From positions 3,099,083 through 3,163,082 of the forward strand of contig NZ_AP018207.1 of NCBI RefSeq assembly GCF_002367995.1: a stretch of 64,000 nt of DNA, in the 5' to 3' direction. The notes beneath the pieces are model-generated. The model was not told the DNA's origin and did not search any database. It saw only the letters and a program-made list of their open reading frames with translations. This DNA comes from Calothrix brevissima NIES-22 (GTDB lineage Bacteria > Cyanobacteriota > Cyanobacteriia > Cyanobacteriales > Nostocaceae). Shown here one piece after another: positions 1 through 64,000 of the stretch. Position 1 is the stretch's first letter. Each line of letters begins with the position of its first letter. The position numbers were made by a program, and so were the translations under genes.

Positions 1-714
1 AAAAACACCTAAACTATAAGGATTATCCTGCATCCGTTCTGCAACTTGCTCTTGTTCAAATTGTCTGACTTCTTCTCGTGGCTTATCTGTTTTAAAAAAG
101 TCTACAACTAAAACTGTTCTGTGATGATTTGTATAATTATGTGGACAATGGGGATAGCTATGATCTAACACCATAAATTCCCCCTCATGCCAATAAAGCT
201 GATCGTGACATATTTTCATCGCAATATCTCCCTCAGGGACAATCAAACCTAAATAGCCACGATTCATGTGAGGGTTATAGTTTACATGGAGTTTAATATC
301 CAAACCTGGATGGAATGTCCCAAAATATGCATTTCTGATGATATTATCGTTGGTAAAATTTACTTTTTCTATGACCTTAGTTAAATTGAGAAAATATTTC
401 TCTCTTAAAGCCAGTGCTTTTTTTGCTGCCTCATCTGTTCCATAATCAGGATATTGGATTTGATGCAATTTAATATATTCGTCAATCAATAAACCTTGAA
501 ATAAAATTCCAAAAGCACTGTATTTTGAATTACCCTTAGTTTTAATAGTTTTACTCTTAGGCCCTAAAACATCGTAAGTGAATTTCAACTCCTCATTTGA
601 TGCATGATTAATAAAGTATGTAAACTCATCTCTAATCACTTGCCAGTTATCTTGTAAGCTTTTGAGAAAAGGAAATTGCTGGGGATTGAGATGATATTCA
701 TTAAAATTTTCCAT
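1..714 (-). CDS. Aspartyl/asparaginyl beta-hydroxylase-like protein (partial, 3' end outside window)
   Basis: An open frame of 238 codons runs from an ATG at 712-714 to the window edge, so the C-terminus is missing. The start follows a good ribosome site (GAGGAG about 8 nt upstream). The visible protein resembles the Asp/Asn beta-hydroxylase family of Fe(II)/2-oxoglutarate dioxygenases. It has an HVNYNPHMNRG segment near residue 140, then DHSYPHCPHNY and an HHRTVLVVDFF strand near residue 205, fitting the family's pattern of two metal histidines and a late arginine. The family hydroxylates Asp/Asn side chains of proteins or small peptides; the substrate here cannot be told. The upstream gene fragments on the opposite strand look unrelated to it. 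Confidence 0.65.
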   Translation of the reverse strand, partial: MENFNEYHLNPQQFPFLKSLQDNWQVIRDEFTYFINHASNEELKFTYDVLGPKSKTIKTKGNSKYSAFGILFQGLLIDEYIKLHQIQYPDYGTDEAAKKALALREKYFLNLTKVIEKVNFTNDNIIRNAYFGTFHPGLDIKLHVNYNPHMNRGYLGLIVPEGDIAMKICHDQLYWHEGEFMVLDHSYPHCPHNYTNHHRTVLVVDFFKTDKPREEVRQFEQEQVAERMQDNPYSLGVF

Positions 715-906
715 TGTCTTTGCTCCTCAACCAAATATGTTATTTTTTTTATATGGATTGTTATAAACTTTTATCTCAGTATTAAGGTTAATGCAACATG
801 ATTTACTAATATAATTTTAAGTATTAATTTAAGAAAGAATGAATGAAAAATATTGTTTACTTTTGAGTCATAATAATTAAAATTGTTTGTTTATATCTAT
901 AATAAC

Positions 907-1047
907 ATGATTCAAACTACTCTGAACTTCAAAAACCTGGAAAATACTATCAATCCTGTAACTTTTCATCCGCGTTTTGGTTGGTTGAAAAAAGGATTTG
1001 ATGCAGCTAAGAGAAATTCATACAGCTTACGATCGCTTATTGAGTGA
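907..1047 (+). pseudogene. N-terminal fragment of a DUF4007-like protein
   Basis: An ATG at 907 opens 46 codons. The segment HPRFGWLKKGFDAAKR (about residues 21-36) resembles the start of DUF4007 proteins, which occur beside PAPS-reductase-like and ATPase genes in Dnd/BREX-type defence operons. Similarity appears to stop near nucleotide 1010, and the frame ends at 1045-1047. In another frame the DNA continues immediately as the C-terminal part of an unrelated protein, so this looks like one side of a deletion junction. The DUF4007 assignment rests on motif recall only. Confidence 0.5.
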
Positions 1048-1623
1048 TTGTCAAAAACTGATTTATGAAGCCTTTGGTGTAAGAAGTCAGGAAACAAAAC
1101 TTAGGGAAGATTTGCGAGTCAGGGCGAATTATTTAGCAGGGAAATGTATTGAGCCGCTACTAAAACGCTTTATTTGTGCTGCATCGGATGAAAGCAAGAG
1201 TGATTCTCAGTGGTTGGAAGCATTGGTGATGATTGTCGCGGATAAACCTGCTGAATCTTGGACGGATGATGATGCGATCGCCTTTGAGATGAAGTTAGCT
1301 GATTTGGTGCGACGGTTTAAAAATCTGGAAGCTTTACAAAAGGAAGTAGCCGCCAAAGGGGAAGGTTTTGAAGCGCGACGAATTACCATGACTCGTCCCG
1401 ATGGTCAGGAAATCCATCAAATGGTATGGGTAGATCATGGGAGAGAATCGCAGGTTGAGCAGATTGTTGATAAAATTCTGGCGGAATACCAGACGATCAG
1501 CAGTTACGCCAAGCAATTTTGGCAAAGTTAAGCGAACGGATTTTAAATCCCGATGTGGGAGAAGGGGTGACGAAGATTCAGGAAAAGCGAACTGATGAAA
1601 TGAACAAGAAAAAGTTAGGATAA
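1001..1623 (+). pseudogene. C-terminal remnant of an unassigned large protein, frameshifted near its end
   Basis: The open frame starts right after an in-frame TGA at 986-988 and has no ribosome site, so the N-terminus is missing. The roughly 170 visible residues are charged and helical (for example FEMKLADLVRRFKNLEAL) and look like the C-terminal region of a larger protein, possibly the ATPase of the operon that carried DUF4007; I cannot name the family. The annotated frame stops at 1531. From about 1495 a different frame continues convincingly (QQLRQAILAKLSERILNP) to a TAA at 1621-1623, which indicates a frameshift. Both defects argue against function. Confidence 0.55.
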
Positions 1624-1626
1624 ACA

Positions 1627-1659
1627 AGATCCCCGACTTCTTCAAGAAGTCGGGGATCT
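1627..1659. repeat. 33-bp perfect palindrome, copy 1
   Basis: Two 16-nt arms (AGATCCCCGACTTCTT and its complement) surround one central base. The same sequence with identical flanks recurs at 32766-32798. It could form a strong hairpin and may also terminate transcription of the remnant upstream. No T-tract follows. Confidence 0.85.
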
Positions 1660-1750
1660 GAACCTCTCAAATTTACTGTTAATTCATCGGAAAAGTTAGG
1701 TTCAAAATCTTGACCGTGGTGAGTGGCTGTATTTAATTTTGAATTTTGAT

Positions 1751-1981
1751 ATGAAACAAATTATCCTTGCAGAACTTCCCGAAACCGTTCAAAACCTAAT
1801 TAACCAAGCCCAAAAAACAGGTGAAACCCTGACTATCATCCAAAATGGTGTCCCCTTCGCCATCATTTCCCCCATTCCAAAAAAATCTCTCTTAGAAACC
1901 CTTTCCACTCTTGAACCATTGGACGAAGACTTTCCCGATGTGGACGAAGGATTATTACCCTTAGATGATATCGATTTATAA
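1751..1981 (+). CDS. Type II antitoxin, VapB/Phd-like
   Basis: A 76-residue protein starting MKQIILAELPE. The frame is open back to a TTG at 1739, but the ATG at 1751 matches the family's usual start. An N-terminal strand-helix portion (LTIIQNGVPFAIISPIP) resembles the Phd/YefM-type DNA-binding fold, and the acidic tail (LDEDFPDVDEGLLPLDDIDL) is typical of the toxin-neutralising part. Such proteins repress their own operon and neutralise the partner toxin. The partner starts 2 nt downstream but is broken, so this appears to be an orphan antitoxin that may still protect against related VapC toxins. It sits inside a region of gene fragments. Confidence 0.7.
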   Translation: MKQIILAELPETVQNLINQAQKTGETLTIIQNGVPFAIISPIPKKSLLETLSTLEPLDEDFPDVDEGLLPLDDIDL

Positions 1982-1983
1982 AA

Positions 1984-2133
1984 ATGAGTTATTTATACTT
2001 GTTAGATACAAACATTATTTCCGAACTAATTAAAAACCCTAGAGGAGTGATATTTTCCAAAATTAAAAGCGTCGGAGAAGATACAGTTTGTACAAGTATT
2101 ATCGTAAATGTTTCCAGTATTTGTGGTATTTGA
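1984..2133 (+). pseudogene. Truncated VapC-type PIN-domain toxin
   Basis: An ATG 2 nt after the antitoxin stop opens 49 codons. YLLDTNIISELIKN (about residues 4-17) is the PIN-domain opening with its first acidic metal ligand. The similarity ends near residue 41 (CTSIIV), after which unrelated codons lead to a TGA at 2131-2133. Full VapC proteins have about 130 residues with further acidic ligands, so this one should lack ribonuclease activity. The gene was probably cut when the region to its right was rearranged. Confidence 0.7.
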
Positions 2134-2307
2134 TGTATGGCGACAATTGCTGTCCGTAGTGCATCTGGGAGAAAATGTACTCCTGATAACCAATCTGATT
2201 TTTGTACAGTGCTAAAGCTAGATAATCTAGTTTCGATTAATCAATCAGCCGCTAATGATTTTATTAAACTATATTTAGGCAATTTAACAGTAATTAAAAA
2301 TCCAATA

Positions 2308-3438
2308 ATGAGTCAAGATTTACCAGTATCAGACCAAGTTAATGTTACAGTTTTAGCGCAAATTTTTAAGGATACTACAAATTCATATAAATACTTATAT
2401 TTTTTATCTTTATTAGATATTCTCAAAAGAAGGAATTTTGATACTTTATCAAGTATCAGCTTTCGGGAAATTATTGTTGAAATGCTAGCAAATGCTTGGT
2501 ATCCTCACAATTATTTTCAACTCTCGTTTGGGAAACAAGACCAAATTGCTAATAAATTAGATACTCTTGAATTAGAAATTACAGAACCAATTTTAAAATT
2601 TATAGATACCGATAAAAAACTTTTACGTAATACTATTAACAATCAAAATATTGACGATATTATTAGTGATATTAATCGCTATGTTTCCTATCGCTTAATT
2701 CGTCCCTTCTTTTCTCAAGAAACCAGAGGAATAAAAGATTATGATGTTAATCCATCTATCATTAATTTAGCTAATAGCCAATTTGATAGTAAAAAGCCGT
2801 TATACAGTTTTAATGCTGAAGACCAAAAAAATTGTAACGCCATTATTTTACATCCAGATTGGATTCAGTATTTAGAAAAAAATTACACAATAGTTAAGGG
2901 CTGGGCATCTTGGGAATGGTTAAATTATATGCAACAAAGAAACCCCAGCACCCCTAATGTGGTTAATAAAATATTTATGCCACAACAAAGAGATTCCTTA
3001 ACGAATCAAACTAAATATTGGAAAACTATTTTAAATTATCAAGATATTGAATGTATTTATTCTCAAGTTAAATTACAAAAAGATGAAATTTCCTTAGATC
3101 ATTATCTGCCTTGGTCATTTGTAGCACACGATCAGCTATGGAATTTGATTCCAACTACAAAATCTGCTAACTCTTCTAAATCTAATAATTTACCATCTGA
3201 GAAATATTTTAATAGTTTTGTCGAATTGCAACATATCGGTTTAACTATTGCCTATCAAAATATATCTCAAAGTCAATGGTTAAAATATACTGAGTCATTT
3301 GTATCTGAATTAAAAGTGAGTCAATCAAATGATTTATTAAATTTAGAAATCTTGAGAAATGCTTATCAAATAACAACCCTACCTTTAATTTCTTTAGCAA
3401 CAATGCAAGGTTTTAGCCCTGATTGGGTTTACGCCTGA
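2308..3438 (+). CDS. HNH endonuclease-domain protein
   Basis: A 376-residue protein whose C-terminal part carries an HNH-type nuclease signature: LDHYLPWSF followed by WNLIPTTKSANSSKSNNLP (about residues 262-305). The DH pair and later Asn residues are the expected metal and catalytic positions. The frame is open back to 2137, but residues before MSQDLPVSDQ look like junction debris, and the region from TTNSYKYLYFLSLLDIL onward looks like the genuine N-terminal domain, so I chose the ATG at 2308; the RBS is poor for either start. Its stop lies 6 nt before the start of the cysteine desulfurase remnant, suggesting one operon. HNH proteins of this kind are found with modification/defence systems. 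Whether it is still expressed is unknown. Confidence 0.6.
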   Translation: MSQDLPVSDQVNVTVLAQIFKDTTNSYKYLYFLSLLDILKRRNFDTLSSISFREIIVEMLANAWYPHNYFQLSFGKQDQIANKLDTLELEITEPILKFIDTDKKLLRNTINNQNIDDIISDINRYVSYRLIRPFFSQETRGIKDYDVNPSIINLANSQFDSKKPLYSFNAEDQKNCNAIILHPDWIQYLEKNYTIVKGWASWEWLNYMQQRNPSTPNVVNKIFMPQQRDSLTNQTKYWKTILNYQDIECIYSQVKLQKDEISLDHYLPWSFVAHDQLWNLIPTTKSANSSKSNNLPSEKYFNSFVELQHIGLTIAYQNISQSQWLKYTESFVSELKVSQSNDLLNLEILRNAYQITTLPLISLATMQGFSPDWVYA

Positions 3439-3444
3439 GAAAGA

Positions 3445-4314
3445 ATGAACCGACTTTATTGCAATCCTATTTGAGTTGTGAAAATATTTTTAAAAGGACT
3501 AGCGGAAATTATTTTGTTAAAAGTCAATCAACAAGCGCAGATAGATTTAGAACATCTGGAAAAAGTCTGTGCTGATGGTGCTTCCTTACTTTGTGTGATG
3601 GCTGCTAATAATGAAGTAGGGACAATTTACCCCATAGAAAAAATTGGCGCAATCGCATCTTCTCACAATATCCCTTTTTTATGTGATGCTTCCCAAGCAG
3701 GCGGGAAAATTCCCCTTAATTTTCAAGACTGGGGTATTACTTATCTCGCAATTTCTGGACATAAACTTTATGCACCTAAAGGCGTTGGTGCGTTAGTAGT
3801 GAGAAACGGTGTTCATCTGCAACCGATGATTTACGGTGGTGGACATCAACAGCGAATGCGATCGGGTACGCTGAATGTACCGGGAATAGTTGGGTTAGGG
3901 GAAGCTTGTAAATTGAGACAGTTGGAGATGGAAGTAGATGAAACTGCGATCGCACTTTTACGAAATCATCTGCAAAACTCACTCCAAGGGCAAATTCCTG
4001 ATTTAGTGGTGAATGGAAACTTAAACAACCGTTTATCAGGTAACTTACATATTTCTATCCCCAGCATCCCTAATAGTGCCATGATAGCAAGAGTGCGCCA
4101 TCAGTTAGCCATATCTACAGGTGCGGCTTGTTCATCTGGTGTTGTGGCTCCATCTCACGTTTTACAAGCGATGAACTTGCCAGATAATATCATTGAGGGA
4201 GCTTTAAGAATTGGTATTGGTAAATTTACAGCCAAAGCAGAAATCGCAAAAGCATCTTTTCTGATCATCAATGCAGTCAAAGAAATTCATCAACTTCTCT
4301 CACAAGACTGCTAA
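3445..4314 (+). pseudogene. Cysteine desulfurase (IscS/NifS/DndA family) with internal deletion and in-frame stop
   Basis: The ATG at 3445, preceded by GAGAAAGA, begins MNRLYC, as in family members, but a TGA follows at 3472-3474 in the same frame. The next 278 codons match the rest of a cysteine desulfurase: NNEVGTIYPI, the PLP-lysine site ISGHKLYAPKGVGAL and the active-site cysteine loop STGAACSSG. About 110-130 residues between the first few codons and the NNEVG region, including the ATEH-type PLP-stacking His, are missing compared with the usual 380-400. Such enzymes supply persulfide sulfur, including to DNA phosphorothioation as DndA. A product initiated at the GTG at 3478 would lack part of the PLP pocket, so loss of function is likely. 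Confidence 0.75.
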
Positions 4315-4582
4315 CAAAATTAAAGAAACGAAAGAGCGATCGCACTATAGTAGAGTAGTTATCACAGTCAAAAGATTAGTTGCCAAAGTTCTCAAATCTG
4401 GACTTGTACAATATTTGTATTTAGGAGTCGTTAAAAATAAGTTGAACAATTTAATATTTGTAGTGCGGGCATCTTGCCCGCGCGAGCAAGATGCTCGCAC
4501 TACTTATTTTTACTTGATGCCTTAGATAGTCTTTGATTATTAAAACTTAAGGCTCTGTACTCATTTTTATGTGAGGTCTATT
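4315..4582. other. Intergenic region with one palindromic repeat
   Basis: Apart from the hairpin repeat at 4460-4503 and a HIP1-type site near 4338, I see only AT-rich sequence that probably contains the promoter of the amidohydrolase. An open frame across 4271-4525 overlaps the desulfurase and the repeat and is not a gene. Confidence 0.6.
4460..4503. repeat. GTAGTGCGGGCATCTTG hairpin element, copy 1
   Basis: Inverted arms GTAGTGC(G)GGCATCTTG and CAAGATGCTCGCACTAC. Related copies lie at 15460-15515 and, more diverged, at 11583-11664, so it belongs to a dispersed palindromic family. Confidence 0.8.
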
Positions 4583-6058
4583 GTGTCTGAATCTTCTTTA
4601 TTAGATAAAATTATCAAGAATGTGCGCGTAGTTCGTCCCCACAATGATACTGTCGAACTATTAGATTTAGGGATTAAGGATGGCAAGTTTACCCAAATTG
4701 CGCCTAATATTAGCCCAGACCAAGCCAAAGAAGTATTTGATGCTCAAAATCTGCTAGGCTTTCCTGGGGTGGTAGATGCTCACATGCATATCGGTATCTA
4801 CCAACCCTTAGATAAAGATGCGCTGACTGAAAGTAAAGCAGCTGCAATGGGAGGTGTGACTACCAGCCTCAATTACATCCGTACTGGGCAATATTATCTC
4901 AACAAAGGCGGCTCCTATCAAGATTTTTTCCCAGAAGTATTAGCCTTATCTGTAGGTAACTTTTTTGTCGATTACAGTTATCACATTGCACCTATAGCCA
5001 GTCAGCATATTGAAGAAATACCCCTACTTTATGAAAAGTTTGGTGTATCTTCCTTTAAAATCTTCATGTTTTATGGTGGTTATGGCTTGCATGGTTTATC
5101 AGACCAACAAAACCTCTTTTTAATGATCAATAAAGAAGAGAGGTATGATTTCGCTCATTTTGAATTTATTATGCGTGGTCTAACACGTTTAATAGAAGCA
5201 CATCCAGAAGCGAGAGAAACTATTAGCTTAAGTTTGCATTGTGAAATTGCAGAAATTCTCAATGCTTATACAAAAATAGTCGAAAATGATTCCAGTCTTA
5301 GCGGACTACAGGCTTATAGCGCAGCGCGTCCACCCCATTCTGAAGGTTTAGCAATATGTATTGCTTCTTATTTAGCCCATGAAACAAATTGTGCCAATAT
5401 CAATTTATTACATCTGAGTTCGCGCAAAGCAATGGAAGCAGCTTTAACAATGCAAACTGCTTTTCCACATATTAATTTTCGCCGTGAAGTTACTGTTGGA
5501 CATTTATTATTAGATGTTGATACTCCTAATGGTACTTGGGCGAAAGTTAATCCACCAATCCGTCCTCGTGCTGATGTGGAATATTTATGGCAAGCAGTAC
5601 TCAATAATCAAGTAGATTGGATAGTCAGCGATCATGCTTGCTGTTCTGCTGAACAAAAACGCAGTGCAAAATATCCAGATAATATTTGGTTAGCAAAATC
5701 TGGTTTTGGCGGTACAGAATATTTACTTTCTGGGGTATTAAGTGAAGGTAGTAAGCGAGGAATGTCTTATAACCAGATGGCTAAATTATTATCCTGGAAC
5801 CCGTCGCGGCGTTTTGGTGTGTTAGCAAAAGGGGATATTGCTATTGGTTATGATGCTGATTTAGTATTAGTAAATCCCCATGAAAGCTTTATAGTGAAAG
5901 CGGCTGAATCAGAATCACAACAGGGTTATACACCATTTGAAGGTGTAGAATTAACTGGAAAAGTCAAGAGTACATTTTTACGCGGCAACCTAATTTACCA
6001 CAATGGACAGGTATTAGGTTCACCTACTGGACGTTATTTAAAACGTTACCATTCTTGA
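4583..6058 (+). CDS. Amidohydrolase of the dihydropyrimidinase/hydantoinase/dihydroorotase family
   Basis: A 491-residue cyclic-amidohydrolase. It shows the metal-binding DAHMHIG pair near residues 67-69, a lysine in SSFKIFMFYGG near residue 159 that fits the carboxylated bridging lysine, LHCE and LLHLSS histidines, and VSDHACC supplying the catalytic Asp. The C-terminal GYDADLVLVNP is the family's returning small domain. Enzymes of this group open cyclic amides such as hydantoin, dihydropyrimidines, dihydroorotate or allantoin; the substrate is not evident. I chose the GTG at 4583 because GAGG lies 6 nt upstream, rather than the in-frame GTG at 4571. An alpha/beta-hydrolase-fold gene follows in the same direction. 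Confidence 0.8.
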   Translation: MSESSLLDKIIKNVRVVRPHNDTVELLDLGIKDGKFTQIAPNISPDQAKEVFDAQNLLGFPGVVDAHMHIGIYQPLDKDALTESKAAAMGGVTTSLNYIRTGQYYLNKGGSYQDFFPEVLALSVGNFFVDYSYHIAPIASQHIEEIPLLYEKFGVSSFKIFMFYGGYGLHGLSDQQNLFLMINKEERYDFAHFEFIMRGLTRLIEAHPEARETISLSLHCEIAEILNAYTKIVENDSSLSGLQAYSAARPPHSEGLAICIASYLAHETNCANINLLHLSSRKAMEAALTMQTAFPHINFRREVTVGHLLLDVDTPNGTWAKVNPPIRPRADVEYLWQAVLNNQVDWIVSDHACCSAEQKRSAKYPDNIWLAKSGFGGTEYLLSGVLSEGSKRGMSYNQMAKLLSWNPSRRFGVLAKGDIAIGYDADLVLVNPHESFIVKAAESESQQGYTPFEGVELTGKVKSTFLRGNLIYHNGQVLGSPTGRYLKRYHS

Positions 6059-6114
6059 ATAAAAGCATAATTCTAGAGTCTGAGGTGAATTTACCAAATT
6101 TCAGTGATAAGAAA

Positions 6115-6933
6115 ATGAGCCAACGTATCAAAAGAGCATTTTTAGACACAGAAGATGGACAAATTCTTTACCGTATTGGTGGAGAAGGCGAACCGATACT
6201 GTTACTGCACATGACTCCCCGCAGTAGTGATGAATTTAAAGAATTGATGCCTATTTTAGCGGACAAACACTTAGTAATTGCAATGGATTTAATGGGGTTA
6301 GGTGATTCTGACAAACCCCCCAGAGTTTATTCAGTTGCAGATTATGCTAAAACTGCGATCGCGCTTTTGGACGAATTAGGTATCCAAAAAACGAGCATTT
6401 TCGGGAGTCTTACAGGGGCTTATATCGCTGGAGAATTCGCAGCAGCCTATCCAAACCGTGTTGATAAACTTATTCTCTGCAATGTAATTGGATTTGACGC
6501 AGAAGAACAAGACATCATTATTAAGAGATATTCTCAAGGGTATCACATTAAAGAAGACGGCTCCCATTTGATGGAACAATGGTTATCTCGCATCAATTAC
6601 ATCGGAAACGGTGAGTTAAATCACCGTTGCGTTTTAGATGATTTAAAGTGCTTTGGTTCTCCTATATATCCAGGTTTAGCAGCAGGAAACTATTTTCTTT
6701 TGGCTGAAGAAAGATTTCGATTAATTAAATGTCCGACTCTGATTTTGTCAGGAGAAAAAGCATTAGAACCATTAGAAAAATATAGTTTAGCTAAAGCTGA
6801 CAATCAATCATGGACTCAGAAAGTAATTCCTCATAGTCAAAGAGTTGAACTAGAAGGTGGAACCCTTTGGATGGTGAATCAAATGGCGGCAGAAATATTC
6901 AAAATAGTAGATGATTTTCTGGAAAAAGATTAA
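6115..6933 (+). CDS. Alpha/beta-hydrolase-fold protein with degenerate active site (paralogue 1)
   Basis: A 272-residue alpha/beta-hydrolase-fold protein starting MSQRIKRAFLDTEDGQILYR, which aligns with the start of the paralogue at 8196-9005. The frame extends back to 6055, but that start would overlap the upstream stop and lacks paralogue support. The nucleophile elbow reads FGSLTGAYIAGEFA, so the usual GxSxG serine is replaced by Leu. The acid position is GEKALEPL, without Asp. The late histidine is absent (GGTLWMVNQM). A classic Ser-Asp-His hydrolase activity is therefore unlikely; ligand binding or another activity is possible. It lies just downstream of the amidohydrolase and probably shares its transcript. 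Confidence 0.7.
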   Translation: MSQRIKRAFLDTEDGQILYRIGGEGEPILLLHMTPRSSDEFKELMPILADKHLVIAMDLMGLGDSDKPPRVYSVADYAKTAIALLDELGIQKTSIFGSLTGAYIAGEFAAAYPNRVDKLILCNVIGFDAEEQDIIIKRYSQGYHIKEDGSHLMEQWLSRINYIGNGELNHRCVLDDLKCFGSPIYPGLAAGNYFLLAEERFRLIKCPTLILSGEKALEPLEKYSLAKADNQSWTQKVIPHSQRVELEGGTLWMVNQMAAEIFKIVDDFLEKD

Positions 6934-7050
6934 GTACATAAAAATAAATGTAGTAGCGCATCTAGTCTAATTTGTTGGGTTCAAAAAATGGAAATGCCAT
7001 TATTGCAGAATAATATCATTAATCAACCAAACATTTTAAGGTTGCCGCAC

Positions 7051-7184
7051 TAAGTAAGTCGGTGGAAAAAAACCAAACTATGTTATGAAACGTAAACTGG
7101 CTTGAAACCCTTACCAATGACAAATGACAAATGACAAATGACAGTCCTCGCCAGTTATGTTTAATTGCACCGCCCTACTTACTA
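7051..7184. repeat. Hairpin element with embedded heptamer array, copy A
   Basis: The ends are imperfect inverted repeats (AAGTAAGTCGGTG against CACCGCCCTACTTACT). Inner arms AACGTAAACTGG and CCAGTTATGTTT are also inverted, and between them lies a run of TGACAAA heptamers (about 7114-7143). Related sequences occur at 50926-51060 and, partly, at 49810-49911. The structure resembles a small non-autonomous palindromic element. It fills most of the 278-bp gap between two convergent genes. Confidence 0.7.
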
Positions 7185-7211
7185 CACTAAATGTGAATTC
7201 AAAAAATCCAC

Positions 7212-8123
7212 TTAGGTATCTCCAGGTTGATATGACAATACTGTAGCTATTTTTGATAAATCCCTATCAACACGGATCAAGAATAAGCAACCATCATCAG
7301 TTCTGTGCCAAGGGGCAATAGTAAAACTAGGAACATAACCAAAGCAATCCTTGACAAATCGAAAATCTCCAATATCACAGTATCCACCCAAGCAATATGC
7401 TTCTTCGTTGTATGATTGAATCATCGGATACTTGCCATCATAATGTGGCAATATGGCAAGCAGCCATGTTCCCCCATCATTCTTATGTTTCCTTAAAAAT
7501 TTCTTTTTTGCAACTTCAAATTGAATGGTTTCTGTTTTATTCCAAGGTGATAACTTACTATTTAATACGGGAATAAATTCATCTAATTTCGCATCTGGAT
7601 GATTATATTGATAATTTTTATATTGTGTATTCCCATTCTCCATCCAGAGAATTTCTACATCTTCATCACCCAAAACTTGCCAATCACCTAAATACACTCC
7701 GGCTGGAATAAAAGAATAGCAATGCTTTGTCATTTGCCATTCGCCAATTTGAATTTTACCTTTGAGGATAAAAATTTCTAAATCAGATGTAAATATGCCA
7801 GATGGCGCTTTAAATTGTGGTGGTAAATTAATTCTTGATGTAGAAGCGCCAAAATCATTCCATGATAACAATCTTTGGCTGCCAAATACTACTTCATCTG
7901 GCATTCCTGTGATTCGCCAATCTTGTATAGCGGGTACGTTATTTGTGTCAAAAAATTGATATTGACGCGGTACATATTCTTGAGAAATGGCTGTACATCT
8001 TCCTGATAGGTTAATGCGTCCGCTACCATCTCCACCCCAATCTTCTTTAATTGGTGCTACATTTAAAAAATTATCAACTTCGTTTTCTTGTGAGAGATTA
8101 TAATTGTTATTATCTTCACCCAT
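7212..8123 (-). CDS. Cupin-fold protein (DUF4437/ChrR-like)
   Basis: A 303-residue soluble protein with two beta-rich halves typical of a bicupin. Around residues 105-150 FILKGKIQIGEWQ, HCYSFIPAGVYLG and VEILWMENG resemble the GDW..IPAG cupin pattern. The second half has GGYCDIGDFRF and YVPSFTIAPWHRTDDGCLFLIRVD. It lies between two alpha/beta-hydrolase-fold paralogues, and the second paralogue is transcribed upstream of it on the same strand. A role in the same, unknown small-molecule pathway as the amidohydrolase is an inference from position only. No signal peptide is visible. Confidence 0.6.
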   Translation of the reverse strand: MGEDNNNYNLSQENEVDNFLNVAPIKEDWGGDGSGRINLSGRCTAISQEYVPRQYQFFDTNNVPAIQDWRITGMPDEVVFGSQRLLSWNDFGASTSRINLPPQFKAPSGIFTSDLEIFILKGKIQIGEWQMTKHCYSFIPAGVYLGDWQVLGDEDVEILWMENGNTQYKNYQYNHPDAKLDEFIPVLNSKLSPWNKTETIQFEVAKKKFLRKHKNDGGTWLLAILPHYDGKYPMIQSYNEEAYCLGGYCDIGDFRFVKDCFGYVPSFTIAPWHRTDDGCLFLIRVDRDLSKIATVLSYQPGDT

Positions 8124-8195
8124 AGCTATAAATTTTCCTGTTAACTAGCCTCTTTTGATAGTAGGTATTCTATATTATATTGTATCTACTGAACT

Positions 8196-9005
8196 TTACT
8201 CTAAGAATTCAAGTACCACCTTTGAGATTTCTTCAGGCATTTGGTTCATCATGGATATTGTTCCTCCTATAATATTAATCATTTTTATATGGGGAATTGC
8301 TGTTAAAATAAACTTTCTATTATCGGCTAGAGCAAAACCTAATTTTTCTAGTTCTTTGATATCTTCTGTACCAGATAATATTAAAATTGGAGATTTAATT
8401 AAACGCAATCTCTCTTCCATTCTTTGGCAATATTCCATAACAGCCAAAAGTGCATACCAAGGATAGCCAAAACCTTTTAATTCATCTAAAAGCCAACGAT
8501 GTTTTAATTCAGCAGAATCTATATATCCCGATCTAGCTAACCATCTTTCCATGAGATGCGATCCGTCTGCTTTTATATCAAGATCCTCACACATCTTAGA
8601 TATAGCAGCTTTTCCTTCTTTGCTAAATTTATCTATATTGCATAATATAATTCTTTCGACTCGCTCAGGATAAGCGGCTGCTACTTCTGCTGTTACATAA
8701 GCACCTGTATGATTTCCGAGAATATTTGTAGTTTTAATTCCTAATTCGTCTAGCAGTAAGATAACAGTTTTTGCATAATCTTCTATGGAATATATTCTTG
8801 GGGGTTTATCAGAATCTCCTAAACCCAAAAAATCCATAGCAATTACTAATCTTTTCTGCGCAAATATTGGTATTAATTCGCGAAATTCGTCACTACTTCT
8901 GAAGTTTTGATGCAGTAAAATTAAAGGTTCTCCTTCACCAGCAATGCGGTAAAGGATTTGCCCATCTTCAGTGTCTAAAAAGGCTCTTTTTATTGCGTTT
9001 TTCAT
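8196..9005 (-). CDS. Alpha/beta-hydrolase-fold protein with degenerate active site (paralogue 2)
   Basis: A 269-residue paralogue of the product at 6115-6933, sharing KRAFLDTEDGQILYRI at the N-terminus and the DGSHLMERWLAR segment. The nucleophile elbow is LGNHTGAYVTAEVA, with His where Ser is normal. An Asp survives in the acid loop (SGTEDIKELEKLG), but the late catalytic His is missing (GGTISMMNQMPEEI). GxHTGA variants exist among alpha/beta-hydrolase-fold families, so it may be a non-hydrolytic or altered-chemistry member. It starts 23 nt from the downstream end of hisS on the same strand, so readthrough from hisS is possible. Confidence 0.7.
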   Translation of the reverse strand: MKNAIKRAFLDTEDGQILYRIAGEGEPLILLHQNFRSSDEFRELIPIFAQKRLVIAMDFLGLGDSDKPPRIYSIEDYAKTVILLLDELGIKTTNILGNHTGAYVTAEVAAAYPERVERIILCNIDKFSKEGKAAISKMCEDLDIKADGSHLMERWLARSGYIDSAELKHRWLLDELKGFGYPWYALLAVMEYCQRMEERLRLIKSPILILSGTEDIKELEKLGFALADNRKFILTAIPHIKMINIIGGTISMMNQMPEEISKVVLEFLE

Positions 9006-9027
9006 AGCACCCTGATGACTTTTAGAT

Positions 9028-10416
9028 TTACGCTAGTCTTTTTTTAACTTCCTCTGCCAAATTATCCAATGTCACTTCTACTTGTTCGCCTGTTTTCAAA
9101 TCTTTCAGCGATGATTTTTGCGCTGCTGCTTCATCAGCACCAATAATGACACAAAATCTAATTCCTTGCTTATCTGCTAACTGGAATTGTTTTCCTAAGG
9201 GACGCTTATCAAAATTAGTTATAACATTAATTCCCGCCTGACGCAGATTTTGTGACACTTTTAAATAAGTCGGCATTAAATCTTCTTGCATGTTCACAAC
9301 CATCACCTGTGCTGGCGTAGCCGCTAAGGTATTAAGAATACCTGCTTTGAGTAAGCGACTAATTAAGCGAGTCAAGCCGATGGAAATACCAACACCAGGC
9401 ATTTTTTCACCGATAAACATGCCTACTAATTCCTCATATCTGCCACCAGAACAAATACTGCCTAAAGCTTCATGTCCGATGAGAGTTGTTTCGTAAACTG
9501 TGCCAGTATAGTAATTTAAACCACGAGCAATAGATAAATCAATACAGAAACGCTTTTCGGGAACGCCTAAATTCCGCACGCCTGCAATTACTGTTTCGAT
9601 TTCGCTCACACCTAAATTAAATTGTGCAGCATCGGGGAGATTTTGTGACAAGTGTTTGAGTTTATCTAATACTTCATCAACAGCACCATTAATGTTAATA
9701 AAATCAATAATTTGTTGGGTTTGTTCTGGGGAAATGCCTTCTTTATCTAATTCTTGTTTGACTTTAGCTTCGCCAATTTTTTCTAAGTTATCAATGATGC
9801 CGATACAAGATTTAATTTGATTTTCGGCAATACCTAAAGATTGAAAAAATCCGGTGAGAATTTTACGATTATTGATGCGGATAACAAAATCACCGATGTT
9901 AATAGCCTCAAATATTTCAGCGATAATTGCGGGCATTTGTGCATCATAAAGTAAGCTGAGTTGATTCCGCGCTACGACATCAATATCACACTGGCGAAAT
10001 TGGCGGAATCTTCCATCTTTTGCTCGTTCGCCACGAAATACAACGTCCATTTGGTAACGCGCAAAGGGAAAGGTTAATTCATTGAGGTGACGGGCAATGT
10101 ATGCTGCTAAAGGTACTGTTTGGTCAAATTTTAACGCCCTGGCTTCTGAACCTGTTTCCCCGGCTTTGTCTTTCTCCGCTTGGCGATTTGGTGGCAGGAT
10201 GGGATCGATACCATAAATGATGTTATCACCTTGGTTGCCTTTTGCTTGTAATACTTCTAAGCGTTCTACAGCAGGTGTTTCGATGGGCGTAAAGCCGTAA
10301 CTTTCAAAAACTCTGCGGATGATATCAAGCAAATATACTTCTAGACGTTTCTCGCTAGGGAGGAACTCAGGAAACCCGCTTGGGGTAGAGAAATTAATTT
10401 TGTCACCTTTTGCCAT
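9028..10416 (-). CDS. hisS: Histidine--tRNA ligase
   Basis: A 462-residue class II aminoacyl-tRNA synthetase that charges tRNA-His in the cytosol. Class II motif 2 is visible in FRGERAKDGRFRQFRQCDID, preceded by the motif 1 region. The histidine-binding signature ARGLNYYTGTVYE and motif 3 GVGISIGLTRL follow, and the C-terminal anticodon-binding domain (MVVNMQ to VIIGADEAA) is complete. Length and order match bacterial HisRS. The upstream leader contains a heptamer array. Confidence 0.97.
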   Translation of the reverse strand: MAKGDKINFSTPSGFPEFLPSEKRLEVYLLDIIRRVFESYGFTPIETPAVERLEVLQAKGNQGDNIIYGIDPILPPNRQAEKDKAGETGSEARALKFDQTVPLAAYIARHLNELTFPFARYQMDVVFRGERAKDGRFRQFRQCDIDVVARNQLSLLYDAQMPAIIAEIFEAINIGDFVIRINNRKILTGFFQSLGIAENQIKSCIGIIDNLEKIGEAKVKQELDKEGISPEQTQQIIDFININGAVDEVLDKLKHLSQNLPDAAQFNLGVSEIETVIAGVRNLGVPEKRFCIDLSIARGLNYYTGTVYETTLIGHEALGSICSGGRYEELVGMFIGEKMPGVGISIGLTRLISRLLKAGILNTLAATPAQVMVVNMQEDLMPTYLKVSQNLRQAGINVITNFDKRPLGKQFQLADKQGIRFCVIIGADEAAAQKSSLKDLKTGEQVEVTLDNLAEEVKKRLA

Positions 10417-10485
10417 ATCCTACACTGCCAGTTTTAGACTTGAGCTTTTAGATTTTAGATGAGAATGAGCCGTGGCGTACATAGT

Positions 10486-10550
10486 GGAAGGGGAGAAGGG
10501 AGGGAAGGGGGACAAGGGAGACATGGGAGACAAGGGGGACATGGGAGACA
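10486..10550. repeat. STRR heptamer array (GGGAGACA/GGGGGACA type)
   Basis: Degenerate repeats of ACAAGGGGG and ACATGGGAG type lie between hisS and the L,D-transpeptidase gene. They match in type the GACAAGG arrays at 20073-20119 and 41522-41559. Confidence 0.85.
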
Positions 10551-10558
10551 AATGACTC

Positions 10559-10589
10559 TTGTACAGACAAGGGTTATCGCGTCTCTAAC
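10559..10589. repeat. TTGTACAGAC..ATCGCGTCTCT element, copy 1
   Basis: The sequence TGTACAGACAAGGGTTATCG continues into CGTCTCTAA. Related copies are at 20338-20363 and 41563-41594, each time beside a heptamer array. It lies just after the L,D-transpeptidase stop. Confidence 0.75.
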
Positions 10590-10596
10590 AAATGAC

Positions 10597-11112
10597 TTAT
10601 TTATGTACTACAACTAAAGTCCCAATTTTTGCCCAGTTGTAAAGTTGACGGGCTTGTTTGACGCGCAAATTTACACAACCGTGGCTAATTGGTGTGCCAA
10701 ATTTGTTGTGCCAGTAAGCACCGTGAATTGCATAGCCACCGTAAAAATACATGGCATAGGGGACATCGGGAATGTCATAATCTTCACCCCGCATTCGGTT
10801 AGTGCGATATTTAGAATTAATCCAGAACTTACCTTTGGGTGTGGGAGTTGTACGCTTACCAGTGGAAATGCGGTATGAATAGATGCGCTTTTTACCTTCC
10901 CAAGCAATTAACAGTTGTTCTGATAGATCAATTTCAATCCAACGAGGCGCGGATTTTTGCTGATTTTCTGGGGAGGCTGCGTTGGCTTTGGCAAAGTTGG
11001 AGTCAACTGTAACTGGTGGTAAGCAAAATAACAAAGTTGCCAAGCTTAAAACTGTACTTGTACAGAAATTTCTTGAGTATCGTAACCAATTACTTTGATT
11101 TCTACTTTGCAT
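10597..11112 (-). CDS. L,D-transpeptidase (YkuD domain), exported
   Basis: A 171-residue protein with an N-terminal hydrophobic segment (about residues 17-33) that looks like a signal peptide or anchor. A YkuD catalytic domain follows. The signature is complete: YAIHGAYW with His130 and ISHGCVNL with Cys146, the active-site cysteine. Such enzymes make 3-3 cross-links in peptidoglycan or attach proteins to it in the periplasm. WIEIDLSEQLLIAWEGKK and TPKGKFWI are the family's N-terminal strands. It is on the same strand as hisS but separated from it by 180 bp of repeats. Confidence 0.9.
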   Translation of the reverse strand: MQSRNQSNWLRYSRNFCTSTVLSLATLLFCLPPVTVDSNFAKANAASPENQQKSAPRWIEIDLSEQLLIAWEGKKRIYSYRISTGKRTTPTPKGKFWINSKYRTNRMRGEDYDIPDVPYAMYFYGGYAIHGAYWHNKFGTPISHGCVNLRVKQARQLYNWAKIGTLVVVHK

Positions 11113-11582
11113 GAAGTGTCACCTTTTTTATTTGTTGGCTAAAAATTCAACTAGTTTTGGAGTCGGACACAGGATTGGGAAGGAGATAAAATTTACTTTA
11201 TCTTTTTCAGTTTGTTTTCTTACTCCCTTGTTACACAATATACTTATGGCAGAGATTAGGCAGTAGACGCACTGAAATTAATACTGATATTTTTCTTTTG
11301 TTATTTGCATCAGAGTATTCTTGACAGGAGTAACGTAACTGGCATATGATTTCGGATTCGTAGTGAGGATTGTAGTCCTCATAATCAGAACTGATGTATT
11401 GACTACAAGCAAATAAATTTAATTTTTATTGGATAACTTTTGTGAGTCCTATTTAATGGGGCTTTAGGAATCTGAAAACACTTATTTAAGAATGATAAGA
11501 GATATATTTGTTGTTATTTATAATTAGTTTTTAATTATGAATACATAAAACCACATCTATTTTGAGAACCATAGTTTTAAAA

Positions 11583-11664
11583 GTAGTGGGAGCATCTTGC
11601 TCCCTGTTAGTAGTAGCGGGCAAGACTTCGGCGTGAGCGCTCAGTCGAACGCTGCCCGCACTAC
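11583..11664. repeat. GTAGTGGGAGCATCTTG hairpin element, variant copy
   Basis: Begins GTAGTGGGAGCATCTTGCTC and ends GCCCGCACTAC, with an insertion (GGCAAGACTTCGGCGTGAGC) in the middle. It is related to the elements at 4460-4503 and 15460-15515. Confidence 0.7.
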
Positions 11665-11914
11665 TCCTGGTTTCAAAATGGACGAGGTTTATTACTCTGC
11701 TATTCAAGAATTAAACAGCATTCTCACTATCTCAGTGCATCGCATTAGAATCTTTAATTTCCTGGTAGCGAGTGGATAAAATTTAATTTATATCTTTATT
11801 GATTCATATTTAGAGTTTGCAAACAGATAAATTGATTACGTTTGGCAAAAATCTAATTAAATCTGCTCTAATAATACATTAATAATAAAGAATTGATAAT
11901 AAATCTTGGTGAGA

Positions 11915-11957
11915 CATCAATATATTCTAGAGGGCATGGCGGTGCCAGTGCCCCTAC
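11915..11957. repeat. CATCAATATATTCTAGAGGG repeat, copy 1
   Basis: Matches 49663-49704 over about 43 bp: CATCAATATATTCTAGAGGG, then GCATGGC.., then TGCCCCTAC. It includes a short palindrome around GGCATGGC and GCCATGCC in the second copy. Confidence 0.8.
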
Positions 11958-11988
11958 AATTTGTTGCACTCTAGCTGAGATATAAAAA

Positions 11989-13527
11989 TTACTGCATTCG
12001 ATCGATTGTTCGATATTGAATCGCTTCAGCGACGTGATTAGCTTGCAACTCTTCTTCGTCAGCTAAATCTGCAATGGTACGGGCTACTTTGAGAATGCGA
12101 TCGCTTGCTCTAGCGGATAAGCCTAATTTTCTAATGGCTGCTTCTAATAGATTTCTGGCAGTATCATCAAGTTTACACCATTTCTGTAAGTGGCGACTTT
12201 GCATTTGGGCATTACAACGCAGATTTGGTTCTGATTGAAAGCGGGTGAGGGCGCGATCGCGTGCTTGTTGGACTCGTTTAGCTACTGATATTGATGATTC
12301 CCCTGTGGGTTGTTGGGTAATTTCTTCTGGTTTCAGGCGATTCACAGCTACTTGTAAATCGATTCTGTCCATTAAAGGGCCGGAAAGTTTCGCCCAGTAA
12401 CTTTCTCTTTGTCTGGGAGAACAAGTACATGGTTGAATTGTATCGCCGTAGAAACCGCAAGGACAAGGATTAGTACTCGCTACTAAGGTAAACTGCGCTG
12501 GTAAGGTAATTGATTGTCTGGTGCGGGAAATTGTCACATAGCCATCTTCTAACGGCTGGCGGAGGAATTCTAAGACATCCCGTTTAAATTCCGTTAATTC
12601 ATCGAGAAATAATATACCCCGGTGAGATAAAGAGATTTCGCCAGGACGGGGAAAACTACCACCACCGACAAGGGAAGGGCCAGAAGCCGAGTGATGGGGA
12701 CTACGAAAAGGGCGATCGCGTACTAAGGAACCGCGATTTTTTAATAACCCAGCTACCGAATGAATCCGCGTTACTTCTAAAGCTTCTGCAAAACTTAGGG
12801 GAGGAAGAATACCCGGTAATCGTCTTGCTAACATGGTTTTACCGCTTCCGGGAGGGCCGACAAATATGAGATTATGTCCACCAGCTGCGGCAATTTCCAA
12901 AGCACGACGAGCGTGAGCTTGTCCTTTGACATCCTGTAAATCTACATTAGCAAAATGTAGCCCTGGATTCTCAGCAGTTTTGATAGTTTCATCAAGTTTT
13001 ACTGGTTTGTAGGCGGAAGGACGATTTAATAAATCGGCTACCTCAGATAAATTTTTGCAGCCGTAAACAGTTAAACCTTCTACTACTGCTGCTTCTTGGG
13101 CGTTATCAATGGGAACAACTAAACCTGCAATTCCCATCTTTTGCGCTGTGGCTGCAATGGGGAGTACGCCAGCAACAGCCCTTAAACTACCATCAAGGGA
13201 AACCTCGCCTAAGAATAAAAAATCACCCAGTAAATCGGCGTTAACTTGTTCGGAAGCGGCTAAAATGCCTACACTAATAGGTAAATCAAAACTGGGGCCT
13301 TCTTTACGTAAATCAGCAGGCGTTAAGTTAATCACAATCTTTCGTTGGGGAAAAGCAAAACCCGCATTCTTTAACGTCGCCTTTACCCTTTCCTTGGATT
13401 CCTGTACGGCTGAATCTGGAAGTCCTAATAATACAATTCCTGGTAATCCCCCTGATACATCGACTTCTACACCTACTTTAACGGCGTCGATGCCAACAAT
13501 TGATGCACTCCAGACTCTAGCTAGCAT
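11989..13527 (-). CDS. YifB/ComM family Mg-chelatase-like AAA+ ATPase
   Basis: A 512-residue protein with the complete family layout. It has an N-terminal S5/Lon-like domain (MLARVWSASIVGIDA), a central AAA+ domain with Walker A GPPGSGKTMLARRLPG near residue 224 and Walker B ILFLDELTEF, and a C-terminal domain with cysteines in NPCPCGFYGD and CTCSPRQ, ending AIQYRTIDR. ComM, the characterised homologue, is a hexameric helicase that promotes branch migration during natural transformation. A role in DNA uptake or recombination is therefore likely. It is divergent from the HIT gene, with a 55-bp gap. Confidence 0.93.
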   Translation of the reverse strand: MLARVWSASIVGIDAVKVGVEVDVSGGLPGIVLLGLPDSAVQESKERVKATLKNAGFAFPQRKIVINLTPADLRKEGPSFDLPISVGILAASEQVNADLLGDFLFLGEVSLDGSLRAVAGVLPIAATAQKMGIAGLVVPIDNAQEAAVVEGLTVYGCKNLSEVADLLNRPSAYKPVKLDETIKTAENPGLHFANVDLQDVKGQAHARRALEIAAAGGHNLIFVGPPGSGKTMLARRLPGILPPLSFAEALEVTRIHSVAGLLKNRGSLVRDRPFRSPHHSASGPSLVGGGSFPRPGEISLSHRGILFLDELTEFKRDVLEFLRQPLEDGYVTISRTRQSITLPAQFTLVASTNPCPCGFYGDTIQPCTCSPRQRESYWAKLSGPLMDRIDLQVAVNRLKPEEITQQPTGESSISVAKRVQQARDRALTRFQSEPNLRCNAQMQSRHLQKWCKLDDTARNLLEAAIRKLGLSARASDRILKVARTIADLADEEELQANHVAEAIQYRTIDRMQ

Positions 13528-13561
13528 TTCTTATATAAGAATAAACCTTTAAAATCTCTAG

Positions 13562-13933
<372 letters not shown>

Positions 13934-13940
13934 TGAAATA

Positions 13941-13973
13941 AGAAGGCAGGAGGCAGAGGGCAGAGGGCAGAAG
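13941..13973. repeat. STRR array GGCAGAG type, plus orientation
   Basis: Repeats of GGCAGAGGGCAGAG follow the HIT stop. The array at 14056-14091 is its inverted counterpart (CCTCTGCC type), so the roughly 80 bp between them is flanked by inverted repeats. Confidence 0.85.
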
Positions 13974-14055
13974 TTAGTCTAAGCAAAAAATTTTCATTGC
14001 TATGTTATGAACAAAGAAGCAAGAAAAAGGAAACAATAAAAGTTAAATTTGTTAC

Positions 14056-14091
14056 CTCCTTCTGCCTCCTGCCTCCTGCCCTCTGCCTTTC
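14056..14091. repeat. STRR array CTGCCTC type, inverted relative to 13941-13973
   Basis: CTTCTGCCTCCTGCCTCCTG continues to CCCTCTGCC and ends immediately before the fibrillin-like stop codon. Together with 13941-13973 it could form a large hairpin between the two convergent genes. Confidence 0.85.
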
Positions 14092-14092
14092 C

Positions 14093-14749
14093 TCAATCAA
14101 CAAAATCATCAGCTTTACGCAAAATGAATAAACTCCCATCGCCACCCCTACCGATTCTAAAGGTTTCATCCAGGTAGGTAATGTCAAGGCTAGCAACTCG
14201 ATTTTGCGGATTATTTGCGGAAACTACCTTAAATGGGTTAAGTTTGGGGGTGTTAATCCCGACTATTTGCTCAATTGCTAGGTAACGCTTATCAAAATAA
14301 ACATTGATGCGTTTATTTGCTGGTGGCGATACATCTTCCGGTGCTGGTTCAAAGCTAGCGGTGACTTTGACAAAGCCAGAAATTATCCCCAGAGGATGTT
14401 TGACATTAGCGAGATTAAAAAATGCTTTATTGGCAACATCAATTACTTGATAAACTGTACCTACCTTTAAACCAAAGGGTAATGAATCTAAAGCGCGAAT
14501 CTCTCTGGCAGTAGAGTATTGCAATTGCCAAGCACCATTTAATAATGCAGTTGCATTTAGTAGGGGGGAAGGATTGGGATTGAGGCTTTCTAGTTCCACC
14601 GTCAGTTGTTCAACTTCTGCGGCTACGGCTTGGTCTAGCTTTAAATTAGTAACAGGTGAGCCTTTGCTTTTGGTTTGCAGCTGCTCTAGCTTGGCTTGTA
14701 ATTTTTCTTTCACTAAGAGTCGATTTTCCAAGGATTCTACCATCAACAA
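14093..14749 (-). CDS. PAP/fibrillin family (plastid lipid-associated) protein
   Basis: A 218-residue soluble protein. A helical start (LENRLLVKEKLQAKLEQLQ) is followed by the fibrillin-type beta-barrel, with LLNGAWQLQYSTAREIRAL, VYQVIDV, FNLANV and the ending YLDETFRIGRGGDGSLFIL. That closing motif is characteristic of PAP/fibrillin proteins of cyanobacteria and plastids. They associate with thylakoid membranes or plastoglobules and bind hydrophobic molecules; some plant members affect plastoquinone metabolism. The particular role here is not known. It converges with the HIT gene. Confidence 0.85.
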   Translation of the reverse strand: MLMVESLENRLLVKEKLQAKLEQLQTKSKGSPVTNLKLDQAVAAEVEQLTVELESLNPNPSPLLNATALLNGAWQLQYSTAREIRALDSLPFGLKVGTVYQVIDVANKAFFNLANVKHPLGIISGFVKVTASFEPAPEDVSPPANKRINVYFDKRYLAIEQIVGINTPKLNPFKVVSANNPQNRVASLDITYLDETFRIGRGGDGSLFILRKADDFVD

Positions 14750-14886
14750 GCGAAATTACAACTTTAATTGCAGCGAACGCATTTGGGGCTAAAGTTTTCT
14801 CGTCCCTATTCAATTTTAAAATATTTCGCGCTCAGGCGATCGCATTTGTTGGTTATCCTCATGTATGCACAAAATGCGCCAACTTT

Positions 14887-15243
14887 ATCATTTACACATA
14901 TTTAGGACTCATTTTTATATTTTGTGTAAACAAAAAAGGCGATCGCTTTCTCATTTATCTCAATCAAGTACTCATTTTTCTATTTTAAGTAAGCAAAAAG
15001 CCATTTCACCTTCTCGTTAAGCCTTAACGAGTTCTCATTTTAGTGTTTTCCGCAAGTAAAATACTATTTCACCTACTCAAAAAGCTATATCGCTTACTCG
15101 TTTCGGTAAATCGCGCACTCATTTTAGTGTTTTCCGCAAGTGAAAAGCCATTTCACCTTCTCATTTAGGTAAATCGCGCACTCATTTTGGTGTTTTCCGC
15201 AGATAAAAAAGTATATTGCTGGCTCAAAATTGGCGATGTTTGA
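14887..15243. repeat. Tandem array of about 17 degenerate units with exact 21-bp period
   Basis: Units start at 15034 plus or minus multiples of 21. Eleven of the 17 open with CTC, usually CTCATTT (14908, 14950, 14971, 15034, 15118, 15160, 15181); 14887 opens ATCATTT. Pyrimidine-rich ends such as TTTCACCTA, TTCCGCA or AATCGCGCA repeat in phase. Two higher-order copies starting CTCATTTTAGTGTTTTCCGC are 84 bp (4 units) apart, and the next, with one mismatch, is 63 bp (3 units) further on. No spacer or constant repeat of CRISPR type is present. The period equals two DNA helical turns and also seven codons, but translated frames contain stops. Degenerate units may extend a little beyond both ends. 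Confidence 0.85.
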
Positions 15244-15342
15244 CAATAAATTGCTGTGTAGCTAGGCTTTATTGTTTTTAGCAATCGCATTTTTTCTGAG
15301 GGAACTCCAAAAAATAAATTATCCCAAATTGTCGGGGCGGAA

Positions 15343-15390
15343 TGACCCCACCCCTACGAGTTGCAGGTGTGGTAAGTTAATAATTGGGAT
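15343..15390. repeat. GACCCCACCCCTACGAGTTG element, inverted relative to 18208-18256
   Basis: About 48 bp whose reverse complement (ATCCCAATTATTAACTTACC, then TGCAACTCGTAGGGG) matches 18208-18256 with few differences. The GTAGGGGCGGGG core also occurs at 18448-18470 and 49543-49566. Confidence 0.75.
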
Positions 15391-15459
15391 ACTATGCCTA
15401 AAGCGCTGGGTAAGATTTTACAATCAAGGGACTTACAAAAAATAAATTACCCATATTTC

Positions 15460-15515
15460 GTAGTGCGAGCATCTTGCTCGCTGGTGTTCAAAAGCGAGCA
15501 AGATGCTCGCACTAC
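15460..15515. repeat. GTAGTGCGAGCATCTTG hairpin element, copy 2
   Basis: Perfect arms GTAGTGCGAGCATCTTGCTC and GAGCAAGATGCTCGCACTAC separated by GCTGGTGTTCAAAAGC. It lies 46 bp beyond the lipoprotein stop and could act as a terminator. Confidence 0.85.
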
Positions 15516-15561
15516 AAATTTATTGGGTATTTAAAAAATTGGATGTCCCCAAGCGATCGCT

Positions 15562-16230
15562 CTATGGTACGCGCAATGGTCTAACTTGCTTCTGTAAGTG
15601 CGGGCGCAAATTACCCTCGTATTCTGATAAAGTTGTGGGTTGATACACAGCTATATGCAAGGCTTTATCAGCAGTGGTGTTGAGAAATACCGTAAGCCCC
15701 CGTTCAGGATATACCCATTCACCAGTAGTAATACTGAGAGTACCATAATGCCAATCAAGGCGGGTGGCTGGTTCGCCTAAGTCTTGGTGTAGGGGCGCAA
15801 AACCTCCAGCTAAATCGGGATTCATGGCATCAAACATAATTAATTGATTGTGGCGAAAGCTAGCCATTGGGCGATAGTAACCTGGTAATTCTAATAAAAC
15901 AAATGTTGCTTGGTTAAAATCGCTACCTAATGGCCTAACTGGGCGATCGCTTAAATCTGTGGGAATATTAGCAAATAAATCTTGGGCTGTGCATTCTGCT
16001 GGTAACCCACGCCAGCCGAGGAAATTTCTGGTTTCAATACTCTGGCGAATGCTGTCACAGTTGTTTGCCATAATTATCTTTCCTTTGGTTTGTACAATCT
16101 GTGTATTGGCGATCGCGGGATTTAATATTTCCTGGCTTGGGGTTTGTTTGGTTGCGCTGCTACAAGCAAAATTAATGGTATATACCAATATTAACCAAGC
16201 TATCCAGACCCAATATCCACGATAGCGCAA
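15562..16230 (-). CDS. Putative lipoprotein of unknown function
   Basis: A 222-residue protein with an N-terminal hydrophobic segment ending in a lipobox-like INFAC, with Cys near residue 23, so it is probably a membrane-anchored lipoprotein. The mature part has no motif I recognise; CDSIRQSIETRNFLGWRGLP and ERGLTVFLNTTADKALHIAVYQP look like a compact mixed alpha/beta domain. Its start lies 2 nt after the stop of the upstream metallopeptidase-like gene, so the two are almost certainly co-transcribed and perhaps translationally coupled. This suggests a partner or immunity-like role, which is inference only. Confidence 0.6.
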   Translation of the reverse strand: MRYRGYWVWIAWLILVYTINFACSSATKQTPSQEILNPAIANTQIVQTKGKIIMANNCDSIRQSIETRNFLGWRGLPAECTAQDLFANIPTDLSDRPVRPLGSDFNQATFVLLELPGYYRPMASFRHNQLIMFDAMNPDLAGGFAPLHQDLGEPATRLDWHYGTLSITTGEWVYPERGLTVFLNTTADKALHIAVYQPTTLSEYEGNLRPHLQKQVRPLRVP

Positions 16231-16232
16231 GG

Positions 16233-17951
16233 TTATTTGTCTCCTATTAATTTAACTTGGCCTTGGAAATAAGCAGCTTGGGCATTGCGAATACCAACAA
16301 TTGATACTACCTGTTCGGCTTGGGCAATGGATGGATAAACGCCAGGATTGATTGTGGGTGCAGTGGCTTTAGCATCATAATAAGGCCCTTCGACTTTCTG
16401 CCGCAGAGGATTTGTAATTTTCACTGTTTTCCGCACGTTTTCTGTGAAGAAATCACAAAAGCCTTCGATTAAGGTGTTGTAGCGCACATCATCGCCTTTA
16501 TTTTTAAACTTCTGGGCGTAATTTTGATAATCTTTGTGCGCTAGGGAATGAATATACTCGTGAATGCATGTATGGAATAATTCCCACAACTGCGCCCGAT
16601 TCTTTTCATCTGTGGCTTGTTTATAGCGCTGGAGATAAACTACGCCTTCGAGTTGCGCACCTTCCCAGCCGATATCTAAATCTAACATTGTCTGGACTTT
16701 GGCTGGGCTATCAACAAAGCTTTCGACTATCGGTGTGAGAATCGCTGTTTCTTTGGTATCTGATGGTACGGCTGAGTGATCGGCGTTGACTTTCTCACAG
16801 TTGGAGACAATAAGATAGTTAACTTTGTCTGTAGCTTTTTGTTTTTTCTCTGCTGGTGATAAAGCACTATTACGGGCAACTTCATCTTCCCACTGGTCAA
16901 CAAAGTTACCTGCCGCCTGTGTCATTTTTGGCCCGGTAGCATAGGAACTGTAAAGATTATCGGTAACGTCTTTCGAGGCTTCTGCTGTGCTTTCTAACAC
17001 ATTCCAATCATGGAAGTTTTTCTTAGGATCGGCTCTGAGGGGTTCTTTATCTTCATATAATTCCTTGTGAAATTCTTTCACCAGTTTTGTTAGGCGATCG
17101 CGAATTTCATCGCCATATTTTTTCCCACCCACTTCTTCTTGGAAAGTGGCTGATTTACCGCCAACGCCTTGGGCGGGTTTCAGCGCATCATTCACAGCTT
17201 TGCGATCGCGGTTATTTAAGTTGCGAATGCCTTTTTTGGGATCTGCTGGATCGAAGACAGCATTATCTATATAAGGTTGACGGGTATCGAATTTAGCATT
17301 CATAGCCGCGATTGTCGCTTGATCGAATACACCGGTTTCAGGAATTGTGGCATCATGCTGAAATTCTTTGAGGGCGGTTTGAGTTTCCTTGCCAAAGATG
17401 CCATCTACGCCATATTTTGGCAGTTTATATCCCATGTCAATTAATGCTTGCTGCATTTTGACAACTTGAATATTATTACTACCTTTATTTATCGTTTCCG
17501 TGCCGTCGGAAATTTTTTCTAATTTGCGATCGCCTTCAAAGCGGGCAGAGTAATCTTTATTAACTTTGTTGGTAGCATCATTATCCGTTGCTCGCTGAAT
17601 TGTAGCAACATTACTCATCAGTGGATTTACTACCCCATTTGTGCCCTCGCCCGGTATCATTTCTGCTTGGGGACGATGCAAAGGTATGCGACTAAAGTCG
17701 CGAGCAAAAGTGCTTGGTTTAATAGTTGGTGATAATAAAGATTCTTCCCCAGGCGACTGCACTTGTTGGTGAGTTGAATCTGCAATTGCTGTTTGAATCG
17801 TGTTATTTGTCAGCGAACCAAAGCCACGCACTGGGTTTGCCAAAGTGGGAGTATGTGGCGAAGCAAGAGATGGATTAGAAGAACTCGATGTATTTGCTTT
17901 CTGAGCAGCAAACATCCGCCGCCTAGCGACTTTTCGATCGACATCACCCAT
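16233..17951 (-). CDS. Predicted zinc metallopeptidase with peptidoglycan-binding domain and eCIS-type N-terminus
   Basis: A 572-residue protein without a signal peptide. The N-terminal 130 residues are low-complexity and contain ARDFSRIPLHRPQ, like the F..DFSRIP motif seen in DUF4157 and other proteins linked to extracellular contractile injection systems (eCIS). A PF01471-like peptidoglycan-binding domain follows at about 160-215 (QQALIDMGYKLPKYGVDGIF, QTALKEFQ). Near residue 462 CIHEYIHSLAH gives a zinc HExxH, with a downstream EGFCDFF glutamate near 497 that could be the third ligand. It may be an injected or released cell-wall-targeted effector. No eCIS structural gene lies in the window. 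Confidence 0.6.
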   Translation of the reverse strand: MGDVDRKVARRRMFAAQKANTSSSSNPSLASPHTPTLANPVRGFGSLTNNTIQTAIADSTHQQVQSPGEESLLSPTIKPSTFARDFSRIPLHRPQAEMIPGEGTNGVVNPLMSNVATIQRATDNDATNKVNKDYSARFEGDRKLEKISDGTETINKGSNNIQVVKMQQALIDMGYKLPKYGVDGIFGKETQTALKEFQHDATIPETGVFDQATIAAMNAKFDTRQPYIDNAVFDPADPKKGIRNLNNRDRKAVNDALKPAQGVGGKSATFQEEVGGKKYGDEIRDRLTKLVKEFHKELYEDKEPLRADPKKNFHDWNVLESTAEASKDVTDNLYSSYATGPKMTQAAGNFVDQWEDEVARNSALSPAEKKQKATDKVNYLIVSNCEKVNADHSAVPSDTKETAILTPIVESFVDSPAKVQTMLDLDIGWEGAQLEGVVYLQRYKQATDEKNRAQLWELFHTCIHEYIHSLAHKDYQNYAQKFKNKGDDVRYNTLIEGFCDFFTENVRKTVKITNPLRQKVEGPYYDAKATAPTINPGVYPSIAQAEQVVSIVGIRNAQAAYFQGQVKLIGDK

Positions 17952-18075
17952 CTTACCGTTCCTCCATCGATGGCTAAAGTCGTGGTTTATACTGAGATTT
18001 TTAGCATTCTCTGATATTAAATTTTATAATTTTTGCTAACGCGATCGCTATCGACCTTTGTCTAAATTTACAGAA

Positions 18076-18110
18076 TTGGGGCATTGGGCATGGGGCATTG
18101 GGCATTGGGT
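18076..18110. repeat. STRR array GGGCATT type
   Basis: Repeats of GGGCATTGGGCATGGGGCAT. Its inverted counterpart is at 18562-18601; the two share at least 20 nt of inverted identity. Confidence 0.85.
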
Positions 18111-18207
18111 GAGAATGCGATTGTACCTACTGCTGAAATTTACAACTCAAGGCTTTGTTGTCACGAATTAGCTTTTGTTTCAATCAGGGATTTCCAAATC
18201 AAAAAAT

Positions 18208-18256
18208 ATCCCAATCATTAACTTACCAAACCCGCAACTCGTAGGGGCGGGGTTAC
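18208..18256. repeat. GTAGGGGCGGGG element
   Basis: ATCCCAATCATTAACTTACC, followed by CCGCAACTCGTAGGGGCGGG. It is the inverted match of 15343-15390. Confidence 0.75.
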
Positions 18257-18303
18257 CCATTGGTGTCAACTTAACACAAAACCCGCTTTGTGCAAAGGTT
18301 TTG

Positions 18304-18393
18304 CCCTCACCCCCAGCCCCTCTCCCACAGGAGAGGGGAGCAAGAGATTTAATTCCCCTTCTCCCTGGGGGAGAAGGGGTTAGGGGATGAGGG
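18304..18393. repeat. 90-bp C/G-rich imperfect palindrome
   Basis: The outer arms are CCCTCACCCCCAGCCCCTCT and its imperfect complement ending GGGGTTAGGGGATGAGGG. Two inner hairpins lie around CTCCCACAGGAGAG and CTCCCTGGGGGAG. It looks like a dispersed palindromic repeat of the kind common in Nostocales. Confidence 0.75.
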
Positions 18394-18447
18394 CGAGAGT
18401 TTTTGTACTACACGCGCCGTGTATAGTTTTTAGCTTAAGTTGACACG

Positions 18448-18470
18448 TATGGGGGTTACCCCGCCCCTAC
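18448..18470. repeat. Short GGGGTTACCCCGCCCCTAC element
   Basis: Inverted form of the GTAGGGGCGGGG core seen at 18240-18259, 15332-15357 and 49543-49566. Confidence 0.6.
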
Positions 18471-18513
18471 AAGCGATCGCACTCCAAAAAAATTGACATA
18501 ACTAAATTGATTT

Positions 18514-18546
18514 TGCATAAGTTCCCCCTCCCCATAAATATAAAGA
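18514..18546 (+). promoter_or_regulatory. TGCATAAGTT promoter-like motif, copy 1
   Basis: TGCATAAGTTCCCCCTCCCC is followed by ATAAATATAAAG. Near-identical layouts occur at 28594-28626 and 40575-40607, always on the coding strand ahead of a + strand gene. Shared positions are TGCATAAGTT, a CC.CC.CA block and a TA-rich end. It lies about 120 nt before the GTG of the sigma-like gene. Which sigma factor or regulator reads it is unknown. Confidence 0.6.
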
Positions 18547-18561
18547 ATTGTCGTCAAAAAT

Positions 18562-18601
18562 CCCATGCCCAATGCCCCATGCCCCATGCCCAATGCCCAA
18601 C
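18562..18601. repeat. STRR array CCCAATG type, inverted relative to 18076-18110
   Basis: CCCATGCCCAATGCCCCATG repeats for 40 bp. With 18076-18110 it brackets the promoter-like motif at 18514. Confidence 0.85.
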
Positions 18602-18616
18602 AAATTGCATTTCCCT

Positions 18617-18650
18617 AAAGGAGGTGAAAGAATAAAAAATGATTAGCTGA
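18617..18650 (+). promoter_or_regulatory. Strong Shine-Dalgarno with three-codon leader frame
   Basis: AAAGGAGGTGA at 18617-18627 is near-perfect for ribosome binding. The next ATG (18639) opens only MIS before TGA at 18648-18650. The sigma-like frame starts 16 nt further on at a GTG in a different frame, with no ribosome site of its own. This could be a leader that couples or limits translation, or evidence of a frameshift that displaced the original start. Confidence 0.5.
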
Positions 18651-18666
18651 ATTAAGTAAAAATACC

Positions 18667-20190
18667 GTGGTAGCAGCAAAATTCTGGGAATTTGTCAAGC
18701 TAGAGTCTACGAGTAAGCGCCGGGTGGAAATGATAGTTGCAGCTAAAAGTTATTTGCAAACACAATTAACAGATGGGGTTGAGCTTTCTGATGCTGCGAT
18801 CGCTCGTCACTTGTGGCAACAATTACAACAGCCACATACCAGCGACACTGAAGCAACTCACCTCGCAGAAATTTGTTTGCGCTGCTATATCTCCTACCAA
18901 GTCTACCAAGTTTGTCTTGATTTAGGGTTGCGCTTTGGCAGTCGTCACGGTTTTAGAGCAGAGGATTTGTTACCTTTTGTTTTAGATGATGAAGTTATCT
19001 TAACTACATCTGAAAAACCAAGAGTCCGCAAATCAACTTATGAATCTTTAGCAACCAAGCTGTTAAAAACATTCGATCCGACAAAAGGAACGCTGAATTC
19101 ATGGGTAAATCGCTATGTTAAACAAAATCTAGAACTGAAGCGGTTTTTACTCCAGCATGGCGTGTTGTTAATTAGCGATTGGGCGCTGTTAAATAATACA
19201 AATCCCAAGCAATTACAACGAATTCTGGCAGAAATGTATCATTTAACGCCAGGGGAGATAGAGCAAATCTGTCAATTGTTGATAAGTTATCACGCAGTTT
19301 ATCGTGAAGAACGCTTACAACAAAAATTCTCTGGAGTAAATGTTCGCTGTCAAATTCCCACATCGGAACAGTTAAGCGAGATTGCGCAGGATTTACAAAA
19401 CCGAACTAATCGCAGACTTAGCGAAGAAGCAGTGTTAAAGCAACTGCAAGCAATCGCGCAAAAGCTCAGACAATACCGGATTGTAGCGCAAGGCGGACAT
19501 ATTTCCGCAGTCGCCTACGATCAACCAGAAATTCAACCCATTGTAGAGCGATCGCAAATTACCCAAGATGACGAAACAGAAAAATTTGAATTTATTAACT
19601 TATATCAACAACAATTTCTCGAAGCTTTAGATACAGCAATTTCTCAAGTTGTGGAAAGTTTTATTACTCAACTCCAACGCAAGCGCAGTGCAAATCAAGA
19701 AATTAGCCAATCATTTGTCACCGGATTACATCTTTTTCATTGTCAAGGTAAACCGATGAGCCAAATTGCTCCCGAATTGGGAATGAAAAAACAATATGAA
19801 GTAACGAGGTTATTAAAGTTAAATGATTTGCGGGCAGATATACGCCAAAAACTGTTAATAATTTTACGCGATCGCGTTTTAGAAATAGCTGAACAATTTA
19901 CAGATGCTCAACGCCTAGAAAATTTAGAAAACCAATTAGAAGTAATTTTAGACGAACAAATCACCACCATTATTGAAGAAGCCGAATCAGAAACCAGAAA
20001 CCCCCAGCGAAATCAACCTTTATGTGGATTATTAGCCCGGAGATTGTGCCGTTATTTAGAAGGAAAAAGGGCAGACAAGGGGGACAAGGGGGACAAGGGG
20101 GACAAGGAAGACAAGGAAGTTGAAGAAGCCAGAAGGCAGAGGGCAGAGGGCAGAAGGTTTTGTTTAGAAGGGGATTCTGACCCCTCCTAA
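18667..20190 (+). CDS. Sigma-70-like regulator at the head of the CHAT/DUF1822 operon
   Basis: A 507-residue protein starting at a GTG. LLKTFDPTKGTLNSWVNRYVKQN (about residues 134-156) resembles sigma region 2 of ECF-like factors. FHCQGKPMSQIAPELGMKKQ near residue 360 resembles a region 4 helix-turn-helix. It is longer than an ECF sigma, so DNA-dependent regulation is inferred rather than proven. The last 45 codons are derived from heptamer repeats: KGDKGDKGDKEDKE and then RRQRAEGRRF, a clear case of STRR sequence read as protein. A DUF1822 gene follows 224 bp downstream, in a recurrent cyanobacterial arrangement of sigma-like, DUF1822 and CHASE2 genes. Translation initiation is odd; see the leader feature. 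Confidence 0.55.
   Translation: MVAAKFWEFVKLESTSKRRVEMIVAAKSYLQTQLTDGVELSDAAIARHLWQQLQQPHTSDTEATHLAEICLRCYISYQVYQVCLDLGLRFGSRHGFRAEDLLPFVLDDEVILTTSEKPRVRKSTYESLATKLLKTFDPTKGTLNSWVNRYVKQNLELKRFLLQHGVLLISDWALLNNTNPKQLQRILAEMYHLTPGEIEQICQLLISYHAVYREERLQQKFSGVNVRCQIPTSEQLSEIAQDLQNRTNRRLSEEAVLKQLQAIAQKLRQYRIVAQGGHISAVAYDQPEIQPIVERSQITQDDETEKFEFINLYQQQFLEALDTAISQVVESFITQLQRKRSANQEISQSFVTGLHLFHCQGKPMSQIAPELGMKKQYEVTRLLKLNDLRADIRQKLLIILRDRVLEIAEQFTDAQRLENLENQLEVILDEQITTIIEEAESETRNPQRNQPLCGLLARRLCRYLEGKRADKGDKGDKGDKEDKEVEEARRQRAEGRRFCLEGDSDPS
20073..20157. repeat. Intragenic STRR arrays in the sigma-like gene
   Basis: GACAAGGGG repeats (20073-20119) followed by GGCAGAG repeats (20130-20157) lie inside the coding frame and encode the charged C-terminal tail. 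Similar arrays elsewhere in the window are intergenic. Confidence 0.85.
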
Positions 20191-20250
20191 ACAAGAGCCA
20201 CCAAATTTTCAATTTGGTGGGGGTCTTAAACCCTTACTCCCTTCGGTCGT

Positions 20251-20307
20251 GGCAGAGGGCAGGAATCAGAATTCCCTTCTGCCTTCTGCCTCCTGCCCTC
20301 TGCCTTT
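20251..20307. repeat. STRR array with inverted halves (GGCAGAGGG / CCCTCTGCC)
   Basis: GGCAGAGGGCAGGAAT meets ATTCCCTTCTGCCTTCTGCC and CTGCCCTCTGCC, forming a palindromic heptamer array between the sigma-like and DUF1822 genes. Confidence 0.8.
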
Positions 20308-20337
20308 CTTGATAAATAACTAATGACAAATGACAAT

Positions 20338-20412
20338 TGTACAGACGCGATGAATCGCGTCTCTGACAACTGACAACTGACAACTGACAACTGACAACTG
20401 ACTATTGACTAA
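20338..20412. repeat. TTGTACAGAC element plus TGACAAC heptamer array
   Basis: TGTACAGACGCGATGAATCG leads into CGTCTCTGACAAC and then about six TGACAAC heptamers. The array ends 2 nt before the DUF1822 start codon, leaving no recognisable Shine-Dalgarno. Confidence 0.85.
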
Positions 20413-20414
20413 CT

Positions 20415-21716
20415 ATGATTAACAATCCTACACCAGATTTAGATTTGACCGATGATTTAGATTGGTATCCGCTAAATGAAACCCAAACGGAATTATTACC
20501 AGAACATTTAAATCAAGCCATCAGATTAAGTCAATCAATTAATCTCTCGCAACAACGCTGGGAAGTTTACCTTTGTGCTTTGGGAACTTTAGGCTTTACC
20601 CAATGGTTAAAAGAACGCGCACCTGATTTAGAAATACACAGTGATGCTGCTTCAATTTGGCAACCAGCAACAGCAAATTTATTAGCCGCAGCTTGTAATA
20701 TCCAAGTTGGTGCTTTTAAAATTTGTGTCATCACTGCCAGCGTTTTTAATGACCAACATAGCATTCCTCATGCAGTTTTAGAAATTCCCGATTTTGCGGC
20801 ACATTTTTATGTATTGATGCAAGTTCAGGAAGAAGAACAACAAGTTGCTATCTCTGGATTTATGAACTACGAACAATACCGTAGTTACCAACAAACAGCT
20901 AAATTACAAATAGAGCGAGATTGGACATATACATTACCCCAAAGTTGCTTTAATTCCAATCCTAACGCCTTATTATTAAATCTTCGCTGTCTCCATCCCG
21001 ATGCAATTCAGCTACCTGCAATTGTTCCTGTAGAAACTAACAAAGTTGTGGCTTTAAAACAAAAGTTAATTAGACTGAAACCTCAACTAAAAAATCAATA
21101 TCTCTGGGATTTACTGACAGTTAATGAAAGTATCACCTTATTTAGTAATCTCGATTTAATTAACTGGGTTTATCAAGCAGCGAAACCTTCACTCTTACAA
21201 CCCATCATTAATGTTGGTGCATGGCTAAATAATCAAATAGATACAGTCACTCAAGAATTAGGTTGGCTATTAATGCCATTACCTGCATTTTCCGAAATGC
21301 GTTCCTTTCGTTATGCACAAGAAAGTTTTGACCCAATTCGCGCTAGCTTAGAACAAAATCGAGTATATATTCCCGTATCAGCAAGGGGGGCTTACCGTGA
21401 TTTAGATAGCGAACATAGTAGCGTCAGAATGTATGCAATTACTTGGGAATTGACTGAAACACCAGATAATCCTGAATGGACATTATTAATTGTTTTAGGT
21501 TCTCAACCAGATGCAACAATGCCAAATACTCTAACATTAGAAGTACGCGATGAAACACAACAATTATTTCAGCAATCTCTCACAGATACCAGCCAAGGTA
21601 TTCTCTATGCTCAAGTAATTGGCAGTTTAAACGAACAATTTTCGGTAATAGTCACTGCTGATGATAATGTATTTGAAATTCCGCCTTTTGGGTTAGGGGT
21701 AGGGGCTAGAGGCTAG
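20415..21716 (+). CDS. DUF1822 family protein
   Basis: A 433-residue protein of the cyanobacterial DUF1822 family, recognised by the layout LSQQRWEVYLCALGTLGFTQWL near residue 45, followed by strands such as VGAFKICVITAS, VLEIPDFAAHFYVLMQVQEE and the helical LKNQYLWDLLTVNESITLF. It lacks a signal peptide and is predicted to be cytosolic. The function of the family is unknown. Its constant position between sigma-like and CHASE2-CHAT genes suggests a role in that signalling unit. The final residues GLGVGARG come from a GGGGCTAGAGGCTAG heptamer array that runs over the stop codon. No ribosome site is visible, because a heptamer array abuts the ATG. Confidence 0.75.
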   Translation: MINNPTPDLDLTDDLDWYPLNETQTELLPEHLNQAIRLSQSINLSQQRWEVYLCALGTLGFTQWLKERAPDLEIHSDAASIWQPATANLLAAACNIQVGAFKICVITASVFNDQHSIPHAVLEIPDFAAHFYVLMQVQEEEQQVAISGFMNYEQYRSYQQTAKLQIERDWTYTLPQSCFNSNPNALLLNLRCLHPDAIQLPAIVPVETNKVVALKQKLIRLKPQLKNQYLWDLLTVNESITLFSNLDLINWVYQAAKPSLLQPIINVGAWLNNQIDTVTQELGWLLMPLPAFSEMRSFRYAQESFDPIRASLEQNRVYIPVSARGAYRDLDSEHSSVRMYAITWELTETPDNPEWTLLIVLGSQPDATMPNTLTLEVRDETQQLFQQSLTDTSQGILYAQVIGSLNEQFSVIVTADDNVFEIPPFGLGVGARG

Positions 21717-21764
21717 GGACTAGGGACTAGGGACTAGGGGCTAGGGACTAGAGGCTAGGGACTA
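21691..21764. repeat. STRR array GGGACTA type overlapping the DUF1822 stop
   Basis: Tandem GGGACTAGGGACTAGGGGCT repeats run from the last codons of the DUF1822 gene into the spacer before the CHASE2-CHAT gene. Confidence 0.9.
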
Positions 21765-21823
21765 GTATATCTTTGCATTCTTTCTTTGCGACTTGGCGTC
21801 TTTGCGTGAGTAAATAATTAACT

Positions 21824-24238
21824 ATGAATAATAGCGACTATATTTTTAATTTAAAAGTTCAAAAAATTGACCAAATTTGTTTATTTGAACTCACTTGGGG
21901 AAAGGGACAAAGATTAAATGCACAAATTAATTATCCCCCAGCATTAACTCAGCTATATCAAGATTGGCGACGAGCATATCTAAATTTTTATCGTTCAGAA
22001 AATATGCGCGGACGTACTGTTGATGGTGGTGTGGCTCAACCAATTATCGATTGGCACGCAGAACTAGTGAAAGCCGAAACCAAATTTATGTATGAGTTTC
22101 ATCGCTGGTTACGCAGTTCAGAATTATATGAAATTCGCGCCCAAATTGCCCAAACAAGTCAACAATTTAGTAAAGATAATCCCGATACAAATATAGCTAT
22201 TCAAATATTCCTTACCTGCGCGCCTTTAGAATTAGATCGTTTCCCTTGGGAAGCCTGGGAATTAGGTAATGAATTTGCTACAAATGAGGCAATTCAATTT
22301 ATTCGTACCCCTTTAAATATTTCTACAGAAGCTCAAGAAAAACGTCAAGGTAAACCGCGAATTCTAGCGATTTTAGGTGATCATACTGGATTGAATTTTA
22401 AAGCAGAAAAAGAGGCTTTAAAATCACTTATGCGAATTGCCGATGTAGAATTTGTTGGTTGGCAACCACAACATACAGCAGCTCAAGTTATTCAAGAAAT
22501 TACCGAAGCGATCGCCGACGAGCGCGGTTGGGATGTATTATTTTTTGCAGGGCATAGTAATGAAACAGATCTGACAGGTGGCGAATTAGGGATTGCTCCT
22601 GATGTCTCCATCTCAATTAAAGAAATTGCGCCCCATCTCAGCGCTGCGAAAAAACGCGGACTGCAAGTAGCAATATTTAATTCCTGTAGTGGTTTAAGTA
22701 TTGCTGATGCCTTGATTGACTTGGGTTTTGGACAAGTGGTGGTGATGCGCGAACCCATTCATAATAGCGTCGCCCAAGGGTTTATGGTGCGGTTCCTCCA
22801 AGGATTAGCAAAGCACCTCGATGTGTACGAGTCCTTAATCGAGTCTAGACAATTTCTCAGGATGGATAAAAGCCACACCTACCCTTCATCCTATTTAGTA
22901 CCTTCCTTATTTTGCCATCCGGGGGCGGAACTCTATCGCATCCCGGCTTTTCGCTGGCAACAACGCTTACGTCAAAGTATACCCAATCGCTTAGAGGCGA
23001 TCGCATTAGCTTTAAGTCTCAGTTTAGGTTTTCTCGTTCCCGTTCAAGAACTGCTGTTAGAAGCCAGAGTCTTAACCCAGTCAGTTTACCGCAACGTCAC
23101 AGCCCAAATCCCCAGCGAACAAGCTCCCCCAGTTGCATTAGTGCAAATTGATACAGAATCACTTTACCGTGCGCAAATGCCGAGTAACCAACTTTTACCC
23201 ATGAACCGCAGTTATATCAGTAAATTGGTGGATAGTACGCGCAAATTAAAAGCCTCGGTTGTCGGTTTAGACTTTATTTTTGATACACCACAACAAAATT
23301 TGTCGGGAGATAAAGATTTAACAGAAACGGTGCGTAAAGCAGTCGATGCAAATATGTGGTTAATGTTTGCGGCTGTTTTGGAAGAAAACCGAGAAGTTGG
23401 CACAAATGAAGCATTTGGCATTAATAAGTGGGATTGGACATTGCAAGGATACATCGATGCTTACCCCAACTTTGTCGAAGTTCCAGATGCACAACAAGAT
23501 TGTCGCAAAACTTGCCCCTTTGCTTATTTGCTGTCGCTGGTATATTTAGCCAAAGACGAAATTGAAGGATTTCCCCAACCAAACACCAACCGACAGCAGA
23601 ATTTACGGGCGGAAGTTCTCGATATGCTTCAAAAGCATAACAAACCCGGTAACTTATCTGCATTATCCCAATGGCGATCGCCTTTTGGTTTACAACCCAT
23701 CTTAGATTATTCAATCCCGCCAAAACAGGTGTATCAAACCATACCAGCTTGGCAATTAATTGAACAGCCGGATATTAACAAATTTCCTTTAATGTCCAAA
23801 CAGGTAGTATTAATTGCTGTTGGTAGCGATGAACGCTTAGGAATTGCTTCAGGGCAACCAGATCGGGCACCAGCACCAGCCGCTATCGGTTATTGGACGC
23901 AGCAAAAGCAAACTTGGCTAACTGGCGGTGAAACATTAGCATACATGATTCATCATTTTCTCACCAAACGCTTAGTGATTCCCATCCCGGATATTTGGAT
24001 GATTGGGATTGCGATTATTCTCGGTAAAATCACTGTATTTATCATTAAAAATCAGTCGCGTTTAAGCCTCAGCCGACGCAGACAAATTATGGCAGGTTCC
24101 ATAGGTGCAGTCACTCTCTACGGTATTGGCGGATTGCAACTATACATTTCCGGCGCGATTTTACTTCCCTGGTTTTTACCCTCAGCAGTGTTTTTAGCAT
24201 ACGTTTTACCAGCCACAAGGAGAAACAATCATGCGTAA
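21824..24238 (+). CDS. CHAT-CHASE2 transmembrane protein (caspase-like protease fused to sensor domain)
   Basis: An 804-residue protein. The N-terminal half is a CHAT domain of the caspase/separase clan with the catalytic dyad visible: LFFAGHS (His near 242) and AIFNSCSG (Cys near 288). A transmembrane segment near 387-405 leads into a CHASE2 sensor domain (VALVQIDTESLYR, SVVGLDFIFD, GDKDLTETVR) that should face the periplasm and contains a CRKTC cysteine pair. Two or three C-terminal membrane spans follow (about 722-797). The design suggests an external signal controlling an intracellular protease. The last 8 nt overlap the next gene, so they are translationally coupled. Substrates are unknown. 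Confidence 0.8.
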   Translation: MNNSDYIFNLKVQKIDQICLFELTWGKGQRLNAQINYPPALTQLYQDWRRAYLNFYRSENMRGRTVDGGVAQPIIDWHAELVKAETKFMYEFHRWLRSSELYEIRAQIAQTSQQFSKDNPDTNIAIQIFLTCAPLELDRFPWEAWELGNEFATNEAIQFIRTPLNISTEAQEKRQGKPRILAILGDHTGLNFKAEKEALKSLMRIADVEFVGWQPQHTAAQVIQEITEAIADERGWDVLFFAGHSNETDLTGGELGIAPDVSISIKEIAPHLSAAKKRGLQVAIFNSCSGLSIADALIDLGFGQVVVMREPIHNSVAQGFMVRFLQGLAKHLDVYESLIESRQFLRMDKSHTYPSSYLVPSLFCHPGAELYRIPAFRWQQRLRQSIPNRLEAIALALSLSLGFLVPVQELLLEARVLTQSVYRNVTAQIPSEQAPPVALVQIDTESLYRAQMPSNQLLPMNRSYISKLVDSTRKLKASVVGLDFIFDTPQQNLSGDKDLTETVRKAVDANMWLMFAAVLEENREVGTNEAFGINKWDWTLQGYIDAYPNFVEVPDAQQDCRKTCPFAYLLSLVYLAKDEIEGFPQPNTNRQQNLRAEVLDMLQKHNKPGNLSALSQWRSPFGLQPILDYSIPPKQVYQTIPAWQLIEQPDINKFPLMSKQVVLIAVGSDERLGIASGQPDRAPAPAAIGYWTQQKQTWLTGGETLAYMIHHFLTKRLVIPIPDIWMIGIAIILGKITVFIIKNQSRLSLSRRRQIMAGSIGAVTLYGIGGLQLYISGAILLPWFLPSAVFLAYVLPATRRNNHA

Positions 24239-24956
24239 ATTATTGAGCTTGGCACTTATTCCTTTTGCGATCGCATCTGGCGATTTGAGTAGCGCCCAAC
24301 AGATTCCCCAAACTGGAGACATCATCGCCCAAGCTACCAGTGGAATTAACTCGCTTTGGCAACGCCGCCCAAAACGACGGCTAGCATCAAGAGGTTTTAT
24401 GTGTCCAATTGCACCTGGGTTAGTAGAGACATATATTAGTTGGAGCGATCGCCCCTTATTTTTGTGGCAGTATTTTGGCGCAGATCAAGAAGCAAAACTA
24501 ATGGTACGCGATCGCGAAACCGAAGCAGTCATCTGGGAAAAAACCGTCAAAGTTAGCGACAAACAAGCTGTATACGACGCAGAAAAACCCCTAGAACCAG
24601 GCAAATCTTATCAATGGCAGTTATCGGTATCAAATAATTCTCCGTGGAACTGGTTTCAAGTCATGGAAAAAAGCGATCGCCAAAAAATTCAAGCCGACTT
24701 GCAAAAATTAGAACAACAACTTAAAGCTAACAAAGCTTCATCAGAAGATATTGCCCTTGAAAAAGCCGATTACTTTCTCAATTACGAAATTAAACATCAA
24801 AGAGAACAAGGAAAATTTTACCTTTGGTCTGATGCTTTTCAGGCAATTCACCAAGTAGATAAACCCTCTCCATCCTTCGTGAAGCAACGCGAAGAATTCA
24901 TTGCCAATATTTGTACAGCAAAGCCACCATCAGCCACCAATTCTCAAGTCCAATAA
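24231..24956 (+). CDS. Secreted DUF928-like protein
   Basis: A 241-residue protein starting inside the end of the CHASE2-CHAT gene. Residues 1-22 (MRKLLSLALIPFAIASGDLS) form a signal peptide. The mature part has a beta-sandwich-like region with RPLFLWQYFGADQEAKLMVR, AVYDAEKPLEPGKSYQWQL and a helical tail. This order resembles the DUF928 proteins often encoded beside CHASE2 or CHAT proteins in cyanobacteria, but the match is by eye. It is probably periplasmic and a candidate partner of the periplasmic CHASE2 domain. Confidence 0.6.
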   Translation: MRKLLSLALIPFAIASGDLSSAQQIPQTGDIIAQATSGINSLWQRRPKRRLASRGFMCPIAPGLVETYISWSDRPLFLWQYFGADQEAKLMVRDRETEAVIWEKTVKVSDKQAVYDAEKPLEPGKSYQWQLSVSNNSPWNWFQVMEKSDRQKIQADLQKLEQQLKANKASSEDIALEKADYFLNYEIKHQREQGKFYLWSDAFQAIHQVDKPSPSFVKQREEFIANICTAKPPSATNSQVQ

Positions 24957-24976
24957 AGCATGTATTCATAAATTTT

Positions 24977-25025
24977 GTAGTAAGGAATTTAGTCCTTTAT
25001 TTTTAAGCACTGAAGTGCTTACTAC
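24977..25025. repeat. GTAGTAAG hairpin element with AAGCACTGAAGTGCTTACTAC arm
   Basis: The outer arms are GTAGTAAGG and CTTACTAC, with inner palindromes AAGGAATTTAGTCCTT and AAGCACTGAAGTGCTT. It resembles the GTAGTG family in layout and lies in the 112-bp gap before the first exoprotein gene. Confidence 0.75.
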
Positions 25026-25068
25026 AAATTTATCAATTTTCTTTAAACCTAGTTTTTAGCATCAGCAT

Positions 25069-28000
25069 ATGAAAATACATAATGCGATGTCTTACGACAA
25101 GCCGCTACGCATCTACGCCCGCATTCTTTCCTTCTGCCTACTGCCATCTGCCCTCTTCCTTCTCTCGCCAGCCCAAGCCCAAATCACCCCCGACAACACA
25201 TTAGGCGCAGAAAGTTCTCAACTCATACCAGACATTCCCATTAACGGTGTCAACTACGATTTTATTGAGGGTGGAGCGCAAAGAGGTTCTAATTTATTTC
25301 ACAGTTTTAGCCAATTTAATATTAATGAAAGTCAACGAGTATATTTTAGTAACCCTAACGGCGTACAAAATATTCTCACACGGGTGACAGGTGGACAAGC
25401 TTCAAATATTCTCGGCATATTGGGAGTTAATGGTAATGCCAATTTATTTTTAATAAATCCCAACGGTATTGTATTTGGAAAAAATGCTCAATTAGCTATT
25501 CGCGGAGCATTTACAGCAACTACAGCAAATAGCTTAATCTTTCCCAACAGGGTAGAATTTAGCGCCACCAATCCCCAAGCACCACCTTTATTAACTATCA
25601 ATGTACCAATCGGTTTACAGTTTGGTTCTCAACCTGCAAGTATTACTAATCAATCTGTTAACGGTTTAGGTGTTAATGGTAGCACCTTAGCCATAGTAGG
25701 TGGTGAAATTATCTTAGATAGCAGTAGATTATTTGCCTTAGATGGAAAAGTAAAACTAGGATCTGTGGCAGGAAATACAACAGTTGGGTTGGATGTTAAT
25801 GGTTCATCCTTGGGTTTCGACTTACCAGAAAATTCAGCGAGGGAATCCATCAACTTAAAAAATAGTAGCTTAATTAGGGTAATTGGTAATAGTGAAATTG
25901 AACTATTTGCAGGTGAGATTAAGCTCAATAATTCGTTTATTGTGGGGAACAATGGCGGCTCAATTGTGATTGATGCAACGCAAGTTAGTTTGGATCAACA
26001 GTCTTCAATTCAGAGCGCTACTTCTGGTGCAGCGAATGGGGGTGATATTCAAATTCAAGCCAGTGATGCAGTAACTCTTGATAACGGTAGCTCGATTGTA
26101 TCTACTAACAATCCTTCATCTACGGGTACAGGTGGTGATGTTACTATCAATGCTGGAAAAATCACAATTACCGGAGATGGAATCTTACAAAATACTGGTC
26201 TTACCAGTTTTATCTCCGCAAATACCCGTAGTGCAGGTAATGGAGGAAACCTCAACCTTAATGCTACTGAGTCTGTTAATGTCAATGGCGGTGCTGTCTC
26301 TGTGATCTCTGCGGGTATAGGTAAAGCAGGAAACCTCACTGTCCGGTCAACAGATGCTGTAAATATAACCAACCAAGGCATTTTAGGACTTTCTAGCTTG
26401 AGTTCCGGTTCAACAGGTAACCTGCGAATTGAAACTAACACTTTGCGAGTTCAAAACACCTCATTAGAAGGAGGAATCACAGCAAATACTAGTGCTGGAA
26501 GTGTGGGTTCTATTTCCATTCAAGCTAGGAATGCAGTTGAGGTGACGAATGGCAGCATCCTTACAGGTGTTCAACCCGGAAGTACATCTCAAGCAAGCGC
26601 GGGGGATATTACCATTGAAACCCGGCGAGTCAGCCTCAAAGATGGAGGCTATATTAGTACAAGCACTTTTAGCAGTGCGAATGCAGGTAACATTTTTATC
26701 CAAGCTGATGAGTATATAGAGATTGATGGTGTTTCGGCAACATTTCCAAACTTGAGTAGTGTATCCAGTGATACAAGTTTAGGGGCAACGGGGAATGGAG
26801 GTAATGTCACGATACAAACACCCAGACTCAGCCTAACTCAAGGGGGAACTATCAGCACTGATTCTTTTCGCAGCAGTGGCAATCCTGGAAATATTACTAT
26901 ACGCGCCAAGGATTTAGAACTAGATGGGTTTGTTTTCATCCCTCAGGAACAGTTGATTGGACTAGATTACACTAATGCGCCAGAAGCTTTGTCTAACCCG
27001 TTAGCACAAGAAACTTTATCTCGCTTTGGTGGTTTTACCTTTATCAGTAGAATTTCCTCTGAGGTTAACGGCAGTAATGTAGATATAAATGGTGGCACGA
27101 TAACTATTGATACAGAAAGGTTGCACTTGAGTAATGGTGCAAATATATCAACTTCAGTACTTATGGGACGAGGACAAGGAGGTAATTTGGTGGTTGATGC
27201 CACTGATGCTATTGATATTTCTGGGGTTGGCCCCCAAAGACTTGATAATTCTTTTGCACCATCAGGTTTATTTGCCGATTTGCAAATTGGAGGAATTGGT
27301 TCTGGGGGAAGCATTGATCTAACAACAGGACGCTTAAACCTCAGTAATCAGGGACAAATTTCTGCCGCCACATTCTATCAAGGTAATGGGGGAAATGTGT
27401 CGATTAATGCTAGTCAAATTGATTTAGATGGAAATAGCAAAATTCTCACAGGAGTTAACAGCAAAGCGACAGGTAACGCAGGCAATATCAACATCAAAAC
27501 TCAACTATTAAATGTACAAGAACAATCGCAAATATCATCGTCAACTTTTAACAATGGAGATGGGGGTAATTTAACCATACAAGCTGATAACATTATATTG
27601 ACAGGTTCAGATAGCGAGTTGGGAACTGGCTTATTAACAGCTGTTGACGAAAGGGCTAATGGTAAAGGTGGCGAAATAGATATTACTACAAATCGCCTTG
27701 TTGTCCGTGATGATGCTGAAATTTCTGTCGGCAGTACAGGTAATGGTGATGCCGGAAATATGAAAATTAGGGCTAATTTTTTAGAAATTAATGGCAAAGG
27801 AAGTGCGATCGCATCTTTCACAAATGCAGGTAATGGCGGAGACATCAGCCTCGATATCAGCGATTTATTACTGTTGCGCCGTGGCGGTTTAATTTCCACC
27901 ACCGCAGGTAGGACACAAGCTGGCGGCGATGGCGGTAACATCAGCATTAATTCACCCTTTATCGTCGCCATACCTAACGAAAACAGCGATATTAGCGCTA

Positions 28001-28533
28001 ATGCCTTCACTGGTAAAGGTGGTAATGTTAGCCTCAGCACTCAGGCTATCTTTGGGATAGAACCCCGTCCCAAAACTACAAATCAAAGCGATATCACTGC
28101 CAGTTCTGACTTAGGCGTACAGGGACAAATCACCATCACTCAACCACAAGTCCAACCGCCACAAAAACTCATCGAACTACCAACAGGATTGGTTGACGCT
28201 AGTACAAGATTTGCCCAAATTTGCCCCAGAGGCCGCTATGCTAAACCTTTAGGTTCCTTTATTGTCACTGGGCGCGGGAGTTTACCGCCGAATGCGTTGG
28301 AACCACTCACAGGTATAAATAACCTCAGTCCCTTAGCTACTTTGGATGGGAAAAATGCTGATACTGAAATTAACGCGGAAACTCAGGGAAAACCAAAAGC
28401 GGTGAATTCTGCACCAATTGTTGAGGCGCAAGGTTTAGTGAAAACTGCTGACGGTAAGATAATGCTGGTTGCACAAGCGCCAACAGCCACACCTGCGGCT
28501 ACGAGTAGTTCTGCTGTATGTCCAGGATCTTAA
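25069..28533 (+). CDS. Filamentous haemagglutinin-like (TPS domain) exoprotein 1
   Basis: A 1154-residue exoprotein. A signal peptide (ending near SPAQAQ, residue 38) is followed by a two-partner-secretion N-terminal domain: ITPDNTLGAESSQ, GSNLFHSFSQFN, VYFSNPNGVQNILTRVTGG and NANLFLINPNGIVFG. The middle is a long right-handed beta-helix of GNGGN(I/L)-type repeats. The C-terminus has CPRGRYAKPLGSFIVTGRG and ends SSAVCPGS, almost the same as the neighbouring paralogue. Such TpsA proteins are exported through an FhaC-type outer membrane pore, none of which is in the window. Part of the signal peptide (CLLPSALF) is encoded by CTGCC-rich STRR-like DNA. Confidence 0.9.
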   Translation: MKIHNAMSYDKPLRIYARILSFCLLPSALFLLSPAQAQITPDNTLGAESSQLIPDIPINGVNYDFIEGGAQRGSNLFHSFSQFNINESQRVYFSNPNGVQNILTRVTGGQASNILGILGVNGNANLFLINPNGIVFGKNAQLAIRGAFTATTANSLIFPNRVEFSATNPQAPPLLTINVPIGLQFGSQPASITNQSVNGLGVNGSTLAIVGGEIILDSSRLFALDGKVKLGSVAGNTTVGLDVNGSSLGFDLPENSARESINLKNSSLIRVIGNSEIELFAGEIKLNNSFIVGNNGGSIVIDATQVSLDQQSSIQSATSGAANGGDIQIQASDAVTLDNGSSIVSTNNPSSTGTGGDVTINAGKITITGDGILQNTGLTSFISANTRSAGNGGNLNLNATESVNVNGGAVSVISAGIGKAGNLTVRSTDAVNITNQGILGLSSLSSGSTGNLRIETNTLRVQNTSLEGGITANTSAGSVGSISIQARNAVEVTNGSILTGVQPGSTSQASAGDITIETRRVSLKDGGYISTSTFSSANAGNIFIQADEYIEIDGVSATFPNLSSVSSDTSLGATGNGGNVTIQTPRLSLTQGGTISTDSFRSSGNPGNITIRAKDLELDGFVFIPQEQLIGLDYTNAPEALSNPLAQETLSRFGGFTFISRISSEVNGSNVDINGGTITIDTERLHLSNGANISTSVLMGRGQGGNLVVDATDAIDISGVGPQRLDNSFAPSGLFADLQIGGIGSGGSIDLTTGRLNLSNQGQISAATFYQGNGGNVSINASQIDLDGNSKILTGVNSKATGNAGNINIKTQLLNVQEQSQISSSTFNNGDGGNLTIQADNIILTGSDSELGTGLLTAVDERANGKGGEIDITTNRLVVRDDAEISVGSTGNGDAGNMKIRANFLEINGKGSAIASFTNAGNGGDISLDISDLLLLRRGGLISTTAGRTQAGGDGGNISINSPFIVAIPNENSDISANAFTGKGGNVSLSTQAIFGIEPRPKTTNQSDITASSDLGVQGQITITQPQVQPPQKLIELPTGLVDASTRFAQICPRGRYAKPLGSFIVTGRGSLPPNALEPLTGINNLSPLATLDGKNADTEINAETQGKPKAVNSAPIVEAQGLVKTADGKIMLVAQAPTATPAATSSSAVCPGS

Positions 28534-28593
28534 TCGCAGCGTCTGCTGTGCGATCGCAAAAACTAAGAATGTTCTGCAAATTATTGCGACTAC

Positions 28594-28626
28594 TGCATAA
28601 GTTACACCTCCTCAGAAATACTGATA
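28594..28626 (+). promoter_or_regulatory. TGCATAAGTT promoter-like motif, copy 2
   Basis: TGCATAAGTTACACCTCCTC followed by AGAAATACTGATAG. Layout matches 18514-18546 and 40575-40607. It lies about 40-70 nt before the start of exoprotein 2, suggesting that this gene has its own promoter inside the cluster. Confidence 0.6.
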
Positions 28627-28665
28627 GTGTGAGTTCTATGTAGCCTATAATTCCAGCAATCAGCG

Positions 28666-31600
28666 ATGAATCAGATACAGAACTGGCTCCAACGTAATTG
28701 TGATCATAAGTTGCTAGTAAAACGACGTAGAATAAAGCGATATAAATGCGATCGCACTTCCTTTCATGAGGGCTTTTGGCGAATATTGGCAACAATCAGT
28801 CTGCAACCAAAGCTCATATTATGCAGCCTCATCTTCTTCAGCAGTGCCCCAGCCTACAGCCAAATCACCCCCGATAACACCTTAGGCGCAGAAAGTTCTC
28901 GCCTCACGCCCAACGTGTTAATTAACGGTGCAAATGCAGATAGAATTGACGGCGGCGCTTTACGTGGTAGCAATCTTTTTCATAGTTTTAGTGACTTTAA
29001 TATTAATAATGGGCAAAGAGTGTATTTTGACAACCCCACCGGAGTGCAAAATATTCTCACGCGAGTCACAGGCGGACAAGCTTCAAATATTCTCGGCACA
29101 TTAGGAGTTAATGGTAACGCCAATTTATTTTTAATTAATCCCAACGGTATTTTATTTGGGCAAAATGCGCGGTTAGATATACGCGGTTCATTTGTGGGGA
29201 CTACCGCCAATGCTGTGCAGTTGGGTAATCAAGGAATTTTCAGCGCCACAAATCCCGAAGCACCACCTTTATTAACTGTTAATCCTTCCGCGTTGTTGTT
29301 TAATCAAATTAATCCCAAACCAATTACCAACCGTTCCCGCTTCAGTGAAACGGATACTGCAAATGCTGCCTTATTTTCGCCAGAACAGGGAAGCCGTTTT
29401 TTAGTAGGTGGAAATATCATCTTTGATGGTGGTCAAATAGGTGTGCTAAACAATCGCCTAGAATTGGGCGGACTAGCAGCAGTGGGATCTGTTGAACTGA
29501 TTGGTAGCGGTAATGAAATGCAGTTAAGTTTCCCAGAAAATGTATCTAAAGCAGATATTACATTTCAAAATAATGCTGCTGCATTGACAACTGGGGGTAG
29601 TCCAATTACTGTTAACGCTCACAACTTGAGCTTGTCTAATAATAGTTTAATTGGCGTAGGTCTTGCAGAAGGGCAGGGAACAGTAGGCATTGCATCAGAT
29701 GACCTAACAATTAATGCGACAGGTACTGTTTCCATAGATGACAAAAGTTATCTTGTAAACTTTGGGTCACAAAATTCTTTGGGTGATACTGGAAATATTG
29801 CTATCAATGCTAAATCAATTCGTCTAAGTAATGATAGCCAAATCGCTACAGATGGTGAAAGAAATCGGGGCGATATTCGCTTAAATGTGCTTGACGATAT
29901 CACACTCGATAGTAATAGCTTTATTAATACCTTTGGCAGCAATGACTCTATTGGCAAATCTGGCGATATTACCTTTAATGCCAGAACGATCAACTTGAGC
30001 AACCGAGCAAGTATTAATTCTGGCAATATTGGGCAAGGACTAGGAGGGAAAATAACTCTGCAAGCCCAAGATTCTGTATCACTTTCAGGCAGTTCTAGTA
30101 TTGCGAGTTCTTCTGCTGCATCTGCATTTGGCGGAGTGAATAACCAACCAAGTGGTGATATTGAAATTACAGCGAGAACTCTTTCACTTGATGGACGAAA
30201 TACCACAATTAGTTCTAGAAATTTTGATGAGGGTCAAGCTGGTAATATTCAAATTATTACTGATGATTTAATTTCGCTGAATGGGTTTGCTACTATTACC
30301 TCTTCTGTCACTGGTCAAGGAAATGGAGGTGATATTCAACTGCAAACGCGAGTATTAACACTCTCTAATGGCAGCAATATTGATACTTTGACACGAGGAC
30401 AAGGTAAGAGTGGCAATTTATTAATTAACGCCTTAGATTCTGTTACTTTGACTGGGACAACAACGCTGGTTGACCCCCGAACTGGAGAAAACCTAATTTC
30501 TGGAAGTAGGCTAGGAACAAATGCTCAAGGTTCTGGAAACGGTGGAAAACTAACTATTAATACTGGACGATTGAGCATCCGCGACGGAGGAGATATTACT
30601 ACAAACGCATTTGTGGGTCAGTCTGGTCAGGGAGGAGATTTAATAATTAATGCCAGAGAATCAGTAGAAGTCGTTGGCACTATACCCAATGGTCGTGCTA
30701 GTAGTGCTATTAGGAGTTCAACTTTTGGCTCTGGAGATGCTGGAAATATGACCATTACTACTCCCCGCTTGAGTGTTAGAGAAGGGGGAAGCATAAACAC
30801 AGCAACAGAGAAAAGTGATAGCACTGGACGGGGTGGTAATTTAACCATTAATGCCTCAGACTTAGTTGAAGTTGTTGGAGTTTCACCTGATGGTCAAGTA
30901 TTCAGCGATATCTTTGCTGGTACTACAGGGTCTGGGGATGCTGGAAATATGACTATTAACACAAGCCATCTGAGTATTCGTGGTGGGGCATTAGTAGGCA
31001 CAAATACTCGTGTATCAAGTAAGGGGAAGGGCGGTAATTTGACCATAAATGCTTTAGATACAGTTGAGGTTGTAGGTACTAGCCCAGATAGTAAAATCAT
31101 TAGTAGACTAACAACATCAACTGGTGGAACTGGCAATGCGGGTAACCTGACTATAAATACTCGCTTTCTCAGTATCCGGGATTTAGGACTTGTATCAGCA
31201 ACTTCCAGCAGCACAGGAAACAGTGGTAATTTAACCGTCAATGCTTCCGACTCAGTAGATGTAATTGGTGCTTCTGCTGACGGGAAATCAGGTACTGTTC
31301 TCACAACTGCGACATCTGGAACTGGCAATGCTGGAAATTTAAATATCAATACTCGCCGCCTCAGTATTCTTGATGGGGGATTTGTCTCCACATCTGCTGC
31401 TGAAAAAACTACAGGTCAAGGAGGAAATTTGACAATTAATGCCTCAGATTTAGTGGAAATTGTTGGTCGATCTTCAGATGATTTATTTGGTAGCTTTCTA
31501 ACAACTGGGACATCGGGATCTGGCAATGCTGGAAATTTAAGCATTACAACTCATCGCCTCAGCCTCAGCAATGGGGGATATATTAATACAACTACAGGTG

Positions 31601-32697
31601 GTGCAGGGCGAGGCGGTAATATTGATATCAACGCCACCAACTCTGTGGAAATCTTGGCAAACCCAGCAGACATAGATTTAGCTGATGGCATATTTACATC
31701 AACTGGTGGTGCTGGTAATGCTGGAGACGTAACAATTCGCACCCAAAGCCTCAGCATCCAAAATGGAGGGGTGGTTAGTGCAAGTACAGTCCCAGAAAGC
31801 ACAGGGCAAGGTGGTAATGTTACTATTAACGCTTCTGATACAGTTGAAGTTGTTGGAATTTCAAATAATGGTCTTCTTCCGAGCTTTATTTCCGTTCGTA
31901 GCCGAGGCGAAGGAAAAGCGGGAGATATCACTGTCAATTCACCACTAATTAAAGTTGAAAATCGCGGTGCAATTAATGCGGAATCTTTTGCCAATGATGG
32001 TGGTAATATTACGTTGAATAGTAATTTATTGTTGCTGCGCCGTGGTGCTAATGTTTCTGCTACTGCTGGTAATCAAAAAGCTGGTGGCAATGGCGGTAAC
32101 ATCAGCATCAATTCATCTTTCATTGTCGCTGTACCAAATGAAAACAGCGATATCTCTGCTGATGCTTTCACTGGTAAAGGTGGTAACGTTAACATCAAAG
32201 TGCAAAATATTTTTGGAACTGAAGCACGTTCCCAGCAGACAAATCAAAGCGATATCACCGCTAGTTCTAACTTAGGCGTACAGGGAGAAATTACTATTTC
32301 GTCACCAGAAGTTCAAACTCCTCAAAAACTGCTGGAACTACCTACAGGATTAATTGATGCTAGTACTCAATTTGCGCAAACTTGTCCCAGAGGCCGCTAT
32401 GCTAAACCCTTGGGTTCCTTTGTTATCACTGGGCGCGGTGGTAGTTTACCGCCTAATACTTTAGAACCACTCACAGGTACAACTAACCTCAGTCCTTTAG
32501 CTACTTTGGATGGGGAAATTATTAATAGTCAAACTGACGCGGGAATACAGGTAAAGGAAGACGCGGTGAGTTCTGCACCAATTGTTGAGGCGCAAGGTTT
32601 GGTGAAAACTGCTGACGGTAATATTATCCTAGTTGCGCAAGCGCCAACAGCAACACCTACTGCTACTAGTAGTTCTGCTATGTGTCCAGCATCTTAA
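28666..32697 (+). CDS. Filamentous haemagglutinin-like (TPS domain) exoprotein 2
   Basis: A 1343-residue paralogue of exoprotein 1. An extended, basic N-terminus precedes a hydrophobic signal region (LILCSLIFFSSAPAYSQ, ending near residue 65), so the true start may be later than the ATG at 28666. The TPS domain is nearly identical in motifs (DNTLGAESSRL, NILTRVTGGQASNILGTLGV). The beta-helix holds about seven clear repeats of roughly 75 residues with the pattern GNAGNLTINTRRLSI..GG. The last 200 residues match exoprotein 1 closely (LPTGLIDASTQFAQTCPRGR). A surface structural or adhesive role is likely. It probably arose by duplication and is kept similar by recombination. Confidence 0.9.
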   Translation: MNQIQNWLQRNCDHKLLVKRRRIKRYKCDRTSFHEGFWRILATISLQPKLILCSLIFFSSAPAYSQITPDNTLGAESSRLTPNVLINGANADRIDGGALRGSNLFHSFSDFNINNGQRVYFDNPTGVQNILTRVTGGQASNILGTLGVNGNANLFLINPNGILFGQNARLDIRGSFVGTTANAVQLGNQGIFSATNPEAPPLLTVNPSALLFNQINPKPITNRSRFSETDTANAALFSPEQGSRFLVGGNIIFDGGQIGVLNNRLELGGLAAVGSVELIGSGNEMQLSFPENVSKADITFQNNAAALTTGGSPITVNAHNLSLSNNSLIGVGLAEGQGTVGIASDDLTINATGTVSIDDKSYLVNFGSQNSLGDTGNIAINAKSIRLSNDSQIATDGERNRGDIRLNVLDDITLDSNSFINTFGSNDSIGKSGDITFNARTINLSNRASINSGNIGQGLGGKITLQAQDSVSLSGSSSIASSSAASAFGGVNNQPSGDIEITARTLSLDGRNTTISSRNFDEGQAGNIQIITDDLISLNGFATITSSVTGQGNGGDIQLQTRVLTLSNGSNIDTLTRGQGKSGNLLINALDSVTLTGTTTLVDPRTGENLISGSRLGTNAQGSGNGGKLTINTGRLSIRDGGDITTNAFVGQSGQGGDLIINARESVEVVGTIPNGRASSAIRSSTFGSGDAGNMTITTPRLSVREGGSINTATEKSDSTGRGGNLTINASDLVEVVGVSPDGQVFSDIFAGTTGSGDAGNMTINTSHLSIRGGALVGTNTRVSSKGKGGNLTINALDTVEVVGTSPDSKIISRLTTSTGGTGNAGNLTINTRFLSIRDLGLVSATSSSTGNSGNLTVNASDSVDVIGASADGKSGTVLTTATSGTGNAGNLNINTRRLSILDGGFVSTSAAEKTTGQGGNLTINASDLVEIVGRSSDDLFGSFLTTGTSGSGNAGNLSITTHRLSLSNGGYINTTTGGAGRGGNIDINATNSVEILANPADIDLADGIFTSTGGAGNAGDVTIRTQSLSIQNGGVVSASTVPESTGQGGNVTINASDTVEVVGISNNGLLPSFISVRSRGEGKAGDITVNSPLIKVENRGAINAESFANDGGNITLNSNLLLLRRGANVSATAGNQKAGGNGGNISINSSFIVAVPNENSDISADAFTGKGGNVNIKVQNIFGTEARSQQTNQSDITASSNLGVQGEITISSPEVQTPQKLLELPTGLIDASTQFAQTCPRGRYAKPLGSFVITGRGGSLPPNTLEPLTGTTNLSPLATLDGEIINSQTDAGIQVKEDAVSSAPIVEAQGLVKTADGNIILVAQAPTATPTATSSSAMCPAS

Positions 32698-32765
32698 CCC
32701 TGATTTATTCATCATCTGAATCAGAAAATAATGCTTCTAAATCTTGATAACCACGGTGAACAACA

Positions 32766-32798
32766 AGATCCCCGACTTCTTCAAGAAGTCGGGGATCT
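32766..32798. repeat. 33-bp perfect palindrome, copy 2
   Basis: Identical to 1627-1659, including the flanking AACA and GA. It lies between exoprotein 2 and the TPR-CHAT gene and could attenuate readthrough. Confidence 0.85.
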
Positions 32799-32841
32799 GA
32801 GGCTCTGTTTTTTTATCTCACGTAAAGGCGCAAAGAGGAGT

Positions 32842-35478
32842 ATGAAGAGAGTTAAAAGGTTTGTGGTGTTAATGGCGATCGCTCTTTTATTATCTATGAC
32901 ATCGCCAGGGTTAGCGCAAGTAACTAATATCGTTCAAGTTCCTGGTTTATCTGTGGAACAGCAAGCGCGTAATTCCTACGCTAAAGGTGAGTTTACAGAG
33001 GCGGCGCAGTTATTTCAACAAGCAGCGCAGGCTTATAAAGCTGCGAATAAACCGATTCAGCAAGCGTTGAGTTTAAGTAATTTATCTTTGTGCTATCAAC
33101 AGTTGGGAAAATGGGATGAGGCGCACCGTGCTATTACTGAAAGTGTTGCCCTATTAAATACTATTAAAGAAGCGAAATCAGATAAATCTTTGGCTTTAGC
33201 TCAAGCTCTGGATATTCAAGGCGGGTTACAATTGGCACGGGGTCAATCGGAAGCTGCTTTGAAATCTTGGGAAGCGGCGACATCTATATATAATCAATTA
33301 AATAAACCAACTCGGGTACTGACTGCCCAAACTAACCAAGCACAGGCTTTACAAAATTTAGGTCTGTATAAAAAAGCAATTTATCTATTGGAAACGGCGT
33401 TAAAGTTACCCCAGGTTGCAAATATAAACCCCGAACAACTCAAACCTTTATTAGAAAAAATTGCAGCGACACCAGAAACAGCTACGGCGTTAAGAACTTT
33501 GGGTGAATCGTTGCGGGTGGTGGGGAATTTTCCGCCAGCGACTTTAATTTTAGAGCGCAGTTTGGCGATCGCGAATCAATTACAATTACCAGAGGCGATC
33601 GCATTAACCCAACTTAGCCTCGGTAATCTTGCCCGTACTCAAATCAGCTTGACTAAAGCTAGCAAAAATCCGATTAATCCCCAAGTGGCGATCGCATTTT
33701 ATCAACAAGCTGCTATCTCTGCACCTCTAAATTTAAAGGTACAAGCGCAAGTTAACCAACTCAGCTTACTGGTGGAGACTAATCAACTAGATGCAGCCAA
33801 GGCTTTATTACCACAGCTACAACAAAATATTGCAGCCTTACCACCCAGCCAAAGTGCGATCGCATCACGGGTAAATTTGGCGCAAACAATGATACATATG
33901 CAAAAGCAACCCGCCAGCCAAATTTCTGAAACAGAAATCGCTAAACTATTGGCAGTAGCGGTACAACAAGCCCAAGATTTAGGCGATATACGCATACAAG
34001 CTGATGCACTGGGTACTCTAGGTAACGTTTATGAACAAGCACAGCGTTGGCAAGATGCAGAGAAGTTAACTCAACAAGCCGTACAATTAGGGCAACAAAT
34101 CAACGCTGGCGATATTGCTTATCGTTGGCAATGGCAATTAGGTAGAGTATTAAAAGCCCAAGGGAAAAGCAAAAGTGCGATCGCCGCTTATAAAGAAGCC
34201 GTAGGTACAATTAAATCATTACGTGCCGACTTAGCCGCAGCCAATCCCGATGTGCAATTTTCCTTTCGCGAAGCAGTTGAACCAATTCACCGTCAACTCG
34301 TCGGCTTGTTAGTTGAATCCAATGAAAAAGATAATTTAAAAGCCGCGCGAGATGTCATTGAAGGCTTACAGTTAGTCGAACTCGATAACTTCTTTCGCGA
34401 AGCTTGTCTCAATGGTAACCCGGAACAAATAGACAAAGTTGATCCCAAAGCCGCAGTTATTTATCCCATTATTCTCGAAGACCAACTAGCGATTATTGCC
34501 AGCTTACCAAACTCTCAAGCAAAAGCCGACAAACAAGCAGAACGTGATTTTCGCTACTATAAAAAACCTATCAATCGCCAAGCAATCGAAAAGCTAGCAA
34601 CCAGACTAGGAGAAGATTTAAAGCAATCAACAGCTTTTGATTTGACCCTGCCCCAACTGCAAGAAATGTATAATTTAGTTCTTAAAGATGCAGTCGCAAA
34701 CTTAGAAACTAGTCAAGTAGAAACATTAGTGTTTGTCTTAGATGGGGTATTGCGCAACATTCCAATGGCGGCGTTACATGATGGTCAACAATTCCTGATA
34801 GAAAAATATAGTATTGCCCTCACACCCGGATTACAATTATTAGCACCGCGATCGCTCAAACAAGAACGCTTAGGAGCCTTAGTAGGTGGGTTAAGTGAAG
34901 CACGTTCAGGATTTACCGCCCTACCTAACGTTCAGGAAGAAGTAAACAAAATTCAATCAGAACTACCCTCTCAAGTTCTTTTCAACCAAACATTTACAAA
35001 TTCCGCCTTTCAAAACCAAATTTCTGCTGTTCCTTTCCCCATTGTCCACCTAGCCACCCACGGACAATTTAGTTCCCAAGCAGATGACACATTTATTCTC
35101 ACCTGGGACGGCAAAATCAAAGTTAACGAACTCAGTGGAGTTTTAAAAACCGTCGAAGTCTCCCAAGACAACTCCCTAGAACTCTTAGTTTTGAGTGCTT
35201 GCGAAACAGCCGCCGGCGATAATCGTTCCGCCTTAGGATTAGCAGGTGTAGCTGTGCGTTCCGGTGCAAAGAGTACAGTAGCAACCCTGTGGCGCGTAGA
35301 CGATGAAGCCACCGCAACACTCATGAGTCAATTTTACGAGCAACTAGTCAAAGCCAATCAAACAGGTATCACCAAAGCCGAAGCTTTACGCCACGCCCAA
35401 CTTAGCATCCTAAAGAATCCAGAATATCAAACCCCATATTACTGGGCACCTTACGTATTGTTAGGCAATTGGACTTAG
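32842..35478 (+). CDS. Secreted TPR-CHAT protease-like protein
   Basis: An 878-residue protein. The frame is open back to 32731, but AGAGGAG just before the ATG at 32842 and the signal peptide it begins (VLMAIALLLSMTSPGLAQ) fix the start. TPR repeats occupy about residues 40-470 (SYAKGEFTEAAQLFQQAAQA, LGNVYEQAQRWQDAEKL). A C-terminal CHAT domain has the dyad HLATHG (His near 739) and VLSACET (Cys near 785), then GARSGAKS-like and TLWRVDD strands. It would act outside the cytoplasm, unlike the CHASE2-linked CHAT. Similar TPR-CHAT proteins are common beside TPS exoproteins in cyanobacteria, so processing of these exoproteins is plausible but unproven. Confidence 0.85.
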   Translation: MKRVKRFVVLMAIALLLSMTSPGLAQVTNIVQVPGLSVEQQARNSYAKGEFTEAAQLFQQAAQAYKAANKPIQQALSLSNLSLCYQQLGKWDEAHRAITESVALLNTIKEAKSDKSLALAQALDIQGGLQLARGQSEAALKSWEAATSIYNQLNKPTRVLTAQTNQAQALQNLGLYKKAIYLLETALKLPQVANINPEQLKPLLEKIAATPETATALRTLGESLRVVGNFPPATLILERSLAIANQLQLPEAIALTQLSLGNLARTQISLTKASKNPINPQVAIAFYQQAAISAPLNLKVQAQVNQLSLLVETNQLDAAKALLPQLQQNIAALPPSQSAIASRVNLAQTMIHMQKQPASQISETEIAKLLAVAVQQAQDLGDIRIQADALGTLGNVYEQAQRWQDAEKLTQQAVQLGQQINAGDIAYRWQWQLGRVLKAQGKSKSAIAAYKEAVGTIKSLRADLAAANPDVQFSFREAVEPIHRQLVGLLVESNEKDNLKAARDVIEGLQLVELDNFFREACLNGNPEQIDKVDPKAAVIYPIILEDQLAIIASLPNSQAKADKQAERDFRYYKKPINRQAIEKLATRLGEDLKQSTAFDLTLPQLQEMYNLVLKDAVANLETSQVETLVFVLDGVLRNIPMAALHDGQQFLIEKYSIALTPGLQLLAPRSLKQERLGALVGGLSEARSGFTALPNVQEEVNKIQSELPSQVLFNQTFTNSAFQNQISAVPFPIVHLATHGQFSSQADDTFILTWDGKIKVNELSGVLKTVEVSQDNSLELLVLSACETAAGDNRSALGLAGVAVRSGAKSTVATLWRVDDEATATLMSQFYEQLVKANQTGITKAEALRHAQLSILKNPEYQTPYYWAPYVLLGNWT

Positions 35479-35517
35479 GATGTGTACGCCAGGAATGATA
35501 GCTACTAAAAAAACAAA

Positions 35518-35554
35518 GTGCGATCGCATCTGGGAATAAAGAGTGCGATCGCAC
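35518..35554. terminator. Hairpin built from two HIP1 sites, possible bidirectional terminator
   Basis: GTGCGATCGCA and TGCGATCGCAC form an 11-bp stem with a 15-nt loop between the convergent TPR-CHAT and pentapeptide genes. No T-tract is evident, so termination is an inference from position. Confidence 0.45.
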
Positions 35555-35562
35555 ATCAAACA

Positions 35563-36246
35563 CTACTTCTGAGATTGGATACCGGACATGGACTTTGGTG
35601 ATAGGTTCTGTTTAGTTGTAGGTTCAACAGTAGATGTTGGTTTGGTTTGTTGTTCAGTCTTTGAGGCATTGAGCATAGTTACTATGATGCCACCACTGCC
35701 TATAAAAGCAATAATCAATGGGACAAGTACATACTGTATCCACCACTTGATATCCACAGAATCGAGCTTAACTACAGAAGAATTCTTAAAATCTGCACCT
35801 CGATTTTTTAGGGCGTGTTTTATATCTTCAGTTAGTCCAGTACTAGCTTGAAAAATAGCACCTTGAACGTTTGCTCCATTCAAGTTAGCATCGTCTAGCT
35901 TTGCGTTTGCCAAATTAGCTCGTCTTAAGTCAGCGCCATTTAAATCTGCTCGACGTAAATCAGAACCACTTAAATCTGCATCAGATAATTGTACCCCACA
36001 TAATTTGGCATCTTTCAAATCTGCTCCACGTAATTGAGCATTCTGCATTTTAGCACCGTTCAGCTTTGTATTACTCAAATTACTGCCATTAAGTTGAGCG
36101 CCTATGATATTATATCTGCTCAGATCACGATTACTCATATCATGACCGTTTAAATCCATATGAGAGAAATTATTAAGGGAATTAGTCGAAGTGCTTTTTT
36201 CAGTATTATTAGTTTTGCTGGATTTTAAGGAACCTTTGTACTGCAT
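35563..36246 (-). CDS. Pentapeptide-repeat protein with C-terminal membrane anchor
   Basis: A 227-residue protein. About 20 pentapeptides of A(D/N)LxX type occupy residues 30-135 (LNGADLRRANLANAKLDDAN), which fold as a right-handed quadrilateral beta-helix. A linker (TGLTEDIKHALKNRGADF) precedes one membrane span (WIQYVLVPLIIAFIGSGGII) near 170-189 and a Thr/Ser/Lys-rich tail. Function is not predictable from the fold. It is transcribed away from the NB-ARC/WD40 gene, sharing a 165-bp divergent promoter region with it. Confidence 0.85.
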   Translation of the reverse strand: MQYKGSLKSSKTNNTEKSTSTNSLNNFSHMDLNGHDMSNRDLSRYNIIGAQLNGSNLSNTKLNGAKMQNAQLRGADLKDAKLCGVQLSDADLSGSDLRRADLNGADLRRANLANAKLDDANLNGANVQGAIFQASTGLTEDIKHALKNRGADFKNSSVVKLDSVDIKWWIQYVLVPLIIAFIGSGGIIVTMLNASKTEQQTKPTSTVEPTTKQNLSPKSMSGIQSQK

Positions 36247-36411
36247 ATTACTCCTTTGTTATTCCTGGAACTAGATGTTCAATCTTGTACCCAGCTTAAT
36301 AGAATGCTTTAATACTAGTCTCCCTATGAAATAACTAATAGATTATTGCCCAAATTGACTTGTTTTAGGAAATTGATTAGGATTTAGATTAGGAATATAG
36401 CTTATAGCGTA

Positions 36412-39400
36412 ATGTCATCAAATAATGACGATAAAAAGTTTATACAGGCTCAAGTTAATTGGGATCTTGAACGCCTTTATGATGATCTAGAATCTATCAA
36501 AGAAAAATACTTTTCTAAACAAAGATCAATACTTACGGAAAGGCAGAAGTGTTACTTGAGAGCATTACTATGTAAGTATAGTCCCCATCAAATCGCCCAA
36601 GAATTGGGTATTAAGGTGACAACGCTCAATGTTGCATTATCAGATGACTTGTACCGATACATCGAGCAATTGCTAAGTGATAAAGGGAAGCAGAGTATAA
36701 AAATTAAGTGGGAAAACATATCTCAATTACTTCAAGAAGCAGGTTATAAAAAAAAGACATCAGAGCCACCTCCAAGCAATCAGTCGTTTCAAGAAGAAAA
36801 GCAGGTCAGTATTGATGTTAGTAACAAAGAAGACTGGGGAGATGCACCTGCTTTATCGAATTTCTTTGGACGCACGCAGGAACTCGACATTCTCAAACAG
36901 TGGATTGTTGCCAAGAATGTTGACAATGAGGAAAATATCTGTCGAATGGTGGCTATTGTAGGTATAGCTGGAAGTGGTAAAACTAGTTTAACAGTCACGT
37001 TGCGTGGTGGTATTGGTAAAACAGATTTGTTGCTAAAACTTGTAAGCGAGATTAAAAACGATTTCGACTATATAATTTGGCGAAGTCTACGGAATAGTCC
37101 ACCCCTGATAGAAATTTTGGGAGATATTATCAAGTTCTTATCAGATCAGGAAGAAATTAGTTTATTGGATACAGTAGAAAAGCAAATTACACAACAGTTG
37201 CTAAAGTATTTGCTTCAAAAACGTTGCTTAGTAATACTGGATAATTTTGAGTCAGTGTTGCTAGAAGGAGATAGTTCTGGAAAATATCGACAAGGTTATG
37301 AAGGATATAGTGTTCTACTTCAGAAAATAGGAGAAGTTAATCATAAAAGTTGCTTACTATTAACTAGCAGAGAGCAGCCACAAGAAATTATCAGATTAGA
37401 AGGTGAAACAAAACCAGTTCGTTTATTTATGCTAGAAGGTTTAGGGTATTTAGATGGGCGAAAAATATTTGATACTATTGGTGATGGTAAATTTAATGGT
37501 ACAGATGATGAATGGCAGCAATTAATTGAATTTTATTTTAATGGAAATCCATTAGCGCTAGAATTAGCTGCTAGGCATATTAAAAAAGCTTATAACGGTA
37601 ATATTGCTGAATTTTTGGCAAAAGGCAAAAAAGATTTTAAACAGATGCGTGAAGATTTATTAGATTGGCATTTTAATCAACTTTCAAGCTTAGAAAAGGA
37701 AATTGTCTACTGGCTAGCTATTAACCGCATTCCAATTTCAATTACTGAATTACAGAATGATATTACGTCAGAAGCGTCTGAAGAAGTTGCATCTACCATA
37801 GAAGTTATTCTCAACCAATTTTCCTTAGAAATAAGTAGCTTTAATGGAGAGCAATATTTTGGGTTACAACCTGTAATAGACGAGTACATCATAAATAAAT
37901 TTATTGATGAAATATATACAGAAATTCTGCAAAAAGAAATAAATATATTGAATAGTCATGCTTTGATGAAAGCCTTGTCAAAAGATTACATCAGACAAGA
38001 ACAAATTAGGCTAATTGTCAAGCCATTAGTAAAAAAACTTCAGTCAAAAGGTAAGAAAAATTTTGAAAATAAACTCAAGCAAATTCTTGTTAAGCTACAA
38101 GAAGAATATCCAGAGCTTCCTGGATATGCTGCGGGTAATGTTCTTAATTTACTGTGTCAACAAACTGAAGCAAATTCAAAAATTAAACCTGTTTTAAAAG
38201 GATACGATTTTTCTCATCTTGTTATTTGGCAAGCTTACTTGCAAGATATAGAAATTCATGACAGCAATTTTACCAACTCTGAACTAGATAAATCTGTTTT
38301 TACTCAAACTTTAGGAACTATTTATTCAGTAGCATATAGTCCTGATAGAAGTTTGTTAGCGGTAGGCGATGCTAAAGGGGAAATTCGTTTATATCGGATA
38401 GCAGATGGTGAACAAATATCTGTTTGTCGTGGACATGATGATTGGGTTAGATCAATTGCCTTTAGTCCAAATGGAAAAATTATTGTCAGTGGAAGTGAAG
38501 ACAAACGTTTAGGAATATGGAATGTTAATACAGGTCAATGTATCCAAATGTTATCTGGAGATGCTCATAGAATTAGGTCTGTTGCCTTTAGCCCAGATGG
38601 CAGATTTTTCGCTAGTGGCAACGATGATAATACAGTGAAACTATGGGATGCTACGACAGGTGAATGCTTGAAAATTTTCAACGAGCATAATGGTAGAGTT
38701 TGGTCAGTTGTCTTTAGCCCAGATGGACAGATTATTGCTAGTGGCAGTGAAGACAAAACTGTGAAGTTATGCAACGTCAGTACAGGCCAATGTTTTAAAA
38801 CATTATCATCTCACAGTTCTTTGCTACGAGCAGTTGCCTTTAGTCCAGATGGACAAATTCTTGCTAGTGGCAGTGAAGATAAAACTGTAAAACTCTGGAA
38901 GGTTGATACTGGCGAATGTATCAAAACCTTGAGCATTGCTCAAGGAGGAGCAATAAGTTCAGTTGCCTTTAGCGCAGACGGAGAAACTCTCGCTAGTGGT
39001 AGCTTTGATAGAACAATTAGAGTCTGGAACTATCATACTGGTGATTGCCTCAAAACTTTACAGGGACATACTGCTGGAGTCTGGTCAGTAGCTTTTCATC
39101 CGGATGGTCAAACTCTTGCTAGCGGTGCTGAAGATCGAGTAGTGAAGACATGGGATGTTAAGGTGGGTAAATGCTTGAGTACTCTACATGGTTATAGCAA
39201 TTGGGTTATGTCAGTTGCTTTTAGTTGGGACGGACAATATTTTGCTAGTGGCAGTGAAGACCAAAAAGTGAGAATTTGGGATGTACAGACTGGCCAATGT
39301 GTCCACACTTTTTCGGGTCATGAGCGAATGGTATGGTCAGTAGCCTTTAGCCCTGATGGTAAAACCCTTGTTAGTGGAAGTGACGATAACACTGTTAAAT

Positions 39401-40194
39401 TATGGGCTGTTGATACTGGTGAATGTATCACTTTACATGGTCATAAAATGTGGGTAAGAGCAGTAGCTTTTAGTCCTAAAAGTAAAATGATAGCTAGTGC
39501 TAGTGGAGACAAAACCATTAAGATTTGGGATGTTTCTAATGGTCAATGCCTTAAGACTTTAGAAGGTCATGGCGATAGAGTATGGACAGTAGCTTTCAGT
39601 CCTAATGGTCAAACTGTAGTTAGTGGTAGTAACGATATGACTGTGAAGATCTGGGATGTTTCTACTGGTCAGTGTCTTAAAACTTTAGAAGAACATACGG
39701 ATAGAATTTGGTCAACGATTTTTACTCCGGATGGTGATACTGTAATTAGTGGTAGTAACGATCAAACAATAAAAATATGGGATGTTCGTACTGGTGAATG
39801 TCTCCAAACTTTACAAGGTCATACAGGAGGAGTCGTATCGGTTGCTGTTAGTGCAGATGGACAACTAATTGCTAGTGGAAGTGAAACAAGTGGAATTGAA
39901 GACAAAACTTTGAATTTAAAAATTTGGAAAGTCTCTAATGGTGAATGCCTTCACGATTTACGAAAACACACCAATTTGGTCAGATCTGTTGCTTTTAGTC
40001 CAGACAGTCAAATACTTGTTAGTAGTAGTTATGATGAAACCATAAACTTTTGGAATGTAAGAACAGGTGAGTACTTGAAAACCTTGAGGCCACCTCGACC
40101 CTATGAAGGTATGGATATTACTGGTATTCAAGGCTTAACTCCTCCTGAAAAAGCTACTTTGAAAGCATTAGGTGCAGTTGAAAATAACGGATAA
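36412..40194 (+). CDS. NB-ARC (STAND) ATPase with 14 WD40 repeats
   Basis: A 1260-residue NLR-like protein. An N-terminal helix-turn-helix-like domain (LTERQKCYLRALLCKYSPHQ, residues about 41-95) precedes the NB-ARC ATPase (about 150-500), with CLVILDNFES as Walker B, LLTSREQP as sensor 1 and GNPLALELAA as the GxP motif. The P-loop is unusual: an ideal GIAGSGKTS is followed 11 residues later by a second GGIGKT. Fourteen WD40 repeats (about 640-1235) could form two seven-bladed propellers. STAND proteins act as signal hubs in stress response, programmed death or phage defence. No effector domain is recognisable. Confidence 0.9.
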   Translation: MSSNNDDKKFIQAQVNWDLERLYDDLESIKEKYFSKQRSILTERQKCYLRALLCKYSPHQIAQELGIKVTTLNVALSDDLYRYIEQLLSDKGKQSIKIKWENISQLLQEAGYKKKTSEPPPSNQSFQEEKQVSIDVSNKEDWGDAPALSNFFGRTQELDILKQWIVAKNVDNEENICRMVAIVGIAGSGKTSLTVTLRGGIGKTDLLLKLVSEIKNDFDYIIWRSLRNSPPLIEILGDIIKFLSDQEEISLLDTVEKQITQQLLKYLLQKRCLVILDNFESVLLEGDSSGKYRQGYEGYSVLLQKIGEVNHKSCLLLTSREQPQEIIRLEGETKPVRLFMLEGLGYLDGRKIFDTIGDGKFNGTDDEWQQLIEFYFNGNPLALELAARHIKKAYNGNIAEFLAKGKKDFKQMREDLLDWHFNQLSSLEKEIVYWLAINRIPISITELQNDITSEASEEVASTIEVILNQFSLEISSFNGEQYFGLQPVIDEYIINKFIDEIYTEILQKEINILNSHALMKALSKDYIRQEQIRLIVKPLVKKLQSKGKKNFENKLKQILVKLQEEYPELPGYAAGNVLNLLCQQTEANSKIKPVLKGYDFSHLVIWQAYLQDIEIHDSNFTNSELDKSVFTQTLGTIYSVAYSPDRSLLAVGDAKGEIRLYRIADGEQISVCRGHDDWVRSIAFSPNGKIIVSGSEDKRLGIWNVNTGQCIQMLSGDAHRIRSVAFSPDGRFFASGNDDNTVKLWDATTGECLKIFNEHNGRVWSVVFSPDGQIIASGSEDKTVKLCNVSTGQCFKTLSSHSSLLRAVAFSPDGQILASGSEDKTVKLWKVDTGECIKTLSIAQGGAISSVAFSADGETLASGSFDRTIRVWNYHTGDCLKTLQGHTAGVWSVAFHPDGQTLASGAEDRVVKTWDVKVGKCLSTLHGYSNWVMSVAFSWDGQYFASGSEDQKVRIWDVQTGQCVHTFSGHERMVWSVAFSPDGKTLVSGSDDNTVKLWAVDTGECITLHGHKMWVRAVAFSPKSKMIASASGDKTIKIWDVSNGQCLKTLEGHGDRVWTVAFSPNGQTVVSGSNDMTVKIWDVSTGQCLKTLEEHTDRIWSTIFTPDGDTVISGSNDQTIKIWDVRTGECLQTLQGHTGGVVSVAVSADGQLIASGSETSGIEDKTLNLKIWKVSNGECLHDLRKHTNLVRSVAFSPDSQILVSSSYDETINFWNVRTGEYLKTLRPPRPYEGMDITGIQGLTPPEKATLKALGAVENNG

Positions 40195-40534
40195 CTGAGA
40201 TCGGTGACAATTTAAGAGAATCTTCCTGTTCTCAATTGGAAAATATACTGAAAATTTGGGAAAAGCAGAGGTATTAAGTTAACTCTTGTATTTAACTTAG
40301 TAGTCAATAATGATGCTTATTCAAATGACGCGATCGCCTATTCAAAAATTGTGTATCCAACCCCGTTTTCACATCGTATATTAAGTATTATTGCTTATTG
40401 ACAAATAATATTCGATCTGAAATAGTCACCAGTAATTTCTCTGTCTCCTCTGTGTTCTCTCCAGTTTGATTTTCCCTTACCTTTGGGTAAGTCCTGATTG
40501 TTTCCAATTCCCTATGCCTATAAACGTATAAACC

Positions 40535-40567
40535 ATTGACAACTCACAACTGACAACTAACAACTAA
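40535..40567. repeat. STRR array TGACAAC type (degenerate)
   Basis: TTGACAACTCACAACTGACA followed by ACTAACAACTAA, immediately upstream of the promoter-like motif. Confidence 0.75.
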
Positions 40568-40574
40568 TTAATAT

Positions 40575-40607
40575 TGCATAAGTTCTTCCCACCCAGAACT
40601 ATAGAGA
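40575..40607 (+). promoter_or_regulatory. TGCATAAGTT promoter-like motif, copy 3
   Basis: TGCATAAGTTCTTCCCACCC followed by AGAACTATAGAG. It lies 29 nt before the TTG start of the histidine kinase, so a promoter here would give a short leader. See 18514-18546 and 28594-28626. Confidence 0.6.
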
Positions 40608-40635
40608 GTCAGCTGGAAGTTATGGAGAGATTACC

Positions 40636-41511
40636 TTGGTAGAAGAACTATATACACCAGAACAACTCAATCACATGCATCAGCAGTTGTGGCAGTGCGT
40701 ATTGGAATTTGCTAACCTTTCAGCCACGCAAGAACGCAACCGCATTGCACGAGAGTTGCATGATTCACTCGGACATGCGCTGACGGCGTTGAACTTTCAA
40801 TTACAAACAGCTAGTAAACTATGTAAACCAGATCCCAATCAAGCCCAAGAGTTTATTAATGAAGCACATCGTTTAGTTGCGATCGCAACTCAAGAAGTCC
40901 GTCAATCAGTCAAAGCCTTACGTAACGATCCCCTAGCTACCCAGTCTTTAGAAAGTTTGATTGAGTCTTTAGTGCGCGATTTTCATCAAACCACTGGTAT
41001 TTTACCAGAAGTGGAAATTAATCTGCCCATTCCCTTATTACCCCACTTAACCGCCCAGCTTTACCGCATTATTCAAGAAGCGCTTAACAACATTCGTAAA
41101 TATGCCCAAGCCACAGCCGTACAAATCCATCTCTGCACTACATCAACCGGACTGCATTTAACAATTCAAGATAACGGACGCGGATTTGAACCTGAAAACA
41201 TTTCCGGTGGTTACGGATTGCAGGGAATGCAAGAGAGAATCGCCGTATTACAAGGTCATTTTCACTTAGAATCCCAACCCCAAGCAGGTTGTTGCATTAA
41301 TATTTTCATTCCCATGCAAACATCTAATATAGCCGAAATACCAAAAATTCCTGAAATATCAAATATATCAATTATCTCGGAAATTTCCATTCCTCCCCAA
41401 TCCATTACTATTAACCAAAACCAATCAGTAAAAATTGGCGAATGGCAACCCCTAAATTTAAATGAATGGCACAGCTTAGAATCATCAGAAATCTATAGCG
41501 ATCCTATTTGA
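40636..41511 (+). CDS. NarL-type soluble sensor histidine kinase
   Basis: A 291-residue cytosolic histidine kinase of the HisKA_3 class. The phospho-acceptor is His42 in ARELHDSLGHAL. The ATPase domain shows EALNNIRKYAQA, DNGRGFEP and GGYGLQGMQERI (residues about 147-200). There is no sensor domain beyond a 30-residue N-terminus. The start is a TTG supported by GGAGAG 6 nt upstream. A C-terminal tail of about 60 residues is rich in Ile/Ser and of unknown role. The likely partner is the response regulator at 42207, with a kinase-like fragment between them. Confidence 0.88.
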   Translation: MVEELYTPEQLNHMHQQLWQCVLEFANLSATQERNRIARELHDSLGHALTALNFQLQTASKLCKPDPNQAQEFINEAHRLVAIATQEVRQSVKALRNDPLATQSLESLIESLVRDFHQTTGILPEVEINLPIPLLPHLTAQLYRIIQEALNNIRKYAQATAVQIHLCTTSTGLHLTIQDNGRGFEPENISGGYGLQGMQERIAVLQGHFHLESQPQAGCCINIFIPMQTSNIAEIPKIPEISNISIISEISIPPQSITINQNQSVKIGEWQPLNLNEWHSLESSEIYSDPI

Positions 41512-41521
41512 TATACGCACA

Positions 41522-41594
41522 AAAAGGACAAGGAAGACAAGGAAGACAAGGGGGACAAGCAACAATTGTACAGACAAGGGTTATCGCGTCTCTA
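41522..41594. repeat. GACAAGG heptamer array plus TTGTACAGAC element
   Basis: AGGACAAGGAAGACAAGGAA runs into GGGGGACAAG and then TTGTACAGACAAGGGTTATC..CGTCTCTAA, the same pairing of array and element as at 10486-10589. Confidence 0.85.
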
Positions 41595-41742
41595 AAGATT
41601 GACCAAACTACCTACAACTTTCGATTGATAATTTAAAATTGCTCACAACTAAAGTTGGTATTTTACCGTTATAGATAGTCAAATGCAAAAAATCAGGGTT
41701 TAATTATGGATGTAATATTTATTTCATCAAGTCGCCAAAACC

Positions 41743-42186
41743 ATGATTACTGTTCTGTTGTTGATAATAGGAGGCTGCATACTAGTTTGGCAATTACAGA
41801 TTTTATACAAATCGAAATATAAGCATCAACAATTGCTAATAATGCAAGCAAAAAATCATGAATTAATTGATTTGTATAAAACATTAGGACAGTCCATCAT
41901 GGCTTTAAATATTCAACTACAAGCAGCACAAAAATTATCGCAAATCAACCCTACACAATCACAACAATCAGTATCTCAAGCCTATGAATTAAGTGGTGAA
42001 TTAATGCAAGAACTACGCCAAATTATTAGAAAAATGGATTCAGAATGTAGGCAAATTAGTAAGCTACAAATTAGCCAGACAAACTCAGATATTTCATATA
42101 TATACCCTAATAATATCACATCAATTGCTACAAATAAAGTTTCCTTAAAAACATCAACTCTGCAAAATCTAAAATCTAAAATCTAA
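41743..42186 (+). CDS. Membrane-anchored histidine-kinase-like protein lacking the phospho-histidine and ATPase domain
   Basis: A 147-residue protein. Residues 2-20 (ITVLLLIIGGCILVWQLQI) form a membrane span. Residues 38-100 align by eye with the dimerisation helix of the kinase at 40636: LYKTLGQSIMALNIQLQAA here against LHDSLGHALTALNFQLQTA there. The phospho-acceptor His-Asp is replaced by Tyr45-Lys46, and no ATPase domain follows. It could be a pseudokinase that dimerises with the neighbouring kinase, or a decayed gene. The final codons are encoded by an AAAATCT heptamer array. The response regulator starts 20 nt downstream. Confidence 0.65.
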   Translation: MITVLLLIIGGCILVWQLQILYKSKYKHQQLLIMQAKNHELIDLYKTLGQSIMALNIQLQAAQKLSQINPTQSQQSVSQAYELSGELMQELRQIIRKMDSECRQISKLQISQTNSDISYIYPNNITSIATNKVSLKTSTLQNLKSKI

Positions 42187-42204
42187 AATCTAAAATCTAA
42201 AATC
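42164..42204. repeat. STRR array AAAATCT type
   Basis: Five to six AAAATCT heptamers cover the end of the kinase-like gene and stop 2 nt before the response regulator ATG, replacing any Shine-Dalgarno. Confidence 0.9.
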
Positions 42205-42206
42205 CT

Positions 42207-42857
42207 ATGATTCGCTTATTACTTGTAGATGACCAAAGTTTAGTTCGCCAAGGACTAAAAGCAATGCTAAATCTAGAATCAGATCTAGAAATTATTGGTA
42301 TGGCAGAAAATGGAGAAGAAGCTATTACGCAAGTTGAACAATTACAACCAGATATTGTATTAATGGATCTGCGGATGCCGGTGATGAATGGTGCTACCGC
42401 TACTAAAATTATTTGTGAAAAATTTCCTGATACCAAAGTATTAGTTTTAAGTACCTATGATGATGATCGCGATGTGAGTGAAGCCATTCGCGCTGGCGCA
42501 AAAGGTTACCTTTTAAAAGATATGCCTTCCGAAGAATTAGTTAACGCCATTCGCAGCATTAATCGCGGATATGCACAACTCGCACCAGGCTTGTTAGAAC
42601 GAGTTGTTAATCATCAATCTACACCAAAAACTCAAAGCGAATCTGTTTCCCCTGCATTAACTTCATTAACACCAAGAGAAGTAGATGTAGCGCGTTTAGT
42701 GGCGATGGGAGCAACAAATCAAGAAATTGCCCAGCAATTATTTATATGCGAAAGTACAGTCAAAACCCATATTAACAGTATTTTTAATCGTCTCAATCTC
42801 AAAAATAGATCGCAATTAGCAATTTATGCAAATTCTGTTTGTTTGCCCAATACTTAA
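42207..42857 (+). CDS. NarL/FixJ family response regulator
   Basis: A 216-residue two-domain regulator. The receiver domain has LLLVDDQSLVRQG, the phospho-acceptor Asp54 in VLMDLRMPVMNG, and LSTYDDD and GYLLKD as switch residues. The C-terminal LuxR-type helix-turn-helix reads LTPREVDVARLVAMGATNQE and STVKTHINSIFNRL (about residues 150-205). It should bind DNA when phosphorylated by a HisKA_3 kinase, most likely the one encoded at 40636. An AAAATCT array abuts the start codon. It converges with tamB. Confidence 0.92.
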   Translation: MIRLLLVDDQSLVRQGLKAMLNLESDLEIIGMAENGEEAITQVEQLQPDIVLMDLRMPVMNGATATKIICEKFPDTKVLVLSTYDDDRDVSEAIRAGAKGYLLKDMPSEELVNAIRSINRGYAQLAPGLLERVVNHQSTPKTQSESVSPALTSLTPREVDVARLVAMGATNQEIAQQLFICESTVKTHINSIFNRLNLKNRSQLAIYANSVCLPNT

Positions 42858-42910
42858 TACTTATTCAATATGAATATTTATAAATCAATACGGTTCAGTT
42901 AAGGATTATT

Positions 42911-43036
42911 GTAGGTTGGGTTGAACGTAGACACCGAAGGTGGCTTCCCGTTCGCTGAAAGCGTTCCCGAAGGGTAGGGTAGTGAAACCCAACAAACCCC
43001 TGAAAATGTTGGGTTTCGTTCCTCAACCCAACCTAC
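42911..43036. repeat. 126-bp palindromic element (GTAGGTTGGGTTGA ends)
   Basis: The outer arms are GTAGGTTGGGTTGA and TCAACCCAACCTAC, with inner GTGAAACCCAAC and GTTGGGTTTCG. The middle carries GAACGTAGACACCGAAGGTG and GCGTTCCCGAAGGG. It is a dispersed-repeat type between convergent genes. Confidence 0.8.
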
Positions 43037-43075
43037 GCAGCTTATTCAATATGAATATTTATAAATAGGTCATAA

Positions 43076-43107
43076 CCCAATGCCCAATGCCCAATGCCCA
43101 ATGCCCA
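43076..43107. repeat. STRR array CCAATGC type
   Basis: Four CCCAATG heptamers next to the tamB stop; the same unit type as 18562-18601. Confidence 0.9.
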
Positions 43108-43112
43108 TTTTA

Positions 43113-46100
43113 TTAAAATCGCCGATCGTATTCAACTACAACCTGACTATCATCAGTTAAATTAGTCGAACCGCGTAGGCGAAAGGTGTCATTAATCCGG
43201 TAATTAATCCCCCACTGTAAGGGGTCATTAGCTGTTAAAATTTTGATGCCAGAAATCGAAAACTTAGAAGAAATATCAACCCCAGCTTCTAGTGCTAATT
43301 CTAAAGTTGAATTACTCTTACCAGCTTCAGGATTATCAGAAATAATAGTCGGAAATAGACGTAGTTCACTTAGTCCAAAAGCACTACCAATTTGGTTAAA
43401 TGCACCTTGAAAATTGTTAAATACAGCAGAACCTGCAATATTAATCAACCCCAAAGTACTGTCACCACGCCCTTGAGTATCAATAAAACCACCGCCTAAC
43501 AGCGCTACCAGTTCTGTTTCGCCACGCGCAGGACTACTGGTGAGTTGCAAACTTTCATTTAATTTACTAGCAGGCCCGTTTACTGTCGCTTCAACGCGGA
43601 TAGTTTCTAAGGTTGATAAACCTGTAGTATTCAGCTTGCTAATATCGCCAGTTAAATTACCATCCAATACCTTAGCATATAGCTTAAGATTTAAATTTGG
43701 GTCGCGGGGTTGGTCTTTTCTAAAAGTTGCTTTGTTTTCATAACTACGAGCTAAATTAAACTGAGTAGTAAATAAATTTACTCCACCATTTTCTAACTTA
43801 ATTGTACCATCTGGAACCGGTTGATTTAAGGAACCATTAACAGTCAGTGTACCCTTAGCTTGAAAATTCAAAATTGGCGGACGACTAATTTGCACATTTT
43901 TCCCCAGTTCTAATTCTAAATTATTAAATCTTGCAGTGACGCTTCTAGTATCATCTTTATTTTGTTTTTCAGCTTTGATAAATGAAAGGTTAGCATCGCT
44001 ATTTCCAGATTTATTTGTATTAGCTGACTCTGCTAGTAACACCTGACCATTAAATAATTCGACTTTACCGCTCAGGATGGGACTCAGTGCTGAACCAGTA
44101 ACTGTGACATTCCCATTTGCATTACCTTGGTAAAGTCCTTTGAGATTTAAAGCTAATTTATTTAGGTTAACTTTTAGTATATCTTTAATGTCAACTTTTT
44201 TATTTTTATCAATATTGTTATCAATCGGAATTTCTCCCGATGCTGTTACCTGTCCTTGACTAAATTTCCCTTGCAAGCTTTCAACTATAATTTTGTCAAA
44301 ATCAAACTTGGCGCTTCCGGTAACTTCTGTCAGCTTTTCTGGTAAAGCTTGAGCCGAAAATGTAGCATTATTTAGTGTAGCAACTCCATTAATAACTAAT
44401 TCTTTTGGTTTATGGATATCTCCTCTACCGCCTATTTGTATATCTATATTTCCTTCACCATTTTCAAAGGCAATTTGGTTAGTAAATAAGTTTAACAGTG
44501 CCAATCCTTCGTTTTTAACTTTAATATCTAAGTTAAATTTCTCGTTTTCAGGAGTAACAAAAGCAAAAGGTAGGCTACCAGTAATAGTTACTGGTTCCGG
44601 TCCAGAAACTATAATATTACTACCAAAATTTAATCGTCCATTATCATAACTAAAACTAGCCGTAGCTGATTCTACTTTCTTTTGATTAATTGTGCCTTCT
44701 AAAATTTGTATTTCTCCTCTAGCTTGGGGATTGGTAAAGCTACCTGCAACAGCTACAGAAGTGTTGAGATTACCTGTTAACCCAATTGGCAGTTTGACAA
44801 AATTATTTAATACTTGAATTGGGAAATTCCTGATTTGTAAATTACCAGATTGGTCATTACCACCAACAGTACCTTTAAATGCAATTAATCTATCTTTAGA
44901 TGCAATTCTTAAAGGTAAAAATGTCAAAATTCCATTTTCAAAACTACCTTTAGCAACTAACTGATCTGCACTATAAAAACGCCCTGGTTCGTCTTTTTCT
45001 TTCTCTTTACCCCAAGTCCAATTTTGACCAGCTAAGTTAAATTGTGCGGCAATACCATTATTATTATTAAAAGCTACTTCCCCATTAAAAGTCCCTTGGA
45101 TATCGGCTAAATCGGGTATGGGATTAGCCTCAATTCGTCGTTCTTGCTGCTCTGCTAATAAAGCATCAACTTGATATAAACGCTCGATTTGCGTTAATAA
45201 TGGCGCATTGGGTAATCCTTGGGGAACTGTCACCAAATCTGCGGCTTTACCATAGGTTGGTGCTTGCAAACCACCACGCAAATCTTGTAATTCATATACC
45301 TGTACTGCTGCGAGGATATCTTGGACATTACCCTCATTGATGTTGAGTTTACCGAAGATTTGCGGCGTTTTTGTAGTTGTATTGATATTACCTGTAAAGG
45401 CGTAGCGGCTTTTACCTTTAACAAATGCACTCTCTGTAATGTTAGCCGTGCCATTAGCATAGCCGAATTGAGCCGTTAACAGTTCCCCTTTTATCCGTCC
45501 GATCGCGGGATTTGCGATCGCCACATTTCCACTAGCAGCTAATTTATCTTGATTAACTAGTAAATTCCCGGTTAATGCCCCAGCTAAAGCAGTATTTCCC
45601 AGTCTGGTTTTCTCAGGCAAGGTTAAATTTAATACTTGCAGTGGGAAGTTATCTAATCTTAAAGCTAAATTCTCACCTTGAGCTTGACCTACAGCCGATG
45701 CTTGCTTCCACTTGACGAGGAAAGAATTGGGGCGATTATTCGCATTCAGGTTAACAGTAATGCGATCGCTTGTGCCAGCAACGTCTAAATTAGTCCCTTG
45801 CCCTTGCACCGACTGAATATTACCACTTAACACAGGCTCAAAGGCAAACTTCTGCACCATCAAATTCCGCAGCTTCAGTTGTCCTTGGATATTTGGCAGA
45901 GGTAAGTTTCCTGCGATTTGTCCGGTAAAATCAGCTTTCCCCGCCAAATTCACAGCATTGGGTAGTTTAATTGGTAACTGTTGCAAGTCATAATTTTGCG
46001 CTTGCACATTCAGTTTTAAATCTGTAATTTGGGGTATGCCCGCACCTTGGGCATTGGCTAAGATATAACCGCTAGCATTTAAATTTGCGCCCGTAGCCCG

Positions 46101-48593
46101 TTCAATATTCAGCCTTTGACCATCCCAAGCGATCGCCGCAGTTAACGGTTGCGCGATCGCCCCAATACCTTGAGAAAATTTTACCTCTCCCGCCGCCCGA
46201 ATATCAGCTAATTTAGCCGATTGTACTGTCCCCGAAACTTGCAAATTCCCGCCAAACTGACCGCGTAATTGTTGATTTAACTGCTGTAACTTCACGCCAG
46301 TCGCCGCCACCACAGCTTGATAGCTACCGTTAGCTAGTTGAATATTCGAGGCGGTAATTGTGCCATCAGCGACCTTCACCCGTGCCTGACCAGTGGCAAC
46401 AATCGACTCTGGTTTAAAAGAATTAACTGACCCCGCAACGTCAAAATTACCATTTAACCGTCCTGGAAATTGCTGAATATTCGGTGCTAATTGTTGCACA
46501 GCCAAATCATTAGCTTTGACTTGCGCTAAATACACGCCATCAGCCAGTTGAATATTTTTCGCCGTGACTGTTCCACCAGCCACAGCCAAGCTACCCTCAC
46601 CAGTACCGCGCAGGGTTTGTAAGCTAAAATTATCGCGGTTACCTGCGATTTGAAAAGTACCAGCCACAGGCCCAGTAAAAGCTGCGGGAATATTCTTGAA
46701 TATCCGTCCCAACCGCACATTATTGGCGACTAATTGGGCGGCAAAATTTTGGTCTTGGAGTTGAATATTCGACACTGCAACCGTACCGCCACCAATTTGC
46801 ACACCTGCGCCTTCAGTGCGGATCGAAGCGACTTTAAATGGTGCTGTAGTTCCCGCTAACAGTAAACGTCCGTTAAATTCTGCCCCAGTTAAGGAAACGT
46901 TTTGCAGTTTTTCTTTATCTACTAACCTTTCTACCTGAACACCCGAAACTTGGGCGACAGCTTGCCAACGTTGATTAGCGTAACTGCCCGCAGCCTGTAC
47001 CTTACCGCCACTATAATTAGCAATCACATCGCGGAAGAAGACAGTTTTATCTGGGGCAATGGTAACTGTACCAGTTGCCGGGTAGGTGGCGCTAGGTGCT
47101 TGCCATTTAACGACAGTTTGAACCTTACCAGCAACACCAGTTAACTGCCCTGTACCAGAGACATTACCGATTGTAAATGCTGGTTGAGAATTATAAACTT
47201 GAGCGATCGCATCTCCTGGTACATTCTCCGCCGTAAAATTAAAATCCAGTTGCGGCTGTTTCCCCAGTTGAATCGTACCTGCACCGGTCACCTTACCGCC
47301 AACCGTCGGCGTACCTTGAATATCTTTGAGACTAATCAGAGAATTGCTCGTAGAAAACTCAAACTTACTGCTAACATTCTGAAAATCAACCTTATCAACC
47401 CGCGCAGGTTTTAAAGTTGCTACTGTACCTGAAAGAATTGGTTTATTTGGTGCGCCACCAATTTGGATATCAGCTTTAACTTCTCCTGCTGCTTGTAAAG
47501 GTAGTTTTACCTTGAGAGTCTCCAAGGCTGTATTCACATCTACCCGATTAATTTGTCCAGTCAACTTATAGCCAGTTACTCTGTCAATAATCCCTGTAGC
47601 TACTACGGGAATTTTGCCGTAATTAGTCCCTATCTTCTCTAACTTAATTTCCGTGCCTTTAAAGCTGAGATTTCCTTGGGTATTGTTCAACAGTTGGGGC
47701 AATTTAGGTATTTGCAGTGCCACCCCTTGCAACAAAGCGCTGCCATACAATAAAGTCTGCTGCTGTGGTATTAGTTGCACTTGCAAATCGCCATTCACTC
47801 GCCCTGCTTGTAATGTCAGGGGTAGCTGAATAATTTGCGTAATATCAGCAGCCAGTAAATCTTGTGTGCGAATCTGTAAATTAGCCGCTTGTGTCTTTAA
47901 ACGTGTTTCGCCCTTTAGCGTCAAATTACCGCCATTATTCCCTTGACCTGCAATATCAAACCACATCACCTGGTTATTATCTAACAGTTGGGCAGTCCCA
48001 TTTAGGTGAGAAAATCTCACAGGTACGTTAGCAGGCTGAGGCGCAGGTGATTTTTGCTGTGCTTTGCGGGACAAGTCTAGTAAAACTAGTTTGCCATTGC
48101 GTAACCGCACTTTCTCCAAATCCGTTTTAATCGGCCCGCCTTTAGCACCAAGAGTAATGCGCGTACTTAACCAGCGTCCTTGGTCATCCTTTTCAAGATA
48201 AACATCTGGATTGACGAGAGTGACATCTAACTTGAGATTGCGGCTAAAAATTAACTTTAGCGGGTCAAAACCGACTTCTACCGACTCCACTGTCACTTTA
48301 TCGGGATCGGTGGCGGTAGCGGGAATCTCCGAAGCGCCAAACTTGACTCCCATTAACGAAAATTCTGTGACACTTCCAAGTTTGACTGGACGGTTGATGG
48401 TGGTTGTGAGATTTTTTTCGGCTAGGGGTGCTAACTCTTTTTGGATAAAACTCTGTAATCGCCAAATACCCCCGCCGATTAACAGCAGCAATAGTCCGCC
48501 GAAAGCAATACCACCACGAGTCAACACCAGCAACCACAAACGCTGACGATTTAGGGAATTGGAGCGATTAACTGAATCGGGACGTTTAGTCAT
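43113..48593 (-). CDS. TamB/TIC236-like translocation and assembly module protein
   Basis: An 1826-residue protein with one N-terminal membrane span (GGIAFGGLLLLLIGGGIWRL, about residues 27-46) and a very long periplasmic beta-rich part of AsmA/TamB type. Repeated FNG..., VKVADGTITASNIQLANG and similar strands make up a lipid-channel-like groove. The C-terminus is the DUF490 domain (TSSPARGETELVALLGG, LRGSTNLTDDSQVVVEYDRR), ending in Phe. TamB proteins span from inner to outer membrane and act in lipid transport or outer membrane protein assembly; the plastid homologue is TIC236. No BamA/TamA gene is adjacent. Size is normal for cyanobacteria. Confidence 0.93.
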   Translation of the reverse strand: MTKRPDSVNRSNSLNRQRLWLLVLTRGGIAFGGLLLLLIGGGIWRLQSFIQKELAPLAEKNLTTTINRPVKLGSVTEFSLMGVKFGASEIPATATDPDKVTVESVEVGFDPLKLIFSRNLKLDVTLVNPDVYLEKDDQGRWLSTRITLGAKGGPIKTDLEKVRLRNGKLVLLDLSRKAQQKSPAPQPANVPVRFSHLNGTAQLLDNNQVMWFDIAGQGNNGGNLTLKGETRLKTQAANLQIRTQDLLAADITQIIQLPLTLQAGRVNGDLQVQLIPQQQTLLYGSALLQGVALQIPKLPQLLNNTQGNLSFKGTEIKLEKIGTNYGKIPVVATGIIDRVTGYKLTGQINRVDVNTALETLKVKLPLQAAGEVKADIQIGGAPNKPILSGTVATLKPARVDKVDFQNVSSKFEFSTSNSLISLKDIQGTPTVGGKVTGAGTIQLGKQPQLDFNFTAENVPGDAIAQVYNSQPAFTIGNVSGTGQLTGVAGKVQTVVKWQAPSATYPATGTVTIAPDKTVFFRDVIANYSGGKVQAAGSYANQRWQAVAQVSGVQVERLVDKEKLQNVSLTGAEFNGRLLLAGTTAPFKVASIRTEGAGVQIGGGTVAVSNIQLQDQNFAAQLVANNVRLGRIFKNIPAAFTGPVAGTFQIAGNRDNFSLQTLRGTGEGSLAVAGGTVTAKNIQLADGVYLAQVKANDLAVQQLAPNIQQFPGRLNGNFDVAGSVNSFKPESIVATGQARVKVADGTITASNIQLANGSYQAVVAATGVKLQQLNQQLRGQFGGNLQVSGTVQSAKLADIRAAGEVKFSQGIGAIAQPLTAAIAWDGQRLNIERATGANLNASGYILANAQGAGIPQITDLKLNVQAQNYDLQQLPIKLPNAVNLAGKADFTGQIAGNLPLPNIQGQLKLRNLMVQKFAFEPVLSGNIQSVQGQGTNLDVAGTSDRITVNLNANNRPNSFLVKWKQASAVGQAQGENLALRLDNFPLQVLNLTLPEKTRLGNTALAGALTGNLLVNQDKLAASGNVAIANPAIGRIKGELLTAQFGYANGTANITESAFVKGKSRYAFTGNINTTTKTPQIFGKLNINEGNVQDILAAVQVYELQDLRGGLQAPTYGKAADLVTVPQGLPNAPLLTQIERLYQVDALLAEQQERRIEANPIPDLADIQGTFNGEVAFNNNNGIAAQFNLAGQNWTWGKEKEKDEPGRFYSADQLVAKGSFENGILTFLPLRIASKDRLIAFKGTVGGNDQSGNLQIRNFPIQVLNNFVKLPIGLTGNLNTSVAVAGSFTNPQARGEIQILEGTINQKKVESATASFSYDNGRLNFGSNIIVSGPEPVTITGSLPFAFVTPENEKFNLDIKVKNEGLALLNLFTNQIAFENGEGNIDIQIGGRGDIHKPKELVINGVATLNNATFSAQALPEKLTEVTGSAKFDFDKIIVESLQGKFSQGQVTASGEIPIDNNIDKNKKVDIKDILKVNLNKLALNLKGLYQGNANGNVTVTGSALSPILSGKVELFNGQVLLAESANTNKSGNSDANLSFIKAEKQNKDDTRSVTARFNNLELELGKNVQISRPPILNFQAKGTLTVNGSLNQPVPDGTIKLENGGVNLFTTQFNLARSYENKATFRKDQPRDPNLNLKLYAKVLDGNLTGDISKLNTTGLSTLETIRVEATVNGPASKLNESLQLTSSPARGETELVALLGGGFIDTQGRGDSTLGLINIAGSAVFNNFQGAFNQIGSAFGLSELRLFPTIISDNPEAGKSNSTLELALEAGVDISSKFSISGIKILTANDPLQWGINYRINDTFRLRGSTNLTDDSQVVVEYDRRF

Positions 48594-49061
48594 TGGCTTT
48601 CACTCTTGATTTGGCAACTTTAGCTGACTTACTGTCGGCATCAATTAGTAATAGATTGCTCTGCCATTCTTAGAATACGTCAACTCAAGCTCAGGCAAAA
48701 TCGCCAGAGTCGAGGAACTTGTTCTATTCAATAATATTGGCATTGTCAGGAATACCGTAATCAAGTAAACTACGCAAACTGTGCGAGCAAAAATTGCTCT
48801 ACTAGCACTGTTTCTGTGCGCGTAGTTGAATATGCAAACTAGAGATAGCACCCTTGACTGGTTGAGGCTCGCCCAATAGCAACAACTTCTACCCCAGTGA
48901 GAATGCCCAACAGACAATTATTCAAGACGCTAGTATCTCGGCCAGGTTCCAGAAATATTTACTGTGAAAGAAAATCAATCAAAAGCTAGTCGATAGGTAC
49001 AACCTAGAACTTTAATTAAGATAGACCAGAGAACCACCATTAAAAATAGACGATCACACCC
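48594..49061. other. 468-bp divergent intergenic region
   Basis: Lies between tamB (minus) and the DUF3110 gene (plus), so promoters for both are expected. A 90-codon minus-strand frame at 48645-48917 has no ribosome site or recognisable domain and is not called. I see no repeat here. Confidence 0.55.
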
Positions 49062-49472
49062 ATGCGCGTTTTTGTATTGATTTTCAATGTTGGAACTGAA
49101 AATGAGGGAATTCACACTGTGCGACTAGGCGATCGCAATAAAATTCTCATGTTTGAGTCCGAAGACGATGCCACCCGCTACGCTTTAATGTTAGAAGCTC
49201 AAGATTTCCCAGTACCTTCTGTAGAAGCGATCGATGCTGAAGAAGTCAAAGAATTTTGTGCCAGCGCCAATTATGAATGGGAAATACTCACCGCCAACAG
49301 TAACGAACTAGTGACTCCCCCAGAGTTGAATGTGGAAGAAACCGACTGGAAACCAGATGGCGAGCCAGAAATTCCCGAACCTTCCCGTTCTAATACAACA
49401 GAAGACACACAACCAGATTTTTCTGATAGCGAACTAGAAAAGATTCGGCGCAAATTAGAAGGGCTATTGTAA
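49062..49472 (+). CDS. DUF3110 domain protein
   Basis: A 136-residue protein with the cyanobacterial/plastid DUF3110 domain in its first 80 residues: MRVFVLIFNVGTENEGIHT, VLMFESEDDATRYALML-like strand and helix, and FPVPSVEAID. The C-terminal half is acidic, with a short closing helix (SDSELEKIRRKLEGLL). It is cytosolic. The family function is not established. It is probably monocistronic, as it is followed by repeat-rich DNA. Confidence 0.85.
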   Translation: MRVFVLIFNVGTENEGIHTVRLGDRNKILMFESEDDATRYALMLEAQDFPVPSVEAIDAEEVKEFCASANYEWEILTANSNELVTPPELNVEETDWKPDGEPEIPEPSRSNTTEDTQPDFSDSELEKIRRKLEGLL

Positions 49473-49473
49473 T

Positions 49474-49506
49474 TGGTCATTAGTCATTAGTCATTAGTCA
49501 TTATTC
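49474..49506. repeat. STRR array AGTCATT type
   Basis: TGGTCATTAGTCATTAGTCA and further copies directly after the DUF3110 stop. Confidence 0.9.
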
Positions 49507-49662
49507 ATACCAATCCGCGTTCTCATACGTAATTAACATTTTGGTAGGGGCGGGGTTTCCCCGCCTAATGTGGGTTTAAATATTACCTTTTAGATTGCAG
49601 TTTAGTACCATTAGGAGATTGTTCAATAACAGCTAATACCAATTTCAATAGTGTTTGCGGCA

Positions 49663-49704
49663 CATCAATATATTCTAGAGGGCATGGCATTGCCATGCCC
49701 CTAC
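49663..49704. repeat. CATCAATATATTCTAGAGGG repeat, copy 2
   Basis: Matches 11915-11957. The inner GGCATGGCATTGCCATGCC is a perfect palindrome here. Confidence 0.8.
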
Positions 49705-49809
49705 CATCCACCGCATTCTTTTTTCAAGTTGGTATCAGTTTACCTAATCTACCCTGTATGCAATTTAAATAGGTATAAAATCCAACGATTATGTAAGCCA
49801 GTAATCGCG

Positions 49810-49911
49810 CCAAACTATATTACAAAACGTAAATAAACTTGAACTCCTTACCAATGACAACTGACAACTGACAACTGACAACTGACAACTGACAACTGAC
49901 AACTAAACAAA
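49810..49911. repeat. Hairpin element with heptamer array, partial copy C
   Basis: CCAAACTATATTACAAAACG, AAATAAACTTGAA and CTTACCAATGACAA match copies A (7051) and B (50926). The TGACAAC array is expanded to about eight units and ends shortly before the murQ ribosome site (AAAGGA). Confidence 0.7.
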
Positions 49912-49923
49912 GGACAAAAATCA

Positions 49924-50850
49924 ATGACAAATTTGCAGGAACGCGGCTATCTTCTCACCGAGCAAGTGAACTCTAATAGTCTGAATTTAGATCAGATAAG
50001 TTCTCTAGAGTTGGTAGAGTTGTTTAATAGCGAAGACCATAACGCAGTTGCTGCTGTAGCTGGAGCGAAAACGCAGCTAGCTGAGGCCATTGATTGTACA
50101 GCCGAACGTTTGCGCCAAGGGGGACGCTTATTTTATGTGGGTGCAGGGACAAGTGGGAGATTAGGAGTATTAGACGCGGCGGAATGTCCCCCGACTTTTT
50201 GCACACCACCAGAATTGGTACAGGGAATTATCGCTGGTGGTGCTGGCGCATTAGTCCGCAGTTCCGAAGATTTAGAAGACCGATCGGAAGATGGAGCAGC
50301 CGCGATCGCTCAACGTCACATTACGCAGTTAGATGTGGTAGTCGGGATTACTGCTGGCGGCACTACACCTTTTGTCTACGGAGCGCTGAATGCCGCCCGC
50401 CAACGGGGAGCTATCACAATTTTTATAGCTTGCGTACCGACAGAACAGGTAAAATTTGATGCTAATATTGATATTCGCCTATTAACGGGGCCGGAAATCC
50501 TCGCTGGTTCTACGCGCCTAAAAGCTGGGACAGCGACAAAGCTGGTTTTAAATATTCTTTCTACCGGCGTGATGGTTAAACTAGGCAAAGTTTACGGCAA
50601 TCGCATGGTAGATGTGGCTGTAACTAATCAAAAATTACGCGATCGCGCTTTGCGGATTTTGCAAGACCTCACAGACTTAAATCGAGAAGATGCCAGTATA
50701 TTACTCGATCGTAGCGGTAATTGGGTGAAACTAGCCCTATTAATGCACTGGACTGGCTTAGAAAAACAACCCGGTAACCAACTTTTATTAGAACATCAAG
50801 GTAATTTAAAAGCCGCTATTGCTAGCTACAACAATCAGCATTCATCATAA
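49924..50850 (+). CDS. murQ: N-acetylmuramic acid 6-phosphate etherase
   Basis: A 308-residue SIS-domain enzyme that cleaves the lactyl ether of MurNAc-6-phosphate to GlcNAc-6-phosphate during peptidoglycan recycling. The signature FYVGAGTSGRLGVLDAAECP (about residues 70-89) holds the catalytic-region Glu87. A second site, VRSSEDLEDRSEDGA, and the VVGITAGGTTPFVYGAL sugar-phosphate loop follow. The end (LLLEHQGNLKAAI) is complete. AAAGGA about 9 nt upstream supports the ATG. No anhMurNAc kinase gene is adjacent. Confidence 0.93.
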   Translation: MTNLQERGYLLTEQVNSNSLNLDQISSLELVELFNSEDHNAVAAVAGAKTQLAEAIDCTAERLRQGGRLFYVGAGTSGRLGVLDAAECPPTFCTPPELVQGIIAGGAGALVRSSEDLEDRSEDGAAAIAQRHITQLDVVVGITAGGTTPFVYGALNAARQRGAITIFIACVPTEQVKFDANIDIRLLTGPEILAGSTRLKAGTATKLVLNILSTGVMVKLGKVYGNRMVDVAVTNQKLRDRALRILQDLTDLNREDASILLDRSGNWVKLALLMHWTGLEKQPGNQLLLEHQGNLKAAIASYNNQHSS

Positions 50851-50867
50851 ACCGTTCCTGCTGGGAT

Positions 50868-50925
50868 TGTTGACTGTTGACTGTTGACTGTGGACTGTTA
50901 ACTGTTAACCCTCAACAGTCAACGA
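50868..50925. repeat. STRR array GTTGACT type with inverted tail
   Basis: TGTTGACTGTTGACTGTTGA is followed by CTCAACAGTCAAC, which can pair back with the array, giving a hairpin just after the murQ stop that might terminate transcription. Confidence 0.75.
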
Positions 50926-51060
50926 GATAAAAAAATCAAACTATATTACGAAACGTAAATAGACTTGAAACTCTTACCAATAACCAATAACCAATGACAA
51001 ATGACCAATGACCAATGACAGCCTTTAGCAGCTATCTTTAATTGCGCCACTCTATTTATT
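50926..51060. repeat. Hairpin element with embedded heptamer array, copy B
   Basis: ATCAAACTATATTACGAAAC, GACTTGAAACTCTTACCAAT, a TGACCAA array and AGCTATCTTTAATTGCGCCA parallel copy A at 7051-7184 in order and spacing. Confidence 0.7.
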
Positions 51061-51330
51061 TAAAGTTTTATTTTATACAAAGCTAGTTAGAATCTTAGAC
51101 AAAGAGTATTTTCACCACAAACACTCAAGCAACCGTGAAAAACTGAATCATATTTTTTCACTACAATATCTTTTTTCGAGATAAATCAGTATAAATTCGG
51201 ATCGTCATCAAACAAAAAATGAATAAGATCGTCTAATCACAACTACATACACTAACTTTGTGGAATATCTAGTACAGGTTGGCGTCAATAAACATACTAT
51301 GCCCAATAGCGCAAAAGCCTAGAACATAAG

Positions 51331-51384
51331 TCTATTGACTATTGACTATTGACTTTTGACTTTTGACTTTTGACCTTTGACTTA
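51331..51384. repeat. STRR array TTGACTA/TTGACTT type
   Basis: Seven or more heptamers, starting TATTGACTATTGACTTTTGA. Confidence 0.9.
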
Positions 51385-51679
51385 CTCGCCAAGTAATACT
51401 AGGTTCCAAATGATTAGTTTTTGTTGGTAAAGGTAGAGTTAACAGCAGAGTATTGATTTTCTACATTGCTCTGACAGAGATACTACTTTTGCCATTATTT
51501 GCTATTTGTGATTATCAGATTTGACTTAGCATCTTTATATCTAAGTTATACAGAAAAAATAGCAAACACCCGGACAATTTTGCCAAATATATGGGCAAGG
51601 TAGAATTTCTTGCTGGCTACGCTACTAAAGAATGAGGATAGCTTTGCCAAGGGCAAACTTGTTAGTAACAACATAATGT

Positions 51680-52876
51680 ATGACTCAGGAAGAACTGATG
51701 TTATCAAATAATTTACTCAATGAGTTTAAAACTTGTACTCAATTACAATACAGTGGCAACTTAAATATTAAAAGTTCCAAAGGCAATCAATGGAATTTTT
51801 ATTATCGACTTGGCAGAATAGTTTGGGCAACAGGAGGAATTCACCCCTTTCGCCGTTGGCGCAGACAAATGGCACAAAATTGTCCGCAATTTGATGCCGA
51901 TAAAATTCAATTAAGTGCTAAAGAATTAGAGCTTGATTACTGGGATTACCGACTCCTAGAAATCTTATATAAAAAGCAAAAAATTCAGCGCGAGCAAATC
52001 AACACAATTGTAGAGAACACAATAGCAGAATTATTTTTCGATCTCGCGCAAGAAGCACATTTTACTTCTGTCACTTGTCATCGCAGCCAACAAGTGATTT
52101 TAGAAATGCCAATGAGCTTTACCAGTGCAGATATTTTTTTAACACAGATGCAAGAATCTTGGAGACTTTGGTCAGAAGCAGGTTTGGCCAATTTATATCC
52201 CGATTTAGCACCAATTCTGCGCAAACCAGAACAACTCCAGCAGTTAGTCAATGCATCTGTCTACAATAATTTTGTGAATTTTATTAATGGCAATTATACC
52301 CTGCGAGATTTAGCCATAAAAATGAAGCAAAATGTCCTACCAGTTGGGCGTTCATTATTACCATATATCCTCAAAGGGATTATTGAATTAGTAGAAGTTC
52401 CCGATTTACCTTTAGCAGTTCTTGATACCGCTCAAAATCATACAGTAGCAAAATCAAAATCTGCCTCTATCCCCTTGATAGCTTGTATAGATGACAGCCC
52501 CCAAGTTTGTAAAATTATGGAGGAAATTGTTACTTCTCATGGCTTGAGATTTATCAAAATTCAAGATGCAGTTCAAGCCTTACCAATTCTCATTCAAAAT
52601 CAGCCAGATTTAATCTTTTTAGATTTGATTATGCCTGTTGCTAGCGGTTATGAAATTTGCACTCAGGTACGCAGAATTTCTAATTTTACTCAGACTCCTG
52701 TGATTATCTTAACAGGTAATGATAGCCTTTTAGATAGAGTTCGTGCTAAGGTAGCTGGTTCTACAGATTTTCTCACTAAACCAGTAGCCAGCGATAAAGT
52801 CATGAGCATGATCCGGAGATATTTACAGACACCAACCTCATCAGTTAAATTGAGTGCTTCTGCAGTGGAGAAGTGA
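51680..52876 (+). CDS. PATAN-REC response regulator (PatA/PixG/TaxP1-like)
   Basis: A 398-residue protein. The N-terminal 250 residues are the cyanobacterial PATAN/DUF4388-type domain (SGNLNIKSSKGNQWNFYYRL, GRIVWATGGIHPFRRWRRQM, and NAS..FVNFINGNYTLRDLA). A C-terminal CheY-like receiver has IACIDDSP and the phospho-acceptor Asp near residue 314 in LIFLDLIMP. In this position, at the head of a CheY-CheW-MCP-CheA operon, it matches PixG/TaxP1-type outputs that control type IV pilus-based phototaxis. PatA itself regulates heterocyst pattern. Confidence 0.88.
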   Translation: MTQEELMLSNNLLNEFKTCTQLQYSGNLNIKSSKGNQWNFYYRLGRIVWATGGIHPFRRWRRQMAQNCPQFDADKIQLSAKELELDYWDYRLLEILYKKQKIQREQINTIVENTIAELFFDLAQEAHFTSVTCHRSQQVILEMPMSFTSADIFLTQMQESWRLWSEAGLANLYPDLAPILRKPEQLQQLVNASVYNNFVNFINGNYTLRDLAIKMKQNVLPVGRSLLPYILKGIIELVEVPDLPLAVLDTAQNHTVAKSKSASIPLIACIDDSPQVCKIMEEIVTSHGLRFIKIQDAVQALPILIQNQPDLIFLDLIMPVASGYEICTQVRRISNFTQTPVIILTGNDSLLDRVRAKVAGSTDFLTKPVASDKVMSMIRRYLQTPTSSVKLSASAVEK

Positions 52877-53200
52877 TATTTTAAACTTCACTACTTAACT
52901 ATGTAATTAAGCATATTGCATAAAATCAAACTCATAGATTCCTCGATTCATTTCATAGTCTCACTCAACTATTGTCTCCCAGGAACTAGGTAGAAAATAC
53001 GGACAATAGAACCACAGAAGCTACATCAAAATCAGAGTTGCGGAAAGTTCTGATATTAGTCTTACCTAATCCAAACTTTCTTAAGAATGTATTAAATTTT
53101 CAAAAAGACACTTTTCTAAGTGCTTTTCCCGATGTTAAAACACAATCGATCCATCAGGATGATAATAGTAAACTTTGTTTAAATTTACTGGGAAACTATT
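52877..53200. other. 324-bp gap inside the phototaxis operon
   Basis: AT-rich; no repeat or terminator-like hairpin noticed. A 61-codon frame (53038-53223) overlaps the CheY start and shows no family resemblance. A secondary promoter here is possible. Confidence 0.5.
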
Positions 53201-53572
53201 ATGACTACTGTTTTAGTTGTTGAAGATGGTTTGACCGATCTAGAAATTCTTACCAGATATTTGCAACAGGCAGGATACTCTGTCATCTGCGCTAAAAGTA
53301 GTGAAGAAGCTCAAGATAAAATCGTTAATTCTAGACCAGATTTGATTTTTCTGGATGTAATTTTACCAGGTAAAAGTGGCTATGAAATTTGTCGAGAATT
53401 AAAGAGCGATCCGACTACTAGTAAAATTCCTGTAATTTTTTGTTCCACAAAGAATAGCGATGTAGATAAAATTTGGGGAAATATGCTAGGTGCGGAAGCT
53501 TATATTTCCAAACCAATTGATAAAGATGAATTGGCAGTAACTTTACAACAAATAGTGAAACATTCAAACTAG
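53201..53572 (+). CDS. CheY-like response regulator (PixH/PilH/TaxY type)
   Basis: A 123-residue single receiver domain. The acidic pocket is VLVVEDG, the phospho-acceptor is Asp52 in LIFLDVILPGKSG, and the switch residues are FCSTKNS and AYISKPIDKDE. There is no output domain. It is the second gene of a pixGHIJL-like operon, where such regulators are thought to receive phosphate from the CheA hybrid and tune motor choice. Confidence 0.92.
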   Translation: MTTVLVVEDGLTDLEILTRYLQQAGYSVICAKSSEEAQDKIVNSRPDLIFLDVILPGKSGYEICRELKSDPTTSKIPVIFCSTKNSDVDKIWGNMLGAEAYISKPIDKDELAVTLQQIVKHSN

Positions 53573-53670
53573 TATCTACAGATAGATAAATATAGTTAAA
53601 CTTTGGAAATTCAATATGCAACTAAAGAGAGTGATTATTGAAATAATTCACCGATAAAGGATAAATTATT

Positions 53671-54144
53671 TTGGAAACTAAGCAGAAATTTTTAAGCTTT
53701 AATTTAGGCAGCAATGACTTAGCAGTAATTAATTTACAGCATATCGCAGAAGTATTACAAATTTCATTAACAGAAATTTGTGGTGTACCGCAGATGCCAA
53801 ATTGTGTCTTAGGTATTTACAATTGGCGTGGCGAAATGCTGTGGTTAGTTGATTTAGAAGAAATGCTAGGTTACCCACCATTATTGCAAGGTACTAATGT
53901 AGCTGCAAAAATGATGACAATTATCCTAGAACATGATGGTAAATATTTAGGGTTATTAGTACGCCATCTCACAGATATTGAGTCCCTAGATACTACAAAA
54001 ATGAAATCTCCAACTGCGGAAATATTTTATTCAGCGATTTCTCCGTTTGTAGAAGGGTATTTTATCAATGCTGAAGAAGCAATGGTGTTTAATTTAAATG
54101 CACTGTCAATTCTCCAATCTCCGATGTGGGGACATAATAATTAA
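53671..54144 (+). CDS. CheW-like adaptor (PixI type)
   Basis: A 157-residue CheW-domain protein starting at a TTG, with AAAGGAT about 9 nt upstream. FLSFNLGSNDLAVINLQHIA, VLGIYNWRGEMLWLVDLEEM and YLGLLVRHLTDIESLD are typical CheW strands. It should link the MCP encoded next to the CheA hybrid. It is the third gene of the operon. Confidence 0.88.
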   Translation: METKQKFLSFNLGSNDLAVINLQHIAEVLQISLTEICGVPQMPNCVLGIYNWRGEMLWLVDLEEMLGYPPLLQGTNVAAKMMTIILEHDGKYLGLLVRHLTDIESLDTTKMKSPTAEIFYSAISPFVEGYFINAEEAMVFNLNALSILQSPMWGHNN

Positions 54145-54224
54145 AGATGCAAACGCTAGTATCATCTTTCTAAGTTATCAACCTCAATTTTTCCTTTAAC
54201 CAAACAATTTATCAGGGGTATAAA

Positions 54225-57200
54225 ATGACCATTTCCTATAATAAGTCTCCAAAAGCTACGCAAGTAATTGGCAATATAGAAAATGAAAATGGCAGTGCTA
54301 ATGTAGCCAATATTGTCACAGATGAATTATCTACATTAAATGCTATAGAAGAAGAATTTAGAAACTGGCGGCAGCAGTTGCAAGGCATTACTGCATCTCT
54401 ACGTCAAGCCCCAGATATGGAAGCACTGCTGAAATTAGCTGTGGTACAAATCAGAGAAAAAGTTTCGAGCGATCGCGTTTTAATTTATCAATTTAAAAAT
54501 GCTGATAGTGGTACTGTTTTAGCAGAGTCTATTGCTCTAGGCTGGACACCCACTATTGAAGAAAATCTGCCAATTATTACCTTTGGTGCCTATACCAGCC
54601 AAGATTATTTAGACCCCTTAGTTATTAACGATATTACGGAAATAAAAGTCACGCCTTATCAACAACAATTACTAGAAAAGTTTCAAGTTAAAGCAAGTTT
54701 AAGTTTACCGATTATCGTCCAAGAACAAATTTGGGGCTTGTTGGTAGTCAATAATTGTGCTGCTCCTAGACAGTGGCAGGAATTAGAAATTACTTTAATA
54801 TCTCAAATTACCACAGAAATAGCCTACAGAATACAGAGCGTTGTTTCCCAAACGCAAAACCAACAAGAACTCATAGCCCAGAAAACAATTACTAAAGTTA
54901 TCGATAGAATTCTTCACCTTTCATCTATTGATAAAGTATTTCAAATTACAACTCAAGAAGTTAGGCAATTTATTCGCTGCGATCGCGTGTCTTTGTATCG
55001 CTTCCTTCCTGATTGGAGTGGAGAATTTATTGCCGAATCGGTGGGTAATCCTTGGGGAAAATTAGTAGACGCTAATGTCAAAACTGTCTGGGAAGATACA
55101 CATTTACAAGACACCAAAGGCGGACGTTATGCCAAAGGTGAAACTTTAGCTATTAATGATGTCACTCGGGCAGGTCATTCTCAATGCCACGTTGATATTT
55201 TAGACCAGTTTGGCATCAAAGCTTATATTGTCGTGCCTGTATTATCCGGGCAAAAATTATGGGGTTTACTAGCAGCTTATCAACATTCAGGAACCCGTGA
55301 GTGGCAACCTTGGGAAATTAACTTTCTCAAAGATATTGGCGCACAATTTGGTGTTGCTATCTCCCATGCAGATAATTTGCAGCAGGCAGCAATCAAAAAT
55401 AAGCAACTAGCGCAAATACTAGAACAAGAAAAAACCGTATCGAAAATAGCTACCCGCATTCGTAATTTCTCAGCTAAAGAAGATACCGACAGCCTGTTTA
55501 GAATCACTACTCAAGAAGTTCGCCAAGCTATACAATGCGATCGTGTCGCTATCTATCAATTTAATGCTGACTGGGGCGGTGAATTTATTGCTGAATCTGT
55601 AATTTCTGGTTTAACTCGGTTTGTTAGCCCAGAAATGAAATTAGCTTGGCACGATACCTATTTGCAAGAAACCAAAGGCGGGAGATACGCTACAGGTGAA
55701 AACTCGATCATTAATGATGTCGAGCAAGTGAGCATTTTAGTCCAGAACGATATTTCCCAGAGTCTGTTTGCTCCTTGTCATCTGGAAATGTATCACCAGT
55801 TAGAAATTAAAGGCTTCATTATCGTTCCCATCTTTGTCAGAGAAAAACTCTGGGGCTTATTAGCAGCCTATGAACATTCAGCAGTTCGGGAATGGCAGCC
55901 TTGGGAAGGAAATTTTTTGCGAGAACTTGGCTGGCAAATTGGCTATGCTATTTCTAAAGCCGATTCTCTAGTACAAGCGCAAGCACAAAATCAGCAACTC
56001 ACGCAAATAGTTGAAAAGGAAAAAACCGTAACCAAAATAGCCAACCGCATTTACCAATCCTTAGATGCAGAAAATATCTTGAGAATCACAACTCAAGAAG
56101 TCCGTCAAGCTCTACAATGCGATCGCGTGGTTGTCTATGAATTCAATTCTCACTGGGGTGGTGAGTTTATTGCTGAATCTGTAGTTTTTGGTTTGACTAA
56201 GTTTGTCACCCCAGAGACGAAATTAACTTGGTACGATACCTGTTTGCAAGAAACCCAGGGTGGTAGATATCAGAAAGGCGAACATTCAGTAGCTAATGAT
56301 GTAACCAAAGCTGGGTTTAGTGCTTGTCACGTGGAGATGTATGAAGAGCTAGAAATTAAAGCCTTCATCATCGTTCCCATCTTCTTTAGAGACAAACTCT
56401 GGGGTTTATTAGCAGCTTATCAACAGTCAGCACCTCGGGAATGGCACAGCTGGGAAATTAACTTTTTAACCCAAGTTGGCTTGCAATTAAGTATAACTAA
56501 ATCACAAATAGAATACTTCGACCAAGTAAAAGTTAAATCAGAAACACTAACCCGGATAGCCGAGCAAGAAAAAGCTTTATCAAGGCTAGTAGATCGTATT
56601 CGTCAATCTTTAGATATGACGGAAATCTTTGAAACCTCAACTCAAGATTTGCGACAATTACTCAAATGCGAGCGCACGGTAATCTATCGCTTCAAACCCG
56701 ATTGGAGTGGCGAATTTATCGCTGAGTCTGTAGATCGTGGTTGGGTGAATTTAGTCGGCCCCAATAAGATAACTGTCTGGAAAGATACCAGAGTTCAAGA
56801 ATGTGCTTACATTGGTAAATATCAAAAAGGTGACATTTTTCAAACTAGTGATATTTACACTGCCGGACATTCTCCCTGCCATATTGAAACCCTAGAGAAA
56901 TATAATGTCCGCGCTTACGCCACAGTACCAATATTCTTTGGCGACAAACTTTGGGGATTGCTGGCAGTTTATCAAAACTCCGGGCCTCGTGTATGGGAAG
57001 ACTCGGAAATTAGCTTGTTAAAGCGTATTAGCGATCAGTTAGGGTTAGCACTTAAACAAACTGATTATTTGCAACAAGCCCAAACCCAGTCAACACAATT
57101 AGCCGAAGTCGCCGCTAGAGAAAAAGCCGCTAAAGAATTATTACAACAGCGTTCTATTCAACTGCTAACAGCCCTCAGACCCGCCCTGAATGGTAACTTG

Positions 57201-58127
57201 ACAGTAAGGGCACCAATTACAGAAGATGAACTCGGTACAATTGCGGATGCTTACAATAATACTCTGCAAGCACTGCGACAAATCGTCATCCAAGTACAAA
57301 CAGCAGCTCAACAAGTTGCTCATACTTCCGATACTAGCGAAGCTTCATTAGTTGGACTCACCAACTTAGCCAGTAAACAAACCCAAGAAATGGCTATGGC
57401 TTTAAATGATATTCAACAAATGGTTGACTCAACTAAAGCGGTGGTATCTAACGCTGAATTGGTGCAACTAGCAGTTAAACAAGCCAACCAAACCGTTGAG
57501 TCTGGGGATAGCGCCATGAACTTAACAGTACATGCTATCCAAGGAATCCGGGAAACTGTAGCCCAAACCAGTAAGAAGATTAAGCGCCTGAGTGAATCTT
57601 CGCAAAAAATCTCTAAAGTGGTAAACCTAATTAGTAACTTTGCCACTCAAACAAACGTCCTAGCGCTGAACGCAGCGATTGAAGCCACTCGTGCTGGTGA
57701 ATATGGTAAAGGTTTTGCTGTGGTAGCAGATGAAGTGAGATCTTTATCTCGCCAATCAGCCGCCGCAACTATCGAAATTGAAAAATTAGTCCAAGAAATT
57801 CAAGCAGATACTGGAGAAGTAGCAGTAGCTATGGACATCGGTATCCAACAGGTAGTAGAAGGTACAAACCTAGTAAATGATGCACGACAAAATTTGAATG
57901 CAATTGTCAGCGCCACCGCAGAAATTAGTCAGTTAATTGAGCGCATTACCGCAGCTACCCAAAAACAAATGGATCAGTCTGTGAAGGTAACTACAAGCAT
58001 GAAAGATGTGGCGCAAATTTCTCACCAAACTGTCGATGAATCTAATGAAATTGCTGTTGTCTTCCAAAAGCTATCAGCAATGGCAAAAGAACTATTAGCA
58101 ACGGCGAGTAAGTTCAAAGTGAATTAA
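54225..58127 (+). CDS. Multi-GAF cyanobacteriochrome methyl-accepting protein (PixJ/PtxD-like)
   Basis: A 1300-residue soluble photoreceptor-type MCP. Five GAF domains are visible (about 45-205, 225-385, 400-585, 600-760, 780-940). GAF2 to GAF5 each have the Cys-His pair that binds phycobilin in cyanobacteriochromes: [13 protein letters not shown] (Cys near 321), [13 protein letters not shown] (near 518), [12 protein letters not shown] (near 700) and [13 protein letters not shown] (near 885). GAF1 lacks it. A HAMP-like region (955-1010) and a signalling domain with [20 protein letters not shown] follow. No DxCF motif was seen, which fits red/green rather than blue-absorbing types. No membrane segment is seen. 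It should direct phototaxis via the neighbouring CheA. Confidence 0.9.
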
Positions 58128-58151
58128 GAACCACAAACTAGTACAACAAGG

Positions 58152-58187
58152 CAAAAGTAAAAAGTAAAAAGTAAAAAGTAAAAAGAA
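58152..58187. repeat. STRR array AAAAAGT type
   Basis: Five AAAAAGT heptamers downstream of the MCP stop. Confidence 0.9.
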
Positions 58188-58433
58188 AGAATTCTTATAT
58201 TACCAGCTTTTTACCTATTTTAAACAGTCTGTTGATTTCCAGTATCATGTACTAGTAATAGTTGCTAATCAAGGGATGAGGGAATGAGGAGGATAATACT
58301 CAGTATTACTTCTCATAATTCCTGATTCCCTATTCCCTTTAAAACATGAATAATGATTAATTCAAGCTGTACGGGCAAGTTAACAAATATCCTCACTGAT
58401 AAATAACAATCTCAATAAACCCGCCCCTACTTA

Positions 58434-58493
58434 CAAATGACCAATGACCAATGACCAATGACAAATGACTAATGACTAATGACTAATAACTAA
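58434..58493. repeat. STRR array AATGACC/AATGACT type abutting the CheA start
   Basis: About eight heptamers (ATGACCAATGACCAATGACC and variants) that end 5 nt before the start codon at 58499; no Shine-Dalgarno remains. Confidence 0.9.
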
Positions 58494-58498
58494 AAAAT

Positions 58499-61400
58499 AT
58501 GACTTTAGATAATGATATTCGCGAACAGGGTTACATCTATTTCTTAGCTGAAGCTCCAGAATTACTGCAAACTATCGAAGAAGAATTGTTTAGTTTGTCA
58601 GAGGATTTTAGTACGGCTAAAGTGCATAATTTAATGCGCTCGACCCATACAATTAAAGGTGGAGCCGCTAATGTTGGGCTAGAGACAATTAGCTCTATTG
58701 CCCATTCTTTAGAAGATGTATTTAATGCTTTACATAACCCTAGTGTTGTTGTTGACGATCGCCTACAGTCACTGATACTACAAGCTTATGAATGCTTGCG
58801 GTTAGCACTCACCGCAGAACTAACAGGTAGTACGGTGAATGGTGAAGAGATCCTGCAAAGAGCGGCTGCGGTTTTTGCTCAGGTACAAGAAAAACTGGGC
58901 GATGCTTTTGGTGGTGAAGCTTATATCCCAACTTCGGAAGAATTGGGTTTTGATATTGTCCAATCTATTTTTGAAGTTGGAGTACAGCAAAGAATAGAAA
59001 GTATTGCTGATGGGCTGAAGAATATAATAGCGCCAACTCAATTGGCTGAATTATTAACTTCCGAAGCAGAAATATTTATTGGTTTAAGTGAGTCGTTAAA
59101 TTTACCTGGGTTTGGGGCGATCGCTCACGCAATTCTCGCTGCTATTCAAGCTCAACCTAATCAAGTGCATGAAATTGCGGAAGCTTCCCTGCATAATTTA
59201 CAACAAGCTCAAGCCTCTGTATTCGCAGGCGATCGCACTTCTGGCGGCGAACCTTCACCAGAATTGCTGCGTTTCACACAAATAGTGACAGATGAATTAC
59301 CCCCAGAACCAAAAGATTCAGAGATTCCTCTGGTTTTAGACAATGAACTTCAAGCATTATATAAATTTTTAACTACATCTAGTGATAGTCAACCACAGGT
59401 ACTTAATCCGGCTAAAGCGGAGTTTTATCTCAAGATAGTTCGGTTTATTCTTGGCTGGTTTAATCACCATCGCCAAATTAACAAAGAAAACCTCAATTTG
59501 GCGCTCATGGTAACAGCTAACGGTGAAGATACTGTTAGTTATATTGAAAGTTGGTTTAAGGAATTTTTAGACTTTATCCAAGTAGCAGCAGATAGCCCAA
59601 GCCTGCGTTTATATCGCCAAGGCGTTATCTTGACAATCATTGTAGCTGTTGTCAAATTTTATTATACAAATGAGCCGACTAATAGAGATGTCTTTGTTAT
59701 TCAAGTACTGCAACAACAAATTAAAGAACTAGCTCAAGAATATAAAAACTGTGCGCCACTTACAGAAGCAGAAAAAAATTGGTCAGAGCATTCTCAATTA
59801 CAACAATTATTAGTTTTCCAAGAACATGTTTTAGATGATGCTAATTATCTATTAGAGTCAATTTGGGGAGGAGAAACTAACGACGATCATATCCATCAGA
59901 TTGCAGAACCTCAAGCGATCGCAGAAAATACAGAATCATTAACTATTAGCGAGCCGGCGCTCACAGATATTGCTAGTACACCTAATATGGCAATTGCTGA
60001 ATCAGCTATTCAAAACAACGAGCAAATTACAGAACAATTATCATCTTCCTCGGGAAAAAATGCTCGGACTACTTCATTTGTGCGTGTAGAGACAGAAGGA
60101 TTACACCGTCTGAACTACCTAGCAGGTGAACTACTGATTAAGCAAAAACAGCGCATTTTATATGATGAACAACTTAAAGGCATCATTGAGCAATTAAACG
60201 ACAGACTCAATAAACAACAAACGATTTTAAATCAGTTAAATGATTTACCCCTGCAAACCCAGAGTCATGCTTTACAGCAGAACCAAAATTTTGCATCTGT
60301 AAAATTTGACGCTTTAGAAATGGATGCATATACAGAATTTCAAACAAAGTTGCATGAAGCTGTCGCTGAAAGTTTGCAAATCCAAGAAATCATTGAATCC
60401 CTAGATTTATCCTTAACACAAGCGATTCAGCTAAGTGATAAAAAACAGCGATTAACCCTGAATATTATTGATAATTTAGTCGAAGCTAGGATGACTCCTT
60501 TAGGAAACATCCTCAATCGTTTTCCGCCGATGCTGAAAAAAATGGCGAGCGTTCATGCCAAACTTGTAGAATTGCAACTTTTTGGTACAGAAGTACTAGT
60601 AGATAAAGCGATCGCCGAAAAAGTTTATGAACCTCTGCTACATTTAGTCCGCAATGCTTTCGATCATGGGATTGAAACGCCGCAAGTTCGTCAATCCCTA
60701 GGGAAGCCAGAACAAGCTGTAATTGAAATTCGGGCTTATAACCAAGGTAGCCAAACTATTATTGAAGTCCGCGATGATGGACAAGGTTTGAATTTAGAAA
60801 AAATTCGCAAAAAAGCCATTGAACAAAATCTGATCTCAGCAGAAGAATCAGTTAAAAGTAATAATTATCAAGCCACAGAAGCGAAACTTTTAGAGTTAAT
60901 GTTTTCCCCAGGATTTACCACTACTGATAAAGTCAGTGAAATTTCTGGACGCGGTATGGGCTTAGATATTGTCCGTTCGCAAATTCAAGCGCTCAATGGT
61001 TCTTTATCTGTAAAATCATTGCCTAATCAAGGTACAACATTTATACTCAAGATTCCTTTTTCTATGACTACTGACAAATTAATGTTAGTCCAAGCAGGTG
61101 GTTTTGTTTACGCCTTGTTATTGGATAATTTGGAAAAAATATTAGTGCCCTCAGAACAGCAAATTAAACAATTTAAGGGCAAGAAAGTATTATACTATCA
61201 AATTAATGAAGATGAACGGATAGTCAGCCTTCGCCATATTTCTGAGTTAATAGATTATAACGGTTCATCTTTCAATTGCATTAGTTATAATAATCAACTC
61301 ACTGCCCATGAAACAGGAATTATGAAAAATCCTGTGTTATTACTACGACGCAATCAAGAAATTTTTGGTTTAGAAGTAGATCAAATTATTGGCGAACAAG

Positions 61401-62101
61401 AATTAGTAATTAGACCTTTAGGAAGTGCGATCGCTCCCCCAAGATATATTTATGGTTGTAGTAATTTAGCTAGTGGTAATCTCATCTTAGTTATCGATCC
61501 CATGCTGTTGCTATATTATGAGGAGATGCAAGCCACACTGGAAACGGCTGTAATATCAGCAGATTATGCCACAAATCAACCAGCTTTAAATGCTTCAGGC
61601 GTAATATCTAATTCTACACCTCTACTGGCTCCCGCTAATCCTACAAATAAAACTTCCAGCCAGCAAAGTCACTCTTCATCCGCAAATCACAATTCATCTA
61701 AAGTGCTGTTGGTTGTAGATGATGCTCTGAGTTTGCGTCAAACTCTCTCGTTAACATTACAGAAGCATGGCTATCAAGTATTACAAGCACAAAATGGTGT
61801 AGAAGCCCTAGAAAAATTGCAGGCTTATCCAGAAATTAAAGTAGTAGTTTCTGACTTAGAAATGCCCAGGATGAACGGTTTTGAACTGTTATCTCATGTA
61901 CGTAAAAGCTCAAATTTGGCAGATAAGCCTGTAGTAATTCTGACTTCTCGGAGTGCTGAAAAACATCGCCAACTGGCTGAATCTTTAGGTGCAACAGCTT
62001 ATTTAACTAAGCCATATTTAGAAGATAAATTAGTCACGACAATTGGGGATTTGGTTCAAGAACAAAGTCAGGAATCTACTAATTTGGTAATGATTCATTA
62101 A
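58499..62101 (+). CDS. CheA-type hybrid histidine kinase with receiver (PixL/TaxAY-like)
   Basis: A 1200-residue kinase. An N-terminal HPt domain has the phospho-acceptor His near residue 50 (RSTHTIKGGAANVGLE). A long linker (120-530) includes a second degenerate HPt-like helical region. The dimerisation and ATPase domains follow (LVRNAFDHGIETPQVRQSLG near 716; EVRDDGQGLNLEKIRKKA; SGRGMGLDIVRSQI), then a CheW-like domain (about 850-1010) and a C-terminal receiver with VVSDLEMPRMNG (Asp near 1119). It closes the phototaxis operon and should phosphorylate the CheY-like and PATAN-REC proteins. Confidence 0.93.
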   Translation: MTLDNDIREQGYIYFLAEAPELLQTIEEELFSLSEDFSTAKVHNLMRSTHTIKGGAANVGLETISSIAHSLEDVFNALHNPSVVVDDRLQSLILQAYECLRLALTAELTGSTVNGEEILQRAAAVFAQVQEKLGDAFGGEAYIPTSEELGFDIVQSIFEVGVQQRIESIADGLKNIIAPTQLAELLTSEAEIFIGLSESLNLPGFGAIAHAILAAIQAQPNQVHEIAEASLHNLQQAQASVFAGDRTSGGEPSPELLRFTQIVTDELPPEPKDSEIPLVLDNELQALYKFLTTSSDSQPQVLNPAKAEFYLKIVRFILGWFNHHRQINKENLNLALMVTANGEDTVSYIESWFKEFLDFIQVAADSPSLRLYRQGVILTIIVAVVKFYYTNEPTNRDVFVIQVLQQQIKELAQEYKNCAPLTEAEKNWSEHSQLQQLLVFQEHVLDDANYLLESIWGGETNDDHIHQIAEPQAIAENTESLTISEPALTDIASTPNMAIAESAIQNNEQITEQLSSSSGKNARTTSFVRVETEGLHRLNYLAGELLIKQKQRILYDEQLKGIIEQLNDRLNKQQTILNQLNDLPLQTQSHALQQNQNFASVKFDALEMDAYTEFQTKLHEAVAESLQIQEIIESLDLSLTQAIQLSDKKQRLTLNIIDNLVEARMTPLGNILNRFPPMLKKMASVHAKLVELQLFGTEVLVDKAIAEKVYEPLLHLVRNAFDHGIETPQVRQSLGKPEQAVIEIRAYNQGSQTIIEVRDDGQGLNLEKIRKKAIEQNLISAEESVKSNNYQATEAKLLELMFSPGFTTTDKVSEISGRGMGLDIVRSQIQALNGSLSVKSLPNQGTTFILKIPFSMTTDKLMLVQAGGFVYALLLDNLEKILVPSEQQIKQFKGKKVLYYQINEDERIVSLRHISELIDYNGSSFNCISYNNQLTAHETGIMKNPVLLLRRNQEIFGLEVDQIIGEQELVIRPLGSAIAPPRYIYGCSNLASGNLILVIDPMLLLYYEEMQATLETAVISADYATNQPALNASGVISNSTPLLAPANPTNKTSSQQSHSSSANHNSSKVLLVVDDALSLRQTLSLTLQKHGYQVLQAQNGVEALEKLQAYPEIKVVVSDLEMPRMNGFELLSHVRKSSNLADKPVVILTSRSAEKHRQLAESLGATAYLTKPYLEDKLVTTIGDLVQEQSQESTNLVMIH

Positions 62102-62189
62102 TTTATAAATCATTAGACTTCTTGCATAAATATTTTGGCGTTGTTGATTAATCCTTTGAAAGGCTCACGCATTCGGCGAAGCCATTCTC

Positions 62190-62231
62190 GCAGAGTAGGC
62201 GCAAAGGCGCAAAGGCACAAAGAAGAACGCG
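62190..62231. repeat. GGCGCAAAGGCGCAAAGGCA repeat
   Basis: Tandem GGCGCAAA units flanked by AGAAGAACGCG. Related sequence occurs at about 21778-21808 (inverted, TTTGCG..GGCGTCTTTGCGTG) and 32819-32839 (CACGTAAAGGCGCAAAGAGG), where it supplies the TPR-CHAT ribosome site. Confidence 0.7.
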
Positions 62232-62311
62232 AAAATTAGGACTTTTGCAAGATGTCTATTGATGAATTGTAGGGTGGGTAATAAATATCCGCCCTATTTT
62301 ATGAAAATAAA

Positions 62312-63229
62312 TTAACGTTGAGGTGCGCCTTCACCAAACTTAATTATAAGTGCGATCGCCATACTCACCAGCATAATTAATGCCATACTCAAAGCGGAAC
62401 CAAACCCCCAATTTTGAGTAGCGCCAAGAAATTGGTTATAGACTAATCTGGCTGCTGTCATGCTAGAAGCACCACCTAATAGTTCTGGGTTGATAAAATC
62501 GCCTAAAGCTGTAATAAAAACAAGCATTGAACCAGCAGTTAATCCTGGTAGAGTTTGTGGTATTGTAACTTGCCAAAAAGCTTGTGTAGGATTTGCCCCT
62601 AAATCGGCTGCTGCTTCTAGTAAACGCATATCTAACTTTTCTAAAGAAGCATATAAAATTAACACCATGTAAGGCAATAAACTGTAGCTCATGGAAATTA
62701 ATACAGCCGGAGTATGGTTAAGTAATTCTAAAGGTTGTAAATGAAAAGTTTTTAATAAAGTATTTAATAAACCAGTCGGACGAAGAATCGTAATCCAAGC
62801 ATAGGAACGCAATAAAGAAGATGTCCACAAAGGTAATATAAACGCTAATAATAATAAATTACGCCAGCGTTTAGTAACGATTTGCGCAATCCAGTAAGCT
62901 ACAGGAAAGCTGAGAACTAAACAAATAATCGTAGTTGTTACAGCTAAACCTATTGAACGCAAAATTACGTGTAAATAAAGTGGATCGAATATCCGTAAAT
63001 AGTTTTCTATGCCACTAGGATTAACTAAATCTCCAGGGCGGATATTGGGTACTAAGCTCAACTGAAAAATAATCAATGTGGGTAGTACCAGCAAGAGTAC
63101 TAACCAAATTCCTGATGGTGCAAGTAATATTAAAGGTTGCAGCCAAGATAGATTTAGATACTTATGGTTGTCAAGTTTATCAATATTACTAACTGAATTT
63201 AATTGAGGTTCTGAAGTCTGATTATGCAT
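62312..63229 (-). CDS. potB: ABC transporter permease, spermidine/putrescine type
   Basis: A 305-residue inner membrane permease with six predicted spans, starting with LILLAPSGIWLVLLLVLPTL. The conserved cytoplasmic EAA loop (EAAADLGANPTQAFWQVTIP) docks to the ATPase. FILPLWTSSLLRSYAWITIL and GDFINPELLGG are typical of PotB-like proteins. It lies 28 nt downstream of the solute-binding protein gene on the same strand. The expected second permease (PotC) does not follow within the 200 bp downstream. Polyamine specificity is inferred from family resemblance. Confidence 0.82.
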   Translation of the reverse strand: MHNQTSEPQLNSVSNIDKLDNHKYLNLSWLQPLILLAPSGIWLVLLLVLPTLIIFQLSLVPNIRPGDLVNPSGIENYLRIFDPLYLHVILRSIGLAVTTTIICLVLSFPVAYWIAQIVTKRWRNLLLLAFILPLWTSSLLRSYAWITILRPTGLLNTLLKTFHLQPLELLNHTPAVLISMSYSLLPYMVLILYASLEKLDMRLLEAAADLGANPTQAFWQVTIPQTLPGLTAGSMLVFITALGDFINPELLGGASSMTAARLVYNQFLGATQNWGFGSALSMALIMLVSMAIALIIKFGEGAPQR

Positions 63230-63257
63230 AATATTTTTAATAATTCAAACAAAAAAA

Positions 63258-64000
63258 TTAACTACTAGTTAATTGCGTCCAATAGCGATCGTAAATTTCA
63301 TCAAATTTTCCTAAAGGTGTAATGCGTTCGCATTTTTCTAGAATTGACTCTGGTGGAAATAGACTATTATTTTGCTGTAAGCTGATAGGTAATTGTTCAA
63401 ATCCAGCCAGATTAGGCGTAGCAATATTTAGACGTTGGCTAATTTGGGCTGCTACTTCCGGCTGTAAAATAAAGTTAATCCAAGCATAGGCTCCATCGGG
63501 GTTAACAGCTGTTTTGGGAATTACGATTGTATCAGTCCATAATGAAGAACCACTCCGAGGAATTACATACTTTAATTTCGGATTTTCTTTGGTAACTCGG
63601 ATAGCATCAGCTGAGTAACACATAGCTAATAATAAATCCCCTGCGAGGATTTGATTTTGCCAAGCTTCAGTATCAAATGCAGTGATATTGGGTTTAAGTG
63701 CTTTCAATTTTTCATAAGCTTGTTGAATTTCATTTTCATTTTGCGAATTGTAGGAGTAACCCAGCATCCGCAAAACTGCACCCATGACTTCACGCACATC
63801 ATTTAGCAAAGTCATGCGTTTTTTAAGTTTGTCTTGATTTTGCCAAAGATAATCCCAATCTTCTGGTGCTTCTAAAACTTCAGAATTATAAACTAGACCT
63901 GTTGTACCCCAATTAAAGGGGATACTATAGCGGTTTTTCTGGTCATAGGTAGGATTTTGAAACCGGGGAGATAAATTTTCTAATCCTATGAGACGATTGT
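63258..64000 (-). CDS. potD: Extracellular solute-binding protein, PotD-like (partial, 5' end outside window)
   Basis: 247 codons are open from the window edge to the stop at 63258-63260; the signal peptide and start lie beyond 64000. The visible part resembles spermidine/putrescine-binding proteins: RYSIPFNWGTTGLVYN, EAPEDWDYLW, VREVMGAVLRMLGYS, VIPRSGSSLWTDTIVIPKTA, AYAWINFILQPEVAAQ and an ending with DEIYDRYWTQL. It should deliver substrate to the permease encoded just downstream. An internal ATG at 63815 is not the true start, because family sequence continues upstream. Confidence 0.82.
   Translation of the reverse strand, partial: NRLIGLENLSPRFQNPTYDQKNRYSIPFNWGTTGLVYNSEVLEAPEDWDYLWQNQDKLKKRMTLLNDVREVMGAVLRMLGYSYNSQNENEIQQAYEKLKALKPNITAFDTEAWQNQILAGDLLLAMCYSADAIRVTKENPKLKYVIPRSGSSLWTDTIVIPKTAVNPDGAYAWINFILQPEVAAQISQRLNIATPNLAGFEQLPISLQQNNSLFPPESILEKCERITPLGKFDEIYDRYWTQLTSS

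Follow-up and report, generated by a model that had tools for sequence, protein, structure and literature searches.

In the RseA/RpoE (DegS) system, an envelope signal leads to proteolysis of an anti-sigma factor and so to release of the sigma factor. A core trio of the genes considered here was described computationally by Kaur et al. (2021, eLife, PMC8195603) as EACC2 neighbourhoods, and the EACC2 passages of that paper place such genes in apoptosis- or immunity-like systems with autopeptidase activation. The first-pass annotation of this DNA held that the arrangement had no described function; this has to be withdrawn for the core, which is already known from the EACC2 work, and the regulatory result reported below is the new part. 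Searches of the open-access literature found nothing on CHASE2 with CHAT in cyanobacteria or on CHAT with filamentous hemagglutinin, and nothing related, judged from the search listing, on two-partner secretion and caspases in cyanobacteria.

The window (the whole stretch of DNA analysed, 64 kb) holds seven open reading frames (ORFs) at 18667-35478, all on the + strand, in the order sigma-like gene (SIG), DUF1822, CHAT-CHASE2, DUF928, TPS exoprotein 1 (TPS1), TPS exoprotein 2 (TPS2) and TPR-CHAT. The ORFs and Pfam bear out the seven-gene, one-strand set proposed by the first-pass annotation, with the sigma-like gene, which lacks a Pfam match, recognized by a profile-profile match. The features are as follows.

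18667..20190, + strand: SIG, a likely divergent sigma-70-like protein, 507 aa (profile-profile match to homologues bearing Sigma70_r4)
20415..21716, + strand: DUF1822 protein, 433 aa (Pfam E 6.8e-42)
21824..24238, + strand: CHAT-CHASE2, 804 aa (Pfam CHAT 7.1e-13 and CHASE2 5.1e-17 in one protein)
24231..24956, + strand: DUF928 protein with signal peptide, 241 aa (Pfam E 1.7e-6; 28.4 bits, cut-off 26)
25069..28533, + strand: TPS1, 1154 aa (TPS E 7.3e-56)
28666..32697, + strand: TPS2, 1343 aa (TPS E 3.9e-48)
32731..35478, + strand: exported TPR-CHAT, 915 aa as called (Pfam TPR and CHAT, E 5.4e-59)
18509..18541, + strand: promoter-like site 1, TTGCAT at 18513, 17-nt spacer, AAATAT at 18536; 126 nt before SIG; 31.8 bits
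28589..28621, + strand: promoter-like site 2, CTGCAT at 28593, 17-nt spacer, AAATAC at 28616; 45 nt before TPS2; 30.7 bits
40570..40602, + strand: promoter-like site 3, TTGCAT at 40574, AACTAT at 40597; 34 nt before a histidine kinase gene; 30.5 bits
40636..41511, + strand: histidine kinase gene, a candidate member of the same regulon, with site 3 in front

The DUF928 and CHAT-CHASE2 ORFs overlap by 8 nt. Reading of the sequence places signal peptides on both exoproteins, favours a TPR-CHAT start at about 32842 (MKRVKRFVV...), where its signal peptide begins, and finds a response-regulator-like ORF (42207-42857) after the histidine kinase gene. Rfam returned no RNA family in the window, and a generic promoter and terminator scan gave nothing informative.

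The four genes from SIG to DUF928 recur in the same order in many cyanobacteria. Of 69 loci with 3.5 kb or more of upstream sequence, 50 have DUF1822 and 49 have SIG on that side, and of 76 with 0.9 kb or more downstream, 67 have DUF928 there; one fetched locus set comprises the best 80 of 528 and leans towards the window. Taking SIG as the starting point, DUF1822 adjoins in 18 of 20 fetched loci, drawn from 23 matches outside this genome. Conservation of the neighbourhood, on which the first-pass annotation staked its proposal, thus holds for the core genes but not for the TPS cargo, which follows the type I core in only 9 of 65 cases (the count took in both strands, out to 10 kb for TPS and 12 kb for TPR-CHAT).

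The label of the first gene as sigma-like is upheld by remote homology. Neither Pfam (at 0.01) nor NCBIfam returned a match for SIG, a PDB sequence search gave nothing usable, and no sigma domain is among the matches listed for 45 SIG members, which cover 25 Pfam families. Using hhalign, these 45 relatives aligned with homologues bearing Sigma70_r4 at 97%, a link that could be made only through genes lying upstream of CHAT-CHASE2 in a distant lineage; the SIG profile gave 8% against one such sequence alone and 97% against five or three. The region 4 helix-turn-helix of the sigma-70 family was recovered by profile alignment only. An AF2 model of SIG is nearly all helical, and Foldseek placed Thermus transcription-complex chains (sigma A by position) at ranks 1, 2 and 4 with E values of 0.26-0.77, with no match at E 0.001 or better (best E 0.26). 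The profile alignments support SIG as a remote, divergent sigma-70-type protein.

A promoter-like motif with sigma-70 geometry, TTGCAT-N17-AAATAT, was learned only from the upstream regions of sigma-like genes (log-likelihood 732 versus 171 for control upstreams). Both half-sites occur before 53 of 71 SIG genes, 49 with the 17-nt spacer, 3 with one nucleotide less and 1 with one more, versus 5 of 71 in the shuffled control. Within the window, exactly three sites exceed 30 bits, those before SIG, TPS2 and the histidine kinase gene, and the next best scores 10.7. The SIG site was dropped as redundant before training, while that of a close relative (L032) was retained; neither of the other two was in the training set, and the TPS2 site was also found by a whole-genome pattern search. 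The matrix scan, controlled by a simple one-strand shuffle of 120 loci and with overlapping loci included in its site totals, gave no own site before TPS1 or the window's TPR-CHAT. Sites favour the strand of the gene over the opposite one for SIG (48 versus 10 of 76), CHAT (13 versus 3 of 119) and TPS (5 versus 1 of 65), in a comparison that covers part of the fetched loci, many of them from the TPS clade or from genomes of unassigned SIG status. Upstream regions of type II sigma-like genes (11 sequences) yielded no convincing motif (154 versus 124 shuffled), and relearning from 48 CHAT upstreams of this genome alone made only the downstream half clear (293 versus 164). Because a motif of the SIG family stands before TPS2, the step from sigma-like factor to exoprotein envisaged in the first-pass annotation gains sequence support, but TPR and TPR-CHAT proteins, not TPS proteins, form the commonest class of targets.

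In this genome, 15 of the 38 CHAT genes that lie outside the TPS clade have a site above 14 bits in front, whereas none of the 20 within the clade does. Eleven of the 15 sites lie 29-56 nt before the start, and one of the 15 genes is frame-split and absent from the CHAT tree. Non-core motif targets look exported, by a simple hydrophobicity rule, in 52 of 79 cases versus 307 of 1,000 control ORFs. One scan of the targets covered 41 of the 44 in the TPR class; a second, of 39 proteins, covered 34 of the 44 unclassified targets (all but short and repeated ones) together with the window kinase and four weaker sites. In this second scan, which included the window kinase and its relative in L034, HisKA_3 turned up in 2 of the 39 proteins, a tally without member names; the similar kinase gene in L034 also carries a site, of 22.5 bits.

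Across genomes, site counts follow the presence of the SIG family. A relaxed pattern gave 22 matches versus 0 in the control for this genome and 21 versus 2 for another genome with SIG (G109), and a strict pattern matched 9 of 116 genomes, namely 7 of the 16 with SIG and 2 without. Matrix scoring of the pattern matches then covered 53 genomes taken from the family, order and class levels, of which 10 have type I SIG, 6 have a SIG match that is weaker and 37 have none. It gave 46 supported sites in the ten type I genomes, at most eight of them before SIG itself, versus 6 in the 37 without. Six of the ten have 2-17 supported sites and four (G002, G011, G057 and G114) have 0-1; the six weaker-SIG genomes have one in all, and 33 of the 37 genomes without SIG have none. 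The motif might instead belong to another regulator, as an activator site or the promoter of some other sigma factor, with the sigma-like gene merely one target: the targets are widely scattered, 18 of the 71 SIG genes lack a site by the two-half test, and three genomes without SIG (G055, G078 and G086) have a single supported site each. We judge this improbable, given the scoring of the 53 genomes, a relic of SIG in the strongest exception (G107, which holds 3 of the 6 sites in genomes without SIG) and a spacing of 17 with one-base tolerance, like that of a sigma-70-family promoter.

Both exoproteins carry a TPS domain (Pfam; TIGR01901). Among this genome's fetched loci, TPS1 has its nearest paralogue (62.6%) in L027, a CHASE2/DUF928 cluster of the histidine-kinase-like kind. 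No TpsB transporter was found next to the TPS genes, and none of the 11 POTRA_2 matches in the genome is in the window. This genome has 20 TPS-linked CHATs, of which 17 belong to a single 20-member clade that also contains the window's TPR-CHAT; two of the 17 are TPS-CHAT fusions, and the pattern supports the suspected tie between exported CHAT and TPS exoproteins. Because of this clade linkage and the two natural fusions, the exported TPR-CHAT probably processes or sheds TPS exoproteins. A C-terminal TPS motif was considered as a mark of CHAT substrates and dropped, as by eye it is common to most complete TPS proteins with or without a CHAT neighbour. With 78 CHAT and 35 TPS matches in the genome and no TPS behind most type I loci, the locus might be nothing but unrelated secreted-protein genes that came by chance to lie behind a conserved sensor operon. 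Such a coincidence is very hard to credit when a strong CHAT lies within 8 kb of 13 of 20 TPS islands, one of them a fusion, where 2.06 would be expected, when 16 of 20 loci of a second CHAT-CHASE2 lineage have a TPR-CHAT neighbour and 9 a TPS neighbour, and when TPS2 carries the motif.

The sequence suggests that CHAT-CHASE2 combines a periplasmic sensor, membrane segments and a cytosolic caspase-clan protease. At the positions of its catalytic H244 and C288, 115 of 115 aligned homologues (from fetched loci, some redundant) likewise have His and Cys; a PDB profile search with the protein gave no match. DUF928 is a putative periplasmic partner of CHASE2, from which it lies within 5 kb in 13 of 14 islands on the main contig (0.36 expected). 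Elsewhere in this genome, CHASE2 beside DUF928 is fused to a histidine kinase, cyclase, GGDEF-EAL or TIR, so that CHASE2 and DUF928 look like a shared sensor unit in which these domains replace CHAT as output. As such fusions are to ordinary signalling outputs, CHAT occupies a signalling position. They weigh, in their histidine kinase, cyclase and GGDEF-EAL forms, against an account in which the sigma-like protein acts on the motif, CHAT is an effector of cell death or defence and DUF1822 is an adaptor that CHAT-CHASE2 does not cleave. That account has the EACC2 passages of Kaur et al. (PMC8195603) on its side, yet the scanned motif targets are largely exported proteases and TPR proteins, and we think it unlikely. 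The CHASE2-TIR protein beside DUF928 fits both the signalling and the effector view of CHAT.

DUF1822 is, by analogy, a candidate anti-sigma factor and a candidate protease substrate. Its AF2 model has an alpha/beta domain, a segment at 261-301 (low confidence) and a beta-sandwich. Conservation in this segment (mean 0.45) is on a par with that in the folded parts (0.31-0.43), with W270 invariant and N266 and W284 nearly so. Two simple patterns for this interdomain motif matched no other protein of the loci fetched by then, which says little because their whole yield was 4 and 0 proteins. A PDB profile search with DUF1822 gave no significant match.

From the genes observed and their conserved order, together with the remote sigma homology and the motif with its geometry, strand preference, targets and tie to SIG genomes, we propose a protease-based transmembrane switch, to which as a whole we give a probability of roughly 60%. 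CHASE2 and DUF928 would sense something outside the cytoplasm and activate the cytosolic CHAT, which would cut DUF1822, the protein keeping the sigma-like factor inactive; this cleavage and release are modelled on CRISPR-associated Csx29/Csx30/CASP-sigma. The freed factor would recognize TTGCAT-N17-AAATAT promoters and transcribe its own operon, in a positive loop, as well as TPS2 with the exported TPR-CHAT behind it, the nearby histidine kinase gene and, at other places in the genome, numerous genes for exported TPR-CHATs and further exported proteases. The direction of control in this scheme is likewise our inference. Several results speak against the switch: the 18 SIG genes without a site, the four type I genomes with 0-1 supported sites, the small share of CHAT (13 of 119) and TPS (5 of 65) ORFs that have a site among the fetched loci compared, the lack of a site at TPS1 and the window's TPR-CHAT, the rarity of TPS behind type I cores, the single sites in three genomes without SIG, and the lack of a significant Foldseek match or a listed Pfam sigma domain for SIG. 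Because the sensor-protease shares a gene set with a sigma-like factor whose probable promoter stands before its own gene, an exoprotein gene and many exported proteases, the cell may use regulated proteolysis to turn on a surface programme. Uncharacterized genes of many cyanobacteria would become a circuit whose promoters and targets are named and can be tested, and there would be a handle on why this cyanobacterium has dozens of exported-looking caspase-like proteins. More tentatively, at somewhat less than even odds, this could be a new signalling class: a CHASE2-CHAT receptor freeing a new sigma-70-type subfamily from DUF1822, a TTGCAT-N17-AAATAT regulon of exported caspase-like proteases and adhesin-like exoproteins, and a separate exported CHAT clade dedicated to TPS processing. 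CHASE2-CHAT in such a class would be the proteolytic counterpart of a sensor kinase.

The proposed switch resembles RseA/RpoE (DegS) in coupling envelope signal, proteolysis and sigma release, but differs in that sensor and protease are one protein, with the protease apparently facing the cytosol. HetF is likewise a CHAT protein of filamentous cyanobacteria and a putative protease, but belongs to the divisome, and the account of it (PMC8406250) has, in its passages on HetF, no mention of a sigma/DUF1822/DUF928 set. With the EACC2-caspases, as outlined in PMC8195603, the locus shares neighbouring sigma factor and DUF1822 genes, here a remote sigma homologue, and a caspase domain in a constant N-terminal module, the C-terminus being variable and CHASE2 one of its possible forms; here, CHAT and CHASE2 occur in one protein, and a conserved stretch lies N-terminal to CHAT in four paralogues. 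The EACC2 passages name no DUF928, TPS exoproteins, promoter or regulon (nor do the terms DUF928, hemagglutinin and two-partner occur anywhere in the paper's main text), and describe DUF1822 as a TPR protein, whereas our model suggests an alpha/beta domain and a beta-sandwich. No Cas family, including the Cas7-11 and Csx30 of type III-E systems, was found in nine ORFs scanned with Pfam or nine with NCBIfam. The CRISPR-associated CASP/Craspase system, in the main features given in PMC10028731, likewise has a CHAT protease (there Csx29, a TPR-CHAT), sigma motifs in its own locus and a two-domain inhibitor of a sigma factor (Csx30, CASP-sigma), of which DUF1822 would be the putative counterpart. 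Its input is target RNA via Cas7-11, whereas here it would be CHASE2/DUF928 in the envelope; if the proposed switch is true, CHAT protease-to-sigma signalling extends from CRISPR systems to an envelope sensor.

The seven open reading frames (ORFs) at 18667-35478 all lie on the + strand, as the first-pass annotation had claimed, and the DUF1822, CHAT plus CHASE2, DUF928, two TPS and TPR plus CHAT assignments were each borne out by Pfam; the sigma-like first protein is without a family match in Pfam or NCBIfam. Intergenic distances (start minus previous end) are, in order, 225, 108, -7 (an 8-nt overlap), 113, 133 and 34.

Features of the window
1629-1657: copy of a 29-nt palindrome
18509-18541, + strand: motif site before the sigma-like gene
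18667-35478, + strand: sigma-like, DUF1822, CHAT-CHASE2, DUF928, TPS1, TPS2 and exported TPR-CHAT genes
20070-20190: low-complexity GDKGDKGDKEDKE tail of the sigma-like protein, absent from most relatives
28589-28621, + strand: motif site 45 nt ahead of TPS2
32768-32796: copy of the same palindrome, in the gap ahead of the likely true TPR-CHAT start
40570-40602, + strand: motif site 34 nt ahead of a histidine kinase gene (40636-41511)
43113-48593, - strand: 1,826-aa ORF, by its appearance presumably a TamB/translocation-assembly-like protein

The palindrome, ATCCCCGACTTCTT-N-AAGAAGTCGGGGAT, has 89 copies in the genome (control, 0). A profile search of this 9.26-Mb genome found, with fragments counted, 78 CHAT, 11 DUF1822, 35 TPS, 16 DUF928 and 22 CHASE2 matches, and four clusters, the window cluster among them, carry a window-type sigma-like gene.

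Four CHAT-CHASE2 paralogues, used as queries in a genome scan, returned 528 relatives, and the loci analysed are the best 80 of these; the closest named relative of this genome's CHAT-CHASE2 stems from Tolypothrix sp. FACHB-123 (94%). Sixty-nine loci of this set have at least 3.5 kb upstream of CHAT-CHASE2, where DUF1822 is found in 50 and the sigma-like gene in 49; on the downstream side DUF928 follows in 67 of 76 loci with at least 0.9 kb there, most commonly with an 8-nt overlap (35 loci). The sigma-like profile matches 16 of 116 cyanobacterial genomes, and a search starting from it placed DUF1822 next to the sigma-like gene in 18 of 20 fetched loci. The CHAT catalytic His and Cys are present in all 115 aligned sequences. 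Behind window-type (type I) cores having at least 3 kb downstream, either strand counted, a TPR/CHAT protein was found in 29 of 65 and TPS in only 9 of 65. The core genes are conserved together.

The same neighbours recur in a deeply diverged lineage (type II), whose members in this genome (L011-L014) reach ~26-28% against the window protein. Among 20 type II loci fetched from 17 genomes, DUF1822 was present in 19, DUF928 in 19, TPR-CHAT in 16 (often on the opposite strand) and TPS in 9; one of the own-genome loci, L013, reads sigma-DUF1822-CHAT-CHASE2-DUF928-TPS-TPR-CHAT on one strand. Type II genes at the sigma-like position bear Sigma70_r4 (L014, 4.4e-13; L012, 3.7e-8; L013, 1.3e-4, below cut-off), and a profile of 45 window-type sigma-like proteins aligned to these counterparts with 97% probability, helix-turn-helix included. 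The structure model of the window-type protein is of high confidence (mean pLDDT, 85); Thermus transcription-complex chains, taken as sigma A, head its Foldseek list at a non-significant E of 0.26.

Trained on sequence upstream of sigma-like genes (60 non-redundant regions), expectation-maximisation yielded the motif AAAA.TGCATAAG.Tca......CCAGAAaTA, with a log-likelihood of 732 versus 171 for upstreams of other genes. Written as hexamers it is TTGCAT-17 nt-AAATAT, a promoter-like arrangement. Both halves occur upstream of 53 of 71 sigma-like genes (49 with exact spacing, 3 one shorter and 1 one longer), compared with 5 of 71 shuffled sequences reaching threshold. The window holds three sites above 30 bits and otherwise nothing above 10.7, and two of the three, those before TPS2 and the histidine kinase, are outside the training set. 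The fetched loci, 3.45 Mb in all, contain 181 sites scoring more than 16 bits (both strands, overlaps counted), against one in 2.07 Mb of shuffled control (one strand).

With later loci added, there were 165 unique sites above 18 bits, 146 of them with a gene behind, among which are 47 sigma-like genes and 44 genes for TPR-class proteins. CHAT was present in 22 of 41 scanned TPR-class targets, and 39 other scanned proteins, four of which stem from weaker sites, included 6 subtilases, 3 C14 caspases, 2 trypsin and 2 HisKA_3 matches. Signal-peptide-like starts were found in 52 of 79 motif targets versus 307 of 1,000 control ORFs. A 94-aa ORF at L228:2158-2442, in another fetched locus, lies 34 nt behind a 31.9-bit site and carries ELSPEELDAVSGG, which we take to be double-glycine-leader-like, possibly marking a bacteriocin-like peptide within the regulon.

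Sites and sigma-like genes were also compared across genomes. A strict pattern had hits in 9 of the 116 genomes, including 7 of the 16 that have a sigma-like match, and a relaxed pattern gave 22 sites in the own genome (control, 0) and 21 in a second genome, G109 (control, 2). Matrix-supported sites numbered 46 in ten genomes with type I sigma-like genes (at most 8 before the sigma-like gene itself; four genomes with 0-1 sites) versus 6 in 37 genomes lacking a match. G107 accounts for three of the six; an apparently decayed sigma-like gene fragment (C235:31411-31560) lies ~1.1 kb from one site there, and sites remain before exported-looking TPR genes. The others fall one each in G055, G078 and G086, which are without a sigma-like match in the profile search even at E 0.01.

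In a tree of 59 own-genome CHAT domains, one clade of 20 (support 99/94) takes in 17 of the 20 TPS-near CHATs, and two of its three other members sit near DUF928. Among the 17 are two single-ORF fusions: L128:4339-9993 (1,884 aa), joining a family 2 glycosyltransferase, TPS and CHAT, and L129 (2,945 aa), joining TPS, seen in the genome profile search and missed by hmmscan, to CHAT. The motif precedes none of the 20 TPS-clade CHAT genes versus 15 of 38 others (2 of 60 unscorable). The window joins both classes: its TPR-CHAT falls in the TPS class and probably shares a transcript with TPS2, driven by the 28589 site. A clearly hydrophobic signal-peptide-like start (simple rule, score 1.5 or more) was found in 52 of 60 own-genome CHAT ORFs, and therefore the bulk of this set may act outside the cytoplasm. 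Elsewhere in the genome (C1:6976374-7006801), eleven TPS genes form a tandem array with a POTRA_2 protein in front.

Of 14 islands on the main contig of this genome, 13 have DUF928 no more than 5 kb from CHASE2, versus 0.36 expected. DUF928-adjacent CHASE2 proteins carry CHAT, histidine kinase plus receiver, nucleotide cyclase, GGDEF-EAL, TIR_2 or AAA_35 outputs, and one (L158) has no further Pfam domain; the TIR_2 pairing is seen at L159:14648-17797. At L027 a response-regulator-like gene precedes one for a CHASE2 protein that resembles a kinase (HATPase_c E 0.0043, below cut-off), a set repeated at L030; DUF928, TPR-CHAT and TPS adjoin in both. The L027 TPS is the nearest paralogue of window TPS1 (62.6% identity) among fetched own-genome loci. 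We infer that CHASE2 and DUF928 form a sensor unit, for which CHAT, the sigma-like protein and DUF1822 stand in for kinase and response regulator as output.

In its structure model DUF1822 starts with an alpha/beta domain and ends with a beta-sandwich; the low-confidence segment between them (residues 261-301, which include N266, W270 and W284) is conserved to about the same degree as the folded portions. Kaur et al. 2021 describe caspase-CHASE2 proteins with adjoining ECF sigma and DUF1822 genes and suggest a transcriptional output (PMC8195603). Within the reach of our literature searches, four points are new: the promoter with its regulon, CHASE2+DUF928 as an interchangeable unit, the CHAT clade linked to TPS and its fusions, and the layout of the DUF1822 domains. 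In the CRISPR-associated system, Csx29 cleaves Csx30, which inhibits CASP-sigma, and CASP-sigma motifs occur in its own locus (PMC10028731). DUF1822 resembles Csx30: it has two domains joined by a flexible link, and its gene stands between those for a sigma factor and a CHAT protease. The cut in Csx30 falls within a C-terminal-domain loop and not in the interdomain linker (PMC10028731). The logic of Csx29, Csx30 and CASP-sigma would be carried over here with an envelope sensor replacing RNA: a putative signal would lead to putative CHAT cleavage of DUF1822, relieving its putative inhibition of the sigma-like protein.
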